From the NCBI RefSeq assembly GCF_007993045.1, contig NZ_VOOR01000004.1, positions 1-64,000 on the forward strand: a DNA stretch of 64,000 nucleotides, given 5' to 3'. The position numbers and the translations under genes were made by a program. Position 1 is the stretch's first letter. Each line of letters begins with the position of its first letter. The notes under the pieces were generated by a model. That model was not told where the DNA came from. It saw only the letters and a list, made by a program, of their open reading frames with translations, and made no database searches. The DNA is from Phaeodactylibacter luteus (GTDB lineage: Bacteria; Bacteroidota; Bacteroidia; Chitinophagales; Saprospiraceae). Positions 1-64,000 of this stretch are shown in pieces.

Positions 1-557
1 GAAGCTCTTTCAATCAAGAAAGCGCGCATTAGCGCATAGAGCGTTGACAAATAGTCCGACAGCTCAGAATTTGTGGTTGATGGCTTGCTGTTTATCGTGC
101 CCCGTTATCGCAGCATCTGCTTAGGGGAACACGCCTATTGCAAGTATACAGGCGTACAAAACAGCTCAGAGCAGGTTTGAAGCCATAAAAGCCACAATTC
201 CATAAGATCCAGTTTATTGAACTGTACACACGGGCAATGAGATCAGCAGCGAACGCACCTACAGGCATTTGCTCCACTGCCCAAGGACACCACTGTGCTC
301 ATTTTGCACATTTGGAGAGGTAGAAGGCTAAAAAATACATACTCCCTCTTTTGGGCGGACATTACCTTAAGTACCGTCTCGCGGAAAGCCCGCCGCGCAC
401 TATGCCCAAAAAGAGGCACATAGCGTCCCGCGCATGCGCAGCTCAGCCTTTACAAACTTCTTCTCGAAGTTTTAACGTGGTGTAATTTAAGACTTTTCAA
501 CCGAAGAATCAACATTATGGCTGGGTTGACGACATTCGCATTGTTGGCGGAAGTTCT
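1..557. other. Gene-poor left edge with hairpin
   Basis: I see no convincing gene here. The short open frames lack a signal peptide or any recognisable motif. The clearest structure is an imperfect inverted repeat: CCTCTTTTGGGC at 345-356 pairs with GCCCAAAAAGAGG at 404-416, one T being bulged, around a GC-rich 47-nt loop. A second small hairpin, AACTTC-ttctc-GAAGTT at 455-471, is followed by TTTT on the plus strand and could be a weak terminator for something left of the window. Confidence 0.5.
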
Positions 558-1232
558 TCACCTCCTTGTTAAATTTATATTCCAAAGTAAGCTCAAACCT
601 AAGTATCGTGTATATACCTCATTTGAATCATTATTAAAATTCATATTTCTCAATCCTATTTCATATCTAAGATTTAAATCAACATTACTCAATTCCCACG
701 AGTACATAGATTGATTTAAACTTAACATGATGCCATAGTTCGTTTTTTTTAACTTAAAATCACTGTAAGCAGGAGTGAAAAATGGAACAGTAAAATCTTT
801 TATGTTCTGAATCCTAAGTTTTTGATCAATCAGGAATGAAGTAAATAAACCAATTCCGATATTAGAATATGTCCTATTTATCGGCAGTTCAAGATTAATG
901 AAAACAGGAGAATTAGTAGATAAGTAAGAATAATTTATAACAACTGGCCTGTTCAATAAATCAATTGAATTAATTGAATATTTATATGAAAAAGACTGTA
1001 AATAAGCTCCTCCTTTCACATACAAATTGTTTTGTATTTTGTAACTAAGACTGAAATACAGCGAAGGATTATGGATATTACCAATAAATGTTAACTCCGT
1101 AAAATCCTTACCCCCTTGTATATTAGAATAACCAATTATGGTTCCCACTTGTACGTCAACACTTGATCTTTGAGAGTGTATAACTAGAGGTAATCCAAGA
1201 AAAAAAAACAAAATATTCTTTTTGTAATTCAT
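558..1232 (-). CDS. Unrecognised outer-membrane beta-barrel-like protein
   Basis: 224 residues. The N-terminus (MNYKKNILFFFLGLPLVIHS) is a signal peptide with a basic start and a hydrophobic core. The rest alternates polar and hydrophobic residues with many Tyr, Asn and Ser in short strand-like stretches and ends in LLWNINLTRR, which fits a small outer-membrane barrel of the PorT or OmpW size class common in Bacteroidota. I cannot assign a family. The gene is markedly more AT-rich than the genes after 3 kb, as is its neighbour, so both may have been acquired together. It is separated from the upstream lipoprotein gene by about 220 nt, so co-transcription is uncertain. Confidence 0.7.
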   Translation of the reverse strand: MNYKKNILFFFLGLPLVIHSQRSSVDVQVGTIIGYSNIQGGKDFTELTFIGNIHNPSLYFSLSYKIQNNLYVKGGAYLQSFSYKYSINSIDLLNRPVVINYSYLSTNSPVFINLELPINRTYSNIGIGLFTSFLIDQKLRIQNIKDFTVPFFTPAYSDFKLKKTNYGIMLSLNQSMYSWELSNVDLNLRYEIGLRNMNFNNDSNEVYTRYLGLSLLWNINLTRR

Positions 1233-1450
1233 GTTTAAAGCTTAACAAATAATACGCATTAAGGGCTAGGCTACCAGTCTAAGGTTGAAAGCAAAGCGGA
1301 GAACGGAGAGCGGAATTCGGTATAAAGTCCGGCATAAACTCGTCAAGCTGGTTGCCTTTTCAACTCTTGATTCGCGTAAATAGCACTCAGGGCAGAAATC
1401 TACCCTGAATACTTTTTAACTAATAAAAGAGTCAGTTAAGATTATTCATC

Positions 1451-2605
1451 TTACTGACATGAATAGTCAAATTGAAAAAAACCGTCCTCATTTTGTCCTA
1501 AATTTTGAGGTATTGGAAAAAAGCACTCCCACCTACAATTGCTTCCTTGTCCTTCTGATCCTGGTGGACATATACCAGTCGAAGGTCTTGGGGAAAGAAT
1601 GCAGCCATCAAACAAAAACGCATCAGATGGAAAACTCTCATTCACACAAACTCTATCTTCCTCATTAAATTCAAAACTTCCTTCGCAAAATGGGCTTTGA
1701 CCGTCTGGACAGATAGGTTCATCACAATCAATAACCCAACAAGTAACTACTGTTGAAAGTGTCCAAACAGCAACAGCTATGACTGAAGTCAAAAGAAGGC
1801 TTAATCCAAAAGTAAAAATCGCTAATATTATTACTAAAACTGTTACAACAACATAAACAATTGCGAGAGTCCACTCATACGTTGTTAAACACTCAATAAT
1901 CTCACACCTAAAATTCACCTCTTCAAGAGATGATTCACCTTGAGAAAGAGTTATAGGACTAGCAAAATTCATAGCTTGTGTCTCTCCATCACAAAGAATG
2001 GCTTTGGTGATATGCATCGCACCAGATAATGCTTCCTGATGTTCACTTGATATCGAAGATATTGTAAAAACTTCCTCAATCTTTTGGTTCAACACATCAA
2101 TAGCTGCCTCGGGAGTTTGCCCGTTTGATTCTACTTGTCTTTCTAAGCTCAGCAAAAAGTCCAAATCCGATTCGTCTATATCATTCTCATCAACGAGATA
2201 TTTTAGCATTGGCTCAATGGAATTAGCCGATGTATAGTATCTTAGTTTTTCAAGTTTAACAGCTAATTCATCAATATTACTATCTGACACTTCGCTAGGT
2301 TGCATATCTCCTTTTTCTACAGCCTTCTCAAGTAAATAATTGACTAACTGCTCACGAGAAGTTTTAACACCTTGTGAATAATCACTTCTTACTTTCTCTC
2401 TTGCTTGAGTCAGGTAGGATTTGATATCAACACAACTTATTTCAAGTCCTTGCTCTGCGTAAAAATCAGCGATTTCTTGTACTTGGCTATCAATAGCTAT
2501 ACTAGAGGACAAGTGCCCTTCTGCATCACAGCTAACAATAAAAATGGATAAAATCATTACCCATGCCATCACCTTCGAAGTAATAGAATTTCTAAATGTT
2601 CTCAT
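1451..2605 (-). CDS. Unrecognised lipoprotein with Cys-rich C-terminus
   Basis: 384 residues. The lipobox-like IVSC puts the lipidated Cys at residue 26, after a hydrophobic stretch at about 11-25. Residues 40-210 are acidic and probably helical. A long hydrophobic segment at about 245-289 could form one long or two short membrane spans, which is unusual in a protein that also carries a lipobox. The last 95 residues hold about ten Cys in short spacings (CDEPICPDG, SPFCEGS, GICPPGS, NCRWECFF), like disulfide-rich extracellular modules. The DNA is AT-rich. Function is unknown; the combination suggests an envelope protein exposed to an oxidising compartment. Confidence 0.7.
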   Translation of the reverse strand: MRTFRNSITSKVMAWVMILSIFIVSCDAEGHLSSSIAIDSQVQEIADFYAEQGLEISCVDIKSYLTQAREKVRSDYSQGVKTSREQLVNYLLEKAVEKGDMQPSEVSDSNIDELAVKLEKLRYYTSANSIEPMLKYLVDENDIDESDLDFLLSLERQVESNGQTPEAAIDVLNQKIEEVFTISSISSEHQEALSGAMHITKAILCDGETQAMNFASPITLSQGESSLEEVNFRCEIIECLTTYEWTLAIVYVVVTVLVIILAIFTFGLSLLLTSVIAVAVWTLSTVVTCWVIDCDEPICPDGQSPFCEGSFEFNEEDRVCVNESFPSDAFLFDGCILSPRPSTGICPPGSEGQGSNCRWECFFPIPQNLGQNEDGFFQFDYSCQ

Positions 2606-2975
2606 TTTGTAGTAGTTGAAAAAAATTAGACAATAGTGCTAGTTTTCCTAACTAACAAGGCTCGGTTTTCCAAATTAGAGGCGGTTGGTTTCAAAGATTA
2701 TCGACCGCCAGCGAACATTAGTTTATTGAAAGACTATCTTATTTTTATCCTACTCAGTCAGATGAGCGATCATAAGTCCCTCATTTCGTGTAATTTCCGC
2801 TAACTCTGGCTAATTCCCCCCCATAGTACAATGGCCAAAGTGGTTTTAGGTGTTTCCACGCTTATTAAAAATAGAGCATACCACTGCTGCCTGTTGGCAC
2901 CATCCTGTAAGCGGGCACTATTTTAGCTTAAGCGGGCAGTTTCAAGCCTTGAGCGGGCAGGGGGGGGCAGGGCAT
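2606..2975. other. Intergenic region with 21-bp periodic motif
   Basis: No gene is visible. The distinctive content is GCGGGCA repeated three times with an exact 21-bp period (2911-2917, 2932-2938, 2953-2959), followed by a run of eight G at 2960-2967. The 300 nt to the left are AT-rich and probably carry the promoter of the lipoprotein gene that starts at 2605, but I see no full TTG/TAnnTTTG pair there. Confidence 0.5.
2911..2967. repeat. Three direct GCGGGCA repeats, 21-bp period
   Basis: Three copies of GCGGGCA start at 2911, 2932 and 2953. The flanking bases are partly conserved (TTAAGCGGGCAGTTTCAAG against CTTGAGCGGGCAG). A 21-bp period is two helical turns, so a dimer or tandem DNA-binding protein could contact all copies on one face. 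LytTR-family regulators are known to bind direct repeats spaced about two turns apart, and a LytTR gene ends 9 nt away. The sequence does not match a known LytTR consensus, so the link is inference. Confidence 0.4.
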
Positions 2976-3728
2976 TTACAATCTGGTAAGCCGTTGTAAG
3001 AACTCGGATCGTTTGCGCTTAGACACTGGCACTTTCGCCCCATCTTCCATAATGACATAGCCCTCTCTGCTGTATTGTACAATGTGAGAAAGGTTGACAA
3101 GATGAGAACGATGGGCCAAGAAAAAGCCATAGGGCTCGAGCAGGCGTACAAACTCCCCTATCGGATAGGCACTGAGCAGATCAGGAGCCTTATTTAGCCG
3201 TACGACCTTGGTGACGCCTTGGTATGCATCACAACGGACCACCTCTCCCACGGCAATAAACACCAGGCCCGATTCTACCGGTATGCCTATTTTATTGCTC
3301 TGCTGCCCGGGCTGCTGCAAGTTTTCCAGCAAACGGATATTTCGCTCATGGTCCTGCCGCTGCCGTATGCGCTCCACAGCCCTATGCACCGTTTGTATGA
3401 GCGCTTCCTGTTGAATAGGCTTAAGTAGATAGCCGATGGCACAAACACTGATGGCGTCGATAGCATAGTGGTCAAAGCCCGTTACAAAGATGATTTCAAA
3501 ATCCACGCTTTCCAGCCGCTGCAGGAGGTCGAATCCACTATCGCCAGGCATGGCCACATCCAAAAAGACAAGGTCGGGGCGATGTGCCTCGATCAGTTCC
3601 TGCCCGGCATCGGCGTCTGCAGCAAGGCCAGTGACTTGCACCTCCGGGCAATATTGCCCCAGCTTAGCACTGAGCGTCAGCCTAGCATGCTCCTCATCAT
3701 CAATGATTACAGCGTTGATCATAGCCAT
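2976..3728 (-). CDS. LytTR-family response regulator
   Basis: 250 residues. The receiver domain spans about residues 4-120, with the acidic pair D10/D11, the phospho-acceptor D57 in LVFLDVAMPG, and the conserved Thr and Lys positions (FVTG, YLLKPI). A linker leads to a C-terminal LytTR DNA-binding domain at about 148-250, with LAHRSHLVNLSHI and the VPVSKRKRSEFL end. It begins 11 nt after the stop of the sensor kinase gene, so the two form a co-transcribed two-component pair. LytTR regulators with Reg_prop kinases usually control envelope or polysaccharide genes in this phylum; the actual targets cannot be read from the window. Confidence 0.93.
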   Translation of the reverse strand: MAMINAVIIDDEEHARLTLSAKLGQYCPEVQVTGLAADADAGQELIEAHRPDLVFLDVAMPGDSGFDLLQRLESVDFEIIFVTGFDHYAIDAISVCAIGYLLKPIQQEALIQTVHRAVERIRQRQDHERNIRLLENLQQPGQQSNKIGIPVESGLVFIAVGEVVRCDAYQGVTKVVRLNKAPDLLSAYPIGEFVRLLEPYGFFLAHRSHLVNLSHIVQYSREGYVIMEDGAKVPVSKRKRSEFLQRLTRL

Positions 3729-3739
3729 ACATTTTGCCC

Positions 3740-6700
3740 CTAATCAATTTCCGGCACCTCAATGACAACCTTTGTCCCGACGGCCTCGCCATGAGGCCCG
3801 TACAGGTCTTCGGTCTCCACCTTTACGTCATAGCCTTCGATAACCCGGATAGCGTTCAAGCGCTCGCTGGTCATCCGCATAGCACGAGAGCGATGGCTCC
3901 TGCCTGCCCGCTGCTGCATCAGGGCAGCAGCCTTGCGCCCGACACCGTTGTCTTCAATGATACATTGCAGCCCATCCTGCACTCCTGGCCGGACTACAAT
4001 GGTAAGCTTTCCTCCTGACTTTTTATGAAAAAGGCCATGATTGATTGCATTTTCCACAAAAGGCTGCAGCAACATAGCCGGTATTAGAGTGGTGCCTGCA
4101 TTGATAGATGGGTGGAGCTGGAAATCGAACGCCAGCTGGCCGGGGAAGCGCAGCTGCTCCAGCTCTACGTACAACCGGATAAGCCGGGCCTCCTGTTCCA
4201 AACTGAGGTAGCGGCTTTTGGAGGATTCCAGGAACTGCCGCATCAAAAGCGCGAACTTGGACAAATAGCGGTCTGCCTGCTCCCGGTCATTGATCTGTAT
4301 AAAGTATTGGATAGCGCTGAAGGCATTGAACACGAAGTGGGGGTTCATCTGAGCCTGTAGGGCGCGCAGCTCTAGTTCGGCAAACTGCTTGCTCAAAGCG
4401 GCCTCCCTTGCGTTGGCCTGCCGCATGCGGTGCATACGCAGCTTGTGCAGGGCAATCCCCCCAAAGCCCAGCGCCAAGATCAGGAGCAGCCATGGTAGGG
4501 CCTGCTCATAAAAATTGGAAGAGATGCGTACTCTTACCTCTGCTACTTCGCTGCGCAGCCCCTCTACATCCTCGGCCAAAACCGTGAAGCGGTAATCGCC
4601 GGGCGGCACATCTGTATACCGGGCTTCCCGGGTGGCAGCTTGCCGTACCTCGGCATCCACACCTTCCAGCTGGTAGTAGTACTTTATTTTTTGTTGACTT
4701 TTGAAAGACAGCCCTGTAAAGCGGAAAATGAGCTCCGGAGGCGGCGCCCGGAAACAGAACAACCCGGCTTCGCAATGGGCAAGCTGGGGCTCTACATTAA
4801 GGCCTGAGGGAGGGGCTACGGTGAGCAAGGGCGGCCTAAAATTGAAATAAACCGGTCGTCGCAATAGGCGGGCGAGCCCTTTGCTCGTACCTGCATAGAG
4901 GTAGGTACTATCCACGGCTACTGCATTCACCTCGATGGATGGCAGGCCGTTGGCGCGGGTAAATGCTACCTCTACCCTACTTCCAGCCACCGGCTCCCCG
5001 ATAACCACCTGTATCACCCCCTCATTGGTAGCCAGCCATAAGCGGTGGCCCCCAATAGCCATCCCCTGCACCCGCATGCCTTCTGTACCTTTTACTTGGC
5101 TAAGCCGGTGGCCGTCCCAGACCATAAGGCCGAAGCCGTCTGTGCCAGCCCATACCCGGCCCTGCTCATCTACCTGCACATCAAGGATATACTCCCCCGG
5201 CAACAGGCTGGCATCCTCGTTCCAAGCCCCGCCCCCAGCCGGCGAATAACGGGATAGGCCATCTAAATGCCCGAGCCAGAGGCGGCCTTCAGCATCAAAA
5301 GCGGAGGAGTAAGCCCGCTTTTCAGAAACCCGCTGCCAGCTTTTGACCTTATGGTTTTCATCCAGCACACCTACCATAGATATGCCGCCCCTGGCAATCG
5401 CCACCCAGTTGTTCTTTGCGTGGAATGCAAAATCTTTATTGCCCACTATCACCGTAGAATCCGTCCCTGGCAAGTCGTGCAGCCCCTGTCCCCCAAATAC
5501 CTCCGCCCCTTCTTGTGAGAGCCAATGCTTCTGCACTTTCCCCCCAGACAGGCGGAAGCGCTCCACCCCCATAGTCGAACGTGCCAGCCAAAGCTCCCCC
5601 CATGGTGCAACCCGTAGGGCGCGTACCTCCTGATTGTCGTTCAATGCCCGCTTGCCCGGTGCAATCATGCCCTCAAGGCGGTTGCCCTTGAGGGCATACA
5701 CCCTTCCATTCCGGGTGCCTGCGTACAGCTGTCCCTCCTTGCCCTGTGCCAAATGCATGACCCCGACGTCTTGCCGTACATCCGAAGGCATAAGCTGACT
5801 GTTGCGCTGTTGGGCCGTCAGGAAAGCTACGCCATTCTCTTTGGTGCAAACCCAGATATTGCCTTCGCGGTCAGAAAAGGTGCGGTGGATGTTGCACAGC
5901 TGGCTTTCATCCAAATTGATGACATCAAGTACTGTGCCGCCTGGGCTGAGCACCAGCATGCCAAGGTTAGTCTGTATCAGAAAGTTGGGGCCCAACTCCT
6001 GAAACCTTACCAAATCAGGAATACGGTCCAGATAAGACGTAAGGTCTATCCTTTTCAACTTCCACCCTTTGATATCAAAAAAATAAAGTGTGCTTCCCCC
6101 GCCATACCGTATCATGCCCCCACCTGCCCACGATTTTGCGACCATCCCCTCCAAGGCTGCCATCTCCTCGGCAACTTCAGCCGTAAAGCCGGGCAAAGTG
6201 TAACTGTTGGACTCTCCGCTGGCCAAAGACTCTATCGTGACTCTGGGCGGGCCGCTTTGAATGCGCATCAGGGAGTCTGGGCTAAGGAAAAGAGGGATAT
6301 CGAGTGGCTCCCCTTTTTGGGAACGGCTCAGCCGGGAGGCATCAAAGGGGACCGTATCGAGCGGAGACCCCTCGCCTTGTGGCTTCAGCAGAAAGTTGAG
6401 CCCTTCGGCTACCGCCCAGACCTTTTCGCCGGTCTGAAATACCTGCAGCCCACTAAAGGCCGGGGACTTGGCTTCGAACAAGTGGTAGACCTCTTCCCCG
6501 TCGATGACCGTCAGCTTCCCACTGAAAGAAGACAGCCATATCCTGCCGTGGCGGTCTTCCCTAAGGTCCCAAACATCGTTGAGGGACAAGCCATCAGCTA
6601 CCGTGAAATTGCGGAACGTGTAGCCATCGAAACGAGACACGCCTTTTTCTGTACAGAACCAGATGTATCCATTGCGGCTCTGCAGCCCACCATAAACGGC

Positions 6701-6859
6701 ATTAGTCGGCAGGCCGTCATCAACGGTGTAATGAGTGAAAGGTAGGTACTGTGCATAAAGCGCCCCCACCGGCACTAAACAATGCAACAGTGCTACCAAC
6801 ACTAAAGTGGAATGCCATTTATCACGGCCTACTGCCCGTACGGTTGTCATTTCATACAA
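3740..6859 (-). CDS. Reg_prop / LytS-type sensor histidine kinase
   Basis: 1039 residues. An N-terminal signal or anchor segment (about 18-36) leads into a periplasmic two-component propeller with recurring blades (YIWFCTEKGVSRFDGYTF, RIWLSSFSG, NIWVCTKENGV). A Y_Y_Y-like domain follows at about 690-780 (YYYQLEGVD, YRFTVLAEDVEGL) and then a transmembrane helix at about 787-804. The cytoplasmic LytS-type kinase has the phospho-acceptor H841 in MNPHFVFNA, the N-box around N937 (FVENAINHG) and a G-box around D970 (DNGVGRK). The hybrid architecture is like HTCS sensors, but here the regulator is separate and lies 11 nt downstream. M4 is an alternative start. The upstream neighbour is the small GlsB-like gene, 41 nt away. 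Confidence 0.93.
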   Translation of the reverse strand: MYEMTTVRAVGRDKWHSTLVLVALLHCLVPVGALYAQYLPFTHYTVDDGLPTNAVYGGLQSRNGYIWFCTEKGVSRFDGYTFRNFTVADGLSLNDVWDLREDRHGRIWLSSFSGKLTVIDGEEVYHLFEAKSPAFSGLQVFQTGEKVWAVAEGLNFLLKPQGEGSPLDTVPFDASRLSRSQKGEPLDIPLFLSPDSLMRIQSGPPRVTIESLASGESNSYTLPGFTAEVAEEMAALEGMVAKSWAGGGMIRYGGGSTLYFFDIKGWKLKRIDLTSYLDRIPDLVRFQELGPNFLIQTNLGMLVLSPGGTVLDVINLDESQLCNIHRTFSDREGNIWVCTKENGVAFLTAQQRNSQLMPSDVRQDVGVMHLAQGKEGQLYAGTRNGRVYALKGNRLEGMIAPGKRALNDNQEVRALRVAPWGELWLARSTMGVERFRLSGGKVQKHWLSQEGAEVFGGQGLHDLPGTDSTVIVGNKDFAFHAKNNWVAIARGGISMVGVLDENHKVKSWQRVSEKRAYSSAFDAEGRLWLGHLDGLSRYSPAGGGAWNEDASLLPGEYILDVQVDEQGRVWAGTDGFGLMVWDGHRLSQVKGTEGMRVQGMAIGGHRLWLATNEGVIQVVIGEPVAGSRVEVAFTRANGLPSIEVNAVAVDSTYLYAGTSKGLARLLRRPVYFNFRPPLLTVAPPSGLNVEPQLAHCEAGLFCFRAPPPELIFRFTGLSFKSQQKIKYYYQLEGVDAEVRQAATREARYTDVPPGDYRFTVLAEDVEGLRSEVAEVRVRISSNFYEQALPWLLLILALGFGGIALHKLRMHRMRQANAREAALSKQFAELELRALQAQMNPHFVFNAFSAIQYFIQINDREQADRYLSKFALLMRQFLESSKSRYLSLEQEARLIRLYVELEQLRFPGQLAFDFQLHPSINAGTTLIPAMLLQPFVENAINHGLFHKKSGGKLTIVVRPGVQDGLQCIIEDNGVGRKAAALMQQRAGRSHRSRAMRMTSERLNAIRVIEGYDVKVETEDLYGPHGEAVGTKVVIEVPEID

Positions 6860-6900
6860 GTACCCCTCCTGCCAAACCGATTGCTTTGGACTATCCGCTT

Positions 6901-7158
6901 TCAGAGCGGCAAGTCCAGTTTATCGGCCAAGTAGCGGTGATAAACAAACAAGACCAGTACAGCTCCCCCTGTGGCCAAGAGGAGGCTGCCGATAAGCCCG
7001 CTTCCGCTAAGGCCGATAACCCCGCCCAATGATCGGCCGACAAAAGAGCCTATAATGCCAACAATGATGGAAGATACCCATCCCCCTTTTTCTTGCTGAG
7101 GGGTAATCATTTTGGCCAGCGCACCAGCGGCCAGCCCAAGAAACAAAGTGTATAACAT
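6901..7158 (-). CDS. GlsB/YeaQ/YmgE-family membrane protein
   Basis: 85 residues with three hydrophobic segments: MLYTLFLGLAAGALAKMI, then a Gly-rich span with IIVGIIGSFVGRSLGG, then a third ending in VLFVYHRYLAD. Length, Gly spacing and the SxxxGRxxGG-like loop match the transglycosylase-associated/GlsB family, which is often stress-induced and of unclear biochemical role. It lies between ligA (146 nt upstream) and the sensor kinase (41 nt downstream) and probably belongs to the kinase transcript. Confidence 0.85.
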   Translation of the reverse strand: MLYTLFLGLAAGALAKMITPQQEKGGWVSSIIVGIIGSFVGRSLGGVIGLSGSGLIGSLLLATGGAVLVLFVYHRYLADKLDLPL

Positions 7159-7304
7159 GGTATTCTCAGGTTTTTAGGACAACTGTCAAACCAGCCCTGC
7201 CCTTCTGTATAATGTTACAAAATAGAGAATTTAAGCCCTAACCGGGTACACAAGTGGCTAGTTTCCACAAGAAACTTGGCCAAAGGACAGGAATTGTTTG
7301 GCTG

Positions 7305-9449
7305 CTAGCCCGCCAGACGGGCCAAGAACTCCTCCTCGCTCATGATCTCAACAGTACCGAGGGCTTGTGCTTTTTTAAGCTTGGAGCCAGCTTTTTCGCC
7401 CGCAACAAGGACGTCCAGATTGCCGCTCACTGCGCTGATGTTTTTTGCGCCAGCTGCCTCCGCTTTTGCCTGTGCTTCCTTGCGGCTCATGGTTTGCAGG
7501 GAGCCCGTGAAGAGGATGGTCTTGCCGACAAAAGGGCCATCGCCGGAGGCGGCTTTGGGGATGTCCTCTTCGGTCTGATGTAGGTTGACGCCGAGGCTTT
7601 CCATCTCCCGAAGCATATTCAGATGGTGCTCATCCTTAAAGTAAGCTGCGATGTTTTCGGCTACGACCGGCCCCACATCTTTGATGTTGGTAAAATCTTC
7701 AGCCGTCCAGTCTGCCAGATCGAGCACATGGTTGATTTCCGCCGCGATGATCGATGAGACCTTGCGGCCCAGGTGGTGGATTGCCAAACTGTGCAGCAGC
7801 CGGTGTATAGGGTTCTGTTTGGCTTTTTCGATAGCGGCTTTGAGGTTGTCAGCCGATTTTTGGCCGAAACCTTCCAGCTCAGCGATTTTGCCGTAATCCA
7901 ACCGGTACACATCGGCTATAGTGCGCAGCCACCCCAGCTCGAAGAAGCGCTCGATTATGGACTTGCCCATGCCATCGATATCCATGGCATTTTTGGAGAC
8001 ATGAAATACGATCTGTTGCAGGTTTTGGGCACCGCAGACACAGGAAGGACAGCGCCAAGCTGCCTCCCCTTCAGCCCGGACCAGCTCCACAGGCTCTTCC
8101 GTATCGTTGATGGGGCAGTTTTTTGGGAAAACAATAGGCTGCTCGGAGCCGTCGCGCAGGTCATCCATTGCTTTGACAATGTAAGGGATAACATCCCCTG
8201 CCCGCTCCACCAGTACCGTGTCGCCCAGGCGCAGGTCTTTTCCGGTGATAAAATCTTCATTGTGGAGGGAAACTGAAGAAACGGTCACACCGGCGAGCTG
8301 TACCGGTTCGATTTTGGCTACGGGGGTAATGGAACCGATTTTGCCTACCTGATATGCTACATTCAACAGCTTGGAAGTCGCCTGCTTGGCTTTGAACTTA
8401 TAGGCGATGGCCCATCTAGGATGATGGCTGGTATAGCCTGTCCGCTCTTGCAGCACCCGGTCGTTGACCTTCACCACCATGCCATCGATCTCATAGGGGT
8501 ATTCCTCCCGCTTTTCCTGCCAAGCCTCACAGAAAGCGACCACTTCCTGTATATTTTGGCACACCTTTCGCTCGCGCCCCTCTTCTGGCACTTTAAAGCC
8601 CAGCTGATGCAGCATATCAAGGCTCTCCTTATGGGAAGCCAAGCTAGGCAGTACCGATTCGCCAGCTTGGCCGGCTGCATAGCCCAAGGTGTAAATAAAA
8701 GCTTCCAGCCCGCGGCGGGAGACCTCCTGTGGGTCTTTCATGCGCAAGGCCCCGGTAGCAGTATTGCGGGCATTGGCAAAAAGGGTAAGCCCTTCCTTTT
8801 GGCGGGCAGCGTTGAGCTGTTCAAAAACATCTTTGCGGATAAGCACCTCCCCTCTGAGCTCTGCTTTGGCGATGCCGAAGCGGGAAAACTTTGCAGACAG
8901 GGGGACCGAACGGATTACCCGGGCATTGGCTGTCATTTCTTCGCCCATCTTTCCATTGCCGCGGGTAGCGCCCCGCACCAATTGGTCGTTTTCGTAAACT
9001 ACCGCAATGCTCCCCCCGTCAAATTTAGGCTCTACTGCATACGCTATGGGCTCTCCTTCGGGGAGGTTGGCATAGCGCTTAATTTGTTGGTCAAACTCGA
9101 TGAGATCCTCCGCATTGTAAGAGTTGGCCAAGGAGAGCATAGGGGTCAGGTGCTCTACAGAGGGGAAATCATCGATCAAATCGCTAGATACCCTTTGGGT
9201 GGGAGAATCAGGCGTTACCAGGCTCGGATGCTCTGCTTCTAGCCGTTCCAAAAGCTTGTAGAGCTGATCGTATTCATAATCGCTCACGACAGGATCGTTG
9301 AGGATGTAATAGCGGTACTCATGGTAGATGAGCAACTGCCTCAGCTCATTGAGGCGCTGATCGGCAGACTGCTGATGAATGGCGCTTTCAGCAGCCAGAT
9401 AAGATTTGGACAGGCTGTAAAGGGACTGTTGTTCTTCTTTGCTGTACAT
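7305..9449 (-). CDS. ligA: NAD-dependent DNA ligase LigA
   Basis: 714 residues from the chosen ATG. It seals nicks in replication and repair using NAD+. The adenylation motif KFDG gives the nucleophilic Lys at residue 142. An OB fold, helix-hairpin-helix repeats (LEGFGQKSADNL, IKDVGPVVAENI) and a C-terminal BRCT domain (about 635-714) follow. The start overlaps the rluB stop as TGATG, which indicates translational coupling; a longer open frame reaching 9500 would run inside rluB and is rejected. One oddity: the first half of the zinc finger is CPIND instead of the usual CPxC, while the second half has three Cys (RCPSCVCGAQ), so the four ligands are rearranged. Confidence 0.96.
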   Translation of the reverse strand: MYSKEEQQSLYSLSKSYLAAESAIHQQSADQRLNELRQLLIYHEYRYYILNDPVVSDYEYDQLYKLLERLEAEHPSLVTPDSPTQRVSSDLIDDFPSVEHLTPMLSLANSYNAEDLIEFDQQIKRYANLPEGEPIAYAVEPKFDGGSIAVVYENDQLVRGATRGNGKMGEEMTANARVIRSVPLSAKFSRFGIAKAELRGEVLIRKDVFEQLNAARQKEGLTLFANARNTATGALRMKDPQEVSRRGLEAFIYTLGYAAGQAGESVLPSLASHKESLDMLHQLGFKVPEEGRERKVCQNIQEVVAFCEAWQEKREEYPYEIDGMVVKVNDRVLQERTGYTSHHPRWAIAYKFKAKQATSKLLNVAYQVGKIGSITPVAKIEPVQLAGVTVSSVSLHNEDFITGKDLRLGDTVLVERAGDVIPYIVKAMDDLRDGSEQPIVFPKNCPINDTEEPVELVRAEGEAAWRCPSCVCGAQNLQQIVFHVSKNAMDIDGMGKSIIERFFELGWLRTIADVYRLDYGKIAELEGFGQKSADNLKAAIEKAKQNPIHRLLHSLAIHHLGRKVSSIIAAEINHVLDLADWTAEDFTNIKDVGPVVAENIAAYFKDEHHLNMLREMESLGVNLHQTEEDIPKAASGDGPFVGKTILFTGSLQTMSRKEAQAKAEAAGAKNISAVSGNLDVLVAGEKAGSKLKKAQALGTVEIMSEEEFLARLAG

Positions 9450-10270
9450 CAGGAGAAGTGCTTGAGCATGATGATTTCTTTCTCGGTCAGGTGGCGGCAA
9501 AAGCCCCTGGAAAGGTCTTTTTTGGTCAGCCCGGCGTAGTATACCCGGTCGAGCAGCTTGACTTCGTAGCCCAGGTGCTCAAAGATGCGCCTTACGATGC
9601 GGTTGCGGCCGATGTGGATTTCAATGCCCACCTCATTTTTGGGCCGCCCCCTGACATAGTCCACCCCATCTACCGGGGCCAGGCCATCTTCCAGCTCAAG
9701 CCCTTTGCGTATGGCTTCAAGGTGGGCTTTGTCTACAGGCTTATCGAGGGTAACCTGATAGAACTTTCGTACGCCGTGGCTCGGGTGGGATAGCTTTTTG
9801 GCCAGATCTCCATCATTGGTCATGAGCAGCAGCCCAGTAGTGTCCCGGTCGAGGCGGCCTACTGGGAAAATGCGCTCTTCTACCCGGTTGCCCACAATGT
9901 CCATGACAGTCTTCCGGCCACGGTCGTCGCTTACCGTAGTCAGATAGCCTTTAGGCTTATTGAGCAGGAGATATACTTTGCGGACTTCAGGCTCGATGAG
10001 CTCGCCCCGGAAGCGGATTTCATCTCCTTCTTTGACCTGATAGGCAGGGGAAAGCTCTACAGCCCCATTGACGGCCACCAGGCCTGCTTTGACATGCTCT
10101 GCGGCCTGCCGGCGGGAACAGATACCGCAGTGGGCGACGTACTTATTGAGGCGCATGCCTTCCACAACAGGTTTTTCGTGAATGGGCCCAGGCTCCGGCT
10201 GACCGCCCGGCTCAGCAGAAGGCTGACTCGGCTTTTTGCCATAGCGGCCATACTTTTTGGGTGGCGGCAT
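9449..10270 (-). CDS. rluB: rRNA pseudouridine synthase (RluB/RsuA family)
   Basis: 273 residues. After a Pro/Lys/Gly-rich N-terminal tail of about 35 residues, an S4 RNA-binding domain covers about 38-95 (MRLNKYVAHCGICSRRQA). The RsuA/RluB catalytic domain follows with GRLDRDTTGLLL, where D141 is the catalytic Asp. The family converts specific uridines of 16S or 23S rRNA to pseudouridine. The RluB assignment over RluE/F/RsuA is from overall layout and is less certain. It heads a transcript with ligA. A TACCTTTA sequence on the minus strand (plus 10302-10309) matches the -7 promoter element at 7 of 8 positions, 32 nt before the start. Confidence 0.92.
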   Translation of the reverse strand: MPPPKKYGRYGKKPSQPSAEPGGQPEPGPIHEKPVVEGMRLNKYVAHCGICSRRQAAEHVKAGLVAVNGAVELSPAYQVKEGDEIRFRGELIEPEVRKVYLLLNKPKGYLTTVSDDRGRKTVMDIVGNRVEERIFPVGRLDRDTTGLLLMTNDGDLAKKLSHPSHGVRKFYQVTLDKPVDKAHLEAIRKGLELEDGLAPVDGVDYVRGRPKNEVGIEIHIGRNRIVRRIFEHLGYEVKLLDRVYYAGLTKKDLSRGFCRHLTEKEIIMLKHFS

Positions 10271-10620
10271 AAATGAATTGAATTGGCTTTGGTTTGAAAC
10301 CTAAAGGTACGGAAATTGGGGGATACTGCTTCGATGGCAAAGCTTTAAACCTTTGCCCGTACAGATGCCCCCGTACAGCCTAGGGCTGCCAGCTACTGCC
10401 GCATAGGGTGAGCTACAAACCTGCTACGCCCCTCAAAACAAGCTAGGGCGCAAACCAAAATGCCGTAGGCTCTAGCTCCATGAGGGCATCGGGCTAGCGC
10501 TGCGGAGGGGTGGAAGCCCGATAGGGCCGAGCGAGCAGCGAGCCCCGCAGCATAGCGGCACCTGCTATTGGCAGGTGCAGCCCCCACCCTGTTGGCCAGG
10601 CCCCAAAAGCGACAATCAGC
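10271..10620. other. Intergenic region between dnaB and rluB
   Basis: No gene. It contains one copy of the structured repeat just after the dnaB stop, and about 90 nt of rluB upstream DNA. A 64-codon open frame at 10393-10587 is only the translated repeat. Confidence 0.7.
10494..10585 (-). repeat. Structured 3' repeat, copy A (after dnaB)
   Basis: It begins 35 nt after the dnaB stop in transcript orientation. On the dnaB strand it holds a 7-bp hairpin with arms CACCTGC/GCAGGTG, then GCTGCGGGGCTCGCTG, then a hairpin whose arms read GCCC/GGGC around a four-base loop (GATA on the plus strand), and ends CCTCCGCAGCGCTAG. The outer ends GCTGCGG and CCGCAGC pair. See copies B-E. Confidence 0.8.
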
Positions 10621-13566
10621 CTAAAATGGAATATCCTCATCGTCATTCATCTTGGAAGGGCGGGTGATGATATTGGTAGGGGGTGCTTCTGCACCAAAGG
10701 TATCATCGGGCAAGTTGCTGAAGTCTGGGTCGTCGAGATCGGAGAAACGTGCGTACTCAGCATCAAAGCGCAGGCGGACAGTCTCTAAGGCACCGTGGCG
10801 GTGTTTGGCGACAATGAGCTCTGCTACCCCTTTCAGGGACATCCCCTCCTCATCTTCTAGGATATCATAGTACTCTGGCCGGTAGATGAAGCTTACGATA
10901 TCTGCATCCTGCTCGATAGAATTATGTACTACGATATCATTGGCAACAAAGTTGTGTACCCCTTCTACGGTAGCATCGTATACATCTTCTTCCTGAAGTG
11001 GCGTGATTGCTGATATCTCATCCCAAAACAAGCCGGCATAGCCTTCCGTGACGGCAATTTGATCCCCTGCTTTCAGGTCTTCCAGAGGGGCCCAGCCCTC
11101 TTCTTTACGGAAAGGATGGTTGGCGCTTGCTTTGATGGCCCTGCCGCTGCGCGTAGCCAGCTCATAGGTCATTTTCCTGCCCGAGTAGAATGCTTTAGTG
11201 AGCGTATGCGCTCCAATTTCATGGTTGCCGCCCATGGCCTGCACTTTCACAGGAGCCTGCACTTCTCGTTCAGCCAGTGCTTTTATTGTAATGAGGCGGC
11301 CGGTATCGGCCTCCTTCAAGAGGGCGTCTCCGGTAAGGCAGCCCGATTCCCTCAAATCCGACAGCTGTGGGCGCTTAGTGCCCCCGCGGGTCTCCACAGC
11401 ACGGCTCAGCTGAGACAGGGCGATAACCGGCACATTGAGCTCCTTGGCCAGCCCTTTCAGAGCTCGGGAAATGGCACTGACTTCCTGCTCCCGGTTGCCT
11501 TTCTGGTTGTCGCCCCCCCCGCTCATGAGCTGCAGATAGTCGATGACAATCAAGTCTATATCGTATTGCATTTTCAGGCGGCGGCATTTGGCCCGGAGCT
11601 CAAACACGTTGATGCCCGGTGTATCGTCAATAAAGATAGGCACATCGCTGACGCGTTCCAGGGCAGCATTGAGCTGTTCCCACTCGTAATCCTCCAACTG
11701 CCCGCTCCTCATCTTCATGCCCGAAATCTCTGCTTCCATGGCGATGATCCGCTGTGCTAGCTGAAGGGCAGACATCTCTAAAGAGAAAAAAGCGACCGGG
11801 CGCTTGAAAACCATAGAGGCATTGCGGGCCAGAGACAGGGTAAAGGCCGTATTGTGGGTCACCGTCATATCTTCCAACAGGAAGCGCCGGTTGCCGTCTA
11901 TTTCAAAACCGTAGTAATCATCTACTTTATCATAGGCCACCTCAATATCCGTGACCTGCCAATTGGCAGGCTCTTGCCTTGGTGCTGCCTGTTTGCGCTC
12001 CATCCTGACGGGCACATCATCTAGGTTGCCATAAACCTGCAGCCTGCAAATGGCAGCTCCGGGATTTGCAATGCTTCCGGGCTGCTCAGTCCGGACGATA
12101 GCCCTGTAGCCCAAGCTATCGCAAAGGAACTTGATCTGCTGTGCCAGGGCTTCGTCTTCAACTGCAAACTCGTATGCATTAGACGGTGAGAGGTGGCGGC
12201 CACAGCTGTCGATAAGCCCGGCCAGCAGCTCCAAACGTTGGCTACGGCTGTTGATGAGGTAGGCCCGTGGGATATGCAGGTGCTGGAGCACTCCTATTTC
12301 TTGCAGTGCCCTTCGGACGCTGTGCCCGACAGGCCCATTCACCATTCTGCCGATGGTGTATTCTTCGGGCTTTTGCCCTTGTTTTTGCAACTTTGCCTGC
12401 AGCCCTTCGGCCTGGGCCAATTCTTCCAGATAACCCGCAATCTCTGCTTCCGGCCGCCCCTGATCTCCGGTAGCCCCGTTGCCGAGCCATAGCCCAAGGA
12501 AGTAAGGGGGAAGTGGGAGCGGCTGCTCCGGAAAGTCGACGGAGACCTTGTACCCTTTGTAATCGTGCCGGCTCGTTGTGGGCTCCGACAAATAGTCTTT
12601 CAACGCAATATCCACAACATCTTTGTGCCGGCCCCTTTTCAGAGAGAGGATATGGCTTTCATTCACCCGGTAGTCCATACCCTTATCCTGCCGTACCCAG
12701 TACATCCGTTCCCTGCCTCTGGCAATAGACCGCACACGCCTTGGGGTGGAATCGTCGCCCATGAGCAAGTCTCCAGGCAGAATGTCTTCTACGCTTTTCA
12801 GCCGGCCATCGTACATCAGCACTTTAGTGCCCTTTCCCAAGCACTTGCCCATACCCGGACGGGCAGCCAAGATGATGAGGTCTGAGCGCTGCATGCCGGA
12901 AGTGAGGCGGTCCAAGTCGGTAAACCCAGTTGGCACACCGGTGAGGCCATCCTCCTTTTTGCGCAGCTCCTCCATCTGTTTCTGCGCTTTGGCCGCTAGG
13001 GAAGACATGCTTTCTACCCCCCGGCTCATATTCTTCTGGGCAATGGAGAATAGCCCCTGCTCAGCATCGTCCAGCAATTCGAAGACATCTGTGGAGTCTT
13101 CGTAGGCGTCGCGTATGATTTTGGTGGAAACCGAGATCAGCTCCCGCTGTACATATTTCTGAGCAATGATGCGGGCGTGAAATTCAATATTGGCAGCCGA
13201 GGCTACTTTATTGGACAGCTCGACCAGATAGTAGGCACCGCCCACCGCTTCGAGGTCATCCGTTTTCTTCAATTCTTCAGTGACCGTCAGCAGGTCGATC
13301 GGCTGTGATTTGTCAAAAAGCCGCTGCATGGCTTTGTAGATGAGCTGATGTGCATCCAGGTAAAAGCTGTCGGGCTGAATGATATCGAGCACGATGGTAA
13401 GCGCGTCTTTATCGAGCATGATAGCGCCAAGCACTGCCTCTTCCAAGGGCACTGCCTGGGGCTGCACCTTGCCAAATACATAGTTAGAAAGGTCTTCGTT
13501 GCGCTTGCGCAAGCGCCCTTTCACCCCAGTCTTTCGCTTGTCCTTATTATCCTGTTCGTTGCTCAT
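10621..13566 (-). CDS. dnaB: Replicative DNA helicase DnaB with two inteins
   Basis: 981 residues in the precursor; removing two inteins leaves a 510-residue helicase, the normal length. The host is built from residues 1-241, 573-742 and 883-981. It has the N-terminal DnaB domain (LEEAVLGAIMLDKDALTIVL), a RecA-like core with a Walker A split by intein 1 (ARPGMGK then T), Walker B (LIVIDYLQLM), and RESG followed by SIEQDAD split by intein 2. The product unwinds DNA at the replication fork. Both inteins sit in the most conserved ATPase motifs, so the helicase can work only after both splice. It stands alone, with fdhD 240 nt upstream. A TAGTTTTG at plus 13738-13745 could be a -7 element, but no TTG is seen at the right distance. 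Confidence 0.96.
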   Translation of the reverse strand: MSNEQDNKDKRKTGVKGRLRKRNEDLSNYVFGKVQPQAVPLEEAVLGAIMLDKDALTIVLDIIQPDSFYLDAHQLIYKAMQRLFDKSQPIDLLTVTEELKKTDDLEAVGGAYYLVELSNKVASAANIEFHARIIAQKYVQRELISVSTKIIRDAYEDSTDVFELLDDAEQGLFSIAQKNMSRGVESMSSLAAKAQKQMEELRKKEDGLTGVPTGFTDLDRLTSGMQRSDLIILAARPGMGKCLGKGTKVLMYDGRLKSVEDILPGDLLMGDDSTPRRVRSIARGRERMYWVRQDKGMDYRVNESHILSLKRGRHKDVVDIALKDYLSEPTTSRHDYKGYKVSVDFPEQPLPLPPYFLGLWLGNGATGDQGRPEAEIAGYLEELAQAEGLQAKLQKQGQKPEEYTIGRMVNGPVGHSVRRALQEIGVLQHLHIPRAYLINSRSQRLELLAGLIDSCGRHLSPSNAYEFAVEDEALAQQIKFLCDSLGYRAIVRTEQPGSIANPGAAICRLQVYGNLDDVPVRMERKQAAPRQEPANWQVTDIEVAYDKVDDYYGFEIDGNRRFLLEDMTVTHNTAFTLSLARNASMVFKRPVAFFSLEMSALQLAQRIIAMEAEISGMKMRSGQLEDYEWEQLNAALERVSDVPIFIDDTPGINVFELRAKCRRLKMQYDIDLIVIDYLQLMSGGGDNQKGNREQEVSAISRALKGLAKELNVPVIALSQLSRAVETRGGTKRPQLSDLRESGCLTGDALLKEADTGRLITIKALAEREVQAPVKVQAMGGNHEIGAHTLTKAFYSGRKMTYELATRSGRAIKASANHPFRKEEGWAPLEDLKAGDQIAVTEGYAGLFWDEISAITPLQEEDVYDATVEGVHNFVANDIVVHNSIEQDADIVSFIYRPEYYDILEDEEGMSLKGVAELIVAKHRHGALETVRLRFDAEYARFSDLDDPDFSNLPDDTFGAEAPPTNIITRPSKMNDDEDIPF
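10921..11340 (-). other. DnaB intein 2 (mini-intein, RESG/S site)
   Basis: 140 residues, C743 to N882 of the precursor. Block A starts with CLTGDALLKEADTG, block B has the ASANHPFRKEEGW His, and the C-terminal blocks are VYDATVEGVHNFVANDIVVHN (shown here as its last residues VANDIVVHN) followed by extein Ser883. It sits at the same RESG/SIEQ site as the Synechocystis and Rhodothermus DnaB inteins. There is no room for a homing endonuclease, so it is a natural mini-intein. All expected splicing residues (Cys1, block-B His, His-Asn end, +1 Ser) are present, so it should splice. Confidence 0.93.
11851..12843 (-). other. DnaB intein 1 (P-loop site, degenerate LAGLIDADG)
   Basis: 331 residues, C242 to N572, inserted within the Walker A motif between Lys241 and Thr573. 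Block A is CLGKGTKVLMYDGRLKSVED, block B contains VNESHILSLK, and the end is MTVTHN before extein Thr. A DOD endonuclease region covers about 350-520 with two LAGLIDADG helices: FLGLWLGNG (about 356-364) and LLAGLIDSCG (about 447-456). The catalytic Asp that normally precedes the last Gly is Asn in the first and Cys in the second, so cleavage activity is probably lost while splicing residues remain. Confidence 0.92.
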
Positions 13567-13807
13567 ACTTTGCCGCTCTGAATGCTTTGCCTGCTAAATG
13601 ATGCCCCTAGCTGACTGCCCAAAGGGAAGGCAGTTTGGGAGGCCCGAAAGGGCCCATGCCGTGCACGTTGGGAACCTACTGTCCGCCACGGGCTCCACCG
13701 GGCTAGCGCCCCTTTGCCCGGGGAGTGCCCCAGCACACAAAACTAAGGGAATATCCGAAAACTAGCCCGTGCTGCGGCCTACTTATTCCTGAGAAGCGGC
13801 CAAACCT
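13567..13807. other. dnaB upstream region
   Basis: Between the dnaB start and the fdhD stop. It contains a small hairpin GGCCC-GAAA-GGGCC at 13641-13654 with a stable GNRA-type loop, and the sequence TAGTTTTG on the minus strand (13738-13745) that matches the -7 consensus TAnnTTTG without a convincing -33. No gene is visible. Confidence 0.4.
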
Positions 13808-14686
13808 TTACCACTGAATGCGTTCCTGCCCACAGTACACATTGAAACGGGTGCCCCTCAAAAAGCCAGCCAAGGTGATGCCGTGCTCCTCTGCCAGTTC
13901 GACAGCCAGGGAAGAAGGCGCCCCCACAGCAGCCAACAAGGGCACGCCTGCAGTAGCGGCTTTCTGCACCAGCTCAAAGCTGAGCCGCCCGCTCACCATG
14001 ACGCCAACATCACGCATAGGGAAACGCCCAGCTTGCAGCTGCGAACCGATCAGTTTGTCCATCGCATTGTGTCGCCCTACATCTTCCCGTACTGCCAAGA
14101 GCTGCCCTTCAGGGGTGAACGCCCCCGCTGCGTGTATGCCGCCCGTTGCCGCAAAAAGGGACTGCCGGCCCAGGAGCTGATCGGGGAACCCTTGCAGCAC
14201 AGCCGCAGAGAAAACCGGATAGGCCCGGCGGGGGTAATGCAGGCTGACGGTGCGCACCATCTCTATAGAGGCCTTCCCACAGACCCCACAACTGGAAGAT
14301 GTATAAAAGTGGCGGTTGAGCTTTTCAAAATCCACTGCCGTGCCCGGGGAGAGCTCCACCAGGAGGATGTTCTCCGCTGCTTCCGGTGCCAGCGCCTGCC
14401 CCACATGCCGGCAGCTAGATACGTCTGCTGCTTTCCCGATGATGCCTTCTGTAAAAAGGAAGCCTATGGCCAGCTCTGCATCTTGCCCCGGGGTGCGCAT
14501 TGTGACCGCAAGGCTGCGGTGCTCCCGGTTGCCGGCCGGCCCGGTGGCCAGCTTGATCTCCAGTGGCTCCTCACAGGCGACAAGGTCTTCAACAGGGGCC
14601 TGCGCCCCGTCCCGGAAGCTTACAATACTTTTTAGCTTAGCGCCTTTGGGTCCGTCAGTTGCCTGCATTTTTTCCCCGGAAAACAA
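13808..14686 (-). CDS. fdhD: Formate dehydrogenase accessory sulfurtransferase FdhD
   Basis: Up to 292 residues. FdhD passes sulfur from a cysteine desulfurase to the molybdenum cofactor, which activates formate dehydrogenases and related enzymes. The signature SSSCGVCGKASIE holds the two sulfur-carrying Cys. Other family segments are RTPGQDAELAIGFLFTEG, REDVGRHNAMDKL and VSGRLSFELVQKA. The N-terminal start is uncertain: M7 (14668) would remove MFSGEK and is an equally good start. No molybdoenzyme is in the window, so its client lies elsewhere. Confidence 0.93.
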   Translation of the reverse strand: MFSGEKMQATDGPKGAKLKSIVSFRDGAQAPVEDLVACEEPLEIKLATGPAGNREHRSLAVTMRTPGQDAELAIGFLFTEGIIGKAADVSSCRHVGQALAPEAAENILLVELSPGTAVDFEKLNRHFYTSSSCGVCGKASIEMVRTVSLHYPRRAYPVFSAAVLQGFPDQLLGRQSLFAATGGIHAAGAFTPEGQLLAVREDVGRHNAMDKLIGSQLQAGRFPMRDVGVMVSGRLSFELVQKAATAGVPLLAAVGAPSSLAVELAEEHGITLAGFLRGTRFNVYCGQERIQW

Positions 14687-14729
14687 CGGGGCATGGCCAG
14701 GGGTTTAACCGCCCCCCCTTCAAACACGC

Positions 14730-14759
14730 AGAGGGCAGCTGCAAATGCAGCTGCCCTCT
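14730..14759. repeat. 14-bp perfect palindrome upstream of fdhD
   Basis: AGAGGGCAGCTGCA pairs perfectly with TGCAGCTGCCCTCT around a two-base AA centre, so the real loop is probably CAAATG. It lies 44 nt before the fdhD start and about 255 nt after the peroxiredoxin stop. It is followed by CTTAAGATTTTC on the plus strand and lacks a clear U-run on the minus strand, so it may be a terminator without a tract, a cruciform or a protein site. Confidence 0.55.
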
Positions 14760-14869
14760 TAAGATTTTCAGGCCCGGCCTTTGAGCAGGCCCCTTGCCTG
14801 TGCGCTAGATGGGGCGTGAACCCAATGTCGCAGGTGCTCATACTTTTGGGGCTCTAGCCTAGCATTGGC

Positions 14870-14964
14870 CTAGCGCTGCGAAGGGGCGGCAGGCCTGATA
14901 AGGCCGAGCGGAGAGCGAGCCCCGTAGCATAGCGGCACCTGCCATCGGGCAGGGGCAGGCCCCC
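14870..14964 (-). repeat. Structured 3' repeat, copy B (after peroxiredoxin)
   Basis: It begins 50 nt after the peroxiredoxin stop. The inner hairpin reads GGCCT-GATA-AGGCC on the plus strand, where copies A, D and E have GCCC-GATA-GGGC: a C-G pair has become T-A with the loop kept. The outer stem uses a G-T wobble (GCTGCG/CGTAGC). These changes preserve pairing. Confidence 0.8.
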
Positions 14965-15014
14965 TCCTTGCGGTAGGGGCAGGCCCAAAAAAACGACCAT
15001 CTGGTTTGCGCCTG

Positions 15015-15668
15015 CTAGATGTCCTTCTTAGCTAGGTAGAAATCAACGAGCTCATATTCAGTGCTCTTGAGGCGGGCATCCATTTCGTCCAGCGTTTTGG
15101 GCGGAGGCACAATGGCTTTCTCGCCCGGCACCCAGTTGATGGGCAGGGCACACTTGCACTCGTCTGAAGTCTGCAGGGCCACAAGGGCACGCTTGATCTC
15201 CTCCATGTTACGGCCCACATTGAGCGGGTAGTACATCATCAGGCGCACCATGCCTTTCGGATCGATAAAGAATACGGCGCGTACAGCGGCTGTGGTGCTC
15301 TCCTTGTCGTGCAGCATGCCGTACAGCTTAGCCACGCTCATGTCCAAGTCAGCAATGATGGGGAAGTGGAAGTAAACATCGGTATTGTTCTTCACATTGT
15401 TCACCCATGCCAAGTGGGAGTGGATGCTGTCGATGCTCAGCCCCAACAGCTTGGTGTTGCGCTGCTCGAAAAAGTCTTTCTCGAGTGCGAAAGCGCTCAT
15501 TTCCGTAGTACATACCGGCGTGAAGTCGGCAGGGTGGGAAAAGAGGATGACCCAGCTGTCTTTGTTGTACTCCGAAAGCTTAAGGGGGCCAGTTGTGGTC
15601 ACCGCTTCAAAATCGGGCGCAGGCTCGCCGATGCGGGGCATTTGGTTGATAACAGTGGCGTTTTCCAT
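15015..15668 (-). CDS. 1-Cys peroxiredoxin (Prx6-type AhpC/TSA)
   Basis: 217 residues from the chosen start. It reduces hydrogen peroxide and organic peroxides. PADFTPVCTTEMSAF carries the peroxidatic Cys53 with the conserved Pro-Thr-Cys neighbourhood (here P-V-C-T), and the long C-terminal arm (INWVPGEKAIVPPP) is typical of the Prx6 group. Two further Cys occur close together in DECKCALP. The ATG at 15668 is chosen because upstream codons are AT-rich non-family sequence; it is preceded by an A-rich leader and no Shine-Dalgarno, as usual in Bacteroidota. A TATTTTTG element lies 31 nt upstream. Confidence 0.93.
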   Translation of the reverse strand: MENATVINQMPRIGEPAPDFEAVTTTGPLKLSEYNKDSWVILFSHPADFTPVCTTEMSAFALEKDFFEQRNTKLLGLSIDSIHSHLAWVNNVKNNTDVYFHFPIIADLDMSVAKLYGMLHDKESTTAAVRAVFFIDPKGMVRLMMYYPLNVGRNMEEIKRALVALQTSDECKCALPINWVPGEKAIVPPPKTLDEMDARLKSTEYELVDFYLAKKDI

Positions 15669-15699
15669 TATGATTGTATTTTTATTTTTAATGATGACA

Positions 15700-15707
15700 C
15701 AAAAATA
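15700..15707 (-). promoter_or_regulatory. Putative -7 element of the peroxiredoxin gene
   Basis: TATTTTTG on the minus strand matches the Bacteroidota -7 consensus TAnnTTTG, 31 nt before the ATG. No TTG is present 17-23 nt further upstream, so activation by another factor would be expected. The upstream region is AT-rich. Confidence 0.35.
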
Positions 15708-15924
15708 TGGCCATATTATCATGCGATATGTGACAGAAGTCACCCCTACGGGCTGTTATTGCCTATACGGCTATAGGGGCTGTCTATAGTTGGGCGAAAG
15801 CCAGGCCGAGCTTGAGCGCGAGACTGGCCCAACAGTGCCGAGCTGGGCTGCAACTTTTCCTGTCAGCCCCGCTCTAAAGACAAAAACGCTACCGTGCTGC
15901 CATTGTAGAAAGGAGTGGATACCG

Positions 15925-16096
15925 CTAGTGCCTCAAGCCATAAATCCTTGACACCCCAAGTTTCTTTCTTTTCCGCCTACTCTTCTTCGTTAAAGAACCG
16001 CTCCTTTAGCTCGGGCTAAAGGAGCGAACCTTCGCCTTGATTAGCCGGAAAATAACTTCAACTTAAGTATCAGAGATTTATGACTTAAGGCACTAG
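15925..16096. mobile_element. MITE-like hairpin element 1 (~172 bp)
   Basis: Terminal inverted repeats: CTAGTGCCTCAAGCCATAAA at the left end and its near-complement ending TTAAGGCACTAG at the right end, 20 of 23 positions pairing. Inside are a second arm pair, TTTTCCGCCTA and TAGCCGGAAAA, and a perfect 12-bp hairpin CGCTCCTTTAGC-TCGG-GCTAAAGGAGCG at 15999-16026. It encodes nothing. The layout and length match element 2, so the two are relatives. CTAG at both ends would fit TA target duplication, as in IS630/Tc1-type transposition. Confidence 0.65.
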
Positions 16097-16173
16097 GAAA
16101 AGATATGCTCCTCATCATCAATGCACAAACGCCGCTTGAAACCTGGCTTAGGTTTGAAGGACAAGGTCTTTGA
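16093..16173 (+). pseudogene. 3' remnant of a GLPGLI-family gene
   Basis: Open in one frame from CTAGGAAAAGATATG to a TGA, encoding LGKDMLLIINAQTPLETWLRFE then GQGL. The intact GLPGLI gene about 1.5 kb to the right ends LGKDKLIIIDAQTPLETWLKFEQ, and the nucleotide match is nearly continuous (GATGCACAAACGCCGCTTGA against AATGCACAAACGCCGCTTGA). Only the last ~25 codons remain. The homology begins at the CTAG that is also the right end of MITE-like element 1. Confidence 0.8.
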
Positions 16174-16199
16174 ACACTGTTAAAAAAGTGTTAAATCTT

Positions 16200-16229
16200 G
16201 GTAATGGTAATGGTAATGGTAATGGTAAT
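16200..16229. repeat. Hexamer tandem repeat (GGTAAT)x5
   Basis: Five perfect GGTAAT units, 39 nt before the ATG of the small secreted-peptide gene. The position, between the GLPGLI remnant and this start codon, could place it in the promoter or leader, where copy-number change would alter expression. Confidence 0.85.
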
Positions 16230-16267
16230 TTAACAAAAAATTATTTTAACCCTAAATTCTCGTACTT

Positions 16268-16538
16268 ATGAAAAAGCTTGTATTCCTATCCTTTGCCATT
16301 GCTGCGTTCGCCACTTTAAGTGCAAACGCCCTGTCCAATGCCCCAAAAGCCGACTCGACGCCAAATCCGCATTGATGCAGCGCCAGATAAGGTAGCAACC
16401 ATAGTCCGTCAATGTGGCAACGATCCAGATGGCAACTTCAACTGTACAGAAACCGTCTACGACGATGGTGCGGATTGCTTGATTATTGATAACCAAGGTG
16501 CCCCAAGTGGCATACACGTTAGTGGGCCAGGCTGTTAA
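16268..16538 (+). pseudogene. Frameshifted small secreted Cys peptide gene
   Basis: The first frame starts MKKLVFLSFAIAAFATLSAN, a clear signal peptide, continues ALSNAPKADSTPNPH and stops at 16373-16375. An overlapping +1 frame then reads on through DAAPDKVATIVRQCGNDPDG, NFNCTETVYDDGADCLIID and ends HVSGPGC at a TAA. Joined, they would give a secreted peptide of about 85-90 residues with four Cys. The sequence therefore suggests a single-base insertion or a two-base loss between about 16320 and 16372; a sequencing error or programmed frameshift cannot be excluded. I cannot name the family; small Cys peptides with such leaders are common in Bacteroidota. Confidence 0.55.
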
Positions 16539-16936
16539 AAAGTACAGGCAGCTAACACTAGTGGTCTGTCAAGGCTAAAACTAGGGGTTGCCTGCGGCGA
16601 CTTTTGAGGCTACTCTTCGTTGGACAACCCCTTACGTAGCGCTGCTATGTGCGGGAACATCCGCCTTGATTTAGCCTCAAAATCCGCTCCCACTCAACCC
16701 ATAAATTAACACTTGACAGACCACTAGACTTGAAGGACGACTTAAGTATAGTTTGGAAAATGAGCTCTTTCAACTACGCGCTGGCATTTTTAGGGGCTTA
16801 GCCTGAGCTAAATGGCCAAAAAAGCATAGCGTAGGCAGGAAAGATGTATTTTAACCATGCATTGATGCCCGAGGCATCCTGTTTATCATATTGTAGCAGA
16901 TACCCTTTATTTATCACTTCGCCAATCCCACAAAAC
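16539..16936. other. Intergenic region with MITE-like element 2
   Basis: No gene. It contains MITE-like element 2 and about 200 nt upstream of the GLPGLI start. The open frame that extends the GLPGLI gene back to 16844 lacks a signal peptide at its own start and is not favoured. Confidence 0.6.
16558..16727. mobile_element. MITE-like hairpin element 2 (~170 bp)
   Basis: Perfect 16-bp terminal inverted repeats, CTAGTGGTCTGTCAAG and CTTGACAGACCACTAG. The second arm pair, TTTTGAGGCTA (16602-16612) and TAGCCTCAAAA (16672-16682), is also perfect. The centre holds a hairpin ACGTAGC-gct-GCTATGT and the stretches ACTCTTCGTT and CGCCTTGATT, which are shared with element 1. Taken as GTGGTCTGTCAAG ends flanked by TA, it resembles non-autonomous IS630/Tc1-type elements. 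No transposase is in the window. Confidence 0.75.
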
Positions 16937-17665
16937 ATGAAGAAAAAAAACCCATTGAACTCAATACTCGCCCTTCTATTCTTATCCTACGCCCCGCTTA
17001 CGGGGCAAAGCATTAAAGTAGTATACCACGCAACCGCTAAAGAGAACATACAAGAAATTTTGCCTGAGCTGTCACAACAGAAGATCATCTACAGCTACAG
17101 CCTGACGATCAACCACGGTGCATCTAAATACTGCAGAGACAGTGTATATGTCATTTACGACCGGAGCGATAGCAAAGAATACTGGCCCTACAAAGAGGTG
17201 TACAAGGATTACAACAATGGGGTGTGGCTTGAAAAAAGCGGCAGCTATATGGAAGGCTATCTTTACGAACAGGGCCTTGACGAGCTGCGGGAAAGGAATA
17301 CTCGCCAACAATGGGCACTAACTAGCGAACAGAAAGCTATCGCCGGTATCCCATGCCGTCAAGCCATCGCCAAAAATGGGGATGTAGCATGGTTTGCACC
17401 GGACATCCCCTACCTAGACGGCCCCCAAGATGGGGTATTCAGCCTGCCTGGCTTAGTGCTAGAGTATGAAACCCAATACTACAAATGGTCTGCTGTAGAG
17501 GTATTGTTTAACGCTCAAACTGTGGCACTGCCTGATGGGATCCGCACCCATAAGAAAAATACGATTCAATTATCTTACAATGATATCATGTCGCTAGGAA
17601 AGGATAAGCTCATCATCATCGATGCACAAACGCCGCTTGAAACCTGGCTGAAGTTTGAGCAGTAA
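16937..17665 (+). CDS. GLPGLI-family secreted protein
   Basis: 242 residues from the ATG at 16937, which begins a good signal peptide (MKKKNPLNSILALLFLSYAP, cleaved near TGQS). The family hallmark appears as FSLPGLVLEYETQYY. GLPGLI proteins are Bacteroidota-specific, probably periplasmic, and of unknown function; they are typically encoded next to an outer-membrane barrel with a carboxypeptidase-like regulatory domain, as here 9 nt downstream. The C-terminus LIIIDAQTPLETWLKFEQ is duplicated as a remnant 1.5 kb upstream, so there was once a second copy. Confidence 0.88.
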   Translation: MKKKNPLNSILALLFLSYAPLTGQSIKVVYHATAKENIQEILPELSQQKIIYSYSLTINHGASKYCRDSVYVIYDRSDSKEYWPYKEVYKDYNNGVWLEKSGSYMEGYLYEQGLDELRERNTRQQWALTSEQKAIAGIPCRQAIAKNGDVAWFAPDIPYLDGPQDGVFSLPGLVLEYETQYYKWSAVEVLFNAQTVALPDGIRTHKKNTIQLSYNDIMSLGKDKLIIIDAQTPLETWLKFEQ

Positions 17666-17674
17666 CCAATTATC

Positions 17675-20332
17675 ATGTGGCAGACCGCAATTGCCTTATC
17701 CCTTCTTACAGGCCTGCTCCTCTTACCGGGCACAGCAGTAGCGCAGGGCTGCTGGGTACAAGGTGCGGCCCGCTTATCGGACAGTGAGCAGCATAGTGGC
17801 ATCAGCGTGCAATTGCTCAGTCCTGATGCAGCCAAAGTACTCGGCTTTCGCACCACTGACGCACAGGGGCATTTTGCGCTAAGCGCTCCAGAAGGTGAGA
17901 GCCGCCTCTACATGGCTCAGATCGGGTACCAAGATACGATGCTCATCATCAACTGCAGGTCAGATACCCTCTCCCTGGGCCCCTTGACGTTAGCCCCCCT
18001 TTCGTTTGACCTCGCAGAGATTTCGGTCGTCGATAAGGCAGCGCTATTGCGCAAATCGGGCGATACCACTATTTTCAATATCCAGCTGTTGGAAACCGGC
18101 AGGGAGCAATCGGTTACCGATATCATCGAGCGGGTGCCCGGTTTTTTCATTGACAATGGCTACATCTACTATCAAAATAAAAAAGTAGGCGACGTCTTGG
18201 TGGAAGGCAGGCAAATTGCCACTGGAAAAGATGCTGATTTCACCGACGGCATAAGCTATCAGTCTATTCAGAGCTTACGCCTCATCGAAAATTACTTTCC
18301 TGGCAGTGTCAATTTCAGCCCAGACAGCACGAGCCAACAGCTCGCCCTCGACATCCGCCTGAAGGAGGAGTATACAAGCCAATGGCAGGGCACCCTTAGC
18401 CTTGCAGCCGGCTATGAGGCTTTTTACGAAGCCGCAGGCAACGCACTGACGGCCAGTATCAAAAGTGCCTTCAGCCTGAACTTGGACGCGGCAAACACCC
18501 GTCACGAACTGTATAGCAACAATATAGAGCAGGCCATCCGGGATGCACAGCACGATCAGCTTTTTCAAAACCCCTTTATATTCGTGCAGCAGCGGGGCGC
18601 ATACTCCCAATCCGTAGCTTGGGGCCATCAGTTTAATCAGCGCAACAGCTACCGGCTCCACGGGGCAGCCGATGTCTCTCTGCACGACCGTGCAAATTAC
18701 CGGGCTAAGCTAGAGCTGCCTTTTACGGCCGGCCGGCAAAGCTATCGCCTCGAACGACAGTTCCGCTCTGAGGTCCCCGCCCAATTTGGAGAAGAAGCTA
18801 ACGCCTTTGCCAGCTCTGCTGCCTTCCTGGATCAGGTATTCCGAGCGTCGCTGAAGAACGGCATGCGTTTTGAGCTGGAGCTGCCGGTAACTGTACAGTT
18901 GCAGGCCGCTGATACGGAAGAATATATGACACTAGGCACCACCAGCACTGCAAATACCCAGAACGCTTCAGCAGATGCCCTCGCGCTCCAGCCCATCTAC
19001 AAATTCGCTCATACCTTTCCAAATGACATCCGGCTTACTGTGGCCGGCAAGTACGAACACGAACAAAATCACTATAAAACTGCTGTTTCCAGCAATGACA
19101 GTATTGCTGGCATCACAGCTTATCAACCGGAACAGATGGCATTTGCAGGCACCCAAAACCAGGGGTACGCTGCTTCTAGGCTCAACCATCAGATCAGGGC
19201 TAGAAAGCAATTGGATAAGCTGCTGCTAGAGGCCCACTTCGCTGCAAACCGCAACCGGGAAAGGCGCTCCAATCAAACGGGGAACAAAGGAATGCGGCCA
19301 TTTTCAGGCGAAAGCCGGCTACGGTACCAAAATGCATTGGCAGGCATACGGCTGCGGTACGACCTTGGCAAATGGCGGCTGTCGGCCAATCTGATGGCAG
19401 CACGCTACCAACTTTCCAACGCCCACGAAACCCAGAAAAACAGCCTGCTCAGCCCTGGCTTTTTCGCCCTGTACCGTATCGGCAACGGCTGGAATGTATC
19501 CGCCCGTTATGCACTCAACAGCGAACTGCCACGCCTCGAGCATACGAATGCCTTGCACCGCTTTCGGGACGCCACCAGCTTTCTGTCCGGGATGACGCCC
19601 TTGGGCACAGCGGCCCTCAGAGAAAGCTTCAACCTGGGGATATTCAAAGACTACTCCATCGCGCTCAACAGCTTGCAGTTTAATCTCAACCTGACCTACG
19701 TACCTGCCATGCAAGACTTTCAGCCCGTCAACAGCTTTCAGGGGCTGTACCAGCTGAGCACATTCCAGTTGGTAGACAAGCAGCAGGAGTGGCTCGCATC
19801 GCTATGGTGCGGGATGTCGGCAGAGCAGTGGACTGCCCGGCTTACCCTCAACAGCGCAACATCAAGCGTCCGCCTTCAGGGGCAGCTGGTCTACGACCGT
19901 ATGCTGCAACTGCGCCCCAGCTTCAAATTCACCGGCATGCCAGGATGGTCCGTACACGCCGATGCCATCATCCGGTATACCCAACGGCGCAGCGGCCAAA
20001 GCCTCGTGGAAAACACCCTCCTCAACCCCCGTTTGTCCCTGCGCTTTGAGCACCACCTCTTCCGCCACCAACTGAGGTACCAGCTACAGCACAACCGTAC
20101 CCAAGGGGCAGCCAACAACTATCACCGCCTCGATTACGAGCTGAGCCGGAAACAATGGAAGGAGCGTTTTGAATACTTTTTCAAAGGGATAGACCTGCTC
20201 AACCTCACAGGGGCTACGATTGGGGCTACCGAAGTTACGCCCGCGTATTTCCAAACCTCCGAATTTGACGCTTTCCCCGGCCATATCCTAATCGGGCTGA
20301 AGTGGTATTGGGGCAGCCAAAGCCAACGCTAA
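17675..20332 (+). CDS. TonB-receptor-like outer-membrane barrel, GLPGLI partner
   Basis: 885 residues. A signal peptide (about 1-24, ending TAVAQG) is followed by a carboxypeptidase-like regulatory domain at about 32-115 (GISVQLLSPDAAKVLGFRTT, DAQGHFALSAPEG). A plug-like region follows at about 125-235 (SVTDIIERVPGFFIDNGYI, VLVEGRQI), then a long beta-barrel of alternating strands ending IGLKWYWGSQSQR. This is the usual companion of GLPGLI proteins. A clear TonB box is not visible and the plug is short, so active TonB-driven uptake is uncertain. It is probably translated from the same transcript as the GLPGLI gene (9-nt gap). A structured-repeat copy lies 42 nt after the stop. Confidence 0.88.
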   Translation: MWQTAIALSLLTGLLLLPGTAVAQGCWVQGAARLSDSEQHSGISVQLLSPDAAKVLGFRTTDAQGHFALSAPEGESRLYMAQIGYQDTMLIINCRSDTLSLGPLTLAPLSFDLAEISVVDKAALLRKSGDTTIFNIQLLETGREQSVTDIIERVPGFFIDNGYIYYQNKKVGDVLVEGRQIATGKDADFTDGISYQSIQSLRLIENYFPGSVNFSPDSTSQQLALDIRLKEEYTSQWQGTLSLAAGYEAFYEAAGNALTASIKSAFSLNLDAANTRHELYSNNIEQAIRDAQHDQLFQNPFIFVQQRGAYSQSVAWGHQFNQRNSYRLHGAADVSLHDRANYRAKLELPFTAGRQSYRLERQFRSEVPAQFGEEANAFASSAAFLDQVFRASLKNGMRFELELPVTVQLQAADTEEYMTLGTTSTANTQNASADALALQPIYKFAHTFPNDIRLTVAGKYEHEQNHYKTAVSSNDSIAGITAYQPEQMAFAGTQNQGYAASRLNHQIRARKQLDKLLLEAHFAANRNRERRSNQTGNKGMRPFSGESRLRYQNALAGIRLRYDLGKWRLSANLMAARYQLSNAHETQKNSLLSPGFFALYRIGNGWNVSARYALNSELPRLEHTNALHRFRDATSFLSGMTPLGTAALRESFNLGIFKDYSIALNSLQFNLNLTYVPAMQDFQPVNSFQGLYQLSTFQLVDKQQEWLASLWCGMSAEQWTARLTLNSATSSVRLQGQLVYDRMLQLRPSFKFTGMPGWSVHADAIIRYTQRRSGQSLVENTLLNPRLSLRFEHHLFRHQLRYQLQHNRTQGAANNYHRLDYELSRKQWKERFEYFFKGIDLLNLTGATIGATEVTPAYFQTSEFDAFPGHILIGLKWYWGSQSQR

Positions 20333-20374
20333 AACACCCGCCAAATCAGCCTTGGCCCAAACCCACATTTTAGG

Positions 20375-20468
20375 TGGGGCCTACCCTCGCCTATCGGCTC
20401 AGGTCGCTACGCTTCGGGGCTCGCTATCCGCTCGGCCCTGCCGGGCTTGCCACCCCTCCGCATCGCTA
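20375..20468 (+). repeat. Structured 3' repeat, copy C (after barrel gene)
   Basis: This is the only copy read on the plus strand, and the only one following a plus-strand gene. It reads GGGGCCTACCCTCGCC, then GGGGCTCGCTATCCGCTCGG and ends CCTCCGCATCGCTAG. It is more divergent than the others: the inner loop is GGCA rather than GATA (plus-strand sense of the others), while the GCCC/GGGC arms are kept. It also lies between convergent genes. Confidence 0.75.
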
Positions 20469-20519
20469 GTCCAATGCCTGTCTAAAAGCCAGTAAGCTCA
20501 GCATTTTCATGCCCGGCGC

Positions 20520-22337
20520 CTACTCCTCCTCTATGCGTATGCCCATCCGCTTCATCAGGAGCGTGGCATTGAAAGATTGGCTCACCCCCTTCTTCAGCTT
20601 GTAATCGAAGTGCAATTCCCCTCCCCGTATCTCCACCTCAATGCGGAGGTTCTCTATAGTGCCGTTAGCTTCCGCTTCGAGCTGCCCGAGCTCCAGGTCA
20701 TGAGTGGCAATGATGCCCGAGCCCTTGCTACGGATGAGCTGCCGGATGAGCGCCTTAGAGCCGGTATGCCGGTCGTTGCTGTTGGTGCCTTTCAGTATCT
20801 CGTCCAAAAGGAAAAACGCCTGCACCTCCGGAGGGCGGTTGCCCGCCATATCCTCTACATCTTCTATGATGAACTTCAGCCGCTTGAGCTCTGCATAAAA
20901 AGAGGAGGTGCTCTCCTGCAGCGCATCCTGCGTGCGCATGCTCGTGTACACCCGTAGCGGGGGCAGCCGGAAACTTCGGGCACAGACCGGCGCTCCAGCC
21001 ATAGCCAATACCATATTCAGCCCCACCGTGCGCAAGAAGGTGCTCTTGCCCGCCATATTCGAGCCCGTGATCAGTTTGATGTGCCCATCAGTGGGCAGGG
21101 CGATATCGTTGCATACCCGCTTGCTACGGTGTATCAAGGGATGCCCCAGCTCCGTGCCAGACACCATCGTATCAGCAGTGATTGTTGGCAATGCCCAATC
21201 GGGGTTGTTGTGCAACAGATTGCCATAACTGCTCAAGGCCTCAAGCGCGGACATAGCCGCGAACCAGCCCGGCAGGTGGGCCTTCATGCTGGCCTTCCAC
21301 TGCTCTAGCCGGTACATATACTGCAGCTCCCAAAGGCCCGCCACATTCAAGATAAACGCAAATGCATTGTACCGCACATTGAGCTGACTGATGATGTAAG
21401 ACAAGCGCCCAATCTGCGAAGATGCTTTAACCCCGCCCACCGTGAAAGCGCTGTGCAGGCGGCTCAGCAAGGGGCTGTCAAACGACTGCCCCTCCATATG
21501 CTGTATCAGGCGGGCGTAGCGGGCCAGGGCCCGTTCGGCATGAGCCGTTTTGTTATGCGCCTCATTGACCTGCTCCACAAACTTGCGCAGGATAAGCACT
21601 GCAGGCAGGTACAACAGTACGCCCAGGAACCAGGGCAGGTACAGTGCCCAGAGCACAGCCGCTGCCACAGACCAGGCCGGTATGATGTACAATGCAGCCA
21701 CCAGCCAAGGGGTGCTCTTTACGAATGCCGGCTCCGACAGCCAGCGGGAGAGCAGCTCGATCTGCCGTGGGTCGTCATCGATCTCCATACCATAAGCCTG
21801 CAAGTGCTGCCGCCATTCCAAGCGCCCGCCCATCTCTACTGCGGCCTGCTGCCGCTCGCGTATATCCTCCGGGCTGCCCGGCTCCGACAGCCAGCTGCCC
21901 AGCTGCTGCCGCCCCAGGGCCGTGGACGCCCGGTTGAGGTATTGGAACATCGAAAAAGGGCCAAACAGGTCCAAGTCGACCGCATTAGGGTGGCTGAGGC
22001 TGCCCAGCCCGGCACCATCGTGAAATGGGCCGAAATCGTGCGCTTCTACCACCGCAGCCTCCCAACGGTTCACCTGTGCCAGGTGCTCCTGATGCCGGGC
22101 TGCCCGGCGGATGCCCTGATGCCAGTTGACAAAACGGTAAAAGCCTGCCAGGAAGGCCAGCGTGCCCGCCAGCCCGGCCAGGTAATGTACCTGATTCCAT
22201 AGCAGGACGATGCCCACGATACTGCCCAGAAAAAGGAGCAGGCGGGCCATAGACAGGCGGTTGTAACGGCTGTGCAAGCGGGCGGCTTCTGCTTCAAACG
22301 CCGCCGCGCGCTCCATATAGTTGGTAGTCATTCGCAT
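20520..22337 (-). CDS. Membrane-anchored MutS-like ATPase
   Basis: 605 residues. The C-terminal third is a MutS-type ABC ATPase: Walker A GSNMAGKS at 425-432, the Q-rich signature LQESTSSFYAELKRL, Walker B AFFLLDEILKGTNS and the switch GIIATHDLELG. The core helical (MutS III-like) region precedes it, but the mismatch-recognition domain I is absent. Instead, four hydrophobic segments occur at about 32-48, 53-68, 211-230 and 234-250. Such membrane MutS relatives are widespread in Bacteroidota and their job is unknown. It is the last gene of the pheS-hisS-gatA transcript, 30 nt after gatA. Confidence 0.87.
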   Translation of the reverse strand: MRMTTNYMERAAAFEAEAARLHSRYNRLSMARLLLFLGSIVGIVLLWNQVHYLAGLAGTLAFLAGFYRFVNWHQGIRRAARHQEHLAQVNRWEAAVVEAHDFGPFHDGAGLGSLSHPNAVDLDLFGPFSMFQYLNRASTALGRQQLGSWLSEPGSPEDIRERQQAAVEMGGRLEWRQHLQAYGMEIDDDPRQIELLSRWLSEPAFVKSTPWLVAALYIIPAWSVAAAVLWALYLPWFLGVLLYLPAVLILRKFVEQVNEAHNKTAHAERALARYARLIQHMEGQSFDSPLLSRLHSAFTVGGVKASSQIGRLSYIISQLNVRYNAFAFILNVAGLWELQYMYRLEQWKASMKAHLPGWFAAMSALEALSSYGNLLHNNPDWALPTITADTMVSGTELGHPLIHRSKRVCNDIALPTDGHIKLITGSNMAGKSTFLRTVGLNMVLAMAGAPVCARSFRLPPLRVYTSMRTQDALQESTSSFYAELKRLKFIIEDVEDMAGNRPPEVQAFFLLDEILKGTNSNDRHTGSKALIRQLIRSKGSGIIATHDLELGQLEAEANGTIENLRIEVEIRGGELHFDYKLKKGVSQSFNATLLMKRMGIRIEEE

Positions 22338-22367
22338 TGCTTTTTGTGGGAGGGAGCTGCCCCTAGG

Positions 22368-23795
22368 CTACTGCCCGTGCAGGGCCTTCGCCAGCCCGAG
22401 CAGGGCCGCCTCCGAATGCTTGGGCCCCATCAGCTGCATGCCTATTGGCAGCCCCGCCGCATCCGTGCCGGCTGGGATACAAACTGCCGGGGCACCGACC
22501 ATATTGGCCTGCACAGTGAAAATGTCGGCCAAATACATTTCGACCGGGTCTTCCGACTTAGCACCGAATGGCCAGGCAGTGGTAGGCGCTGCCGGCATCA
22601 GGATGAAATCGTAATCCGCGAAGATCTCATCGGTACGGTCCTTGATGAGGCGGCGCACCCGCTGCGCTTTGGTATAATAGGCATCATAATAACCTGCACT
22701 GAGCACAAAGGTACCGAGCATGATGCGGCGCTTCACCTCAGGGCCGAAGCCTGCTGCACGCGACTGCTTGTAAGTGCTCAGCAGGTCGCCTGCATCTGCG
22801 CTGCGGTAGCCATAACGGATGCCATCATAACGCGAAAGGTTGGAGGAGGCTTCTGCCGTAGTGAGCACGTAATAAGCTGGGATCATATAATCGAGCAGGC
22901 CAAAGGCAACCGGGTCTACCGTATGCCCCGCCGCTTCCAACTGCTGCATAAAACCTTGGGCGGCAGCTTTCACCTCAGGCTGTATGCTCGGGTGTTCCAA
23001 CGCTTCAGGATAATAAGCCAGCCGCAAAGGTTTTCCGGGGGCCGGGCAGTCTGCATAAGCCTCCACCGGTTCGTGGCTCACCGTCGCATCGTACTCATCG
23101 GGGCCGGCCATGATCTCCAGCAACAGGCCCGCATCAGCTACGCTATGGGTCAGGGTGCCGATCTGATCGAAGGAAGAGCCATAAGCCAACAGCCCGTAGC
23201 GGGATATCCGGGCATAAGTAGGCTTCAACCCCACCACCCCACAAAAAGAGGCAGGCTGACGTACCGAGCCGCCAGTGTCGGAGCCCAGGGAAGCCAGGCA
23301 GGTATCGGCTTGTACGGCCACCGCCGAACCGCCGGAAGAGCCGCCCGGTACCCGCCCGGGGTCGGCGGCATTGCGGGTCGGGCCAAACCAGGAAGTCTCA
23401 TTGGAAGAGCCCATGGCAAATTCGTCACAATTGACGCGCCCGATAAAAATAGCCCCTTCTGCCAGCAGGCGCTCTACCGCTGTGGCAGAAAACAGGGACT
23501 TGAAGCCCTCCAATATCCTAGAGCCTGCCTGCACCCCGTGCCCTGCATAGCAGATGACATCCTTGTGGGAAAGGATCATGCCGTGCAAGCGGCCTACGGC
23601 AGAGGGGTCGGCCTGATAAAGGGCATCCTGTTCCCGGGCACGCTGCAATGCTTCCGCTGCGTATACCTCCACGTAGATGTTCAGGCTTGCAGTGGCTTCT
23701 ATTTGGCCTAAGTAGTACTGTACCAATTGTTCGCAGGTCAGCCCTTCTTCGGACATCGCCCGGCGGACTTCAGCAAGGGCAGAGAAACGGGGCAT
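22368..23795 (-). CDS. gatA: Amidotransferase subunit A GatA (amidase family)
   Basis: 475 residues. GatA releases ammonia from Gln or Asn for transamidation of Glu-tRNA(Gln)/Asp-tRNA(Asn) in the GatCAB complex. The Ser-cis-Ser-Lys triad is visible as K78 (ILSHKDV), S153 (GGSSGGS) and S177 (DTGGSVRQP), positions almost identical to known GatA enzymes. The PGGSSGGSA block and VGLKPTYARISRYGL are strongly GatA-like rather than generic amidase. gatB and gatC are not in the window. It lies in an operon with tRNA synthetase genes pheS and hisS, which fits a translation role. Confidence 0.93.
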   Translation of the reverse strand: MPRFSALAEVRRAMSEEGLTCEQLVQYYLGQIEATASLNIYVEVYAAEALQRAREQDALYQADPSAVGRLHGMILSHKDVICYAGHGVQAGSRILEGFKSLFSATAVERLLAEGAIFIGRVNCDEFAMGSSNETSWFGPTRNAADPGRVPGGSSGGSAVAVQADTCLASLGSDTGGSVRQPASFCGVVGLKPTYARISRYGLLAYGSSFDQIGTLTHSVADAGLLLEIMAGPDEYDATVSHEPVEAYADCPAPGKPLRLAYYPEALEHPSIQPEVKAAAQGFMQQLEAAGHTVDPVAFGLLDYMIPAYYVLTTAEASSNLSRYDGIRYGYRSADAGDLLSTYKQSRAAGFGPEVKRRIMLGTFVLSAGYYDAYYTKAQRVRRLIKDRTDEIFADYDFILMPAAPTTAWPFGAKSEDPVEMYLADIFTVQANMVGAPAVCIPAGTDAAGLPIGMQLMGPKHSEAALLGLAKALHGQ

Positions 23796-23801
23796 ATCGT
23801 C

Positions 23802-24485
23802 TTAGTTGATGATTTTCAATCGCCATTGGTTTTGCTCGGGGGCGCTGCCCGGCTGCTCTATGGCAAACTTACGGGGGGCAGTGCCTAAGTGTACGGCTAT
23901 GCCCAGCCCCGAGGCTGCCAGGCTGTAACCAGCTATCCGCAGGTAACGCCCGCTATTAAAGGTGCCATCTGTGTAGTTGATGCTGCCCAGAGGGGCCACT
24001 ACCAAAGTGCTCAGCAAGCCCAGCCCCGCAGCCCAGCGGCTTGCCCGGTGCAGCCTGCCTTTCAGCGGGGGCTGATAAGCCAGGGTATGTATGTCCTCCA
24101 AGGGCACACGCATGCCAGTGCGCAAGGAAAAGCCCTCATAGGCTGTTTCGTCAAACTTGTACAGCCCATTGTCCAGCAGATAGCTTTTGCGCTCCCTCTC
24201 TGGCAAGAGCTGCAGCATCCCTTTTTCAGGGGCCATTAGCTCGCCCGTCAGCAGGCGGCGGCACTCGGCCATCATCTGCGACGCCGGCATGTCCAGTTCG
24301 AGCTGTAGGCTGCTGCCCGGCTTTAACAGCTTGGCCTTCCCGCTCAGGGCATGTTCCAACTGAAAGGACTGTGCGCTTCCTGTGGCAGGGCTAAAAGCCG
24401 CCGCTGCCCACAAAAAATACATGGCCAGCCGTGCGGGCAAGCCCAAGCACTGCAACCAAAGATTAGCGGAGCTTGGCAAAAGCAT
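23802..24485 (-). CDS. Unrecognised secreted/membrane protein
   Basis: 227 residues from the ATG at 24485, two bases after the hisS stop; a start at 24524 would overlap hisS by 37 nt and is less likely. A signal-like segment at about 18-38 (LAMYFLWAAAAFSPATGSAQ) precedes a domain with SSLQLELDMPASQMMAE. Two hydrophobic Gly/Ala-rich segments near the C-terminus (AAGLGLLSTLVVAPLGS and IAGYSLAASGLGIAVHLG) look like a helical hairpin in the membrane. I do not recognise a family. It sits between hisS and gatA (6-nt gap to gatA), so it is co-expressed with translation genes, which says little about its own role. Confidence 0.75.
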   Translation of the reverse strand: MLLPSSANLWLQCLGLPARLAMYFLWAAAAFSPATGSAQSFQLEHALSGKAKLLKPGSSLQLELDMPASQMMAECRRLLTGELMAPEKGMLQLLPERERKSYLLDNGLYKFDETAYEGFSLRTGMRVPLEDIHTLAYQPPLKGRLHRASRWAAGLGLLSTLVVAPLGSINYTDGTFNSGRYLRIAGYSLAASGLGIAVHLGTAPRKFAIEQPGSAPEQNQWRLKIIN

Positions 24486-24487
24486 AA

Positions 24488-25858
24488 TCAGCGGTCTTTT
24501 AACTGCTCTATAATGGCTGGCCATGCCAGGTTTTGCTGTTCGCCCGTAGCCATATTCTTGAAAGTCAGGGTGCCGGCAGCCAATTCCGATTCACCGATCA
24601 GGGCCACGAAGGGCACCTCCCGGGCATTGGCATACTTCATCTGTTTTTTCAGCTTGGCTGGCTCAGGGTAGAGCTCAGCGTTGATGCCGGCAGCCCGGGC
24701 TTGGCCGAGCAGGCGGAACGCATGCCGGTGGGCCGCCTCGTCAAAGGCAATAAAGAGCAGCTGAAGGGTACGGGCCCCGTCTGCCGGGAAGAGGGACAGC
24801 TCTTCCATTACATCGTAGATCCGCTCTGCGCCAAAAGAGACGCCTACGCCAGAGCCCCGGTCGGTCATGCCGAAAACGCTAGTCAGCCCATCGTATCGGC
24901 CGCCGCCGCCTATGCTCCCCATTTTGATGGCCTCCTGCCCCGGGGAGCTTGTGTCTACCCCTACTTCAAAAATGCAGCCGGTGTAGTAGTTGAGCCCGCG
25001 CGCCAGGGTGATGTCAAACCGGACTTCGTTCTTCAGTTCGCCCATTGCGAGGTAATCCATCACTGTAGATAGCTCTTCGACGCCTTTCAGCCCAGTTTCG
25101 CTTTGCGCGAAAAGGCTGCGCAGCGCCTGCAAGTCGGTGATGCCGAGCATTTCGACAACCTTATCAACAGCTTCGCTACCGATGCCGCGCCCAGACAGCT
25201 CATTGCGCACTCCATCGAGCCCAATTTTGTCCAGCTTATCGATGGCCATGGTCATATCCATGAATTGTGGGGCGATGCCTGCAGCTTCTGCCATGCCCGC
25301 GAGTATCTTCCGGTTGTTGAGCTTGACCACGACTTTCAGCCCAAGACGGGAAAACACCTCATCGTAGATTTGTGCGAGCTCCGCTTCGTAAATGAGGGCA
25401 TCCGAGCCGACTACGTCCACATCACACTGATAAAACTCTTGGTACCTCCCTTTCTGAGGCCGGTCTGCCCGCCAAACGGGCTGGATTTGATACCGCTTGA
25501 AAGGGAAGGGGATGTCGTTTTGGTGCATGACCACGAAGCGGGCGAAGGGCACGGTGAGGTCATAGCGCAGCCCCCGCTTGGAAATAGAGGGCACAAGGGC
25601 CGTGGAGTCCCGCGCGCTCAGGGCCTCCTCGTCTGCTTTGCGGAGGAAGTCGCCATTATTGAGCACCTTAAAGAGGAGCTTATCCCCTTCTTCCCCGTAC
25701 TTCCCGGTGAGGGTAGCCAGGTCTTCCATAGCAGGGGTCTCTATAGGCTGATAGCCATAACGGATGAAGACCTCCCGGATGGTATCGAAGATATAATTGC
25801 GTTTCAGGACTTCAGCCGGGCCGAAATCCCTTGTCCCTTTAGGGATGCCAGGTTTCAT
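24488..25858 (-). CDS. hisS: Histidyl-tRNA synthetase
   Basis: 456-457 residues, normal for HisRS. It charges tRNA(His). Class II motifs are visible: motif 1 region KGTRDFGPAEVLKRN, motif 2 YQEFYQCDVDVVG, the HisA signature LARGLNYYTGCIFEV and motif 3 GVGVSFGAERIYDVM. The C-terminal anticodon-binding domain has the PEPAKLKKQMKYAN pattern. The ATG at 25858 is chosen because the frame upstream lies inside pheS and has no family similarity. It follows pheS by 22 nt. Confidence 0.96.
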   Translation of the reverse strand: MKPGIPKGTRDFGPAEVLKRNYIFDTIREVFIRYGYQPIETPAMEDLATLTGKYGEEGDKLLFKVLNNGDFLRKADEEALSARDSTALVPSISKRGLRYDLTVPFARFVVMHQNDIPFPFKRYQIQPVWRADRPQKGRYQEFYQCDVDVVGSDALIYEAELAQIYDEVFSRLGLKVVVKLNNRKILAGMAEAAGIAPQFMDMTMAIDKLDKIGLDGVRNELSGRGIGSEAVDKVVEMLGITDLQALRSLFAQSETGLKGVEELSTVMDYLAMGELKNEVRFDITLARGLNYYTGCIFEVGVDTSSPGQEAIKMGSIGGGGRYDGLTSVFGMTDRGSGVGVSFGAERIYDVMEELSLFPADGARTLQLLFIAFDEAAHRHAFRLLGQARAAGINAELYPEPAKLKKQMKYANAREVPFVALIGESELAAGTLTFKNMATGEQQNLAWPAIIEQLKDR

Positions 25859-25880
25859 ATCGGAATCGCGTTGGGGCGCG

Positions 25881-26918
25881 CTAGAACTCTGCAGCGAACT
25901 GCCGGAGGAAGCGCACATCGTTTTCAAAGAAAAGGCGGATATCGCCAATGTCATACAAGCGCAGGGCTTGCCGTTCGATGCCCATGCCGAAAGCAAAGCC
26001 GGTGTAGCGGGTGGAATCAATACCGCAGTTTTCCAGCACAGCAGGGTCGACCATACCGCAGCCCAAGATCTCCAGCCACCCGGTGCCTTTGGTCAGGCGG
26101 TAGTCCTTCTCTGTATCTGTGCCCAAGTAGACGTCCATCTCTGCGCTAGGCTCGGTGAAGGGGAAGTAAGAAGGGCGAAGGCGGATTTTGGCTTCCGGCC
26201 CGAACATTTCGCGGGCGAAGTACAGCAGCGTCTGCTTGAGGTCGGCAAAGGAGACGCCTTCGTCCACGTACAACCCTTCCACCTGATGGAACTGGCAGTG
26301 GGAACGAGCGGAAACCGTCTCATTGCGGTAAACACGGCCCGGAGCAATGATGCGGATAGGCGGCTGTGTATGCTTCATGACACGGGCCTGCACGGAAGAA
26401 GTATGCGTGCGCAGCAGCATTTCGGTGCTATCTTGGAGGTAGAAGGTATCCTGCATATCACGAGCAGGGTGGTCTTCTGGCGTGTTCATGGCCGTAAAAT
26501 TGTGCCAGTCGTCTTCGATTTCCCGGTCATCAGCCACCACAAACCCAATGCGTTCAAAGATACGGATGATGCGGTTCATGGTCAGGGCGATAGGGTGGCG
26601 GGAGCCGAGCGGCATGGGCTCGCCGGGTGCGGTCAGGTCGATATCCTGTACTGCAGCATCCTCGGCGGCCATTTCCAGCTGTTGCTTCAGCTGCTGGAAT
26701 TTTTGCTCAGCGGCTTCTTTCACTGCGTTGACACGCTGCCCGTAGGCTTTTTTGTCTTCGTTGGGGATGTTGCGGATTTCTCCGAACAGGGGCTTGATGA
26801 TGTTTTTGGAGCCCAAGTATTTGATGCGGAACTGCTCGAGGGCATCCAAGTCGCCCGGCTGCTCAGCCTCTATGGCTGCCATCATTTCGTCCAGCTTGCT
26901 GAAAGTCGTTGCTGACAT
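25881..26918 (-). CDS. pheS: Phenylalanyl-tRNA synthetase alpha subunit
   Basis: 345 residues from the chosen ATG. With PheT (not in the window) it charges tRNA(Phe). Family blocks are KYLGSKNIIKPLFGEIRNI, HPIALTMNRIIRIFERIGF, the motif 2 RVYRNETVSARSHCQFHQVE and motif 3 GFAFGMGIERQALRLY. The N-terminal helix pair spans about 1-80. The start at 26918 is supported by a -7 element TACCTTTG 26 nt upstream and by the unrelated codons before it. It heads the operon pheS-hisS-unknown-gatA-MutS-like. Confidence 0.96.
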   Translation of the reverse strand: MSATTFSKLDEMMAAIEAEQPGDLDALEQFRIKYLGSKNIIKPLFGEIRNIPNEDKKAYGQRVNAVKEAAEQKFQQLKQQLEMAAEDAAVQDIDLTAPGEPMPLGSRHPIALTMNRIIRIFERIGFVVADDREIEDDWHNFTAMNTPEDHPARDMQDTFYLQDSTEMLLRTHTSSVQARVMKHTQPPIRIIAPGRVYRNETVSARSHCQFHQVEGLYVDEGVSFADLKQTLLYFAREMFGPEAKIRLRPSYFPFTEPSAEMDVYLGTDTEKDYRLTKGTGWLEILGCGMVDPAVLENCGIDSTRYTGFAFGMGIERQALRLYDIGDIRLFFENDVRFLRQFAAEF

Positions 26919-26944
26919 AGCGGTAGTTCTGATTTTGAGAAGCC

Positions 26945-26952
26945 CAAAGGTA
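26945..26952 (-). promoter_or_regulatory. Putative -7 promoter element of pheS
   Basis: TACCTTTG on the minus strand fits TAnnTTTG, 26 nt before the pheS ATG. A CTG at the -33 distance (22-nt spacer) is a near match to TTG. The same TACCTTTG octamer stands just upstream of the phosphodiesterase and class II aldolase starts, which supports it as this organism's promoter element. Confidence 0.5.
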
Positions 26953-27213
26953 GGGAATTTGTGCCAGAGATATACAGGCTTGGCTGACTGTTCGCACCTG
27001 CCTGGCCCTAGCTCTTGCATTTAGGATTTGATGCATTCCGCTCTTGGGGCTGCTCTTGCCAAATTTCAAAGCGCGCCTCTTTCTCATCCCGTTTGCCTGG
27101 CAGGCGGCAATACAGGCGACATGTGAAAAGGCCGTTTTGCCTGCTCTCGGCAGCCACAGCCCAGCAAAAGGCCGGGGGCGTAAGCCAAAAATCAGCTTCC
27201 TGTTGGCACCGGA

Positions 27214-27372
27214 CTAGCGCTGCGGAGGGGTATTAGAGCTTGTTTGGATTTTACCCTTCGGGCTGCGTTCGCTCCAAAAGCAAAATCCGAACAAGCTCTA
27301 AGCCCGATAGGGCCGAGCGGGCAGCGAGCCCCGCAGCATAGCGACCCCTGCCCTCAGGCAGGGGTAGGCCCC
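27214..27372 (-). repeat. Structured 3' repeat, copy D, interrupted (after GNAT)
   Basis: It begins 72 nt after the stop of the GNAT gene. It has the strongest outer hairpin, with arms CCCCTGCC/GGCAGGGG around CTCA. Between the GGGGT and GCCCGAT blocks, where other copies have only 2-3 bases, a ~70-nt inverted-repeat element is inserted. Confidence 0.85.
27232..27301. mobile_element. ~70-nt inverted-repeat insertion in copy D
   Basis: Arms TTAGAGCTTGTTTGGATTTT (27233-27252) and AAAATCCGAACAAGCTCTAA (27282-27301) pair at 19 of 20 positions around a 29-nt loop that contains CCCTTCGGG. It encodes nothing and is absent from the four other repeat copies, so it is an insertion. It resembles REP or small MITE elements. 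Confidence 0.7.
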
Positions 27373-27444
27373 AAAGCGACCATAATACAAATGTGCGCTC
27401 CTGAGCAATTGCGCTGCTACTTGCGCAGCCGTATCCTATTGGTT

Positions 27445-27753
27445 TCAGGCTACGTTGATGCCGGGCACCAAGAGGCTCTCCCACTCAGGATGGCGTGCCA
27501 TATACCCTGCCATGAAAGGGCAGAGCGGCATTACCCTGAGCCCTGAACTGCGGGCATACTGCAGGGCTGTTTTTGCCAAAAGGCTGGCTATGCCTTTGCC
27601 GCTAAGAGCAGGGGGCACTTCGGTATGGGTGAGGATGAGCTTATCTTTAGTCTTTATGAATTCTGCGACAGCCAAGCTGCCGTCTACATTGGCCTCGAAG
27701 CGGCGCTTGTCTTCGTTCAGCACTACCGGGTGGCCTGAAGAGGGGTTAGACAT
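27445..27753 (-). CDS. Small GNAT-family N-acetyltransferase (YjdJ-like)
   Basis: 102-103 residues from the ATG at 27753, one base after the preceding stop; 14 further upstream codons overlap that gene. It has the short single-domain GNAT layout: an acidic strand (VAEFIKTKDKLILTHTEVP), then the acetyl-CoA pyrophosphate loop SGKGIASLLAKTAL (Q/RxxGxG/A type) and LCPFMAGYMARHPEWESLL, the signature of YjdJ/GNAT type 1 mini-acetyltransferases. The substrate is unknown. It is the last gene of the nitroreductase-pirin-HupE-DUF6702 operon. Confidence 0.9.
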   Translation of the reverse strand: MSNPSSGHPVVLNEDKRRFEANVDGSLAVAEFIKTKDKLILTHTEVPPALSGKGIASLLAKTALQYARSSGLRVMPLCPFMAGYMARHPEWESLLVPGINVA

Positions 27754-27754
27754 A

Positions 27755-28264
27755 CTATCGGATGTTAAAGGTGGCGGTTTTCTCATTCGCATCAAATTGG
27801 CTGGTAAAGCTCAATGCCCCATTGTGCTTGAACGCGAACATATTGACTTGCTGGGGGAAGGCAAAAGTAAGGATATCATTATACACCTGCCATTCGCTTT
27901 GCCCTACAATAGGAGGGGCGGGAGCAGAAAAATAGAGCACGAGCCCCATTTGGGCTTCCGGCTGCATCCGCTGATAGGACAGGCAGACTTCCTCCGCTCC
28001 ACAGTACAGGTCAAAGACCTGATCGAAATAGTCTGACAGGAAACCTTTCACCTCCTGCTGCCCGCTTTGTGCTACAATTTGGCAGGCATAGCCATAATTG
28101 GCCAGGAAGGCCGCCTCCAGATCGTCTTGGAAGACGCGGAAGCTGACTTCCAGCCTTCCGCCTTCGTCTACGCGGGCTGCGGTGTAGCTCATTTTCAGCG
28201 GGTGCCAGCTGCTGAAGAGCAGGGCAGCGGTGAGCAAGGCAGCACAGTGGGCGCCCCTTTTCAT
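27755..28264 (-). CDS. DUF6702-family secreted protein
   Basis: 169 residues from the ATG at 28264, which overlaps the HupE stop as ATGA and begins a signal peptide (MKRGAHCAALLTAALLFSSW). The mature start HPLKMSYTAARVDEGGRLEV and FRVFQDDLEAAFLANYG match the DUF6702 pattern, in which a secreted single-domain protein is encoded beside HupE/UreJ or metal-related membrane proteins in Bacteroidota. The function is unknown. The longer frame to 28333 lies inside hupE. Confidence 0.82.
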   Translation of the reverse strand: MKRGAHCAALLTAALLFSSWHPLKMSYTAARVDEGGRLEVSFRVFQDDLEAAFLANYGYACQIVAQSGQQEVKGFLSDYFDQVFDLYCGAEEVCLSYQRMQPEAQMGLVLYFSAPAPPIVGQSEWQVYNDILTFAFPQQVNMFAFKHNGALSFTSQFDANEKTATFNIR

Positions 28265-28884
28265 ACAGCCCACATTTCCAGCAAAATAGAAAGGGCGATC
28301 CCTGCGGCAGCGCCAGAGACAACGAGGTTCCATTCCCGGTGGGGCGCCCGCAGCACTTTGTCCGCGAACAGCAGCAGCGCCATGAACAGCCCGACCACAA
28401 TCAACTGCCCAAGCTCCAGCCCGATATTGAAGGCCAGCAGCTGATTGACGATACTGTTCTCTTCGCCCAGCAGAAAGCGGAAGTAATTGGAGAAGCCCAT
28501 CCCATGCACTAGCCCGAAAGCGACAGCTATCCCGTAATTGAAGCGCTGCTTGCGGCCGAACAACCGGCCAGGCCCGGTGGTGCTTTGCCCAGGCTGGCTG
28601 ATGTTGTGCACCGCAGTAAGCAAGATGGTGAGCGGGATAAGGGTATCAATCCAGGCTTGGGGCACGCGCACCACATCAAGGGCGGCCAGAGCCAGTGTCA
28701 GGCTGTGGCCGATGGTAAAAGCAGTGACCAAGACCAGGATTTTCTTCCACTCAGACAGGCGGTAAAGGGCGCACAGGGCCACAATAAACAGGATGTGGTC
28801 GTACCCTTGCAAGTCTAAAATATGACGGAAGCCAAGGCTAAGATAAGTGGAGAACTCCTGAGCGAAAGCATTGTGCAGCAGCAT
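28261..28884 (-). CDS. HupE/UreJ-family membrane protein
   Basis: 207 residues with about six membrane segments. Family features are the N-terminal FRHILDLQGYDHILFIVALC with conserved His and Asp, FTIGHSLTLALAALDVV, FGLVHGMGFSN and FNIGLELGQLIVVG. HupE/UreJ proteins are thought to carry nickel or cobalt, or to act with metal enzymes; the specific metal cannot be inferred. It begins 3 nt after the pirin gene and overlaps the DUF6702 gene by four bases. Confidence 0.9.
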   Translation of the reverse strand: MLLHNAFAQEFSTYLSLGFRHILDLQGYDHILFIVALCALYRLSEWKKILVLVTAFTIGHSLTLALAALDVVRVPQAWIDTLIPLTILLTAVHNISQPGQSTTGPGRLFGRKQRFNYGIAVAFGLVHGMGFSNYFRFLLGEENSIVNQLLAFNIGLELGQLIVVGLFMALLLFADKVLRAPHREWNLVVSGAAAGIALSILLEMWAV

Positions 28885-28887
28885 AGG

Positions 28888-29730
28888 CTAACGATTGATC
28901 ATGGGCACTTCAATGAGCAGGATTTCGGTATCGGCAGCAGTTTCCACCTCAATATGGCCAGTGTCCCAAACCCCAAAGCCATCACGCGCCTGCAAAGGCT
29001 GCCCATTGATACGGCAGGCACCGCTAAGTATAAAGGCATAAACGCCATTGCCAGGGAACTGCATATCGTAGCGGGCGGCTGTGCCTGAGGGGAAGTCGCC
29101 GCGGGAGAACACCGCATTCTGATGTATCCTCAACGCTTCGGGGTCATTGGGCGAGACCAATGCTTGCCAGCGCCCTTGCCGTTTGGCAGGGTCAAACCGT
29201 TTTTGATCGTAGCGCGGCGTGAGCCCCATTTCATTTGGGAATACCCAAATCTGCAACAGCTTGGAGGCCTCTGTGGCCGATGCATTGACCTCCGAGTGCT
29301 GCACCCCTGTACCGGCGGTCATAACCTGTACTTCATTGGGGCGGATGGTGCCCGAGCCCCCGGTATTGTCCCGATGAGCAAGCCCACCTTCCAGCTGTAT
29401 GGTCACAATTTCCATATTCTCATGCGGATGGGTAGGAAACCCGCCGCCGCCGGCAATGTGGTCGTCGTTGAGCACCCGCAGCAGGCCAAAATTCATGCGG
29501 TCGGGGTCATAATAGCGGTTGAAGGAAAAGGTATGCTTGCCGAGGAGCCAGCTGGCACGGGTCTCCCCCCGGGTCTCTGCTTTGTGCAAAACCGACTTAA
29601 AAGGCTGTGGCGCACGAGCAGCGGCCGGCTGCACCATTGCCGCAGCGGGGGCAGCCGCTGCAGGCTTTTGCCCCGGCTGGCAGCCCCCTATCGACAGCAG
29701 CAGGGGCAGGATGGCGAAAAGGTACTTCAT
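28888..29730 (-). CDS. Pirin-family protein with a lipoprotein signal
   Basis: 280 residues. The pirin bicupin domain runs from about 45 to the end, with metal ligands in FPTHPHENMEIVTIQLEG and the conserved VQVMTAGTGVQHSE; the second cupin ends LLIEVPMINR. Pirins are normally cytosolic or nuclear quercetinase-like metal proteins. Here a signal peptide MKYLFAILPLLLSIGGC puts a lipobox Cys at residue 17, followed by an Ala/Pro-rich linker (KPAAAAPAAAMVQPAAARAP), so the product is predicted to be lipid-anchored outside the cytoplasm. It overlaps the nitroreductase stop by ATGA. Confidence 0.9.
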   Translation of the reverse strand: MKYLFAILPLLLSIGGCQPGQKPAAAAPAAAMVQPAAARAPQPFKSVLHKAETRGETRASWLLGKHTFSFNRYYDPDRMNFGLLRVLNDDHIAGGGGFPTHPHENMEIVTIQLEGGLAHRDNTGGSGTIRPNEVQVMTAGTGVQHSEVNASATEASKLLQIWVFPNEMGLTPRYDQKRFDPAKRQGRWQALVSPNDPEALRIHQNAVFSRGDFPSGTAARYDMQFPGNGVYAFILSGACRINGQPLQARDGFGVWDTGHIEVETAADTEILLIEVPMINR

Positions 29731-30323
29731 GCCCCTAAATTTTGAGTGAACGAAAGGACAGGCTTTCGGGACCGGGCTGCTTCCTCCCGGCTGCGCAGGG
29801 GCTCCGGCAGCTGTTCAGGGCTGCCCAAGTGCCCCAGGGCTATGAAACAGACTGGCTCCACCGTTTCTGGCAGGCTAAAGGCCGAAATGGCAGCTTTGGC
29901 ATCAAAACCGCCCATCATATGGCCGTAAAGCCCATTGGCTGTAGCCTCCAGCAAAAGACTGTTGTTGGCCGCCCCGGTATCGTGCATATAGTGGCGGTTG
30001 GGCTTTCCGTTTGCGGACAAATTAGGGGCTGCCAGGCTCAGGATGAGCACACCTGCATTCGCAGCCCAGCTGCGGTTGCCCTCAAAAAGGCAGTCCAGCA
30101 TTTGGCCGAAAGCGGCTTCATCCTCCCGATGTGCATAAAGGTAAGACCAAGGCTGCTCATTGAAAGCGCTAGGTGCCCAGCTTGCGGCCTCAAAGAGCTG
30201 TTCCAGCACTTCAGTACTGACCGGTTCTCCTGTAAAGCTCCTAGGGCTCCATCGCTGCCGGATCAGAGCATGTACCGGGCGCTGCGTCTGTGCCTGCTTG
30301 CCCATATTTGTCGTTGTTTGCAT
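29727..30323 (-). CDS. Nitroreductase-family flavoprotein
   Basis: 198 residues. FMN-dependent NAD(P)H oxidoreductases of this group reduce nitro compounds or quinones. Family blocks are IRQRWSPRSFTGEPVSTEVL, ASWAPSAFNEQPWSYLYAH, HDTGAANNSLLLEATANGLY and MGGFDAKAAISAFSLPE with VCFIALGHLG. It is the first gene of a five-gene operon (pirin, HupE, DUF6702, GNAT). An imperfect palindrome lies 8 nt before its ATG, a likely regulator site. Confidence 0.92.
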   Translation of the reverse strand: MQTTTNMGKQAQTQRPVHALIRQRWSPRSFTGEPVSTEVLEQLFEAASWAPSAFNEQPWSYLYAHREDEAAFGQMLDCLFEGNRSWAANAGVLILSLAAPNLSANGKPNRHYMHDTGAANNSLLLEATANGLYGHMMGGFDAKAAISAFSLPETVEPVCFIALGHLGSPEQLPEPLRSREEAARSRKPVLSFTQNLGA

Positions 30324-30330
30324 ATCCCTT

Positions 30331-30358
30331 TGTTGTTTTAAACGATGTTATAACAACG
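30331..30358. promoter_or_regulatory. Palindromic site before the nitroreductase gene
   Basis: GTTGTTTTAAAC and GTTATAACAAC are near-complements (one base of length difference) separated by a GAT. The site sits 8 nt before the start codon and covers most of the 51-nt gap to the phosphodiesterase gene. Short TTGTT...AACAA palindromes are typical of MarR/HxlR-type redox repressors that control nitroreductases; no such regulator is in the window. Confidence 0.4.
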
Positions 30359-30374
30359 AAAATAAAAAAAGGTT

Positions 30375-31625
30375 TCAGTTGGCTTGTAAAATCCCCTGCA
30401 ATACTTCTGCGCGCCCATCGATGCCCGCTGGCACGGGCAGCCCAAGCAACTGGCAGATCAACGGGTACACATGCACATTCCGGAAGGAGGGGATGGCCAG
30501 CCCAGGCTTAAAAGCCGGCCCGAAGGCATAGAAAATGGCGTGCATATCGGGGTACTCGGGGTCAAAGCCATGCTCCCCGCCCTGTTTGAACCGGCCAGAC
30601 TGCACCAAGCCGATGCGCCGGCTGTCGGAAAGGTAAAAACCATATTCCGGATAGAGGATGAAGTCCCCAAGGCGGGGGTCGCTTTTGCTGTGGTAGTGGG
30701 GGAAATCTTCCAAGGCATACACCTCTAGAGGCAGGCCTGCTGCTTTTTCATTTAGGAAGGCCTCTGTTGCGGCAGGATCTGCTCCCGGCTCTAGGTAGAC
30801 GATGGCCATAGCGCCGTTGTTGGCCACCCTGAACAAGCTATCGTCCTTGAGGGGATCGATATTGATGAGCTTATCGGGCGCGACATCGACCATGCCGTGG
30901 TCGGAGACCATGACGATATTGACCGGCAGGCCGGTGGCGTCCACGCCATCGAACAGCCGCCCGAGGTCGGCATCCAATTTGAGCAGAGACTTGCCGATGA
31001 CTTCATCGTTGGAAGGGCCATAGCGGTGGCCAGCGTCGTCCATATCGGAAAAGTACATGGTGATCAGATGTGGGCGCTGCCCCTCCGGCAGGCGCAGCCA
31101 CTGCAGCACCTGATCGACCCGCTCTTCATTAGGCGTAGCCCCCTTGTAGGGGAAAAAATAGGACGGGCGTACCCCCTGTATGTCGGCCTCCGAGCCTACA
31201 AAGAAGAAAGAAGCGGAGACCATGCCGTTCTGCTCAGCATTGACCCAAAGGGGCGTGCCCTCATACCAGGTGCCATCTTCCACCGCACTTCGCTTACTGA
31301 TGTAATACTCCTCCTGGCGTTCCGGGTCATAAAAGGTATTGGCAACCAGCCCGTTGCGCTCAGGGATGAGGCCCGTTGCGATGGCATAGTGATTGGGGAA
31401 GGTTTTAGAAGGGAAACTGGGGATCATAGAAAAGGCCTGCACCCCGGAGGCCAGCCTGCGGGTAATGTTGGGCGGCTGGAACCGGGCGGTATAGTCCCAG
31501 CGGTAGCCGTCGCAGGAAATTAAGATGACATAAGGCTTGGCCTGAGCCTCCTCGGAATTCTGTTGGGCTTGAGCGGAAGCCCATAGCCCGGTGAAAGCCA
31601 GGCAAAACAGCAGCGTACGGTACAT
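30375..31625 (-). CDS. Secreted nucleotide pyrophosphatase/phosphodiesterase
   Basis: 416 residues from the ATG at 31625, which begins a signal peptide (MYRTLLFCLAFTGLWASAQA). It is an alkaline-phosphatase-superfamily NPP: metal Asp in VILISCDGYRWDY, the nucleophile Thr in PSFPSKTFPNHYAIATG, and metal ligands SDMDDAGHRYGP, MVSDHGMVD and GGEHGFDPEYPDMHAIF. NPP enzymes cleave nucleotide or lysophospholipid phosphodiesters in the periplasm or outside the cell. A TACCTTTG element lies 24 nt upstream of the ATG, so it is probably transcribed on its own despite following the kinase cluster by 57 nt. Confidence 0.92.
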   Translation of the reverse strand: MYRTLLFCLAFTGLWASAQAQQNSEEAQAKPYVILISCDGYRWDYTARFQPPNITRRLASGVQAFSMIPSFPSKTFPNHYAIATGLIPERNGLVANTFYDPERQEEYYISKRSAVEDGTWYEGTPLWVNAEQNGMVSASFFFVGSEADIQGVRPSYFFPYKGATPNEERVDQVLQWLRLPEGQRPHLITMYFSDMDDAGHRYGPSNDEVIGKSLLKLDADLGRLFDGVDATGLPVNIVMVSDHGMVDVAPDKLINIDPLKDDSLFRVANNGAMAIVYLEPGADPAATEAFLNEKAAGLPLEVYALEDFPHYHSKSDPRLGDFILYPEYGFYLSDSRRIGLVQSGRFKQGGEHGFDPEYPDMHAIFYAFGPAFKPGLAIPSFRNVHVYPLICQLLGLPVPAGIDGRAEVLQGILQAN

Positions 31626-31649
31626 AGCAGAAAAGAGGTTGGTGGGCTC

Positions 31650-31657
31650 CAAAGGTA
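31650..31657 (-). promoter_or_regulatory. Putative -7 element of the phosphodiesterase gene
   Basis: TACCTTTG, 24 nt before the ATG, identical to the elements before pheS and the class II aldolase. No TTG is seen at the -33 distance. It separates the phosphodiesterase from the cluster that ends at 31683. Confidence 0.4.
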
Positions 31658-31682
31658 GTCATTCGCGGAGTGCCTCCCCCTA

Positions 31683-32147
31683 CTATTCCAAGCTGTTTTC
31701 CAGTTGTTCTATCGCTCGCTGATACTTTTTGTAGCCCTCTTTGCAAGCTGTGTAGTAAGGGTCGGCCTCCATGATGGACAATGCCCGGCCGAGGTCTGTT
31801 TTTAGTGCGTAGGCGTAGCGTACCACTAGGCTGTCGCAACAGCAGATTGCTACTTTGGCACCAGGCATCCAATCTTCACAGCAGCTAGCATCTTTCAATT
31901 CACTGCGTTCTGCCAGTTCCGTTTGCCGGATAGCTTCGGTTTCCGAGATGGGCGGCGTGGGTATGCCCTCTGCCATAGTAGCAGAGGTATCAATGCTACT
32001 CAAGACCTTGTCGACCCCAGCTTTCGCCAAAACTTCTTCAGCGATTTTACGGTCCATTTTGCCTTTGTTGCCCTCTTGCTCACAGCCCGCGGACAAGCCC
32101 AGCAAGACAAGCAAAAAGATTGTGGTTTTAAATTGAATTGACCTCAT
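31683..32147 (-). CDS. Unrecognised lipoprotein, end of kinase cluster
   Basis: 154 residues. A signal peptide leads to the lipobox LSAGC with Cys22. The mature chain is acidic and helical and contains a Cys-dense middle (DASCCEDWMPG, KVAICCCDS), which is rare in a small lipoprotein and could bind metal or form disulfides. The C-terminus (YYTACKEGYKKYQRAIEQLE) is a helix. I know no family. It starts 12 nt after the permease gene, so it is the last gene of the thirteen-gene cluster. Confidence 0.75.
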   Translation of the reverse strand: MRSIQFKTTIFLLVLLGLSAGCEQEGNKGKMDRKIAEEVLAKAGVDKVLSSIDTSATMAEGIPTPPISETEAIRQTELAERSELKDASCCEDWMPGAKVAICCCDSLVVRYAYALKTDLGRALSIMEADPYYTACKEGYKKYQRAIEQLENSLE

Positions 32148-32159
32148 TCGTCATATTTT

Positions 32160-33722
32160 TTATTGTCCTCCCCTTTGGTATACAAGATCTCCAGGGGTTC
32201 GAGAAAGCACCCTGTGGATAAGCCGGCGAGCAAACAAGAGGGAAAGCAGGACCACCATAAGCAGCGCCATTGCAATCCTCCAATCTACAACCTCTATCTG
32301 TACCCTTGGCAGCAAGATTCCCAGAACTTGGCCCGCAACGAAGGCGCAAAGCCATGCGAAGGCACCGGCAACGATTAAAACAGCTAGGACTATTTTTGAA
32401 TAAATCCGTGAAATTTTGCCCGCAGAAAGGCCAAAGGCCTTTAGTGTGCCCATAACAGGTGTTATTTCTCGAATATGAGCAGACAGTAAGTTATTGATAA
32501 AGAGCACTACAGCAAGCACAGCGAAACCTAAGAGCATCAGACTGATCGCATACCCCAATAAACTGACTAGGGCGAAGTTCTCTTTGGCCTCTACTGTTTC
32601 CAAGGGCACTTTAATTTCAAAAGTTCTCTCTAGGTAGCTGCTGAACAACCGTACTTTTTCGAGTTCAGCAAAAGAAAAAGCCAAATAGTGCGCTTTGTTG
32701 GCAGTACCACGGCCGAGCTTGCACTCGTATTGAAATAGGGGCATCCCTTCCCAAGAAGCAGCAGCGAGCAGGCTGTCAGCCAGGCTTGGGAACTGACCGG
32801 ACTGCACCTCGGTAGCCTGAAGGTTCAGAAAGAGATTTATTTGTACTAGTTTCCCCGAAGAGCTTTCGCCAAATTGGCGGTACTCCAACTCTTCAATAGC
32901 CTCCCCAAAACGTTTTTTGAACGCCTTCTTGGCTTCAGTCTCCACCCCAAGAGCCACGAGGAAGGAATAGCGGTTGCTCCCTGCTTCATTCGTGCGGATA
33001 GCATTGCGGGCATAAGTCCTTGATTTAAAGGTTTGGTAAAGCGAGTAGCTGCCCAGAAAAACGACTTTGCTAGGCAATTTTTCTACTACTCCCCATACCG
33101 GGACAAAAAAGACCCCATCGTAAGTAGAATCATAGACCGGTATGTATAGCGGCTCAGCCCCCCATTCGTAGCCCAGTTCGTAAAGCAAAGATTGGCTGAC
33201 TACGATCCCTCCTTTAAGGGCTTCATTCCATGTACTCCTCGTGCCTTCCGGCCAGCTACTGTGGCGAAGATTGCCATCGCTGATGATGCGATCGAACAAT
33301 TCGGAACCAAAGTCAATCGTACGTCCCCAATAGTAGGCTCCATTTTCGCCCTTGGAAAACACAGAAGCCCTAGCCGGTAGGAAGGTAAAGCTAAAGCGGT
33401 TCCACTCGACTACCGTATCTAGCCCGAGGGCGGTACGCCGATCCGGCGCAGATACAGAATCCAGTACATCGGTCAATACAGGATCTATGTACGTGTCAAT
33501 AGGCAGGTTAACCCAAGTAGAATAGGGGTTGTCCATGCGCTGTTGCAAGTCTTCCAGGCTACTAAAAGCAAACCCAAGCGCCATTAACGTAAGCCAAAGG
33601 ATGAGCCAGAGCCAAAAGAGGCTGCCTGGTCGCCCTTTGTGGGCTAGAGCTATGTATTCGCGGTAAGCGAACAACTTTTCAAACTCATCTACGGGCCGAA
33701 GTAGCCACTTTTTCCAATCCAT
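32160..33722 (-). CDS. FtsX/LolC-like ABC permease
   Basis: 520 residues. One TM at about 33-54 follows a cytoplasmic N-terminus. A large extracytoplasmic region (about 55-390) follows, then three TM helices at the C-terminus around the FtsX signature VMGTLKAFGLSAGKISRIYS, finishing in VLSRTPGDLVYQRGG. This MacB/FtsX/LolE topology acts in lipoprotein release, export of peptides, or mechanical signalling to wall enzymes, rather than import. It pairs with the ATPase gene 11 nt upstream and lies in the kinase cluster. The substrate is unknown. Confidence 0.87.
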   Translation of the reverse strand: MDWKKWLLRPVDEFEKLFAYREYIALAHKGRPGSLFWLWLILWLTLMALGFAFSSLEDLQQRMDNPYSTWVNLPIDTYIDPVLTDVLDSVSAPDRRTALGLDTVVEWNRFSFTFLPARASVFSKGENGAYYWGRTIDFGSELFDRIISDGNLRHSSWPEGTRSTWNEALKGGIVVSQSLLYELGYEWGAEPLYIPVYDSTYDGVFFVPVWGVVEKLPSKVVFLGSYSLYQTFKSRTYARNAIRTNEAGSNRYSFLVALGVETEAKKAFKKRFGEAIEELEYRQFGESSSGKLVQINLFLNLQATEVQSGQFPSLADSLLAAASWEGMPLFQYECKLGRGTANKAHYLAFSFAELEKVRLFSSYLERTFEIKVPLETVEAKENFALVSLLGYAISLMLLGFAVLAVVLFINNLLSAHIREITPVMGTLKAFGLSAGKISRIYSKIVLAVLIVAGAFAWLCAFVAGQVLGILLPRVQIEVVDWRIAMALLMVVLLSLLFARRLIHRVLSRTPGDLVYQRGGQ

Positions 33723-33733
33723 CAGTAATCCGT

Positions 33734-34573
33734 TTATGCCTTAGCCGGCTGATACGGCGTGTCCAAACGTGCAGCTAGCCACTGTTCAGCATTTGGTACT
33801 GGTTCGCCGTTACAATGAAAACTACCTGTTGCTTCTCGGTGGAGCACCTGCTGATGATCGATAAAACCAGAGGTGCGCCCATCATTCATAGTAAGCAAGA
33901 TGGGGACGATCTGATCGGCAAATGCATCTGCAAGGGCGAGGTCATGGGAAACAATTATACCAGTCCTATCATCGTTTCTCAACTCTCTCTTTAACAGCTC
34001 CATGCAGGAATGAGCAGTGTGCCGGTCCAGATTGCCTGTGGGCTCATCGCCGAACAGGACTTCGTGAGGTGCCATAAGGCCCCTTATAAACGCAAGGCGC
34101 TGCCGCTGACCGCCGGAGAGGTCGGAAATACTGGCGCCAAAGGACTCCGGGGGCAACTTCAGCTGAGCCATATAAGCCCGAATTTTATCCTGTATACCTA
34201 TTTGCCCGTTAAGCAGTGCCGGCGCCATCATGTTCTCACCTGCGGTAAAGTTGGGCATGAGGTTAGTCTGCTGGAAAACAAAACTGAAGTACTGCTGACG
34301 GAAACTGGCGCGCGCCTGATCGGGCTGGGCCCAACACGCTTTCAGAGGCTTTGGCCGGCCTTCTGCCGGAAAAAAATCAAGCCGGCTAGCAGATCGAATA
34401 GTCCGGTTCATGAGCCCTAGGGTCTCCAGCAAGGTACTTTTCCCAACTCCGGAACTACCTACGATAAAAACCAGTCCCCCTCGTTCTATGTGCAGCTGTG
34501 GCACATAGAGGACTTTTGGGCCATTGCCATAAGCACAGTGCAGCTCTTCGATACGAAACAGGGGTTGCTGCAT
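33734..34573 (-). CDS. LolD/MacB-type ABC transporter ATPase
   Basis: 279 residues. Walker A is GSSGVGKSTLLETLG, the signature LSGGQRQRLAFIRGL, Walker B VLFGDEPTGNLD and the switch His in IIVSHDLALAD. The FVFQQTNLMPNFTAGENMMAP Q-loop segment is typical of the LolD/FtsE/MacB group, which powers FtsX-like permeases. The C-terminal extension of about 50 residues beyond the switch is slightly longer than usual. It begins 3 nt after the vWA protein gene, tying the transporter to the secreted signalling proteins of the cluster. Confidence 0.93.
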   Translation of the reverse strand: MQQPLFRIEELHCAYGNGPKVLYVPQLHIERGGLVFIVGSSGVGKSTLLETLGLMNRTIRSASRLDFFPAEGRPKPLKACWAQPDQARASFRQQYFSFVFQQTNLMPNFTAGENMMAPALLNGQIGIQDKIRAYMAQLKLPPESFGASISDLSGGQRQRLAFIRGLMAPHEVLFGDEPTGNLDRHTAHSCMELLKRELRNDDRTGIIVSHDLALADAFADQIVPILLTMNDGRTSGFIDHQQVLHREATGSFHCNGEPVPNAEQWLAARLDTPYQPAKA

Positions 34574-34576
34574 GAG

Positions 34577-37156
34577 TCAAAATACTTTTTCGATGGGCAC
34601 CCAGTAGTAGTTGGCCGCCCCATCGCTGCTCTGAAATTTGAATTCATAATCTGGGCCAAAAACCTCTTCCTCTAAGTCGAGCCGGATATTTGTAAACCGC
34701 TCCAATTGCTCGTCAATTAAGCTATCGGGCACGCTCTTCTCGTCTAAGATGCTTTCTAGAGAGACATTAGGCAGGTAATCAAATGAAACGCCCTCTGCAT
34801 TGAGCCCTTGAATGAGCCGGGCGACATCGCGGGGTGTAAACTGTTCCATTTGGCTATCGCTCAGCTTGCGATCGCCAGTAAATTCTTGGATGAGGGCTTT
34901 ATAGATGGCCACCAAGCTTTCCCTCTTAGAGTCATAAGAAGTGCCAATATTGCTATCGATCCGCTGAATGATGTTGAGGTAATTGGTCAGGTCCCTTTCT
35001 GGCATGAACAAGACATAAGACATAGTAGTGTGGCCGGCTCCCATCAGCTGACGTGGGAAATAGACTTCCTCAAAGAGCTGTAGTTTCTCGCCTAGCAGCT
35101 CATTCTCGATAGCCGTACCTTCGAGGATTTCGTTGATAAAGCCCACTACAACGGGGCCGAAGGAACCAGCAGACACATTGTCGAAAGACTCATCGACTGC
35201 CCCGCCACCGTCTATCAGTCCTGCGACCATTTGCTGGTACAAACCTAAGCGGTCGGCTGAAGCTTTCACGAAAGGCTCCACCTCTGCCTGCCAATCGCCA
35301 AACTGCTGCCCTTCAGCAGGGAAAGCCAGGCCGACGGGATAGCTGCCGCCTTCTGTTAAGACAAACCGGAAAGGCTCCTGTAGCCTGATGGGCACTGCCT
35401 CGAACTGAGGAGGGGGGACTTCAATCCCATTCTGCTCTGCAATCCGCTTCCCCTCCGACTCTACATTGCCATACCCTTCGTAGTAGGCTTTCTTTGCTGG
35501 CTCTTCGGAAAGGAAGCGGACCTCCTCGTGAAAGTCTGCGGCGGCCTTACCGCCTCTGTTCTGTAGCTGCAAAGCAAAGAAGTGGACATTGTTGTTTGTC
35601 AGCCGTTCGATTATTTCATCCGGACGGACCTGAGCTGCCGGGTGCTCCTTGTACTTTCCCGCCAGTAAACGGTTTTCTGAGAAATCTGGCGCCCCGCCCA
35701 ATACGATGACCACATTAGTCTCTTTGCTATTGAAGCCCACTCTTTTCAGGCCTTCATCCAAGGCATAGTAAAAAGCTGGGCGGTCATCCCCATTGCCCAT
35801 AAAATCCTGTAGGGGCACTTGTGCCAAAAAGTTTTTAAAGGCATCGTGAGAGGAAGATAGCTCTTGGATATCTAGTAGTTGGCTGCCCCCTTCAGCACTA
35901 TCATCGATGATGCTCCGGTAGCAGATTGCCCCAAATTCGATTTCGGCTGCTACATTGCTATACCATTCCTGAAGTTGATCAGCCAAAGAGAGGATACTTT
36001 CCCGTTGTGCAGACATACTGCCAGTAGCTTGTATGGCCAAGACCACATTGACCTTCCTGCGCTGTGCCAGCCATTTGTTGGCCCGGTCACGCACAGCGTC
36101 CCACTGAGCGGGGTCGATAACAGAGAGCTGCCCATTTCTGAGCTTTACGGTAATATCTCCTACTAAGCCGCTATAGAATAAATCTTCGCCCACCCGTTTT
36201 TCAGAAAAGAGCGGAAAACGGAGTACTGCACCTCTAAAACGCCTACCATCTCGCGCGAGGCTCCCTTTGGGCAAGCCAGCCGGGTCACGGTCCCAAGAAG
36301 AAGCAGTACCTACCTGACTGTTTTGGATATAGCGCTGTGCCTCCTCAGCAGAGCTGAAACCTTTAACTAGCAAATCTTCGTTGCGCTTACGCTCCTGAAA
36401 AGCATCGGAAGAGAAATTGGGCTCAAGGACAATGCGGGTGTTCCACTCCGTGCACCTGCTTGCTTTTACCCAGCCTACGATGATGCGGTCTATTCCACGA
36501 ATAGGAATATCGACTTCTTTAGCGATCAGGAAGCGCCCTCTTTCTTTTTTCAAAACAAAGAAGAAATTATAGATCCGAAGATTACCTAGCGGCTCCGCGC
36601 TTGCTCCTGGCCCACGATAAGGGGTGACTAGATCTTTTTCGCCAGAGAGGACGTTTTCCACATCGGAAGCCTTGTTGAGCAAAAAGACTTTGCTGTGTAT
36701 TTTTGAGTCTTTATTAATGATGCCATGCTGCCAGAGCAGCAGCTCTTTTTTCTTTACCCATCCAATCTCGGTATACTCCCCCCGTATCCTTCGTTTGTCT
36801 ACAGCATCCGCTTGGATAATTAACAACCAGTCATTTTCTTCCTCCAAGACAAAAAACTCCCCTTCAAGGTAGCCCAACTCCTTCTGTACTTTACTACGCT
36901 CATCTGGCTTCTGATGGGCTCTAACCCCATCTCGGTCAACATACACGATCCACGCCTCATCCCGGCTCTTCTCGCGGGTAGCAGTGCGCAAATAGTTTAT
37001 GTAGGCTTGTTCATTTCCAAATTGATCTTCGGGCAACTCGAACGCAAGAGGCTTTCCCAAGACGCTTTTAGCGCTAAGGTTACACGGGCTGCTTAATGCT
37101 CCTAGCACAAGAAATATGGCCACCCCTAATTGGCAGTAAAAATTCCGCAAAGTCAT
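34577..37156 (-). CDS. Secreted SH3-like/vWA-domain protein
   Basis: 859 residues. A signal peptide ends near residue 28 (NLSAKS). Residues about 65-240 hold two SH3-like modules (VYVDRDGVRAHQKPDERSKV, GNLRIYNFFFVLKKERGRFL). A vWA domain spans about 367-545, starting VNVVLAIQATGSMS and containing FGAICYRSIIDDS and NVVIVLGGAPDFSEN. Its MIDAS motif has Gln376 where Asp is expected, while the TGSMS part is kept, so classical metal-dependent ligand binding is doubtful. The fold and order resemble the vWA part of PpkA-type proteins in kinase-phosphatase-FHA regulons of type VI secretion, but no T6SS gene is here. The C-terminal 300 residues are unassigned and helical. Confidence 0.82.
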   Translation of the reverse strand: MTLRNFYCQLGVAIFLVLGALSSPCNLSAKSVLGKPLAFELPEDQFGNEQAYINYLRTATREKSRDEAWIVYVDRDGVRAHQKPDERSKVQKELGYLEGEFFVLEEENDWLLIIQADAVDKRRIRGEYTEIGWVKKKELLLWQHGIINKDSKIHSKVFLLNKASDVENVLSGEKDLVTPYRGPGASAEPLGNLRIYNFFFVLKKERGRFLIAKEVDIPIRGIDRIIVGWVKASRCTEWNTRIVLEPNFSSDAFQERKRNEDLLVKGFSSAEEAQRYIQNSQVGTASSWDRDPAGLPKGSLARDGRRFRGAVLRFPLFSEKRVGEDLFYSGLVGDITVKLRNGQLSVIDPAQWDAVRDRANKWLAQRRKVNVVLAIQATGSMSAQRESILSLADQLQEWYSNVAAEIEFGAICYRSIIDDSAEGGSQLLDIQELSSSHDAFKNFLAQVPLQDFMGNGDDRPAFYYALDEGLKRVGFNSKETNVVIVLGGAPDFSENRLLAGKYKEHPAAQVRPDEIIERLTNNNVHFFALQLQNRGGKAAADFHEEVRFLSEEPAKKAYYEGYGNVESEGKRIAEQNGIEVPPPQFEAVPIRLQEPFRFVLTEGGSYPVGLAFPAEGQQFGDWQAEVEPFVKASADRLGLYQQMVAGLIDGGGAVDESFDNVSAGSFGPVVVGFINEILEGTAIENELLGEKLQLFEEVYFPRQLMGAGHTTMSYVLFMPERDLTNYLNIIQRIDSNIGTSYDSKRESLVAIYKALIQEFTGDRKLSDSQMEQFTPRDVARLIQGLNAEGVSFDYLPNVSLESILDEKSVPDSLIDEQLERFTNIRLDLEEEVFGPDYEFKFQSSDGAANYYWVPIEKVF

Positions 37157-37169
37157 GTTAAGGAGTCAT

Positions 37170-38681
37170 TTAGTTGTTCGGTGAATTAATCAATCGCAGG
37201 TAAACCCCCACCCTTATACCTAACGAATGTAACGGCACTTGGCTATTTGCTGATTCCAGTAAGGGCTGAGGCAGGTCATCGTCATAACGTAGCACAGGTT
37301 CCCCCGCAGGCTTTGGATCAAAATAACTGAGCAGGTTGAAGCGTAGGTCCAAAGCTGCCATCAGGCCAACAACCGGATACTGATTGTTGATATCAAGATA
37401 TAAAGCGGGGGATGCCATCAACCAGAGAGAAGGCCTTAGTGTGAGCTCTGGTGCAGCCTCTATTGTCAAGCCTTCTCCAACCCGATAAGGCTCCAACACA
37501 TCGTTGTCTAATAGCAAAGCGCCCTCTCTGAGAAAACGGAAATTATAGGCTTCAACGATGCCATCAAAAGTACCCGTACCCGAAAAACGGCTGCTAGAAG
37601 AAATCACTAGCCCAGGTACTACGCCTGCTTGCAGGAAAAGGGTGCTGCCATAGGTAGCCCGGACCCGATAAGCCAAGCCTATCGGGAACTCCACCGTCTG
37701 CAAAGTGCTTTTTTCGGAACCCTGAATAGGCCCTACCTGCCTTAAGTAGGTGGTTTCCTCTCCGCTACCGCTACCTAAAATGACCTGAAATGGGGCAAGC
37801 CGATAATTGTCAAGCCGTTGTTCCAACTGCCAGTACCGGTAATAGGCTGACGCGAAAAGAAAGAGGTTCTTTCGTGAAGCTACAGTGGGGTTCACTAGCC
37901 TATTGCTCATCCAGGTAAAGCCCAGAGCAAAAGAAACCGGCGTTTCCAAAGTAGTTCTTCCCGAGGTACTTCCTATAGCCCAGCCTGTTTCAGGCGCTAT
38001 GGGAAGGGGCGCCAAATCACCACCTAGTACCAGTCCTGTGAAACTTTCCCAGTCTGCCGGCGGCATTACTGGCCCTTCCCCTAAACCTCGGTTAAACCGT
38101 ATATCCCGGATTTGCGCCTTAGAATAATCGAGCATAGAAACCTCCATTTCTAACTCCAATTCGTAAACAGCCGACCCGGGTGGCCGGGCAGCTACGCCCC
38201 CTTCATCATCAATATAATTGAGCATTTCTTTTTGAACACGTACAAGCACATTAAAATAACGCCCCCCTTTTTCTATGCTCATAAGTTCAGCATTGGATAG
38301 GTTATACTTTAACCCTTCCTCGCCCATATACCTAGAGACCTCGTTTTTATACTCATAGATATCCACCTGATAATCCGCAGGGAATTCCAGATAATCAGGG
38401 AATATCCGTGCTGTAGCCTTGAACAGTTGTTTAAAAGCATTAGACGCATTCAGGGTAACTTTTTCCTCATCAGCGTCTAGGAAAGTCCCAAATTGGCCGT
38501 ACTTCCTCAAGAGCTGCTCAGCTGCGCGCCGGACTTCCACCCTTTCGGCGGGCTCCACCCCATCAGCAGCTTCAAAGCTCGGGCTATCCAATAGCTGTAG
38601 GGTGCCTTCCTGAGCATTGAGCATGGGAGCACTGAAACTCAAAAAAACTAATAACCCTAAGATTGATTTTTGCCAGTTCAT
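37170..38681 (-). CDS. Unrecognised outer-membrane barrel-type protein
   Basis: 503 residues. A signal peptide (about 1-23, ending PMLNAQ) leads to an N-terminal periplasmic part (about 40-180) with RVEVRRAAEQLLRKYGQF. From about 230 onward there is a series of beta strands with aromatic ends (FALGFTWMSNRLV, LFLFASAYYRYWQ, LAYRVRATYGSTLFLQAG), finishing VGVYLRLINSPNN, which suggests an outer-membrane barrel with a soluble N-terminal domain. It lies 6 nt after the giant PKD-type gene and 13 nt before the vWA gene. Confidence 0.78.
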   Translation of the reverse strand: MNWQKSILGLLVFLSFSAPMLNAQEGTLQLLDSPSFEAADGVEPAERVEVRRAAEQLLRKYGQFGTFLDADEEKVTLNASNAFKQLFKATARIFPDYLEFPADYQVDIYEYKNEVSRYMGEEGLKYNLSNAELMSIEKGGRYFNVLVRVQKEMLNYIDDEGGVAARPPGSAVYELELEMEVSMLDYSKAQIRDIRFNRGLGEGPVMPPADWESFTGLVLGGDLAPLPIAPETGWAIGSTSGRTTLETPVSFALGFTWMSNRLVNPTVASRKNLFLFASAYYRYWQLEQRLDNYRLAPFQVILGSGSGEETTYLRQVGPIQGSEKSTLQTVEFPIGLAYRVRATYGSTLFLQAGVVPGLVISSSSRFSGTGTFDGIVEAYNFRFLREGALLLDNDVLEPYRVGEGLTIEAAPELTLRPSLWLMASPALYLDINNQYPVVGLMAALDLRFNLLSYFDPKPAGEPVLRYDDDLPQPLLESANSQVPLHSLGIRVGVYLRLINSPNN

Positions 38682-38687
38682 TAATTG

Positions 38688-41600
38688 CTATTTTTGCAGG
38701 ATGACGCTCGCCCTAAAACGCTGCCCATCCCGGTTTTCTAAAATGAGATACACCCTACCCGATGGAGCCGCAGGGAGACGGACAGGCAGGAGCGATTGAT
38801 CACTGCTGACATCTACCTCCTGTACCAATAACCGCTGGCCCACAGCATTAAAAACTTGTAGCCAATAAGCCCCGGGCTTGGCCTGACGGACTTCTAGGGT
38901 AAACACCCCAGAGCTAGGGTTCGGGTATGCTACTAGTTGAGGCTTATGAAACTTTATCTCTTCTGATGTCGTGACTGGAGGGCGGTTAAAATAGCAGCGT
39001 GTAGCGCAAGCCTGGCTAGCGTCTTCACAATCTCCATTCCATATATCCACAAAATATATGCGTTCATCAGGTGCATAGGATGCCCCTGCTACATAAGCTT
39101 GGGCATTTTGCCCAAGCAAGGTGAATGCATTGCCATTGTTGATACTTATATAGCCCCATTGGTAGCAGGTAACCAAGGAGTCTACGCAAACCAAAATATT
39201 CCCAGCAGGCAGCCGTTCTACTGCTGCCACATCTGGTGCGACACCTGAAGACACCTCAAAAAACAAACTATCTGTACCACTGCAACCCACACTCAATGTC
39301 TCCTCAACCGCTATGAAATAACTCCCTGCCGGCTGGGTAATATTGAGAGCAACTTCCTCATTGGCCGCGTAGGAGATTTCACCCGCACTTGTTTCCCAAG
39401 TGTACTGTGGCTGCCCACTAGATGGGTTCATCACACGGAAAATATACTCGCTTTCATTCTGGCAAATATCAAGGTTATCCTGTGCCACAATTTGCGGTAC
39501 AGGCACAGGCAAGGCTGTAATATCAACATTGGCTTGGCCTATACAGCCATTTGTGTCTTCCACAACTACAGAAAGGTTGATATCCTGACTAAAATCCGGA
39601 TCTAAAAAGGACGTATCCGTAGAGAACACTACCCCTCCGATTTGCCAAGACACCGAGACATATTCCTCCACTTCCTCGAGACCGACATTGAGCGTGTCCC
39701 CCTTGCAGGTGGCCATAGCCCTAGTCATGATAGGCTCGGGCAGCGCATTAGGAGCTAAGGTATCAGACAACATCAATGCGGTTGCACAGCCGCCATCTAC
39801 CCCTACATCGTTGATACCTGAAATACTGAATACTGTAGCATCTGATACTGCGCCCTCGAATAGGATCTGTTCACCCGCCCCAAGTAGTGCATTATCCTGT
39901 AGCAAACCGCCCCTCCTCCATGTAACATCAAACGGTCCGATAGCGCCAGCAATACTAACCCCCAATTGCACCGTATCACCACTGCAGAAGCTTAGGGGGG
40001 GCAAAAAGGTAATCTGTGGACGCCCATATGCAATAACAGGCCGCCCAGGGGCTACTTGCCTGCAGACATCTCCTTCACTCGGAATGCCTGAGTCGTTGAG
40101 GTCATTACCGACAACGGCGCTTACATAATACACAATGCCACTTTCCATGCCTAGGTCCTCAGGCGAGCCAAAGTCCGGCGCTTCTAAGGCGCTGCTAACA
40201 AAGACGGTATCCAAGGGCTCCACTATTACGCTACCCCCGCCCCGGTGGAGTACGTACATGATGGCATCGTTCCCATCTAAGACAGTGCCAATACCCGGAG
40301 GAGTGACACTCAAGCTTGCTGTTTCACAGATCACTACAGTGTCTTGCCCCATTTGCCCGAGCATGGTTTCACAACCACAATCAAGCCCGCCTCCTGGCCC
40401 AGATAATGCCACAGAACAGCCATTGCTATTGCCCACGACAAAATCATAGCCCTCTTCATTTGGTATAGGGCTACTCGTAAAGCCTATACCTGCCCCAAAG
40501 GCGACATCATTAACGGTATACCCCCCTACAGCATTGGCTTCCACTTCGAATAAAACCTGATAGGCAGCATTAGTGATTGTGTCACATAGTAAATTCAGGT
40601 TGAATATTTCCGGCGGCTCGTTCACTGTATAGCTCGCCTGAATATCGACCTCTTCATTGAAGCAGCCCGTTTGATTATTCTCAAGGCGGTTGATAGTGAC
40701 CACCCCGCTCTCGACGGGAACGAAGGTGGTGACAAATGGGACTCCACCACTATTATCTGGACTGGTAAAAACCTGTGCGCCAAACTGATAATTGATATCG
40801 TAAGAATTCCCCGCCCCAATATTATTTGCGACTATCAATGTCCCCTGTTCTCCTTCGCAAAAGTCCTGATTGCCTGAATTCTGCGGAGTAAAGGTTACCC
40901 CGTCCACTTTCGGTTGTTCTGCTACATCTATAGACTGGGATGTGGTGGTTATACAGTTATTGCCCGTAACAATCTCTAAATGGATTTCCCAAGAGCCAGG
41001 ACTTGGAAATATGACCCCGCTTAACCCACCACCCTGCGAAAGGGAAAGCATATCGCCATTGCCTTGGTTTGTTTGCACAGCAGTGAGCTGCCCATTTCTA
41101 AGAAAACGCCACTTCCAATTTGTAATTTGCCCATTAGCACCTACAGCACCTGTCGATTGATCAGAAATGATAAACGCATTACCCTCGCAAATCTGATTGT
41201 TACCATTGCGCTGCACTGCAAACCCAGCATTACAAGTATTGGGGTCAATAATAGTGTAGGTCTCCTGGAATTCATCTGTACAGCCGTCATTATTGCGGAC
41301 CTCTAACACAACTGACAAGATACCAGGCATACCAAAGATAACATTAGGCACTACATCGTTGGATTCCGTTGGGGAAGGCCCTGCTGTCCCGGAAAAAGTC
41401 CACTCGTAATTACTGACCGAGCCATTTATTGTAGGGATAAAGGTACCTTGATTGCTAACCTGCAGTACCCCGGTAACGCTCACCTCTGTAATGTCAGGAA
41501 CAGGCAAGCCTGCAATCTCAACGTTGCTCGTATTCTCACATCCATTCGCATCTACCCCTGTGACGGTATAAATATTTTGACCTTCCTCCATTATGGTTGG

Positions 41601-43580
41601 GGTGAACATACTGCTTTGAGGCCCATTCGGGGCCCATTCGTACGATATCGCTCCAGTGGCTTGTAGGCCCGCGAAATCGCCCAAGCAAACTTGCTCATCA
41701 TTAGGTGTGCTGCCTGACTGATCCATAGATACGATGCCCACGTCTGGCAGATCGTGTACAGTGACCTGCATATTCGCTATGTCTATACAGCCTCTGTCAT
41801 CTGTAGCTGTAACCGAATATGCTTGGGTCTCGCCTGGAAATACCGTTTTCTCGCTACCTGTTCCTAGCCCTCCTGACCAAGTGTAAGAAAGCGACTGCAG
41901 CCCTGACTCAGGACTCGCCGTAAGCGTAATCGGAGCCCCTTGGCATATGATAAAATTATCAGGCTCTAAACCAGAGCTTTCTGTGCTGCTCATGGTGATT
42001 TCCGGGTTGTCAAAAACTTGCACCATGTAGGATTCTGTTTTCCTACATCCCTTAGCATCAGTAACTGTGCCTGGATAAGCCCCAGCTTGGCTGACTAACA
42101 GCTCGGCTGTATTCTGCCCTGCCCCCCAAGCGTATGTGTAAGGTGGATGCCCCTGCATGCCTAACATGGTGAGCACAGTGCTTCCTCCTTCACACAATAT
42201 ACCATCCTCAGATGATACGCCGGATTGCTCAGGCTCCTGGGCTGTTATCACAACCTCGGGGTTCTCATTCACGGTTACTTCCAACACTGCCATTGCTTGA
42301 CAGCCATTATCATTACGGCGGACTGTTAGACTGACCTCATAGTTGCCAGGCATACCGCTCTGGAATGTTGTTGCCGGCGTGTTGATGCTGGAAAGCTGAC
42401 CCCCACTGCTACCCCAAGTGTACTGTACCCCCGAAACCCCCTGGCCCGATATCTCCGAGCTAAGGCTCAACGGCAGCCCCGCGCATACTTCCTCTGATTC
42501 CGCCATTGTAATCTCAGGTGCCTCCTGATCCGCCGTAATGACGATAGATTCCATAACGGCACAGCCATTGGAGGGGTCGCTGACCGTTAAGGTGTAAGTC
42601 CCAGCCTGGCTTACTTCCAGCGTAGGCGACATGCTCTGGCCCCAAAATACATCCGCATCAGGTGTAGACGATGTGCCCACCAAGGTAACCGCCTCCACTG
42701 TACAAGTTAGCGTTGTCGCTGTGGGCGGCAATATGCTTATCTGAGGCAGTTCGACATCCTCATCTACTTCGACCTGCTGTTCCGATTGGCAGCCATTGCC
42801 TGTATCCGTGACGGTCACGGCGTAGATTCCCATTTCATCAGCTGTTATCCCACTCTCCGTCGACCCGGTATTCCAGAGGTAGATCCAGCCTGGCTGTGGA
42901 GAAGCCACCTCTACGGGCAATTCAGGCTGATCGCAAGTGAGCGTGCCCCCCATCAGCTGTGCTATGGTGAACGAAGGAGGGGTAAGGTCTTCCGAAATTT
43001 CTATTCCTGCCCGGTCGCTGCGGCACCCAGTCGAATTTTCCACTACAAGGCCATATTCCCCTGCTGCGGAAACCTGGAGGGAAGGGCCTGTAGCACCGGG
43101 GAGTATGGTGCCATTGATATCCCAAATATAGGAGGGGCTGTCACCTGCTGTCACATCAGCACTCAACGGCAGCCCATCCTCCTGAAAATTGCAATTATAC
43201 ACTGTCCCATCTATCGGGTTAATGGCACCAACGGGAGTGGGGCTGACGGCTACCAAAACCGTATCTGAGGCCATACAGCCATTCTCATCTGTCACTGTGA
43301 CGCTATACTCGCCTGCTAGCGCTGGAAAAAGCTCAAGTGTAGGGCCCATACTACCACCTGAGCTCCAAGTATATTGCAGCCCACCACCAAATCCGGTGGG
43401 CATAGCAGAAAGGATGAGATTACTGCCTTCGCAGACGCTCGTATCTTGGGGACTAAGCGCAACCTCTACCGCAGTGCAATCTTGTGCCTGTATAGGATTG
43501 GAGAAACTCAAGAGTACGGCAGCCATGATAAAGAGCCCGATGGCAAAGGGCAAGCGGGTATTTTGACTCATAGGATTCAT
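38688..43580 (-). CDS. Giant PKD/Ig-type surface protein, T9SS sorted
   Basis: About 1630 residues. A signal peptide (around FAIGLFIMAAVLLSFSNPI) leads to a long array of PKD- or Ig-like modules, each with the recurring strand ITVTDxxGC or SVTVTDENGCMAS, many Cys in pairs, and Pro/Thr-rich joints. The last ~75 residues form a T9SS type A sorting domain (VAYPNPSSGVFTLEVR ... RVYLILENRDG, ending SVILQK), so the product should cross the outer membrane and be anchored on the surface or released. Starts at 43595 and 43571 are also possible; 43580 leaves 4 nt after the lipoprotein stop. No catalytic domain is evident: it is more likely a structural, adhesive or ligand-binding part of the cluster. 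Confidence 0.88.
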   Translation of the reverse strand: MNPMSQNTRLPFAIGLFIMAAVLLSFSNPIQAQDCTAVEVALSPQDTSVCEGSNLILSAMPTGFGGGLQYTWSSGGSMGPTLELFPALAGEYSVTVTDENGCMASDTVLVAVSPTPVGAINPIDGTVYNCNFQEDGLPLSADVTAGDSPSYIWDINGTILPGATGPSLQVSAAGEYGLVVENSTGCRSDRAGIEISEDLTPPSFTIAQLMGGTLTCDQPELPVEVASPQPGWIYLWNTGSTESGITADEMGIYAVTVTDTGNGCQSEQQVEVDEDVELPQISILPPTATTLTCTVEAVTLVGTSSTPDADVFWGQSMSPTLEVSQAGTYTLTVSDPSNGCAVMESIVITADQEAPEITMAESEEVCAGLPLSLSSEISGQGVSGVQYTWGSSGGQLSSINTPATTFQSGMPGNYEVSLTVRRNDNGCQAMAVLEVTVNENPEVVITAQEPEQSGVSSEDGILCEGGSTVLTMLGMQGHPPYTYAWGAGQNTAELLVSQAGAYPGTVTDAKGCRKTESYMVQVFDNPEITMSSTESSGLEPDNFIICQGAPITLTASPESGLQSLSYTWSGGLGTGSEKTVFPGETQAYSVTATDDRGCIDIANMQVTVHDLPDVGIVSMDQSGSTPNDEQVCLGDFAGLQATGAISYEWAPNGPQSSMFTPTIMEEGQNIYTVTGVDANGCENTSNVEIAGLPVPDITEVSVTGVLQVSNQGTFIPTINGSVSNYEWTFSGTAGPSPTESNDVVPNVIFGMPGILSVVLEVRNNDGCTDEFQETYTIIDPNTCNAGFAVQRNGNNQICEGNAFIISDQSTGAVGANGQITNWKWRFLRNGQLTAVQTNQGNGDMLSLSQGGGLSGVIFPSPGSWEIHLEIVTGNNCITTTSQSIDVAEQPKVDGVTFTPQNSGNQDFCEGEQGTLIVANNIGAGNSYDINYQFGAQVFTSPDNSGGVPFVTTFVPVESGVVTINRLENNQTGCFNEEVDIQASYTVNEPPEIFNLNLLCDTITNAAYQVLFEVEANAVGGYTVNDVAFGAGIGFTSSPIPNEEGYDFVVGNSNGCSVALSGPGGGLDCGCETMLGQMGQDTVVICETASLSVTPPGIGTVLDGNDAIMYVLHRGGGSVIVEPLDTVFVSSALEAPDFGSPEDLGMESGIVYYVSAVVGNDLNDSGIPSEGDVCRQVAPGRPVIAYGRPQITFLPPLSFCSGDTVQLGVSIAGAIGPFDVTWRRGGLLQDNALLGAGEQILFEGAVSDATVFSISGINDVGVDGGCATALMLSDTLAPNALPEPIMTRAMATCKGDTLNVGLEEVEEYVSVSWQIGGVVFSTDTSFLDPDFSQDINLSVVVEDTNGCIGQANVDITALPVPVPQIVAQDNLDICQNESEYIFRVMNPSSGQPQYTWETSAGEISYAANEEVALNITQPAGSYFIAVEETLSVGCSGTDSLFFEVSSGVAPDVAAVERLPAGNILVCVDSLVTCYQWGYISINNGNAFTLLGQNAQAYVAGASYAPDERIYFVDIWNGDCEDASQACATRCYFNRPPVTTSEEIKFHKPQLVAYPNPSSGVFTLEVRQAKPGAYWLQVFNAVGQRLLVQEVDVSSDQSLLPVRLPAAPSGRVYLILENRDGQRFRASVILQK

Positions 43581-43584
43581 TGGA

Positions 43585-44658
43585 TTATTCTGCATAATTG
43601 TAGACCAAATCGTAAAGCGCAACCTGCCCGTTTGAGTAGCTCAGCTTTAATATTTCATTGCCAGCATCGCCCACACCAATGCAATTCTTTGCATTGCCAA
43701 GCGCAGGTGCAGCAGAGCCTTCCGGACACTTGACACTAGCTTTAGGCATGGCTTTGAGGGTATATGACTTTCCGGGGCGCAGCTCTTGATCAAAGCCGAT
43801 CAAGCTGATGGTGTTCCGTCCTGGAGTGAGGGTCTGCGTGGTACGCCAAGACACCCCTTCACCAAGGATTTCAACGGACAGCAAGCCGCAGGCTGTGGCT
43901 TGCACGCTGAACCGGCTCAGCAAGAGGTACTTTTCGGGCATCAGGTTTACAGCAGCGCCACGAGGTTCCGCCGCGCCACAGCTTTCATTGTAAGCGGAAG
44001 CCCGTACCCCTACTTGCCCCAATCCATTGTATTCCCGAGGTGGAGGGGGGGCGGGCAGCACCTCCTCTTCCAGTTTGATGGGTTCTGACGGTTCGGGCCT
44101 CTCATCCCTTTGCGTTAAGGGCTCTGGAGGCGGAACGACATCCCCCATGCTAACCGCAGGCTGTGCGGCAGGCTTCACCTGTTCAGGATTAATAGGCGGT
44201 CTAGGTTCAGTCGCTATTTGGGGTGGGAGCGGTGCTTCTACAGACTCCTCTGCTGTAATAAAAAAGAACTTCTCTTGGCAACGGGACTCCTCTCCACGGT
44301 AGATACAAACCCGTACCTGATGCCGTCCTGTTCCACCAATCGCCAGGCTAAGGCCCGGCTCCCCTGCAGCGTTTGGATACTCCATGCCGTCGACAAACCA
44401 TTGTATGTCATACCCGGCCTCTTTTTCCAGACCGGTCAGCAGCAGGATAGGCTCAGCGGAAGGCAGCTCTGGCGCAATGCCGGGGATGGGCTTATCCGGC
44501 TGCCCCGTCATCTGCCGGGTATCTGGATAGTCTTCGTTATTGATTAGCAGATCAAACCGGGGCAAAGGGAGCTCGCTGCAGGAGGCAAACAATAGCAAGG
44601 CAACAGCACAAAACAAGCAACGGGCCAAGGAGGGATTAAGGATGGCGTAGTCAAACAT
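43585..44658 (-). CDS. Unrecognised Pro-rich lipoprotein
   Basis: 357 residues. The lipobox LFASC gives lipidated Cys27. Residues about 65-135 form a beta-rich domain (LLLTGLEKEAGYDIQWFVDG, RHQVRVCIYRG) like a PKD/Ig fold. A Pro/Glu/Ala-rich linker spans about 140-215 (SVEAPLPPQIATEPRPP), suited to cross the periplasm or peptidoglycan. The C-terminal domain (about 218-357) has four conserved-looking Cys. Between the phosphatase gene (11 nt) and the giant surface protein gene, it may tether the inner-membrane signalling part to the surface part; this is inference. Confidence 0.78.
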   Translation of the reverse strand: MFDYAILNPSLARCLFCAVALLLFASCSELPLPRFDLLINNEDYPDTRQMTGQPDKPIPGIAPELPSAEPILLLTGLEKEAGYDIQWFVDGMEYPNAAGEPGLSLAIGGTGRHQVRVCIYRGEESRCQEKFFFITAEESVEAPLPPQIATEPRPPINPEQVKPAAQPAVSMGDVVPPPEPLTQRDERPEPSEPIKLEEEVLPAPPPPREYNGLGQVGVRASAYNESCGAAEPRGAAVNLMPEKYLLLSRFSVQATACGLLSVEILGEGVSWRTTQTLTPGRNTISLIGFDQELRPGKSYTLKAMPKASVKCPEGSAAPALGNAKNCIGVGDAGNEILKLSYSNGQVALYDLVYNYAE

Positions 44659-44669
44659 TTATTTCTATT

Positions 44670-46499
44670 TTATTGTCTTTTGAGAGTGGGAACCTGCTTG
44701 TCTTCTATACTTGGCTTAAGAGCATTGAGCATCGATTCTATGTCTTCCCGCAATTTTTCCCATGCATCTGTATTTTCGGGCTCATTGTCTAGCTTGCTTC
44801 TCAAGCTTTCAAGGTCCTGTAAGTAGCTGTGAAATTCAAGTTTATAATTTTCATACATCTTTGTTTGTTCCCCTCTTTCTGCTTGAGCAAAAGCGGACTC
44901 GTAGCTTTCTTTTTTATATTCAGCAATTGAATCCAACCTCTCAATTTCGGACAATAGCTCGTTACGGGATTCCTCCCAATCTGGGGGAAGGAGGTCTTCC
45001 AGTTCACTCCTTACTTCTTCAGGCTTAGGGCGGACGATAATAGTCTCGGGATCACTATCAATGCCATTGTGCTCATACTGCAGCCTCACTTCTCCTGGCT
45101 CGGAAAAGCTAAAACGTTCTGATTCTTCAGCTTTATCTTTCTCTATGTTCCCGTTCACTTTCCACCACCCACTTTTTGAAGATGCTCTCCCTTCAACCTT
45201 GACCTTGACATCAAAGTCATCGTTGACATACACGGTATCCGGAGGTACCTGCTCCCAAGTGATTGTGGTAGTTTGGCGTTTTCCTGTTGCAACACTAATG
45301 GGAGGAGCCTTTTCTCCCTCGTCCTGTCCTTCACGAACACCGCTTGAGTCCAAATCCTTCTCTTCAGGTTCGAGGGGTTCCTCTCTCCTAGGGGAAGAAG
45401 GTTCAGGCTCCCCACTGTTCCAATACCAATTTATCCCCCCTGCTCCTGCGGCGAGCAGGAGCCCTAGCAATAGCCCAAAGAACAGCACCTTTGAGCGTGG
45501 GGCAGAAGGGGACGGCTCCGGCACGGCTGCTACGGGCTGAGCAGATGCCATTTCGGACTGAGCAGGGGTAAGAGCGGCCTGCGTACTGCCCAATTGTTGA
45601 GTAATGACCCGGCCCTGTGCACGTTTTTCTAGCTTTGCCAATTCCGGCGGAGGACCTTGCCGCACATCTGCAAGGACCACCGTAATATTGTCATGACCGC
45701 CGGCGGCATTGGCTGCAGCAATCAGCTCGGCCACCGTTTGCCCCGTTTCCCCCTTGCCAGTGAGCAGCCCACGGATTTCAGGGTCAGAGAGCATACTGTT
45801 GAGCCCGTCAGAACAGACCAGCAGCCGGTCATTCTGATAAAGGCTGACTACCTTGCTCTCCGGATAAGGTGGTTCATCAGCAAAACCCAAATTTTGAGTA
45901 ATGATGTGGCTTTCTGGGTGCATCCGTGCACCTTCCGGGCTAAGGCGCCCCTGCCTGACCATATCCCATACCACAGAATGCTCATCTATAAGGATTTGCA
46001 TATCGGGCAGATGATAGGACCGGTCTTGCTCCACCCCCGCTGAGTTATAGCGGTATACCCGGCTATCGCCGCTCCAAGCCAAGTAAGCCTTGCCTTCCAA
46101 TATGAGCACTAAAGTGGCCGTGGTGCCCATCCCGAGGAGGTGGATATTCTGAAGGGCGCGTTCTGCGATATCCATGTGGGCCCCAACAATCATTTCGCAG
46201 AGCAGGGAGAGCCGCCCCTCGTCATCTTCAGGCCATTGCCGAAGATTAGCCAAGCGATCCAAGCAATGTGCTTTAGCCATTTCGGAGGCGACCTCTCCGG
46301 CAGCACCACCGCCCATGCCATCAGCCACCATAATGAAGGCTCCTACAGAACTGAGGCTGACTTTGGCCAGCTCATCCTCAAAAGACTGAAAGCGGCTGAT
46401 ATCTGGCAACAACAAGAAGTTGTCCTCATTGTGTGGCCGGGCCTGCCCAACGTCTGTGCTCCCGAACAGGTCAAGGGCTAAGGTGTGCGTAGATGGCAT
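44670..46499 (-). CDS. PP2C phosphatase with membrane anchor and outer domain
   Basis: 609 residues. The PP2C (PPM) domain spans about 8-280: RPHNED 21-26, VADGMGG 58-64, GDSRVYR 144-150, CSDGLNSML from 229 and GHDNITVV 268-275, with metal Asp at 60, 231 and 270 all present. It should remove phosphate from the targets of the two neighbouring kinases. A Pro/Ala linker leads to one TM (about 337-358). The outer part holds an acidic stretch, an Ig-like domain (about 405-490, WEQVPPDTVYVNDDFDVKVK) and a C-terminal coiled coil (about 495-600). So a cytoplasmic phosphatase is joined to an extracytoplasmic sensor-like region. Confidence 0.92.
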   Translation of the reverse strand: MPSTHTLALDLFGSTDVGQARPHNEDNFLLLPDISRFQSFEDELAKVSLSSVGAFIMVADGMGGGAAGEVASEMAKAHCLDRLANLRQWPEDDEGRLSLLCEMIVGAHMDIAERALQNIHLLGMGTTATLVLILEGKAYLAWSGDSRVYRYNSAGVEQDRSYHLPDMQILIDEHSVVWDMVRQGRLSPEGARMHPESHIITQNLGFADEPPYPESKVVSLYQNDRLLVCSDGLNSMLSDPEIRGLLTGKGETGQTVAELIAAANAAGGHDNITVVLADVRQGPPPELAKLEKRAQGRVITQQLGSTQAALTPAQSEMASAQPVAAVPEPSPSAPRSKVLFFGLLLGLLLAAGAGGINWYWNSGEPEPSSPRREEPLEPEEKDLDSSGVREGQDEGEKAPPISVATGKRQTTTITWEQVPPDTVYVNDDFDVKVKVEGRASSKSGWWKVNGNIEKDKAEESERFSFSEPGEVRLQYEHNGIDSDPETIIVRPKPEEVRSELEDLLPPDWEESRNELLSEIERLDSIAEYKKESYESAFAQAERGEQTKMYENYKLEFHSYLQDLESLRSKLDNEPENTDAWEKLREDIESMLNALKPSIEDKQVPTLKRQ

Positions 46500-46561
46500 A
46501 ATGATAGGGATTAGAGTTAATTGGCATTTGGCAAGAATTCCACAATAAGGCCCGTTGAGGT

Positions 46562-47530
46562 TTATCCGCGACGGCTCCGGCGTTTCCGGCTTTTCTTCTT
46601 TGTTTTTTTGTTTTCCTCTTCCGTCCGAGAGGACTTTTTGATGGCATCCGCGTCGTTCAGCAGTTTGGGCTCGGTCACCGCTTTGAGGGTAGTGCCCTGA
46701 CCCGATATTTCAAGCACACCAGCTACCCTAAAAGACACTGAGCCAGGCGAGATATCCGGATAGAGAAAAAAGCCGCCGATGTAGACTTTGCCCTGTTCTG
46801 GGATTTGGACAGGGGCCTCTCCTTTGTCCCAATCTGGTGATGCGCTGGTAAAATCTGTATACCACTTTGCACCGGCAGGGTCTACACCTTTGTCGTAGCC
46901 AATCAGCATCAGTATACCCTCTGCCACTTCCTCTCCGGGCACAGCCTCCAAGCGGCTGTTGAAACGAAGCCCACTGTATAGACTAAACTGCCCATCAATA
47001 CTGTCAATCGCATAGGTTTTAGCATCTCCCCAACGGGCGCCCTCCTCCAATTGCCGGTAGCGGAGATTCCCAAACCGGCGGTTCCCCCAACCGCCTACCT
47101 GCGCTAGGCGCGCATCCTCTGCCCAAGGGCGGACGGTACTCATGGCAGAAAGGACTTTATTACCAACCACCAACCCCACCGAAAGAATAGGTACCCCCGC
47201 GCGCTCCTGCAAGACGACATCATCTCCTTCCTCGTCTTCCACTATGTACTCCTGTTCCATAATAAGAAGGTTGCTGAACAAAGCTTGCTCAACCAAGGTC
47301 TTGAACTGGCCGAAGTAAGCACCGCTGTCATCAGGAGATCCGAGCCCCTTTGACGGCCTAGTAGAAGGAGCTACTGATTTTTCTGGGGCTTGTTTTTCTG
47401 TGTTGCCCTTCCCAGCAGATCTATCCAACAGATCAAGCAGCTGACTGGCTCGAAGCGTATCCTGACCTTTTACAGGCGCTACTGTAAACACAAGCGTACA
47501 CAACCCTAGCATTGAAATAAGGATTCGCAT
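46562..47530 (-). CDS. Unrecognised secreted protein with basic tail
   Basis: 322 residues from the ATG at 47530, which begins a signal peptide (MRILISMLGLCTLVFTVAPV); the longer frame lacks one and overlaps the next gene. The central part is beta-rich with a periodic pattern (GVPILSVGLVVGNKVLSAM, KVYIGGFFLYPDISPGSVSF). The C-terminus is strongly basic (KKTKKKSRKRRSRRG), suggesting contact with lipopolysaccharide, nucleic acid or an acidic partner such as the PP2C outer domain. No family recognised. It is inside the kinase cluster, 43 nt after its upstream neighbour and 62 nt before the phosphatase. Confidence 0.72.
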   Translation of the reverse strand: MRILISMLGLCTLVFTVAPVKGQDTLRASQLLDLLDRSAGKGNTEKQAPEKSVAPSTRPSKGLGSPDDSGAYFGQFKTLVEQALFSNLLIMEQEYIVEDEEGDDVVLQERAGVPILSVGLVVGNKVLSAMSTVRPWAEDARLAQVGGWGNRRFGNLRYRQLEEGARWGDAKTYAIDSIDGQFSLYSGLRFNSRLEAVPGEEVAEGILMLIGYDKGVDPAGAKWYTDFTSASPDWDKGEAPVQIPEQGKVYIGGFFLYPDISPGSVSFRVAGVLEISGQGTTLKAVTEPKLLNDADAIKKSSRTEEENKKTKKKSRKRRSRRG

Positions 47531-47573
47531 GGTATTTTTTTTAAGCCGGCAATACACCGACGGCATGACTGAT

Positions 47574-48383
47574 TTATTTTTGCATTGATGGAGCGTAAGG
47601 CATAAAGCGATACCGAGCTCCTCCGTACTCGACCGGCAGCAGATAACCAGCCATTCCAAAGTTGATTTCTCCATTGCCAGGGCTAGTTTCAGCAACCAAA
47701 ACCAGCCCGCCCTGCACCTTATTTGACAAGATTATAAATTCTCCACCGGGGGCGATGGGCAGCAAACAAAGCCGATAACCGGCCGCCTCTACTAACTCGA
47801 AGTAAAGGAGATATTGGCTGAGCGCTTCCAGGGAAGCCACCTTCATTCTATTTGGCCAACCCACCCCCTGATAAGCAAATGCCCCTTGTCCAAGGGTATC
47901 TAACTGTATCGTATCCTGCTGAATTATAGCCGTATCCGCACCAAATTCACTCAAGCTGTAGAAGTAAGCGCTCGTCAGCTGCCCTTTTTCCCAATAGTAT
48001 TCTGCTTGGTTTAAACGGAAAAAAGTGTCCCGTTGCCAAGGAGATAAAGCGGGCGAAAAAACGATAACGTCCGCGCCGACCGCAACGCCCCAGCTAAAAG
48101 GGAGCGGATGTGGCCTGTTCTCTGCAGACCAAGTAATCCCAAAGGAGTCAACAGGTAAAAAATCTTGCTGTATGGCGACAAGGTTTATGCTTAAAGCCCG
48201 GATCAGCTCCTGCTCAAATACACTATCGTTATTTTTACAGAAGCAGATATCCGGTTGCGCTGCTTCCTGTGCCAATAAGGGGTTGAGGCTGGCAATACCC
48301 CCCACCTGTAATAAGCATGCGCAGATGATTGCCCGAAGCCCCTTCCTAGACTCTATTTCCAAAAAGAAATGGCTTTTAATCAT
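47574..48383 (-). CDS. Unrecognised secreted protein in kinase cluster
   Basis: 269 residues. A hydrophobic signal segment at about 15-38 (GLRAIICACLLQVGGIASL, ending LLAQ) has an unusually long N-region (MIKSHFFLEIESRK). The mature part starts DICFCKNNDS with two Cys and continues as a mixed alpha/beta domain (WGVAVGADVIVFSPALSPWQ) and a beta-rich C-terminus (INFGMAGYLLPVEYGGARY). No motif recognised. Its ATG overlaps the stop of the FHA-protease gene as TGATG, so it is translationally coupled to the protease and may be its partner, substrate or inhibitor. Confidence 0.72.
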   Translation of the reverse strand: MIKSHFFLEIESRKGLRAIICACLLQVGGIASLNPLLAQEAAQPDICFCKNNDSVFEQELIRALSINLVAIQQDFLPVDSFGITWSAENRPHPLPFSWGVAVGADVIVFSPALSPWQRDTFFRLNQAEYYWEKGQLTSAYFYSLSEFGADTAIIQQDTIQLDTLGQGAFAYQGVGWPNRMKVASLEALSQYLLYFELVEAAGYRLCLLPIAPGGEFIILSNKVQGGLVLVAETSPGNGEINFGMAGYLLPVEYGGARYRFMPYAPSMQK

Positions 48384-49993
48384 CAGAACAACTGATTCAA
48401 TGCAACAACGCGGCCTGTAGACCCTAAGCTAAGAGAGACAATACCCACTGCAACATACTTGCCATCGCGAACCGCGAAAACAGGGCCTCCTGAAGCTCCG
48501 GATTCATAGCCTTTATTCGTCACCGTTATCATGCCCAGGAAGTTTTTCGTCTGTCCCGCCATACAAGTACTATAGAGCGGATCAAGATTCTTCATCTCTC
48601 CAGTTTGGAGGTACTCTCCGTGATTATAGCCAAGTACATGAAGCTGTTCCCCTTGTTGAAGGCTGTTGGCCACCTCCGCGCTCCACTCGATATTGCCTTT
48701 TCGGTTATTAAATTGAATGAAGGCCCAGTCAGAAAAAGCCCGTGTAGGATCACAATACCTTACCTCTAGTTGACGACCTTTACAATCCGCAATTGCCAGC
48801 TCATCGTTAGAGTCATCTAGCTTCACGTAATCAAAAGAAAAATTAAACGCATCACCATCAGGTGACTCAGCACGAAACGTGATACGGATAGAGCCACCTT
48901 GCACCTCCATAGCATTCAACACTGTAAGATCAGAGCACAACTCAGGGGAAAAGCGCCACCCTTGGACTACGTGGCGAGCTGTAACAAATTTGCCATCAGT
49001 GGTCAAGAAACCGGTACCGCTCCACTTCAGTTTTTCTTCGTTTGACAAATCAAAGACAGACGCTTCCCCGTTTATAGTTGCCTCTACTTTGTCTACTTTT
49101 AAGAAGTAGACACTTGGCTTGAACTGTCCAATCCCTATAGATGTAGAAGAAGTAGCCCCTCCCGCTACACTGCCCCCACCGGAAGTTGCAGATCCTATTG
49201 CCCCTCCCGAAACCTGCTCTTCCAAGTCTTTCTGCTTCTTCAATGCCGCAGCCAATTGCTGCCGTTGTTGCTTTAGCTGAGCAGCGGTAGCCTGCCCGCT
49301 TGCTTCTAGCTGCTCCAGTTCGGTTCGGGCCTGGTCCGCCTGCGTTTTTGCATCGTCCAAATCAATAGTGAGGGCTGCTATGTCATCTCCCTGTTCTTTA
49401 ATTTTACCTCCCTGCTCGGAAATCACGTACCAAGAGCCAGCTCCAAGGACAATGAGCAGGAGGGCGAGCACCCCCACAGCATAGCGATAAGGCTTCAGTG
49501 CCTGCTGGCTAAACAGCTGCATACGCTGGGTAAAGCCCATAGAGGAAGTACGGGTCTCTGTGGCGTTAAATCGGATAGAAGGCCCATCATTAGAGAGCTG
49601 AAGGGTATCCCCGTTCTGCAGCTCCGCTTCCTGGTTTTCCATCGTCAATTGCTCTACGGTGCCTGCAGTACCCCGCCGGATAATGGTCGGGTTAGTAGCG
49701 CTCAGGTGCTTGAGCATGACACGCCCGTTGTCCATACGCAGGGCAGCGTGCTTACGGCTTACTGTGCTGTACTCATCCCCAAACTGCACCACGCAATCGG
49801 AAGAACGCCCTAGCTCGACATAAGGGATGACAATGGTTTGAAAATCGCCCTGCCGATGCGATTTGGTGGCGTTTATATACGTGAGCGTATAGTTGGCCAC
49901 ATCCCTGCCGCCAAGGACTTTTGCGCCCTGACGCATGGTTTGGCTAAAGCTCTTTTTGCCCGTCAGGTTATTCCGCTGAGTTGGGTTCGCCAT
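48383..49993 (-). CDS. FHA-TM-trypsin-like protease
   Basis: 536 residues. N-terminal FHA domain at about 35-145 with the phosphothreonine-binding residues in LGRSSD (61-66) and SRKHAAL (79-85). One TM at about 171-191, a coiled coil at about 195-262 (DLDDAKTQADQARTELEQLE), and a Gly/Ser-rich linker. The trypsin-like domain covers about 292-536 with H341 (VTARHVVQGW), D422 (FSDWAFIQF) and S501 (ESGASGGPVF): a full catalytic triad. The FHA should read phosphorylated kinase targets inside the cell while the protease acts in the periplasm. It begins 2 nt after the TM kinase gene. Confidence 0.92.
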   Translation of the reverse strand: MANPTQRNNLTGKKSFSQTMRQGAKVLGGRDVANYTLTYINATKSHRQGDFQTIVIPYVELGRSSDCVVQFGDEYSTVSRKHAALRMDNGRVMLKHLSATNPTIIRRGTAGTVEQLTMENQEAELQNGDTLQLSNDGPSIRFNATETRTSSMGFTQRMQLFSQQALKPYRYAVGVLALLLIVLGAGSWYVISEQGGKIKEQGDDIAALTIDLDDAKTQADQARTELEQLEASGQATAAQLKQQRQQLAAALKKQKDLEEQVSGGAIGSATSGGGSVAGGATSSTSIGIGQFKPSVYFLKVDKVEATINGEASVFDLSNEEKLKWSGTGFLTTDGKFVTARHVVQGWRFSPELCSDLTVLNAMEVQGGSIRITFRAESPDGDAFNFSFDYVKLDDSNDELAIADCKGRQLEVRYCDPTRAFSDWAFIQFNNRKGNIEWSAEVANSLQQGEQLHVLGYNHGEYLQTGEMKNLDPLYSTCMAGQTKNFLGMITVTNKGYESGASGGPVFAVRDGKYVAVGIVSLSLGSTGRVVALNQLF

Positions 49994-49995
49994 AT

Positions 49996-51573
49996 TTACT
50001 CGGGTTTAATTGGATTGATTAATAAAGTTGAGGAAGGCAGTACCTTCATAAGTTTATCTAAAGTGATGGTTTCTGTAACCGATCGCCCCAGGGTGTCCCG
50101 CCTCAGCAAGACTCCCCCTTCCGGGGCAAAAGAGGCAAAAGTGACACCAGAAACGGCATGTACGGGCTCTGGGCCGCCCCGGAAAAAGTCCGCTCGCCGT
50201 TGCTTGTGGTCTATGGCCACGCCGACATCTTCCACCGCTAAAGCTTCATCGTACCTACAGGGGACGACCTCCTCGCCTGAGCTCAGGTCAAAAAAGCCCC
50301 ATTTGCCGGTCTGCGGATGGCGAACAGCTGCTGTGTGCCCCTTCATCGGCTTGATATCTGAGTAAGACTCCCTCATCACAGGCACATGTCCCAAAGGCTG
50401 TTGCGCTTCGGGCAATGGCCCTAGCTTTAGCGCCAGCTCAATATCCCGGCTCGCTGCCTCAAGATGCCCCCTGCCCCCTTCCTCCAGATGCTGCTGAGCA
50501 CTCACTAGGAATCGGGCCTGTACCAAGGGGGCGCCCCACCACCAGCTGGCAAAGCATAATACAAGCGCTAGACCAGCTGCAAGAACTTTGGTACGGGCTA
50601 AGCTGCTCCCCTTTCGAGGCGATACAGCCGGGCGGGGATATTCAGGTGCATAGCCTGCCCAGTACCCCGTCATTAGAAAATGTTTAAAATGGCTTTGCAG
50701 GTACTTAGCGCCTGGCCGATCTTCGGGTTTCCGGCTTAGGCACGGCTGCAGATAGGCTTGAAAGCCCTGAGACAGACCTCCTTCCTGGAATAAAGCCGGC
50801 GCGGCTTCATCCGGATTGTAGTGCATATGCCGACCTAGCCCGCCCTGGGCGACCGGAAGCCTTCCAAAGGCAACTTCATAAAGCGTCACAGCGAAAGCGA
50901 ACAAATCGCTTTCCGCCTCCCCCTTGTAATCTTTCCCCCATTGCTCAGGCGCAGCATAGGCCGGAGAAAAACCAAGGCTTTCCGCTGTTTCTGCTGCCCC
51001 TTTAGCTGCAGTCCTTCTCTGTACCTCTTGCAATAGCTCCATCGATACATCAAAATCACTGAGCAGGTAGCGCCTATCCCCATCGAGGCCATCGATATAC
51101 ATGATATTGGAAGGCTTGATATCAAGGTGTGCCATGCCCTTGTGCGCATGCAGATAGGCCAGCCCTCCTGTGACACACTCCCCAATCGCAGCTAATTCTC
51201 TTTCCGTGAATAGAAGCTGCCCGGGCGCTCCTCCACTTTCTTTTACCACAGCAATGCCCCGCTCTCTGCAGAGCTGTTCTAACGTACCATCGCAAAGGGG
51301 CAAAACATAGTACATCCGGTTATCGTACTCCCCTATTTCTATTGGTCTACATAGGTAATCGCTATCCGCATCTGCTAGTGCAGCGAATTGCCTGCGGCGC
51401 AGTGCTTTTTCAGTAGTAGAGGCTGCCTGCTCTGTTACAAAAAACTTGACCGCTACAACACTACCTTCTCCAGCAACCTGCTGAGCTTCCCACACTTCCG
51501 ACTCCCCACCGCTATTGATATAGCGAGTTAAACGGTATCCCCCAACTTGTTCTCCTTTTTGTCTTACAGCCAT
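49996..51573 (-). CDS. Transmembrane Ser/Thr kinase with WG-like repeat
   Basis: 525 residues. Kinase domain at about 10-300: Gly loop INSGGESEVWEA, ATP-binding Lys43 (VAVKFFV), catalytic loop HLDIKPSN (149-156; HLD in place of HRD), metal motif DFD (173-175) in place of DFG, and AAPEQW at about 207. The key Asp residues remain, so activity is likely. TM at about 329-346. Outside, a WG-repeat-like segment occurs at about 412-445 (AAVRHPQTGKWGFFDLSSGE). It lies 11 nt after the FHA-kinase and 2 nt before the FHA-protease, so kinase and reader are produced together. Confidence 0.9.
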   Translation of the reverse strand: MAVRQKGEQVGGYRLTRYINSGGESEVWEAQQVAGEGSVVAVKFFVTEQAASTTEKALRRRQFAALADADSDYLCRPIEIGEYDNRMYYVLPLCDGTLEQLCRERGIAVVKESGGAPGQLLFTERELAAIGECVTGGLAYLHAHKGMAHLDIKPSNIMYIDGLDGDRRYLLSDFDVSMELLQEVQRRTAAKGAAETAESLGFSPAYAAPEQWGKDYKGEAESDLFAFAVTLYEVAFGRLPVAQGGLGRHMHYNPDEAAPALFQEGGLSQGFQAYLQPCLSRKPEDRPGAKYLQSHFKHFLMTGYWAGYAPEYPRPAVSPRKGSSLARTKVLAAGLALVLCFASWWWGAPLVQARFLVSAQQHLEEGGRGHLEAASRDIELALKLGPLPEAQQPLGHVPVMRESYSDIKPMKGHTAAVRHPQTGKWGFFDLSSGEEVVPCRYDEALAVEDVGVAIDHKQRRADFFRGGPEPVHAVSGVTFASFAPEGGVLLRRDTLGRSVTETITLDKLMKVLPSSTLLINPIKPE

Positions 51574-51584
51574 AATCGAAGGGG

Positions 51585-53177
51585 TTATAGGGTAATAAAT
51601 TTGAGCTTCACTTCACCGGCTAGAGTGATGATGTCACCGGCTTCCAACTTGCGGTAGCCTTGACCGCTGATGTTCTCGTAAGTGCCTTTTTCAGCATTAT
51701 AGATTTCAGTCTCATTAGTAGAGCCCTGCCAGCTATTTGAGGTAGCTACCCCATCACGAATAGCCCAACCTACCTTTTCCCTCCTGATGGTAGCGTGACG
51801 ACGGGAAACGAAGTAATCGTCGTTCGGCTTAGGGATTTCATCTACAGCGATATCCTGCTGTACACTAGCATCTCTCCGTCCAATGATCAACTCTCCTGCT
51901 GAACCTACTGCCCTTTCAGAAAGCAACGCGCCCAAGTCAATCTGAGCCTGACCGCTGCCCCCTGAAAGGAGCTGAAGCCCAAAACGTTGTGCCTTCTCTT
52001 CTGCCCCAGCACTTTCTTGGTCTTTCAATGGCGCAGCTGAACTAGAAAAAGCTGACCAGGCAGCAGCAGGTGCTGGCGTGGGCATTTCCCCTCCACTACG
52101 GCGCATGACCACCTCATGGTTGACCATCTGCAAAAAGTGGTAAGGCCCCGGCATGCGCTTTCCAGGATCAGGCTCTAGGCAGCTGTGAATGGCGTGCGCC
52201 CAATTGGGGTCGATATCAGGCCGGTAGAAACTAATGGGCTGAAATTCCCCGTCACGCTGCCGGTTGAAATATGCTTCTTGGTCTTGCTCAAAATCGTCCA
52301 ATGTCCCCCAAGGGTATTTGCCACTTGTCAACAAATGGTAAACCGTCACTCCAAAGGCGAACATGTCCATAGGGGGGAGCGTAAGCCGGTACACATCTTT
52401 CTCGCGCAGCGACTCTGGCGCAGCAAAAATAGGCGTGAACCACATTTCTTTCACCTTGCCACGTACCGATACAGTAGTCCGGTTATTAAGAAAGGCTGAG
52501 AGGTCAAAGTCTGTCAGTTTGGGATTGCCCACCTCATCGAAGAGTATGTTCTTCAGCTTGATGTCACGATGGATACAACCGCTTGCATGCAGCGTCTGCA
52601 GGCCATATAGCAGCTTTACAATCATAGGCTCGTATTGCTCCGGCTTATAAAAGTCGGGCATACGGGTTTCCAGGTCTCCTCCTCCACAATACTCCATGAG
52701 AATTGCAGGGTTGGATTTACAATAGCCCTTGTGATAATACTTGACCAGATAATCTGAACCCAAGCGGCCTGCCGAATAGCTTTTCTCAAACCGCTGCTTA
52801 AGGCTATGCCACTCCATAGGCTGCTTTTTCCAAAGGTCCAGTATTTTCAAGGCATACTGCTTCCTGCCCTCCCCTTCTACTTGATAAACGGAGCCACAGC
52901 CTCCTTCTCCTAGTTTGCGTATGACCTGAAAGGGCTCCCCTGTGGTCCCCCCTGGGTCGAAAACAGCCGTATCCCCTTCGCGGTAATTCACCACGCCAGG
53001 TATGTGTATACCCTCAAATCCAGGGCGGGAAAGAGCAGGGGAATGGGCAGGCTCAGGAGGGGAGGCTAAGGAAAACAACTCCCTGGCCCAATCCAGGCTA
53101 CGGGACAATAGCCCGCGCCTATGCTCAGGAGCCCCTTGGGGAGACTGTTTCTTCCTAGAATTGGTCTTGCCAAACAT
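51585..53177 (-). CDS. Cytoplasmic Ser/Thr kinase with C-terminal FHA domain
   Basis: 530 residues. Kinase domain at about 83-355: GEGGCGSVYQV with Gly loop 90-95, Lys111 (YALKIL), catalytic loop HRDIKLKN (203-210), DFD (223-225) and AAPESL (about 252). A Pro/Ala/Ser-rich linker (about 364-395) leads to an FHA domain at about 412-530 with IIGRRD (431-436) and SRRHATI (458-464). No TM. A kinase fused to its own phosphothreonine reader suggests autophosphorylation-driven assembly. It is the first gene of the cluster, preceded by an AT-rich 1-kb gap with a promoter match. Confidence 0.92.
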   Translation of the reverse strand: MFGKTNSRKKQSPQGAPEHRRGLLSRSLDWARELFSLASPPEPAHSPALSRPGFEGIHIPGVVNYREGDTAVFDPGGTTGEPFQVIRKLGEGGCGSVYQVEGEGRKQYALKILDLWKKQPMEWHSLKQRFEKSYSAGRLGSDYLVKYYHKGYCKSNPAILMEYCGGGDLETRMPDFYKPEQYEPMIVKLLYGLQTLHASGCIHRDIKLKNILFDEVGNPKLTDFDLSAFLNNRTTVSVRGKVKEMWFTPIFAAPESLREKDVYRLTLPPMDMFAFGVTVYHLLTSGKYPWGTLDDFEQDQEAYFNRQRDGEFQPISFYRPDIDPNWAHAIHSCLEPDPGKRMPGPYHFLQMVNHEVVMRRSGGEMPTPAPAAAWSAFSSSAAPLKDQESAGAEEKAQRFGLQLLSGGSGQAQIDLGALLSERAVGSAGELIIGRRDASVQQDIAVDEIPKPNDDYFVSRRHATIRREKVGWAIRDGVATSNSWQGSTNETEIYNAEKGTYENISGQGYRKLEAGDIITLAGEVKLKFITL

Positions 53178-54175
53178 GGCAGCTAAATTGGGGTTTAATT
53201 GCGGTTACTAATCCATTTAAAAACTGGAGCATACTAATAGCAGGGCTTCTAAAAACGAAACCTAAAACTGCCAAATTCATGTTAAAAACAATTGCCGCTG
53301 TGCCTGTCCAATGACTCGTCAGGCTGCGGTATGCTTTTGTCCGTGGGATTGTGGAAGGAGCAACTCAGTTACAAAGCACTATAAATTAGGCGTTTGCACC
53401 GAACAAACACATATTTTTAGCCGGAGAAGAGGGGTCCGACAAGGGAATCACTGCATAAGGACTGCAGCCGGCTTGTCTTTTCGTAACGCTATAATTTCGA
53501 CTATAATCAAATGTAATGGCTTTGAATCAAAAAGCCAATTATTTCTTGAAAAATAACACTGCGTAAATATTTTTTTCAAAAAGTATAGCTGATTGAACTT
53601 TTATATCACAAAAACTCGGTTTGCCAGTACTTTGAACCTGTGAATAGGTACAATGTGACGTTGAAATAATTAATCTAATTGCCTTTTTAAGAAAATAACA
53701 CCTAAAAAAGACAGCAAAAAAGATAATACATCTTTATAAACGCCGAACTAAACTTAAAAAACCAATAAAAATAAGTTTTATTAAGAAAAGAAGATAGTTT
53801 GTAAAAAACTTCTTAAAAATGTAACCAATTCCGACTGTTAAATCACACAATTAGTTACAAAATGAAGTATTTATTTCCAATAAATACATTGTCTATCATA
53901 AACCACTTTCTATTGGTCGAAGCCTTCCTCAGCCCATAGCGCCTCAGCATAAGAGCTCCCACAATAGTTCCTTAACAGGTCAAGGGGAAATCCGTACGTA
54001 CTTGCCTTTTTGTTCAGCTAGGCTTAGTTTAGCGTGCATGTGCTCTGAGAAGTACAAAACCTTTTGCTGTATAGGGGCAGCTGGAGCAGTGCAAGTCAAA
54101 CCAATTAGTGTTCCGTTCTTGTCAAACAAGCCTCTAATACCCTGCACATTCTACTCTACAGGTGCGTACCTCCCC
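53178..54175. other. AT-rich 1-kb region upstream of the kinase cluster
   Basis: No supported gene. It is strongly AT-rich from about 53500 to 53930, in sharp contrast to its neighbours. It contains a full promoter match at 53508-53538. If that promoter is used, the cluster transcript has a leader of over 300 nt. The open frame at 54002-54400 is a shadow of the downstream gene's antisense strand. Confidence 0.6.
53508..53538 (-). promoter_or_regulatory. Putative promoter of the kinase cluster
   Basis: On the minus strand TTG (53536-53538), a 20-nt spacer and TACATTTG (53508-53515) match the Bacteroidota promoter consensus TTG-N17-23-TAnnTTTG. It is about 330 nt before the first kinase ATG. 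The marC promoter in this window has the same 20-nt spacer. Confidence 0.5.
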
Positions 54176-54751
54176 CTACCCCAGCCCTCCCACATCCAGC
54201 CCTTCGGCCTTTGCCATGCGCATCAGCTGCGGGCTCTGACGGATATGGGCGCCCAGCTCGTGCAGCCCTTCTTCGAAATCCAGGAGCACATCCTCGTGCT
54301 GCCGTTCGAGCAGCTTCAGGATTTTTGCTGCCCGCTTGACCACGTACTTGTTGAAGGTCTGGGCCCGGCCGGGCGAAAAGCCGGACAGCTCGTCTTTTAA
54401 GTGGCGCAAAGGGTAATTGAGCAACAGGAGGTTGAGGGCTACTTCGCCGTATTTGTCTTTTGTCGCTTTGACATGCCGGTTGATCGCCCCGCTGAAGGCC
54501 CGCAGATCCAAGAGCAGGTAACCTGGTGAATAGAAGGTTTCTACGGCACGCTTCAGGGCCATTTCCAGTTCTTCGCGCAGTGCTTCGCGCCGCTCATCGG
54601 CAGTGCCTGTCCCTTCTAGCAGTTCAAACTCTAGGCGGGCGACCAGGCTCTCATCTTTGGGCACTAGGCGGAACAACAGTTTGTCCTTTTCCTTCGCAGG
54701 AAGGAGGGATATGGCTTTTTTCAGCTCCTCAGAAAGTTTTCTACGCGCCAT
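54176..54751 (-). CDS. Unrecognised all-helical cytoplasmic protein
   Basis: 191 residues, no signal peptide or TM. Charged and Leu-rich throughout (KKAISLLPAKEKDKLLFRLV, EELEMALKRAVETFYSPGYL, KYVVKRAAKILKLLERQHED), so almost entirely alpha-helical. I do not recognise the family; the helical Lys/Arg/Glu pattern slightly recalls CHAD-type or HEAT-like proteins but lacks the CHAD His pattern. It starts 3 nt after the SGNH hydrolase gene at the end of the uvrB operon. Confidence 0.8.
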   Translation of the reverse strand: MARRKLSEELKKAISLLPAKEKDKLLFRLVPKDESLVARLEFELLEGTGTADERREALREELEMALKRAVETFYSPGYLLLDLRAFSGAINRHVKATKDKYGEVALNLLLLNYPLRHLKDELSGFSPGRAQTFNKYVVKRAAKILKLLERQHEDVLLDFEEGLHELGAHIRQSPQLMRMAKAEGLDVGGLG

Positions 54752-54754
54752 CGC

Positions 54755-55447
54755 TTACTTTTTTGCCAATGCTTTTACAATCTCTGCTTCGGCCAAGGGG
54801 CCCATTACGCGGTAGCCCGCTTCATTGGGGTGCACCCCGTCGTAAGTCAGTTCAGGCTTCAGCCCCATGCGCTCGTCGGCCATTGCGCTGTGGTAGTCAA
54901 TGTAGCCGTACCCTTCTTTTTCTGCTAAGGAGCGCAGCATACCGTTCAGGCGGACAATCTTCTGTGCGGGCGCCAGCCCGGGCTTCCAAGCGTAATCATA
55001 AACAGGCAAGACCGCGCTGAGCACTACCTCCGCCCCTTGCAAACGGGCCAGGGCGGCCATAGATTGGAGGTGCCCGAAGGTCTCCTCCAGTGTCATCGGC
55101 CCGGTATTGCCGGCGATGTCGTTGGTACCGGCAAGCAGGACGACTACGTCTGGCCGGTGGGCCAGGACATCCGCACGGAAGCGGACCAGCATCTGAGGTG
55201 TGGTCTGCCCGCTAATGCCCCGGTTGATGTAGGCGGGGTTATCCCAAAAAGCGGGCACAAACTCCGGCCAGCCTTTGGTAATGGAGTTGCCCATGAAGAT
55301 GACACGTGGGCCGGTCTTCCCTGAGGCAGAAAGGGCGGCATTAGCTTCTGAGAAGTAGGCCAGGTTGGCCCAGTCCTGTGCTTGCAGTGGCAGCATGTAG
55401 AGGGTGTTGATGAACAAGGAAACGAACAGGAGCTTTTTAGCTTTCAT
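54755..55447 (-). CDS. Secreted SGNH/GDSL-type hydrolase
   Basis: 230 residues. A signal peptide (about 1-23, ending MLPLQAQ) leads to an SGNH hydrolase: block I VIFMGNSITKGWP with nucleophile Ser, block II Gly in INRGISGQTT, block III Asn in LLAGTNDIAGN, and block V YDGVHPNEAGYRVMG with catalytic Asp and His. These enzymes are esterases or acetyl-hydrolases on lipids or polysaccharides; the close similarity is to the sialate-O-acetylesterase/rhamnogalacturonan-type group, but the substrate cannot be read. It lies 35 nt after uvrB. Confidence 0.9.
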   Translation of the reverse strand: MKAKKLLFVSLFINTLYMLPLQAQDWANLAYFSEANAALSASGKTGPRVIFMGNSITKGWPEFVPAFWDNPAYINRGISGQTTPQMLVRFRADVLAHRPDVVVLLAGTNDIAGNTGPMTLEETFGHLQSMAALARLQGAEVVLSAVLPVYDYAWKPGLAPAQKIVRLNGMLRSLAEKEGYGYIDYHSAMADERMGLKPELTYDGVHPNEAGYRVMGPLAEAEIVKALAKK

Positions 55448-55482
55448 GGCTTATGGTTTTCAAACGGCTTTCAAAAAACAGG

Positions 55483-57504
55483 CTATGCATGGCTCAGTTT
55501 TTTCTTGAGCGCAAACAGCTCGTCCCGGTACTGTGCTGCAGAAATAAAATCGAGCTCTTTGGCGGCGGCCTTCATCTTGCGCTCGGTATCTTCTAACATC
55601 TTTTCTAGCTGATCGCGGCTCATGTACTCCAGCACGGGGTCGGCAGCCAGAGAGGGCTCCTCGGGCTCTATATAGGCTTGAGCTTGTTTGCCCCGGATAT
55701 CCAGTATGGAGCGCTTGGCCAAAATCTCGTCCCGGCTCTTGCGCACCGTCTGTGGCACTATGCCGTGCTCTTCGTTATAAGCCATCTGAACGCTCCGCCG
55801 GCGGTTGGTCTCATCAATGGTGTTCTGCATGGCCTCTGTCACCTTGTCGGCATAGAAAATGACCAGCCCGTTGGCATTCCGGGCGGCGCGGCCGGCCGTC
55901 TGCGTCAGGGAGCGGTTGTTGCGCAGGAAGCCCTCTTTATCCGCATCGATGATGGCCACAAGGGACACTTCCGGCAAATCGAGCCCCTCCCTAAGGAGGT
56001 TGACGCCCACGAGCACGTCAAATTCTCCCAGGCGGAGGTCGCGCAGGATCTCTACCCGCTCCATGGTATCTACCTCGCTGTGGATGTAGCGCACTTTAAT
56101 GTTCATGCGCTGTAGGTACTTGGTAAGCTCCTCTGCCATGCGCTTGGTCAGGGTGGTGACCAGCACCCGCTCCTCCACTTCTATACGCTGGCGGACCTCC
56201 TCCATGAGGTCGTCGATCTGATTCAGGCTGGGGCGCACTTCTATGGGCGGGTCCAACAGGCCGGTGGGGCGGATGAGCTGCTCTACGATCTCTCCACCGG
56301 TCTGCTCCAGCTCGTAGTCTCCGGGGGTAGCACTTACGTAAACGGCTTGGTTGAGCAGGCTTTCAAACTCTGTGAAATTGAGGGGGCGGTTGTCCATTGC
56401 AGAAGGCAGGCGGAAGCCATTATCTACCAGGCTGAGCTTTCGGGCGCGGTCGCCTCCGTACATGCCGCGCACCTGCGGGATGGTCACGTGGCTCTCGTCT
56501 ACGATCATCAGGTAGTCGTCGGGGAAATAATCGAGCAGGCAGAACGGGCGGGTGCCGGGCCGCCGGCCGTCAAAAAAGCGGGAATAGTTCTCCACCCCAT
56601 TGCAGTAGCCCAGCTCGCGTATCATCTCCAGGTCGAAGGTAGTGCGCTCTTTGACGCGCTTGGCCTCAAGGAAGCGCAGCTCTTTTTCGAAGTACTTCTC
56701 CTGCTCATGCAGCTCATCCTCTATCTCCCGGATGATTTGGTTCATCCGGTCTTTAGGGGCGATGTAGAGGTTGGCGGGGAAGATAGCGGCTGTGTCCATG
56801 CCCGTAATGCGCTTGCCCGTTTCGGTCTCTATCTGATCGATGGACTCGATCTCGTCCCCGAAAAAAGTCACTCGGTAGCTGTAATCGACATACGGCAGGT
56901 TGATGTCTACAGTATCCCCCCTTACGCGGAAGGTAGCGCGCCGGAAGTCGGTCTCTGTACGGGAGTACAGGCTCTCTACCAGCTTGTACAAAAAGCTGTT
57001 GCGGGAAATGACCTGCCCCACTTTGATGCGGATGATGCTGCTTTTGTAATCTTCCGGGTTGCCCATGCCATAGATGCAAGAGACGGAAGCCACGATGATG
57101 ATATCGCGCCGCCCAGAGAGCAGGGAGGAAGTGGCCCTCAGCCGGAGCTTGTCCACCTCTTCATTGATAGAGAGGTCCTTTTCTATAAAGGTATCGGTGC
57201 TCGATATGTAGGCTTCTGGCTGGTAGTAATCATAATAGGAGACAAAGTACTCCACGGCATTGTCCGGGAAGAAGTCCCGGAACTCCCCATACAGCTGAGC
57301 GGTCAGGGTCTTGTTGTGGGTCAGGATGAGCGTAGGCCGGTTGAGGCGGGCGATGACATTGGCCATGGTGAACGTCTTGCCGGAGCCTGTCACCCCCAGG
57401 AGCACCTGCGCTTTTTCGCCCTGCGCTATCCCTTGCACCAGCTGCTCAATAGCCTTTGGCTGATCGCCAGTGGGCGTGAAGGGGGACTGCAAATCGAAAG
57501 CCAT
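55483..57504 (-). CDS. uvrB: Excinuclease ABC subunit B
   Basis: 673 residues, normal length. UvrB verifies DNA damage delivered by UvrA and recruits UvrC. Walker A GVTGSGKT (37-44), the beta-hairpin Tyr cluster around YFVSYYDYYQPEAY, DEXH-like DESHVTIPQV, helicase motif V/VI (LREGLDLPEVSLV, QTAGRAARN), and a C-terminal UVR domain (LEKMLEDTERKMKAAAKELD). It follows the O-methyltransferase gene by 21 nt. Confidence 0.97.
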   Translation of the reverse strand: MAFDLQSPFTPTGDQPKAIEQLVQGIAQGEKAQVLLGVTGSGKTFTMANVIARLNRPTLILTHNKTLTAQLYGEFRDFFPDNAVEYFVSYYDYYQPEAYISSTDTFIEKDLSINEEVDKLRLRATSSLLSGRRDIIIVASVSCIYGMGNPEDYKSSIIRIKVGQVISRNSFLYKLVESLYSRTETDFRRATFRVRGDTVDINLPYVDYSYRVTFFGDEIESIDQIETETGKRITGMDTAAIFPANLYIAPKDRMNQIIREIEDELHEQEKYFEKELRFLEAKRVKERTTFDLEMIRELGYCNGVENYSRFFDGRRPGTRPFCLLDYFPDDYLMIVDESHVTIPQVRGMYGGDRARKLSLVDNGFRLPSAMDNRPLNFTEFESLLNQAVYVSATPGDYELEQTGGEIVEQLIRPTGLLDPPIEVRPSLNQIDDLMEEVRQRIEVEERVLVTTLTKRMAEELTKYLQRMNIKVRYIHSEVDTMERVEILRDLRLGEFDVLVGVNLLREGLDLPEVSLVAIIDADKEGFLRNNRSLTQTAGRAARNANGLVIFYADKVTEAMQNTIDETNRRRSVQMAYNEEHGIVPQTVRKSRDEILAKRSILDIRGKQAQAYIEPEEPSLAADPVLEYMSRDQLEKMLEDTERKMKAAAKELDFISAAQYRDELFALKKKLSHA

Positions 57505-57525
57505 AGTGGTACAAGGTTTTGTGGG

Positions 57526-58170
57526 TTATGCTTTGCGGGCGGCCAGAAGCCCGTCGCGGATGGGCAGCAGCAGGCTTTCCACCCGGCTGTCGGCATGAAG
57601 ATAGGCATTGAACTCGTGAAGCAGGCGGGTGTCGGCATCTTTCTCCCGCAGTGCTTCGTCGGCCACTTTCCCGCTCCAGAGCACGTTGTCGGCCAAAATA
57701 AGCCCGCCGGGGCGCACCCGGTCAATGATGAGGTCGTAATAAGCGCGGTAGTACTGCTTGCCGGCATCAATGAAGACCAAGTCGAAGCTGCCTGGCAGCT
57801 CGGGGATGAGCTCAAGGGCATCCCCAATGTGCAGCTCTACTTTGTCCTCGAGCGCTGCTTTGCGCAGGTATTTCCGGATGAGGTGCTCCAGCTCTGGGTT
57901 GGCCTCCACCGTCAGCAGCTTGCCGCCGGGGGCGAGCCCCTGTGCCAGGCAGATGGCCGCGTAGCCGGTAAATGTGCCAATCTCTAGCGCCCGCTCCGGC
58001 TGGACAAGCCGGCTCAGCATGGCCAGGAGCTGCCCTTGCAGGGCGCCAGACATCATCTGAGGCGCCAACGTCTTCAGGTGGGTTTCGCGCTCCAGCTCAT
58101 AAAGGAGGCTGCCCTGAGGCTCAGACCAGGCCTCGCAGTAGTCATATATGGATCTATCGAGTCTTTGCAT
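57526..58170 (-). CDS. SAM-dependent O-methyltransferase (class I)
   Basis: 214 residues. Motif I ALEIGTFTGYAAICLAQG, the acidic end of strand 2 (LLTVEANPELEHL), and the metal-site region FIDAGKQYYRAYYDLI with ADNVLWSGKV match the catechol-O-methyltransferase-like family 3 (DUF/CCoAOMT group). Such enzymes methylate catechols or tRNA hydroxyuridine (TrmR-like); the size and pattern fit the bacterial tRNA/catechol group but do not decide between them. It starts the uvrB operon. Confidence 0.9.
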   Translation of the reverse strand: MQRLDRSIYDYCEAWSEPQGSLLYELERETHLKTLAPQMMSGALQGQLLAMLSRLVQPERALEIGTFTGYAAICLAQGLAPGGKLLTVEANPELEHLIRKYLRKAALEDKVELHIGDALELIPELPGSFDLVFIDAGKQYYRAYYDLIIDRVRPGGLILADNVLWSGKVADEALREKDADTRLLHEFNAYLHADSRVESLLLPIRDGLLAARKA

Positions 58171-58291
58171 ATCTATCGTTAACGGCCCAGCGCCACAGAA
58201 GGTTGCTGCCGGCAGGCAGCGCTTGCCGTGCCGGAGGATAGCGGCCTAAGCCAAAATATCGCCAGCGCTTGGCTTTCTGCTGCACACCGGC

Positions 58292-58385
58292 CTAGCGCTG
58301 CGGAGGGGTGCAAGCCCGATAGGGCCGAGCGAAGAGCGAGCCCCGCAGCATAGCGGCACCTGCCGCCAGGCAGGGGCAGGCCCCC
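58292..58385 (-). repeat. Structured 3' repeat, copy E (after marC)
   Basis: It begins 30 nt after the marC stop. The plus-strand reading has GCTGCGGAGGGGTGCAAG, GCCC-GATA-GGGC, GAGCGAAGAGCGAGCCCCGC and a final GGCAGGGGC arm. It is nearest to copies A and D. Confidence 0.85.
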
Positions 58386-58415
58386 TCACCAACGGCTATC
58401 TTGGTTTGGGCGCTT

Positions 58416-58997
58416 CTAATGTAGCCCCCCGGCCAGCAGGTTCTCTTTGAAAATTTTGATGGCAATGGCCAGCAGGATGATGCCGAATACTTTGCGGAGG
58501 ACGTTGGCCCCGCTCTCGCCCAGCTTTTTGCTGATCCAGTCGCTGCTGCGCAGTACCAGGTAAATGATAAGGATATTGAGCACAATGCCCAGCCCAATGT
58601 CCCAAGGTGCGTATTTCGCCTTCAGGGTGATAATCGTTGTCATGGTGCCAGCGCCGGCCAGCAGCGGGAAAGCTAAAGGGACGATGGTGCCGGTTTTCTC
58701 CTCCAGGTGGTCGTCCCGGAACAAGGTGATGCCCAAGACCATCTCCAGCCCGAGCAGGAACAGGATGATCGCCCCGGCTACTGCAAAGGACGCCACGTCT
58801 ACCCCAAATAGCCCGAGCAGGGGCTTGCCGGTGAGCAGGAATAGGAGCATGAGCAGCATGGCGATAATTGAAGCCTTGGCCGACTCTATCTTAACCCCCT
58901 TCTTCTTCATATCGATGATGATGGGGATGGAACCGATGATGTCGATCACGGAGAAAAGGACCAGGGATACCGAAACCAGGTCTTTGATGTGGATCAT
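58416..58997 (-). CDS. MarC-family integral membrane protein
   Basis: 193 residues from the ATG at 58997; a longer frame to 59078 would begin upstream of the promoter match and is rejected. About six TM helices. Family features are FSVIDIIGSIPIIIDM near the N-terminus, the gap MKKKG with basic residues and LAFPLLAGAGTMTTII. MarC proteins are multi-pass inner-membrane proteins of unknown function (not an antibiotic-resistance determinant despite the name). A structured repeat lies 30 nt after the stop. Confidence 0.9.
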   Translation of the reverse strand: MIHIKDLVSVSLVLFSVIDIIGSIPIIIDMKKKGVKIESAKASIIAMLLMLLFLLTGKPLLGLFGVDVASFAVAGAIILFLLGLEMVLGITLFRDDHLEEKTGTIVPLAFPLLAGAGTMTTIITLKAKYAPWDIGLGIVLNILIIYLVLRSSDWISKKLGESGANVLRKVFGIILLAIAIKIFKENLLAGGLH

Positions 58998-59035
58998 AGC
59001 GCCCGAAGCGTTTAAGAGGTTTTGGAAAAAGCCCG

Positions 59036-59066
59036 CAAATATACGGCCTCGCCCTGTCGGAGTCAA
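59036..59066 (-). promoter_or_regulatory. Promoter of marC (full consensus)
   Basis: TTG at 59064-59066, a 20-nt spacer and TATATTTG at 59036-59043 on the minus strand match TTG-N17-23-TAnnTTTG fully. The -7 element is 38 nt before the chosen ATG. This is the clearest promoter in the window and decides the start. Confidence 0.6.
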
Positions 59067-59130
59067 CAGGCCCGGCAAAGCTTATTTTTGTGCCTGCTCA
59101 AGGCCCTACAGCTTACCGCCCCCGGCAGGT

Positions 59131-59733
59131 TCAAAACCGGTGCCCCAGGGCTGCCTCCAAAGGGGCTAGGGCACTCGCCATGTCCTCCCCAAAGGTAAAA
59201 AGGCCTTCGCGGTGGCCCTCCATCGCAAAAATCCGAAGGCGGGCTACGGCGGTAGTACGGAAGAGCTCGCGGATGGCCGCTGCCATTTCGGGGGTGCCGT
59301 AGGCAGCAGTTGCCGGGGTGGCCGGCACTTGGCGCAACAGGCGTTCCCAGAGCGCTAAGCTGTGCACGTGCACGACCATCCGGGCTTCTGGGCAGCAGGC
59401 ATAAACGGCAGCGTGGCTCATCGACTCTGAAGACGCGGCTACGGGGCCTACACACCACAGGGCGTTGGCCTCCTCTGCTACAGCCGTGACCCGGGAAAAG
59501 TGCCGCCCATCAAGCACCGGCAGCCTCCCGGTGGCCGAACCGGTGATGAGGAACTGCCCATCGGGCAGGCGCTCGCTCACATTCCCATAGCCTATGCCAT
59601 CGGCGTAAGCGCCGATCAGCCCCTGCTGATACAGCACAGCCCGGCAAGCGTTCAGCTGTGCGATAGCCGCCGCAGGCAGCGCCTCGCCTACCTCCCAGTG
59701 CGATTGGAACTTGATATAGCCTTCTTCTTGCAT
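59131..59733 (-). CDS. Class II aldolase/adducin-family protein
   Basis: 200 residues from M5 of the longest frame; M5 is preferred because a -7 element stands only 5 nt from the first Met. The fold has IGYGNVSERLPDGQFLITGS (substrate and Zn-neighbourhood Asn/Ser), the metal pair in VVHVHSLALW, and YGTPEMAAAIRELF. Known members are fuculose-phosphate aldolase, ribulose-phosphate epimerase and methylthioribulose-phosphate dehydratase. The sequence does not decide among them; the catalytic Glu of aldolases is not obvious. Confidence 0.85.
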   Translation of the reverse strand: MQEEGYIKFQSHWEVGEALPAAAIAQLNACRAVLYQQGLIGAYADGIGYGNVSERLPDGQFLITGSATGRLPVLDGRHFSRVTAVAEEANALWCVGPVAASSESMSHAAVYACCPEARMVVHVHSLALWERLLRQVPATPATAAYGTPEMAAAIRELFRTTAVARLRIFAMEGHREGLFTFGEDMASALAPLEAALGHRF

Positions 59734-59745
59734 CTCTCCTTGCAT

Positions 59746-60092
59746 TTTGGCAAAGGTACCACTGCCCCTGCAAGAGCAGGCAAGAGCCGTGTTACCCCTT
59801 CATTAAGATTGGCCCGGGCTAGGGGCAGAACTAAGGATAAGCAGCGCCCTTGCCCTAAAATAACCCTTTCAGGCTTGATTATCCGGAAATAAAGTTTCAG
59901 ATTACACCCGCAAATGGGGGCAATATAGCTGGCCAGAACGCTTTAGGCGAGCGTTACCTTTTCGCTGGCCGGCAGTCTAACCCCCCAATTTCATCAACCA
60001 ACCGCCCGGCAAACGGGCCTAGCGGTGGGCGAGCCCCACCTCCGCCTAATTTTCAGGCATATTGTTTTCTGTTGTTTTAAACCTTTTGAAAT
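59746..60092. other. Divergent intergenic region, aldolase/dksA-like
   Basis: No gene. The left end is the aldolase promoter. The right end before the DksA-like gene is a T-rich stretch with no full TAnnTTTG match. Confidence 0.5.
59751..59758 (-). promoter_or_regulatory. Putative -7 element of the class II aldolase gene
   Basis: TACCTTTG on the minus strand, with a TTG 22 nt upstream (59781-59783). It is 5 nt before the first Met of the frame and 17 nt before M5, so M5 (or a leaderless first Met) is the likely start. Confidence 0.5.
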
Positions 60093-60785
60093 ATGTCAAA
60101 CACGGTGGTTAGATACTCGGACGCTGAGCTCGACGAGTTCAAAACGCTTATTGAAAACAAACTTGGCAAGGCCAAAGAACAGCTCGCCTCCCTGCAGGAG
60201 CAGATCCTAGAGATTGCTGAAAACTCCGGGGACGAGCACGGTGGCGATTGGATGGACGACAGCAGCACCAACAACGATGTGGAAATGCTCAACAACATGG
60301 CTATCCGGCAGCGCCGTTACATACAGGACCTTGAAAACGCGCTCATCCGGATCCGCAACAAGGTCTATGGCATCTGCACCGTCACCGGCGAACTGATCGA
60401 CAAGAAACGCCTGCTTGCCGTGCCCACCACTACCAAAAGCTTGGCTGCCAAAGTGCAGCCCCAGACCTCTCAGCGCCCCGCACCGCCCAAACCGGCTGAG
60501 GACGAAGATGAGGATGAGGATGCCCCTAAGCCTAAAGCGCCTCCTAAGCCGGCCAAGAACAAAGTCATTACCCGGGTGATCCGGAAGTCGGCCACGCCTA
60601 AGCCTGCACGCCCTGTCGATCTCGATGAAGACGAGGACGAAGACTTCAAAATGGACGACCTCTACGATGATGATATTGATGACCTCGATAAAGATATGAT
60701 CAGCCTCGAAGACCTGCCCGAAGATGAGGACGGGGAAATTGACGAGAGCCATATCCGCAACGACGAAGACGAAGAGGAGGATTAA
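60093..60785 (+). CDS. TraR/DksA-family protein with acidic tail
   Basis: 230 residues. The N-terminal half (about 1-115) has the coiled-coil LIENKLGKAKEQLASLQEQI and the DksA core RRYIQDLENALIRIRNKVYG followed by ICTVTGELIDKKRLLAVP, where the zinc finger has only one Cys, as in Bacteroidota homologues. The C-terminal half is extremely acidic (DEDEDEDAPKPKAPPKPAKN and a D/E run to the end), probably disordered. It acts on RNA polymerase by analogy with DksA, perhaps with the acidic tail as a mimic of nucleic acid. A strong terminator follows. Confidence 0.87.
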   Translation: MSNTVVRYSDAELDEFKTLIENKLGKAKEQLASLQEQILEIAENSGDEHGGDWMDDSSTNNDVEMLNNMAIRQRRYIQDLENALIRIRNKVYGICTVTGELIDKKRLLAVPTTTKSLAAKVQPQTSQRPAPPKPAEDEDEDEDAPKPKAPPKPAKNKVITRVIRKSATPKPARPVDLDEDEDEDFKMDDLYDDDIDDLDKDMISLEDLPEDEDGEIDESHIRNDEDEEED

Positions 60786-61525
60786 GCGCCTGCTCGGCCC
60801 GATCTCCCCCATGCCTTAAATTGGGGCCTGCCGGCTAGCTGGCAGGCCCCAATTTTATTTCCCCCGAAGCCTCTCCCTCCAAGAGCCGCCCTTGCTCTTT
60901 TGCCCTGCCCCACCGCCACAGCTTACCACCCTCCTCTCCATCCCAGCGGCGCCCCAATTTTATATCGCTTGGGCGATAAAAATACAATTAGGATGAATTA
61001 TTATTTTTCCCTAATTTAGGGGTGCACAAAAGGAGCCTGGCCCTGTGCCATCCTGCGGGCAATTGAACTAGACAAGCCGTAGCCGCTCATCGCGCTGCAA
61101 CCCATAACATCTGCAGCACTGCTACAGCAGCCCCCGGGCTGCGCGCACCCCGCCCGCCATCCGGCTCCTGCGCTACAGTTAGCAAAAAACTCCCGGCGGG
61201 CGCCTGCCAGCGCAGGCGCGCCGACACAAGCAAGCAAAAAACAGCCTTAGAGCGTGTTGCCCTGCATCCGCACTGCTGTGCCCCCATCCGGCAAGGGGCA
61301 CGGGCCAGCCGGGCGTTCCCCCCGCTAGGGGCATTCTCTCACCGCACAAAACCAGAAGCGTATGAAGCACTTGCTTTCCCCCTTTGTATACCCCCGCTGC
61401 TGCCCCTGCACCTGGGGCGGCCAAAAATTCCGCTACATACCTCCGGAGCCATTGCGCCAGATGCCATCCTGTTTTTTCCTCAACCAATAGACTTGATGCA
61501 TCAGGTCTAATAAAAATACCGGAGT
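60786..61525. other. Intergenic region before the KamA-family gene
   Basis: Besides the terminator I see no gene. The region is GC-rich with several small hairpins, such as GCGCCTGC-cagc-GCAGGCGC at 61198-61217. No riboswitch class is recognisable. The last 60 nt before the next gene are AT-rich and probably hold its promoter, without a TAnnTTTG match. Confidence 0.45.
60818..60860 (+). terminator. Strong terminator of the DksA-like gene
   Basis: A perfect 15-bp stem AAATTGGGGCCTGCC / GGCAGGCCCCAATTT around GGCTAGCT, followed by TATTT. It begins 33 nt after the stop codon. It is nearly symmetric, so it could act on both strands, but no minus-strand gene ends here. Confidence 0.85.
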
Positions 61526-62887
61526 ATGTCCAAGTACCAATCTTATACCTTACGCAATTTCCGTGATATCCCGCAAATACAGCGCCACCTCACCGAAGAA
61601 GAGCGCTTCGATATTGAAGTGGTCGGCAACGTATTGCCCTTCAAAGCCAACAACTACGTCGTAGAGCAGCTCATCGACTGGAGCAGCTACCAGGACGACC
61701 CCATCTACATCCTCACTTTCCCGCAGAAGGATATGCTGCAGCCGGCCCATTACGAAGAGATGGCCAAAGCCATCCGGTCTGGCGCGCGCAAGCCCGAGCT
61801 CAAGCTCATCGCCAACAAAATCCGGATGGAGCTCAACCCCCACCCGGCCGGGCAGCGCTCCCAAAATGTACCTCAGGTAGAGGGCACCGAGCTCACCGGC
61901 GTGCAGCACAAATACCGGGAGACCATGCTCTTCTTCCCCAGTCAGGGGCAGACCTGCCACGCCTACTGCACCTTTTGCTTCCGCTGGCCGCAGTTTGTAG
62001 GCATGAACGAGCTCAAATTTGCCATGCGCGACACCGAGCTCGTCATCAAATACCTCCGTGCACACCCCAAAGTGACGGACATCCTCTTCACCGGGGGCGA
62101 CCCCCTGATCATGAAGACGAAAATCATCGATGCCTACGTACAGGCCCTGATAGACGCCAAGCTCCCCAACCTGCGCACCATACGCTTCGGCACCAAAGCC
62201 CTCGGCTATTGGCCGCAACGGTTCACTCAAGACGACGACGCCGACAGCTTGCTGCGCACTTTCGAGAACGCCCGCAAGGCCGGCATACACATTGCCTTCA
62301 TGGCCCACTTCAACAGCCCCGCAGAGCTGCAGACCGAAGCCGTGAAAACCGCCATCGGGCGGGTGCTCAATACTGGCGCCATCATCCGCACCCAATCGCC
62401 TGTGATGCGCAAGATCAACGACTCTGCTGCCGCCTGGGCCAGCATGTGGCAACAACAGGTAGCGCTCGGCTGCATCCCCTACTACTTCTTCGTCGCACGC
62501 GATACCGGGGCACAAGACTACTTCGCCGTGCCACTGGAGCGCGCCTGGCACATCTTCCGCAATGCCTACCAGCAAGTCAGCGGCATAGCCCGCACCGTGC
62601 GCGGCCCCTCTATGTCCGCCGGGCCTGGCAAAGTGCACATCGTAGGCGTAAGCGAGGTACAGGGCGAAAAAGTCTTCACCCTCCAATTCCTCCAAGGGCG
62701 CAACCCCGACTGGGTCGCCCGCCCCTTCTTCGCCAAATACGACCCCAAAGCCATCTGGCTCGACGAACTGCAGCCCGCATTCGGCGCAAAGCGCTTTTTC
62801 TTTGAAGACGAATACCCCCTCATCCGGCCCGCAAAAGCAACTGCCAAGCCGGCGGCCAACCTGCTCAAAAGCCCGGCTATGAACTAA
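61526..62887 (+). CDS. KamA-family radical SAM protein
   Basis: 453 residues. The radical SAM cluster is CHAYCTFCF with C144, C148 and C151. The region before it (NPHPAGQRSQNVP) and after it (TDILFTGGDPLIMKTKI) match the lysine 2,3-aminomutase-like family, which moves an amino group using PLP. The usual GGGGK PLP-binding motif is replaced by SAGPGKVHI, so PLP use and the lysine substrate are not certain. It may act on another amino acid or be a divergent KamA relative. It has its own terminator and stands alone. A reverse-strand frame of 483 codons across it is a high-GC shadow. Confidence 0.87.
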   Translation: MSKYQSYTLRNFRDIPQIQRHLTEEERFDIEVVGNVLPFKANNYVVEQLIDWSSYQDDPIYILTFPQKDMLQPAHYEEMAKAIRSGARKPELKLIANKIRMELNPHPAGQRSQNVPQVEGTELTGVQHKYRETMLFFPSQGQTCHAYCTFCFRWPQFVGMNELKFAMRDTELVIKYLRAHPKVTDILFTGGDPLIMKTKIIDAYVQALIDAKLPNLRTIRFGTKALGYWPQRFTQDDDADSLLRTFENARKAGIHIAFMAHFNSPAELQTEAVKTAIGRVLNTGAIIRTQSPVMRKINDSAAAWASMWQQQVALGCIPYYFFVARDTGAQDYFAVPLERAWHIFRNAYQQVSGIARTVRGPSMSAGPGKVHIVGVSEVQGEKVFTLQFLQGRNPDWVARPFFAKYDPKAIWLDELQPAFGAKRFFFEDEYPLIRPAKATAKPAANLLKSPAMN

Positions 62888-63255
62888 AGCAGCCCGGAAG
62901 GCCTTCCGCTCAGGAGGGCTTTCCTTTTTCACTGCATCAGGGCGCCCCCGGCCGCCCGGCAAGCGCAATGCCGGCCGGGCGTTACGCTCCGCCCTTCGCA
63001 AGCCTGCTCAGCCCTGCGGGCCAAGGGGCTGCGCATCACTGGCGCGGCAATAGTTCTTTTTTTTACCGCCTGCACATGGGGCTGAACAACCGGGCTTGAC
63101 CCTCGCCCAGGCCGGTGCGCGCTGTGCTTATTGGATCACAGCGGGGCACAGCGCGGTGTGGCTGCCCGGGAAGCCAGCATGGCCGGCACCCTCGCCACCA
63201 AGGGCTTTACGGTCTCTTTGCTGGGCAGCACAGCCATGCTTTGGGCATGCTGCGG
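62888..63255. other. Convergent intergenic region after the KamA gene
   Basis: It begins with the terminator of the KamA-family gene. The rest is very GC-rich with no gene, except for an eight- to nine-T run at about 63056-63064. Confidence 0.5.
62896..62929 (+). terminator. Terminator of the KamA-family gene
   Basis: A 12-bp stem GGAAGGCCTTCC / GGAGGGCTTTCC (two G-U pairs) around GCTCA, followed by TTTTTC, 8 nt after the stop. Confidence 0.75.
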
Positions 63256-63915
63256 TCAGTTGGAGAAACGGCGGATGTCCTCCAGTTCGCTCAAGGCTTG
63301 CCGGGCTTCTTTACCGAGCAAGTGTGCCCGCAGCTGGCCCACCCACGCAAAACGGGGATTGGTTTTGCCCAACTCTCGGACGAGCCATGCCGTAGCCGGG
63401 AGGAGCAGGGCACTAAAGCCAATTTGGGCATTGAGCCATAAGGGGTCTGCCACTTGGTACAAATCGATGCCCAGCAGCAAGCGGAACCAAAAGAAGATAT
63501 GCGCCATGTAGAATGGCACACTGCTGATCAGCAAACGGGAGAAGAGGAGCTGATGCGCCCGCAGCTGCCGGATGTCTGCCTGCAATTCCAGGATAGGCTT
63601 TTTGTAATCGAGGCGGGCCAGCAGGATCAGCTGCCCGGTGCTGCCGATGATGCCCGCCGTAGCGAAGAGTGCGAGCACTATGGCCGAGAGCTGAGGCGCG
63701 CTCCAAGCTTGAAAAGCAGCAGTACAGTACCACAGCCCGGCCAGGAGCAGCAGCCAGATTTTCACTTCTAGCCACCTCAGGGCCCAAAGCCGCCTGAGCG
63801 GGTACCGGGCTTCCTGCCGCTGCAGCTTATCCAGGATAGTCTCATTGATGTGTTGGTTATGGTCGAGGCGGCGCTGATAAGCGGCCCAATCTTTTTGCCA
63901 TTCTTCGAAAGTCAT
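63256..63915 (-). CDS. Membrane protein co-transcribed with a sigma factor
   Basis: 219 residues. A charged helical N-terminus (MTFEEWQKDWAAYQRRLDHN) precedes four TM-like segments (about 50-65, 76-98, 131-149, 165-180). It begins 7 nt after the stop of a sigma factor gene. In Bacteroidota a small membrane protein in this position often acts as an anti-sigma or sigma-linked protein, but no anti-sigma motif is visible, so this is only context. Confidence 0.8.
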   Translation of the reverse strand: MTFEEWQKDWAAYQRRLDHNQHINETILDKLQRQEARYPLRRLWALRWLEVKIWLLLLAGLWYCTAAFQAWSAPQLSAIVLALFATAGIIGSTGQLILLARLDYKKPILELQADIRQLRAHQLLFSRLLISSVPFYMAHIFFWFRLLLGIDLYQVADPLWLNAQIGFSALLLPATAWLVRELGKTNPRFAWVGQLRAHLLGKEARQALSELEDIRRFSN

Positions 63916-63922
63916 ACCGTTG

Positions 63923-64000
63923 TTATTTTGCAGGTGATAAATCTTTGGCCATCCGGGCCTTCAGCCGGCTGATTTTGGTGCCGGCATTGCTCGCACTGAT
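63923..64000 (-). CDS. 3' end of an ECF/sigma-70-type sigma factor (partial)
   Basis: The 25 codons inside the window read ISASNAGTKISRLKARMAKD then LSPAK and stop. This is the recognition helix end of sigma region 4 (the I(S/A)xSNVGTKISRxK pattern of ECF sigma factors). The rest of the gene lies right of the window. The stop is 7 nt before the membrane protein gene. Confidence 0.8.
   Translation of the reverse strand: MSASNAGTKISRLKARMAKDLSPAK

What the first reader, a model, noticed from the sequence alone, without database searches (positions are those of the whole stretch)
31683..53177. Thirteen-gene kinase-FHA-protease-PP2C-vWA-ABC-T9SS cluster, possibly a new transmembrane signalling and export system
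Thirteen minus-strand genes, mostly 2-13 nt apart or overlapping, encode two Ser/Thr kinases, two FHA domains, a trypsin-like protease with full triad, a PP2C phosphatase, a vWA protein, an FtsX/LolD-like transporter, several lipoproteins or secreted unknowns, an outer-membrane protein and a giant T9SS-sorted PKD-type protein. Kinase, phosphatase, FHA and vWA together are known from type VI secretion regulons and TerY-P type conflict systems, but no T6SS or Ter gene is present. The sequence shows the genes and spacing; joint function is inference. I know of no described system with this full set.
Basis: partly seen in the sequence, partly recalled or inferred. Interest (0 to 1): 0.9.

Follow-up and report, generated by a model that had tools for sequence, protein, structure and literature searches.

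The report
Contractile-free TssR envelope signalling cluster
A 13-gene cluster in a Saprospiraceae bacterium joins a protein family so far reported only from type VI secretion machines to a kinase, phosphatase and periplasmic-protease signalling set, in genomes where no syringe-like machine can be found, which suggests a stand-alone system for signalling across the cell envelope.

Summary
The 13 genes are real, intact, tightly packed and on one strand. The genome (99.85% complete) has no detectable TssC, VipB, phage-type sheath or VgrG-type spike. The cluster is two modules that also occur apart. Envelope module: PKD surface protein, OMP, TssR, LolD-like ATPase, FtsX-like permease, small lipoprotein. 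About 31 of 298 Saprospiraceae genomes carry it, beside complete divergent T6SS loci, on contigs with extracellular contractile injection systems, or with no contractile machine in the genome. Signalling module: kinase-FHA, membrane kinase, FHA-membrane-trypsin, PP2C. Genome G430 (another genus) has nearly the whole window cluster in the same order and strand. The three genomes with both modules complete lack TssC and spike. A 2024 paper found no homologues of this membrane complex outside T6SS loci; for TssR that no longer holds. Most likely this is a TagQRST/PpkA-like trans-envelope signalling system, cut loose from a contractile machine, that controls or senses a T9SS-exported surface protein. 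Direction of signal and substrate are inferred, not shown.

The parts
51585..53177 (-). STK1-FHA: soluble Ser/Thr kinase with C-terminal FHA domain (530 aa)
   Evidence: Pkinase 1.1e-37, FHA 5.4e-7
49996..51573 (-). STK2: Ser/Thr kinase, one TM near 324-353, C-terminal part with a weak WG-repeat match (525 aa)
   Evidence: Pkinase 1.6e-24, WG_beta_rep 2.3e-4; TM by hydropathy
48383..49993 (-). FHA-TM-trypsin: cytosolic FHA, one TM, periplasmic trypsin-like protease (536 aa)
   Evidence: FHA 2e-9, Trypsin_2 5e-10; conserved H/D/S
47574..48383 (-). secreted protein of unknown family (269 aa)
   Evidence: signal-peptide-like N terminus; no Pfam match
46562..47530 (-). secreted protein (322 aa), conserved between FHA-trypsin and PP2C in G430, G140, G168
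44670..46499 (-). PP2C phosphatase, one TM, C-terminal extension (609 aa)
   Evidence: PP2C_2 5.7e-9; Stp1-like PP2C 2.9e-50, below cut-off; TM
43585..44658 (-). lipoprotein with beta-rich domains (357 aa); homologues upstream of the PKD gene in T6SS-linked loci
   Evidence: lipobox; homologues; low-to-moderate confidence model
38688..43595 (-). giant PKD/Ig-like surface protein with weak T9SS sorting tail
   Evidence: PKD_4 3.4e-15, Por_Secre_tail 0.003
37170..38681 (-). outer-membrane protein: NTF2-like N-domain plus OmpA-like barrel (503 aa)
   Evidence: model pLDDT 71.7 and Foldseek; homologues beside TssR
34577..37156 (-). TssR-like periplasmic vWA protein (859 aa)
33734..34573 (-). LolD-like ABC ATPase (279 aa)
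   Evidence: ABC_tran 2.1e-19
32160..33722 (-). FtsX/MacB-type permease, 4 TM with large periplasmic domain (520 aa)
   Evidence: FtsX 1.4e-5; topology
31683..32147 (-). small probable lipoprotein ending the cluster (154 aa)
   Evidence: homologues after FtsX in G322, G481, G410, G237

Best explanation
A trans-envelope phospho-signalling system built from two modules. (A) Envelope module: a T9SS-exported PKD protein at the surface, an OMP with an NTF2-like domain, lipoproteins, periplasmic TssR (vWA) and a LolDE/MacB-type ABC pair that can couple cytosolic ATP hydrolysis to periplasmic conformational change. (B) Signalling module: two kinases, a PP2C, FHA readers, and an FHA-TM-protease that links cytosolic phosphothreonine binding to a periplasmic serine protease. 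Surface contact or envelope stress felt by (A) would shift the kinase/phosphatase balance, and phospho-binding by the FHA part would switch the periplasmic protease, which would process or release parts of the surface/OM complex. It works like the TagQRST-PpkA-Fha-PppA pathway of the Pseudomonas T6SS, but here without a contractile machine. Shown: gene content, topology estimates, conserved order, absence of the tested T6SS/eCIS markers, and nesting of this TssR among T6SS-linked TssRs. Inferred: physical complex, direction of signal, protease substrate.
For: G430, another genus, has nearly the full set in one order and strand; G343 has kinases, FHA-trypsin, PP2C, lipoprotein and TssR-LolD-FtsX around one locus. 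TssR recurs in about 31 of 298 Saprospiraceae genomes, with LolD and FtsX beside it wherever the flanks were read in full, and beside complete T6SS loci that also hold a kinase and a PP2C and, in G200, a Zn-ribbon FHA protein. No TssC or VipB, spike or phage-type sheath in G000; G430 and G343 lack TssC and spike too. Window TssR nests in the T6SS-linked clade (95/98 and 98/98). FHA-trypsin co-occurs with TssR beyond chance (P 0.0008, or 0.0045 with a duplicate dropped). Protease motifs intact in seven relatives. TagQRST precedent: OM lipoprotein TagQ, periplasmic TagR, ABC pair TagST upstream of PpkA/PppA/Fha (PMC6657622).
Against: No expression or interaction data. The signalling module also occurs without TssR (G377, G140, G168, G259) and the TssR module without kinases nearby, so coupling is not obligatory. 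Kinase-linked TssRs do not form one clade, so the pairing formed or broke several times. The genome is in 301 contigs, so a missed or very divergent contractile system cannot be fully excluded. Direction of signalling is a guess.
Confidence: 0.5

Rival explanations
1. The cluster is the regulatory and envelope wing of a T6SS whose sheath and baseplate genes lie elsewhere in the genome, in assembly gaps or too divergent to be seen.
For: The same envelope block adjoins complete T6SS loci in four relatives; window TssR nests with theirs; in G463 the TssR block and TssC lie on different contigs.
Against: Sheath, spike and TssC profiles that detect the relatives' systems clearly find nothing in a 99.85% complete genome; G430 and G343, with the same full set, also lack TssC and spike.
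Confidence: 0.15
2. Remnant of a lost T6SS: the envelope and regulatory genes persist by inertia and are decaying.
For: Window TssR nests among T6SS-linked TssRs; other genomes of the genus lack TssR.
Against: All 13 genes are intact and tightly packed; nearly the same set and order persists in G430 at 24-46% identity for the clear matches; kinase, phosphatase and protease motifs are intact by inspection of the sequence and in relatives.
Confidence: 0.1
3. Two independent neighbouring operons: a kinase-FHA-protease-PP2C signalling operon for some other process, and a TssR-ABC surface-protein operon.
For: Each module occurs without the other; gaps of about 45-62 nt lie within the signalling half.
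Against: No gap or strand change between the halves in the window or in G430; co-occurrence above chance; T6SS-linked TssR loci also have a kinase and a PP2C of other subgroups beside them.
Confidence: 0.25

Closest known systems
T6SSiii membrane complex TssNQOPR of Bacteroidota (Bongiovanni et al. 2024, PMC10781749)
   Same: TssR family protein with barrel, vWA and C-terminal domains; PKD proteins nearby; a LolD-FtsX protein next to TssR also in T6SSiii loci of Chitinophagales (L030, L031, L054, L132, L137)
   Different: No TssN, baseplate, sheath, spike or ClpV in the cluster; no canonical lipobox seen on this TssR; LolD and FtsX are separate genes, not a fusion; signalling module added
TagQRST-PpkA-PppA-Fha1 threonine phosphorylation pathway of the Pseudomonas H1-T6SS
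   Same: Kinase, PP2C, FHA, an ABC pair, lipoprotein and periplasmic factor in one cluster
   Different: No T6SS found; FHA fused through a TM to a periplasmic protease; TssR and a T9SS surface protein where TagR/TagQ stand; homology of the ABC pair to TagTS not tested
T6SS loci of Saprospiraceae G322/G200, G481/G205, G410/G208, G237
   Same: Much of the block kinase, lipoprotein, PKD, OMP, TssR, LolD, FtsX, lipoprotein in the same order, with a PP2C nearby
   Different: They hold TssN, TssK, TssF/G, VgrG, TssB/C and ClpV; no FHA-trypsin found; their PP2C is short and of another subgroup
vWA/kinase/PP2C conflict systems (TerY-P; vWA-linked systems in eLife 2020, PMC7159879)
   Same: Kinase, PP2C and vWA co-occurrence
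   Different: Here the vWA is in a TssR with a signal peptide, not in a cytosolic adaptor; no Ter proteins

Membership tests
TssR family | TssR barrel, vWA and C-terminal Pfam domains in order | tested here: met
   PF17643 above cut-off; TssR_VWA 1.4e-4 and TssR_C 0.0087 below cut-off but in the expected order; aligns over its length with true T6SSiii TssR
TssR family | lipoprotein signal peptide (SPII) as in B. fragilis TssR | tested here: inconclusive
   signal-peptide-like N terminus, no canonical lipobox by simple pattern; no dedicated predictor available
T6SSiii / type VI secretion system | contractile sheath TssC/VipB | tested here: not met
   no PF17541 or PF05943 match in G000
T6SSiii / type VI secretion system | VgrG-type spike (Phage_base_V) | tested here: not met
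T6SSiii / type VI secretion system | TssN hub and TssK/TssF/TssG baseplate | tested here: inconclusive
   absent from the cluster; not searched genome-wide
Extracellular contractile injection system | phage-type sheath and spike | tested here: not met
   no PF04984 or PF04717 match in G000; the sheath profile is the weaker of the two
Threonine phosphorylation pathway (TagQRST-PpkA-PppA-Fha) | Ser/Thr kinase, PP2C and FHA in one cluster | tested here: met
Threonine phosphorylation pathway (TagQRST-PpkA-PppA-Fha) | controls a T6SS | tested here: not met
   no T6SS sheath or spike detected in the genome
Threonine phosphorylation pathway (TagQRST-PpkA-PppA-Fha) | TagT/TagS orthology of the ABC pair | not tested
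   reference sequences not fetched
T9SS substrate (PKD protein) | C-terminal sorting domain | tested here: inconclusive
   Por_Secre_tail E=0.003, below cut-off, in the window protein; 3.6e-16 in the G430 counterpart

The most novel reading that the evidence does not exclude
A trans-envelope machine centred on TssR and an FtsX/LolD ABC pair exists independently of contractile injection in Bacteroidota, regulated by a phosphothreonine-gated periplasmic protease. TssR-ABC would then be a general envelope device that T6SSiii, eCIS-linked and contractile-free lineages share, which bears on the origin of the Bacteroidota T6SS membrane complex.
Probability: 0.35. Interest if true: 0.88.

Novelty: new variant of a known kind. 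Interest (0 to 1): 0.72.

Why it matters
A 2024 study reported that no homologues of the Bacteroidota T6SS membrane complex occur outside T6SS loci, and called its origin hard to identify because no locus independent of T6SSiii encodes this set of genes. Here one of its proteins, TssR, with an ABC partner that the paper does not mention, is found in many genomes without TssC and in several without any detectable spike, in conserved gene order. That makes the question of origin or co-option directly testable, and it offers a phosphorylation-linked periplasmic protease as a possible new regulatory principle.

Tried and rejected
Conflict/defence system: PADLOC gives kinase, protease and ATPase domain hits but no set of one system. 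PorP/SprF identity of the OMP: profile comparison negative; the model is NTF2-like plus OmpA-like barrel. Solved structure of TssR: none found by sequence. eCIS anchoring as the general role: eCIS lies on the same contig in Portibacter, G302 and G341, but the window genome and nine others have neither spike nor TssC, and in G369, G420, G156 and G307 the spike is far away or on another contig. lp357 fold search gave nothing at or below 1e-3. Single origin of the kinase-linked TssR type: not supported by either tree.

Full report
Observation. The thirteen minus-strand ORFs are there, at the stated coordinates, closely spaced or overlapping, with two larger gaps of about 45-62 nt around the 322-aa secreted gene. 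Pfam confirms kinases, FHA, trypsin, PP2C, ABC, FtsX and PKD. The window genome shows only two FHA domains and both lie here. The flanks are ordinary: a GDSL lipase and UvrB upstream; a type I phosphodiesterase/nucleotide pyrophosphatase, a nitroreductase and a pirin downstream.

Identity of the vWA protein. The 859-aa protein matches TssR (PF17643, E=2.4e-10, above cut-off), with TssR_VWA and TssR_C below cut-off but in order. TssR is one of five membrane-complex proteins (TssNQOPR) of the Bacteroidota T6SS (PMC10781749). The authors wrote that no such homologues were detected outside T6SS loci and that no locus independent of T6SSiii encodes this set.

No contractile machine found in this genome. 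TssC (PF17541), VipB (PF05943), spike (PF04717) and phage-type sheath (PF04984) all give nothing in G000, which is 99.85% complete in 301 contigs. The same profiles detect the relatives' systems clearly (full-length TssC at 1e-63 or better, spike at 1e-15 or better); the sheath profile is weaker, and it missed one spike-bearing genome (G207).

Distribution of the TssR module. In 298 Saprospiraceae genomes about 31 hold a TssR-like protein at E below 1e-60 (most weaker hits cover the vWA domain only). Of 32 such genomes searched (including G258, weaker), 13 have TssC and 19 do not; among good-quality ones 17 of 28 do not. One TssC-less genome is a single contig (G369), though it has a spike far away. 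Ten genomes, the window's included, have neither TssC nor spike. Where flanks were read in full, LolD and FtsX follow TssR, and usually an OMP and a large surface protein precede it and a small lipoprotein follows.

T6SS context. In G200/G322, G205/G481, G208/G410 and G237 the block adjoins a complete, divergent T6SS with PP2C, TssK-like, TssN, TssF-like, VgrG, TssC, TssB and ClpV genes, and with a kinase before the block. In G200 Pfam confirms TssN (4e-29), a TssG match below cut-off and a Zn-ribbon FHA protein. In T6SSiii loci of Chitinophagales (L030, L031, L054, L132, L137) TssR stands next to a LolD-FtsX fusion. So the TssR-ABC pair is part of T6SS biology but not restricted to it.

Signalling module. 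FHA-trypsin at E below 1e-50 is found in nine of 298 genomes; five also hold TssR, more than expected (P=0.0008; 0.0045 with G464 dropped, whose hit coordinates equal those of G430). Without TssR, the kinase-FHA, FHA-trypsin, PP2C and STK2 genes lie beside other envelope genes: a CHU_C T9SS substrate (G140), PorP/SprF (G168), homologues of the ExbB-like gene of G307 and its neighbour (G377).

Joint cluster. G430 (another genus, 100% complete, no TssC, no spike) has zinc-ribbon protein, STK1-FHA, STK2, FHA-trypsin, secreted protein, PP2C, a 456-aa protein, giant T9SS-tailed protein, small protein, OMP, TssR, LolD, FtsX, small protein on one strand in the window's order; 11 of 13 window genes have a counterpart there by BLAST, those of the two lipoproteins only weak. 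G343 has much of the set with the first half inverted. G307 has kinase-FHA, PP2C, STK2 and the TssR module without FHA-trypsin.

History. In trees of TssR and of the ABC pair the kinase-linked members do not form one clade; G430 pairs with its genus-mate G463, which carries a T6SS, and in the TssR tree the window protein nests with T6SS-linked ones. The ABC tree does not resolve the window's place. The trees are midpoint-rooted, so whether TssR was first T6SS-linked or first independent is not settled; for the window's own lineage, loss of the T6SS half is the simpler reading.

Mechanism. From topology estimates, STK2, PP2C and FHA-trypsin each have one TM between a cytosolic signalling part and a periplasmic part; FtsX has the 4-TM, large-periplasmic-domain layout of MacB/LolCE-type transporters (family knowledge). 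TssR, the OMP (NTF2-like domain plus OmpA-like barrel, moderate-confidence model), lipoproteins and PKD protein would extend from periplasm to surface. The nearest working analogue is TagQRST-PpkA-PppA-Fha of Pseudomonas. I infer surface or envelope sensing passed through TssR-ABC to the kinases, and an FHA-gated periplasmic protease as output; none of these steps is shown.

Verdict. The finding is real and conserved. Its parts are known domains, but the combination, without any detectable contractile machine, is not described in the papers I could search.

Noticed in passing
L030:5225-10167, L031:5722-10664, L054:9815-14876, L132:7478-12311, L137:13037-18252: In T6SSiii loci of Chitinophagales TssR is next to a LolD-FtsX fusion protein (about 806-840 aa), an accessory not mentioned in the 2024 membrane-complex paper.
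   Followed up: partly
G203/G032 C65 (L148, L149), G045 C11, G302 C67 (L121), G341 C253: The TssR module lies on the same contig as an extracellular contractile injection system (sheath, eCIS_core protein, PAAR in G203), about 30-80 kb apart.
   Followed up: partly
L182:12166-17499 and L183:1-4745: A same-genus genome (G377) has the signalling module with homologues of the ExbB-like gene of G307 and its neighbour inserted, and no TssR.
   Followed up: no
L024:74-4025, L050:9132-14389, L132:5650-12311: Two or three TssR-like genes in one locus in G156, SMBSF39 and G226.
   Followed up: no
L187, L188, L184: Signalling module followed by PorP/SprF (G168) and a CHU_C T9SS substrate (G140), with no TssR.
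   Followed up: partly
G464 C574 versus G430 C36: TssR and FHA-trypsin hits lie at identical coordinates on contigs of two genomes placed in different genera (g194, g187), which points to a shared or misbinned contig.
   Followed up: no
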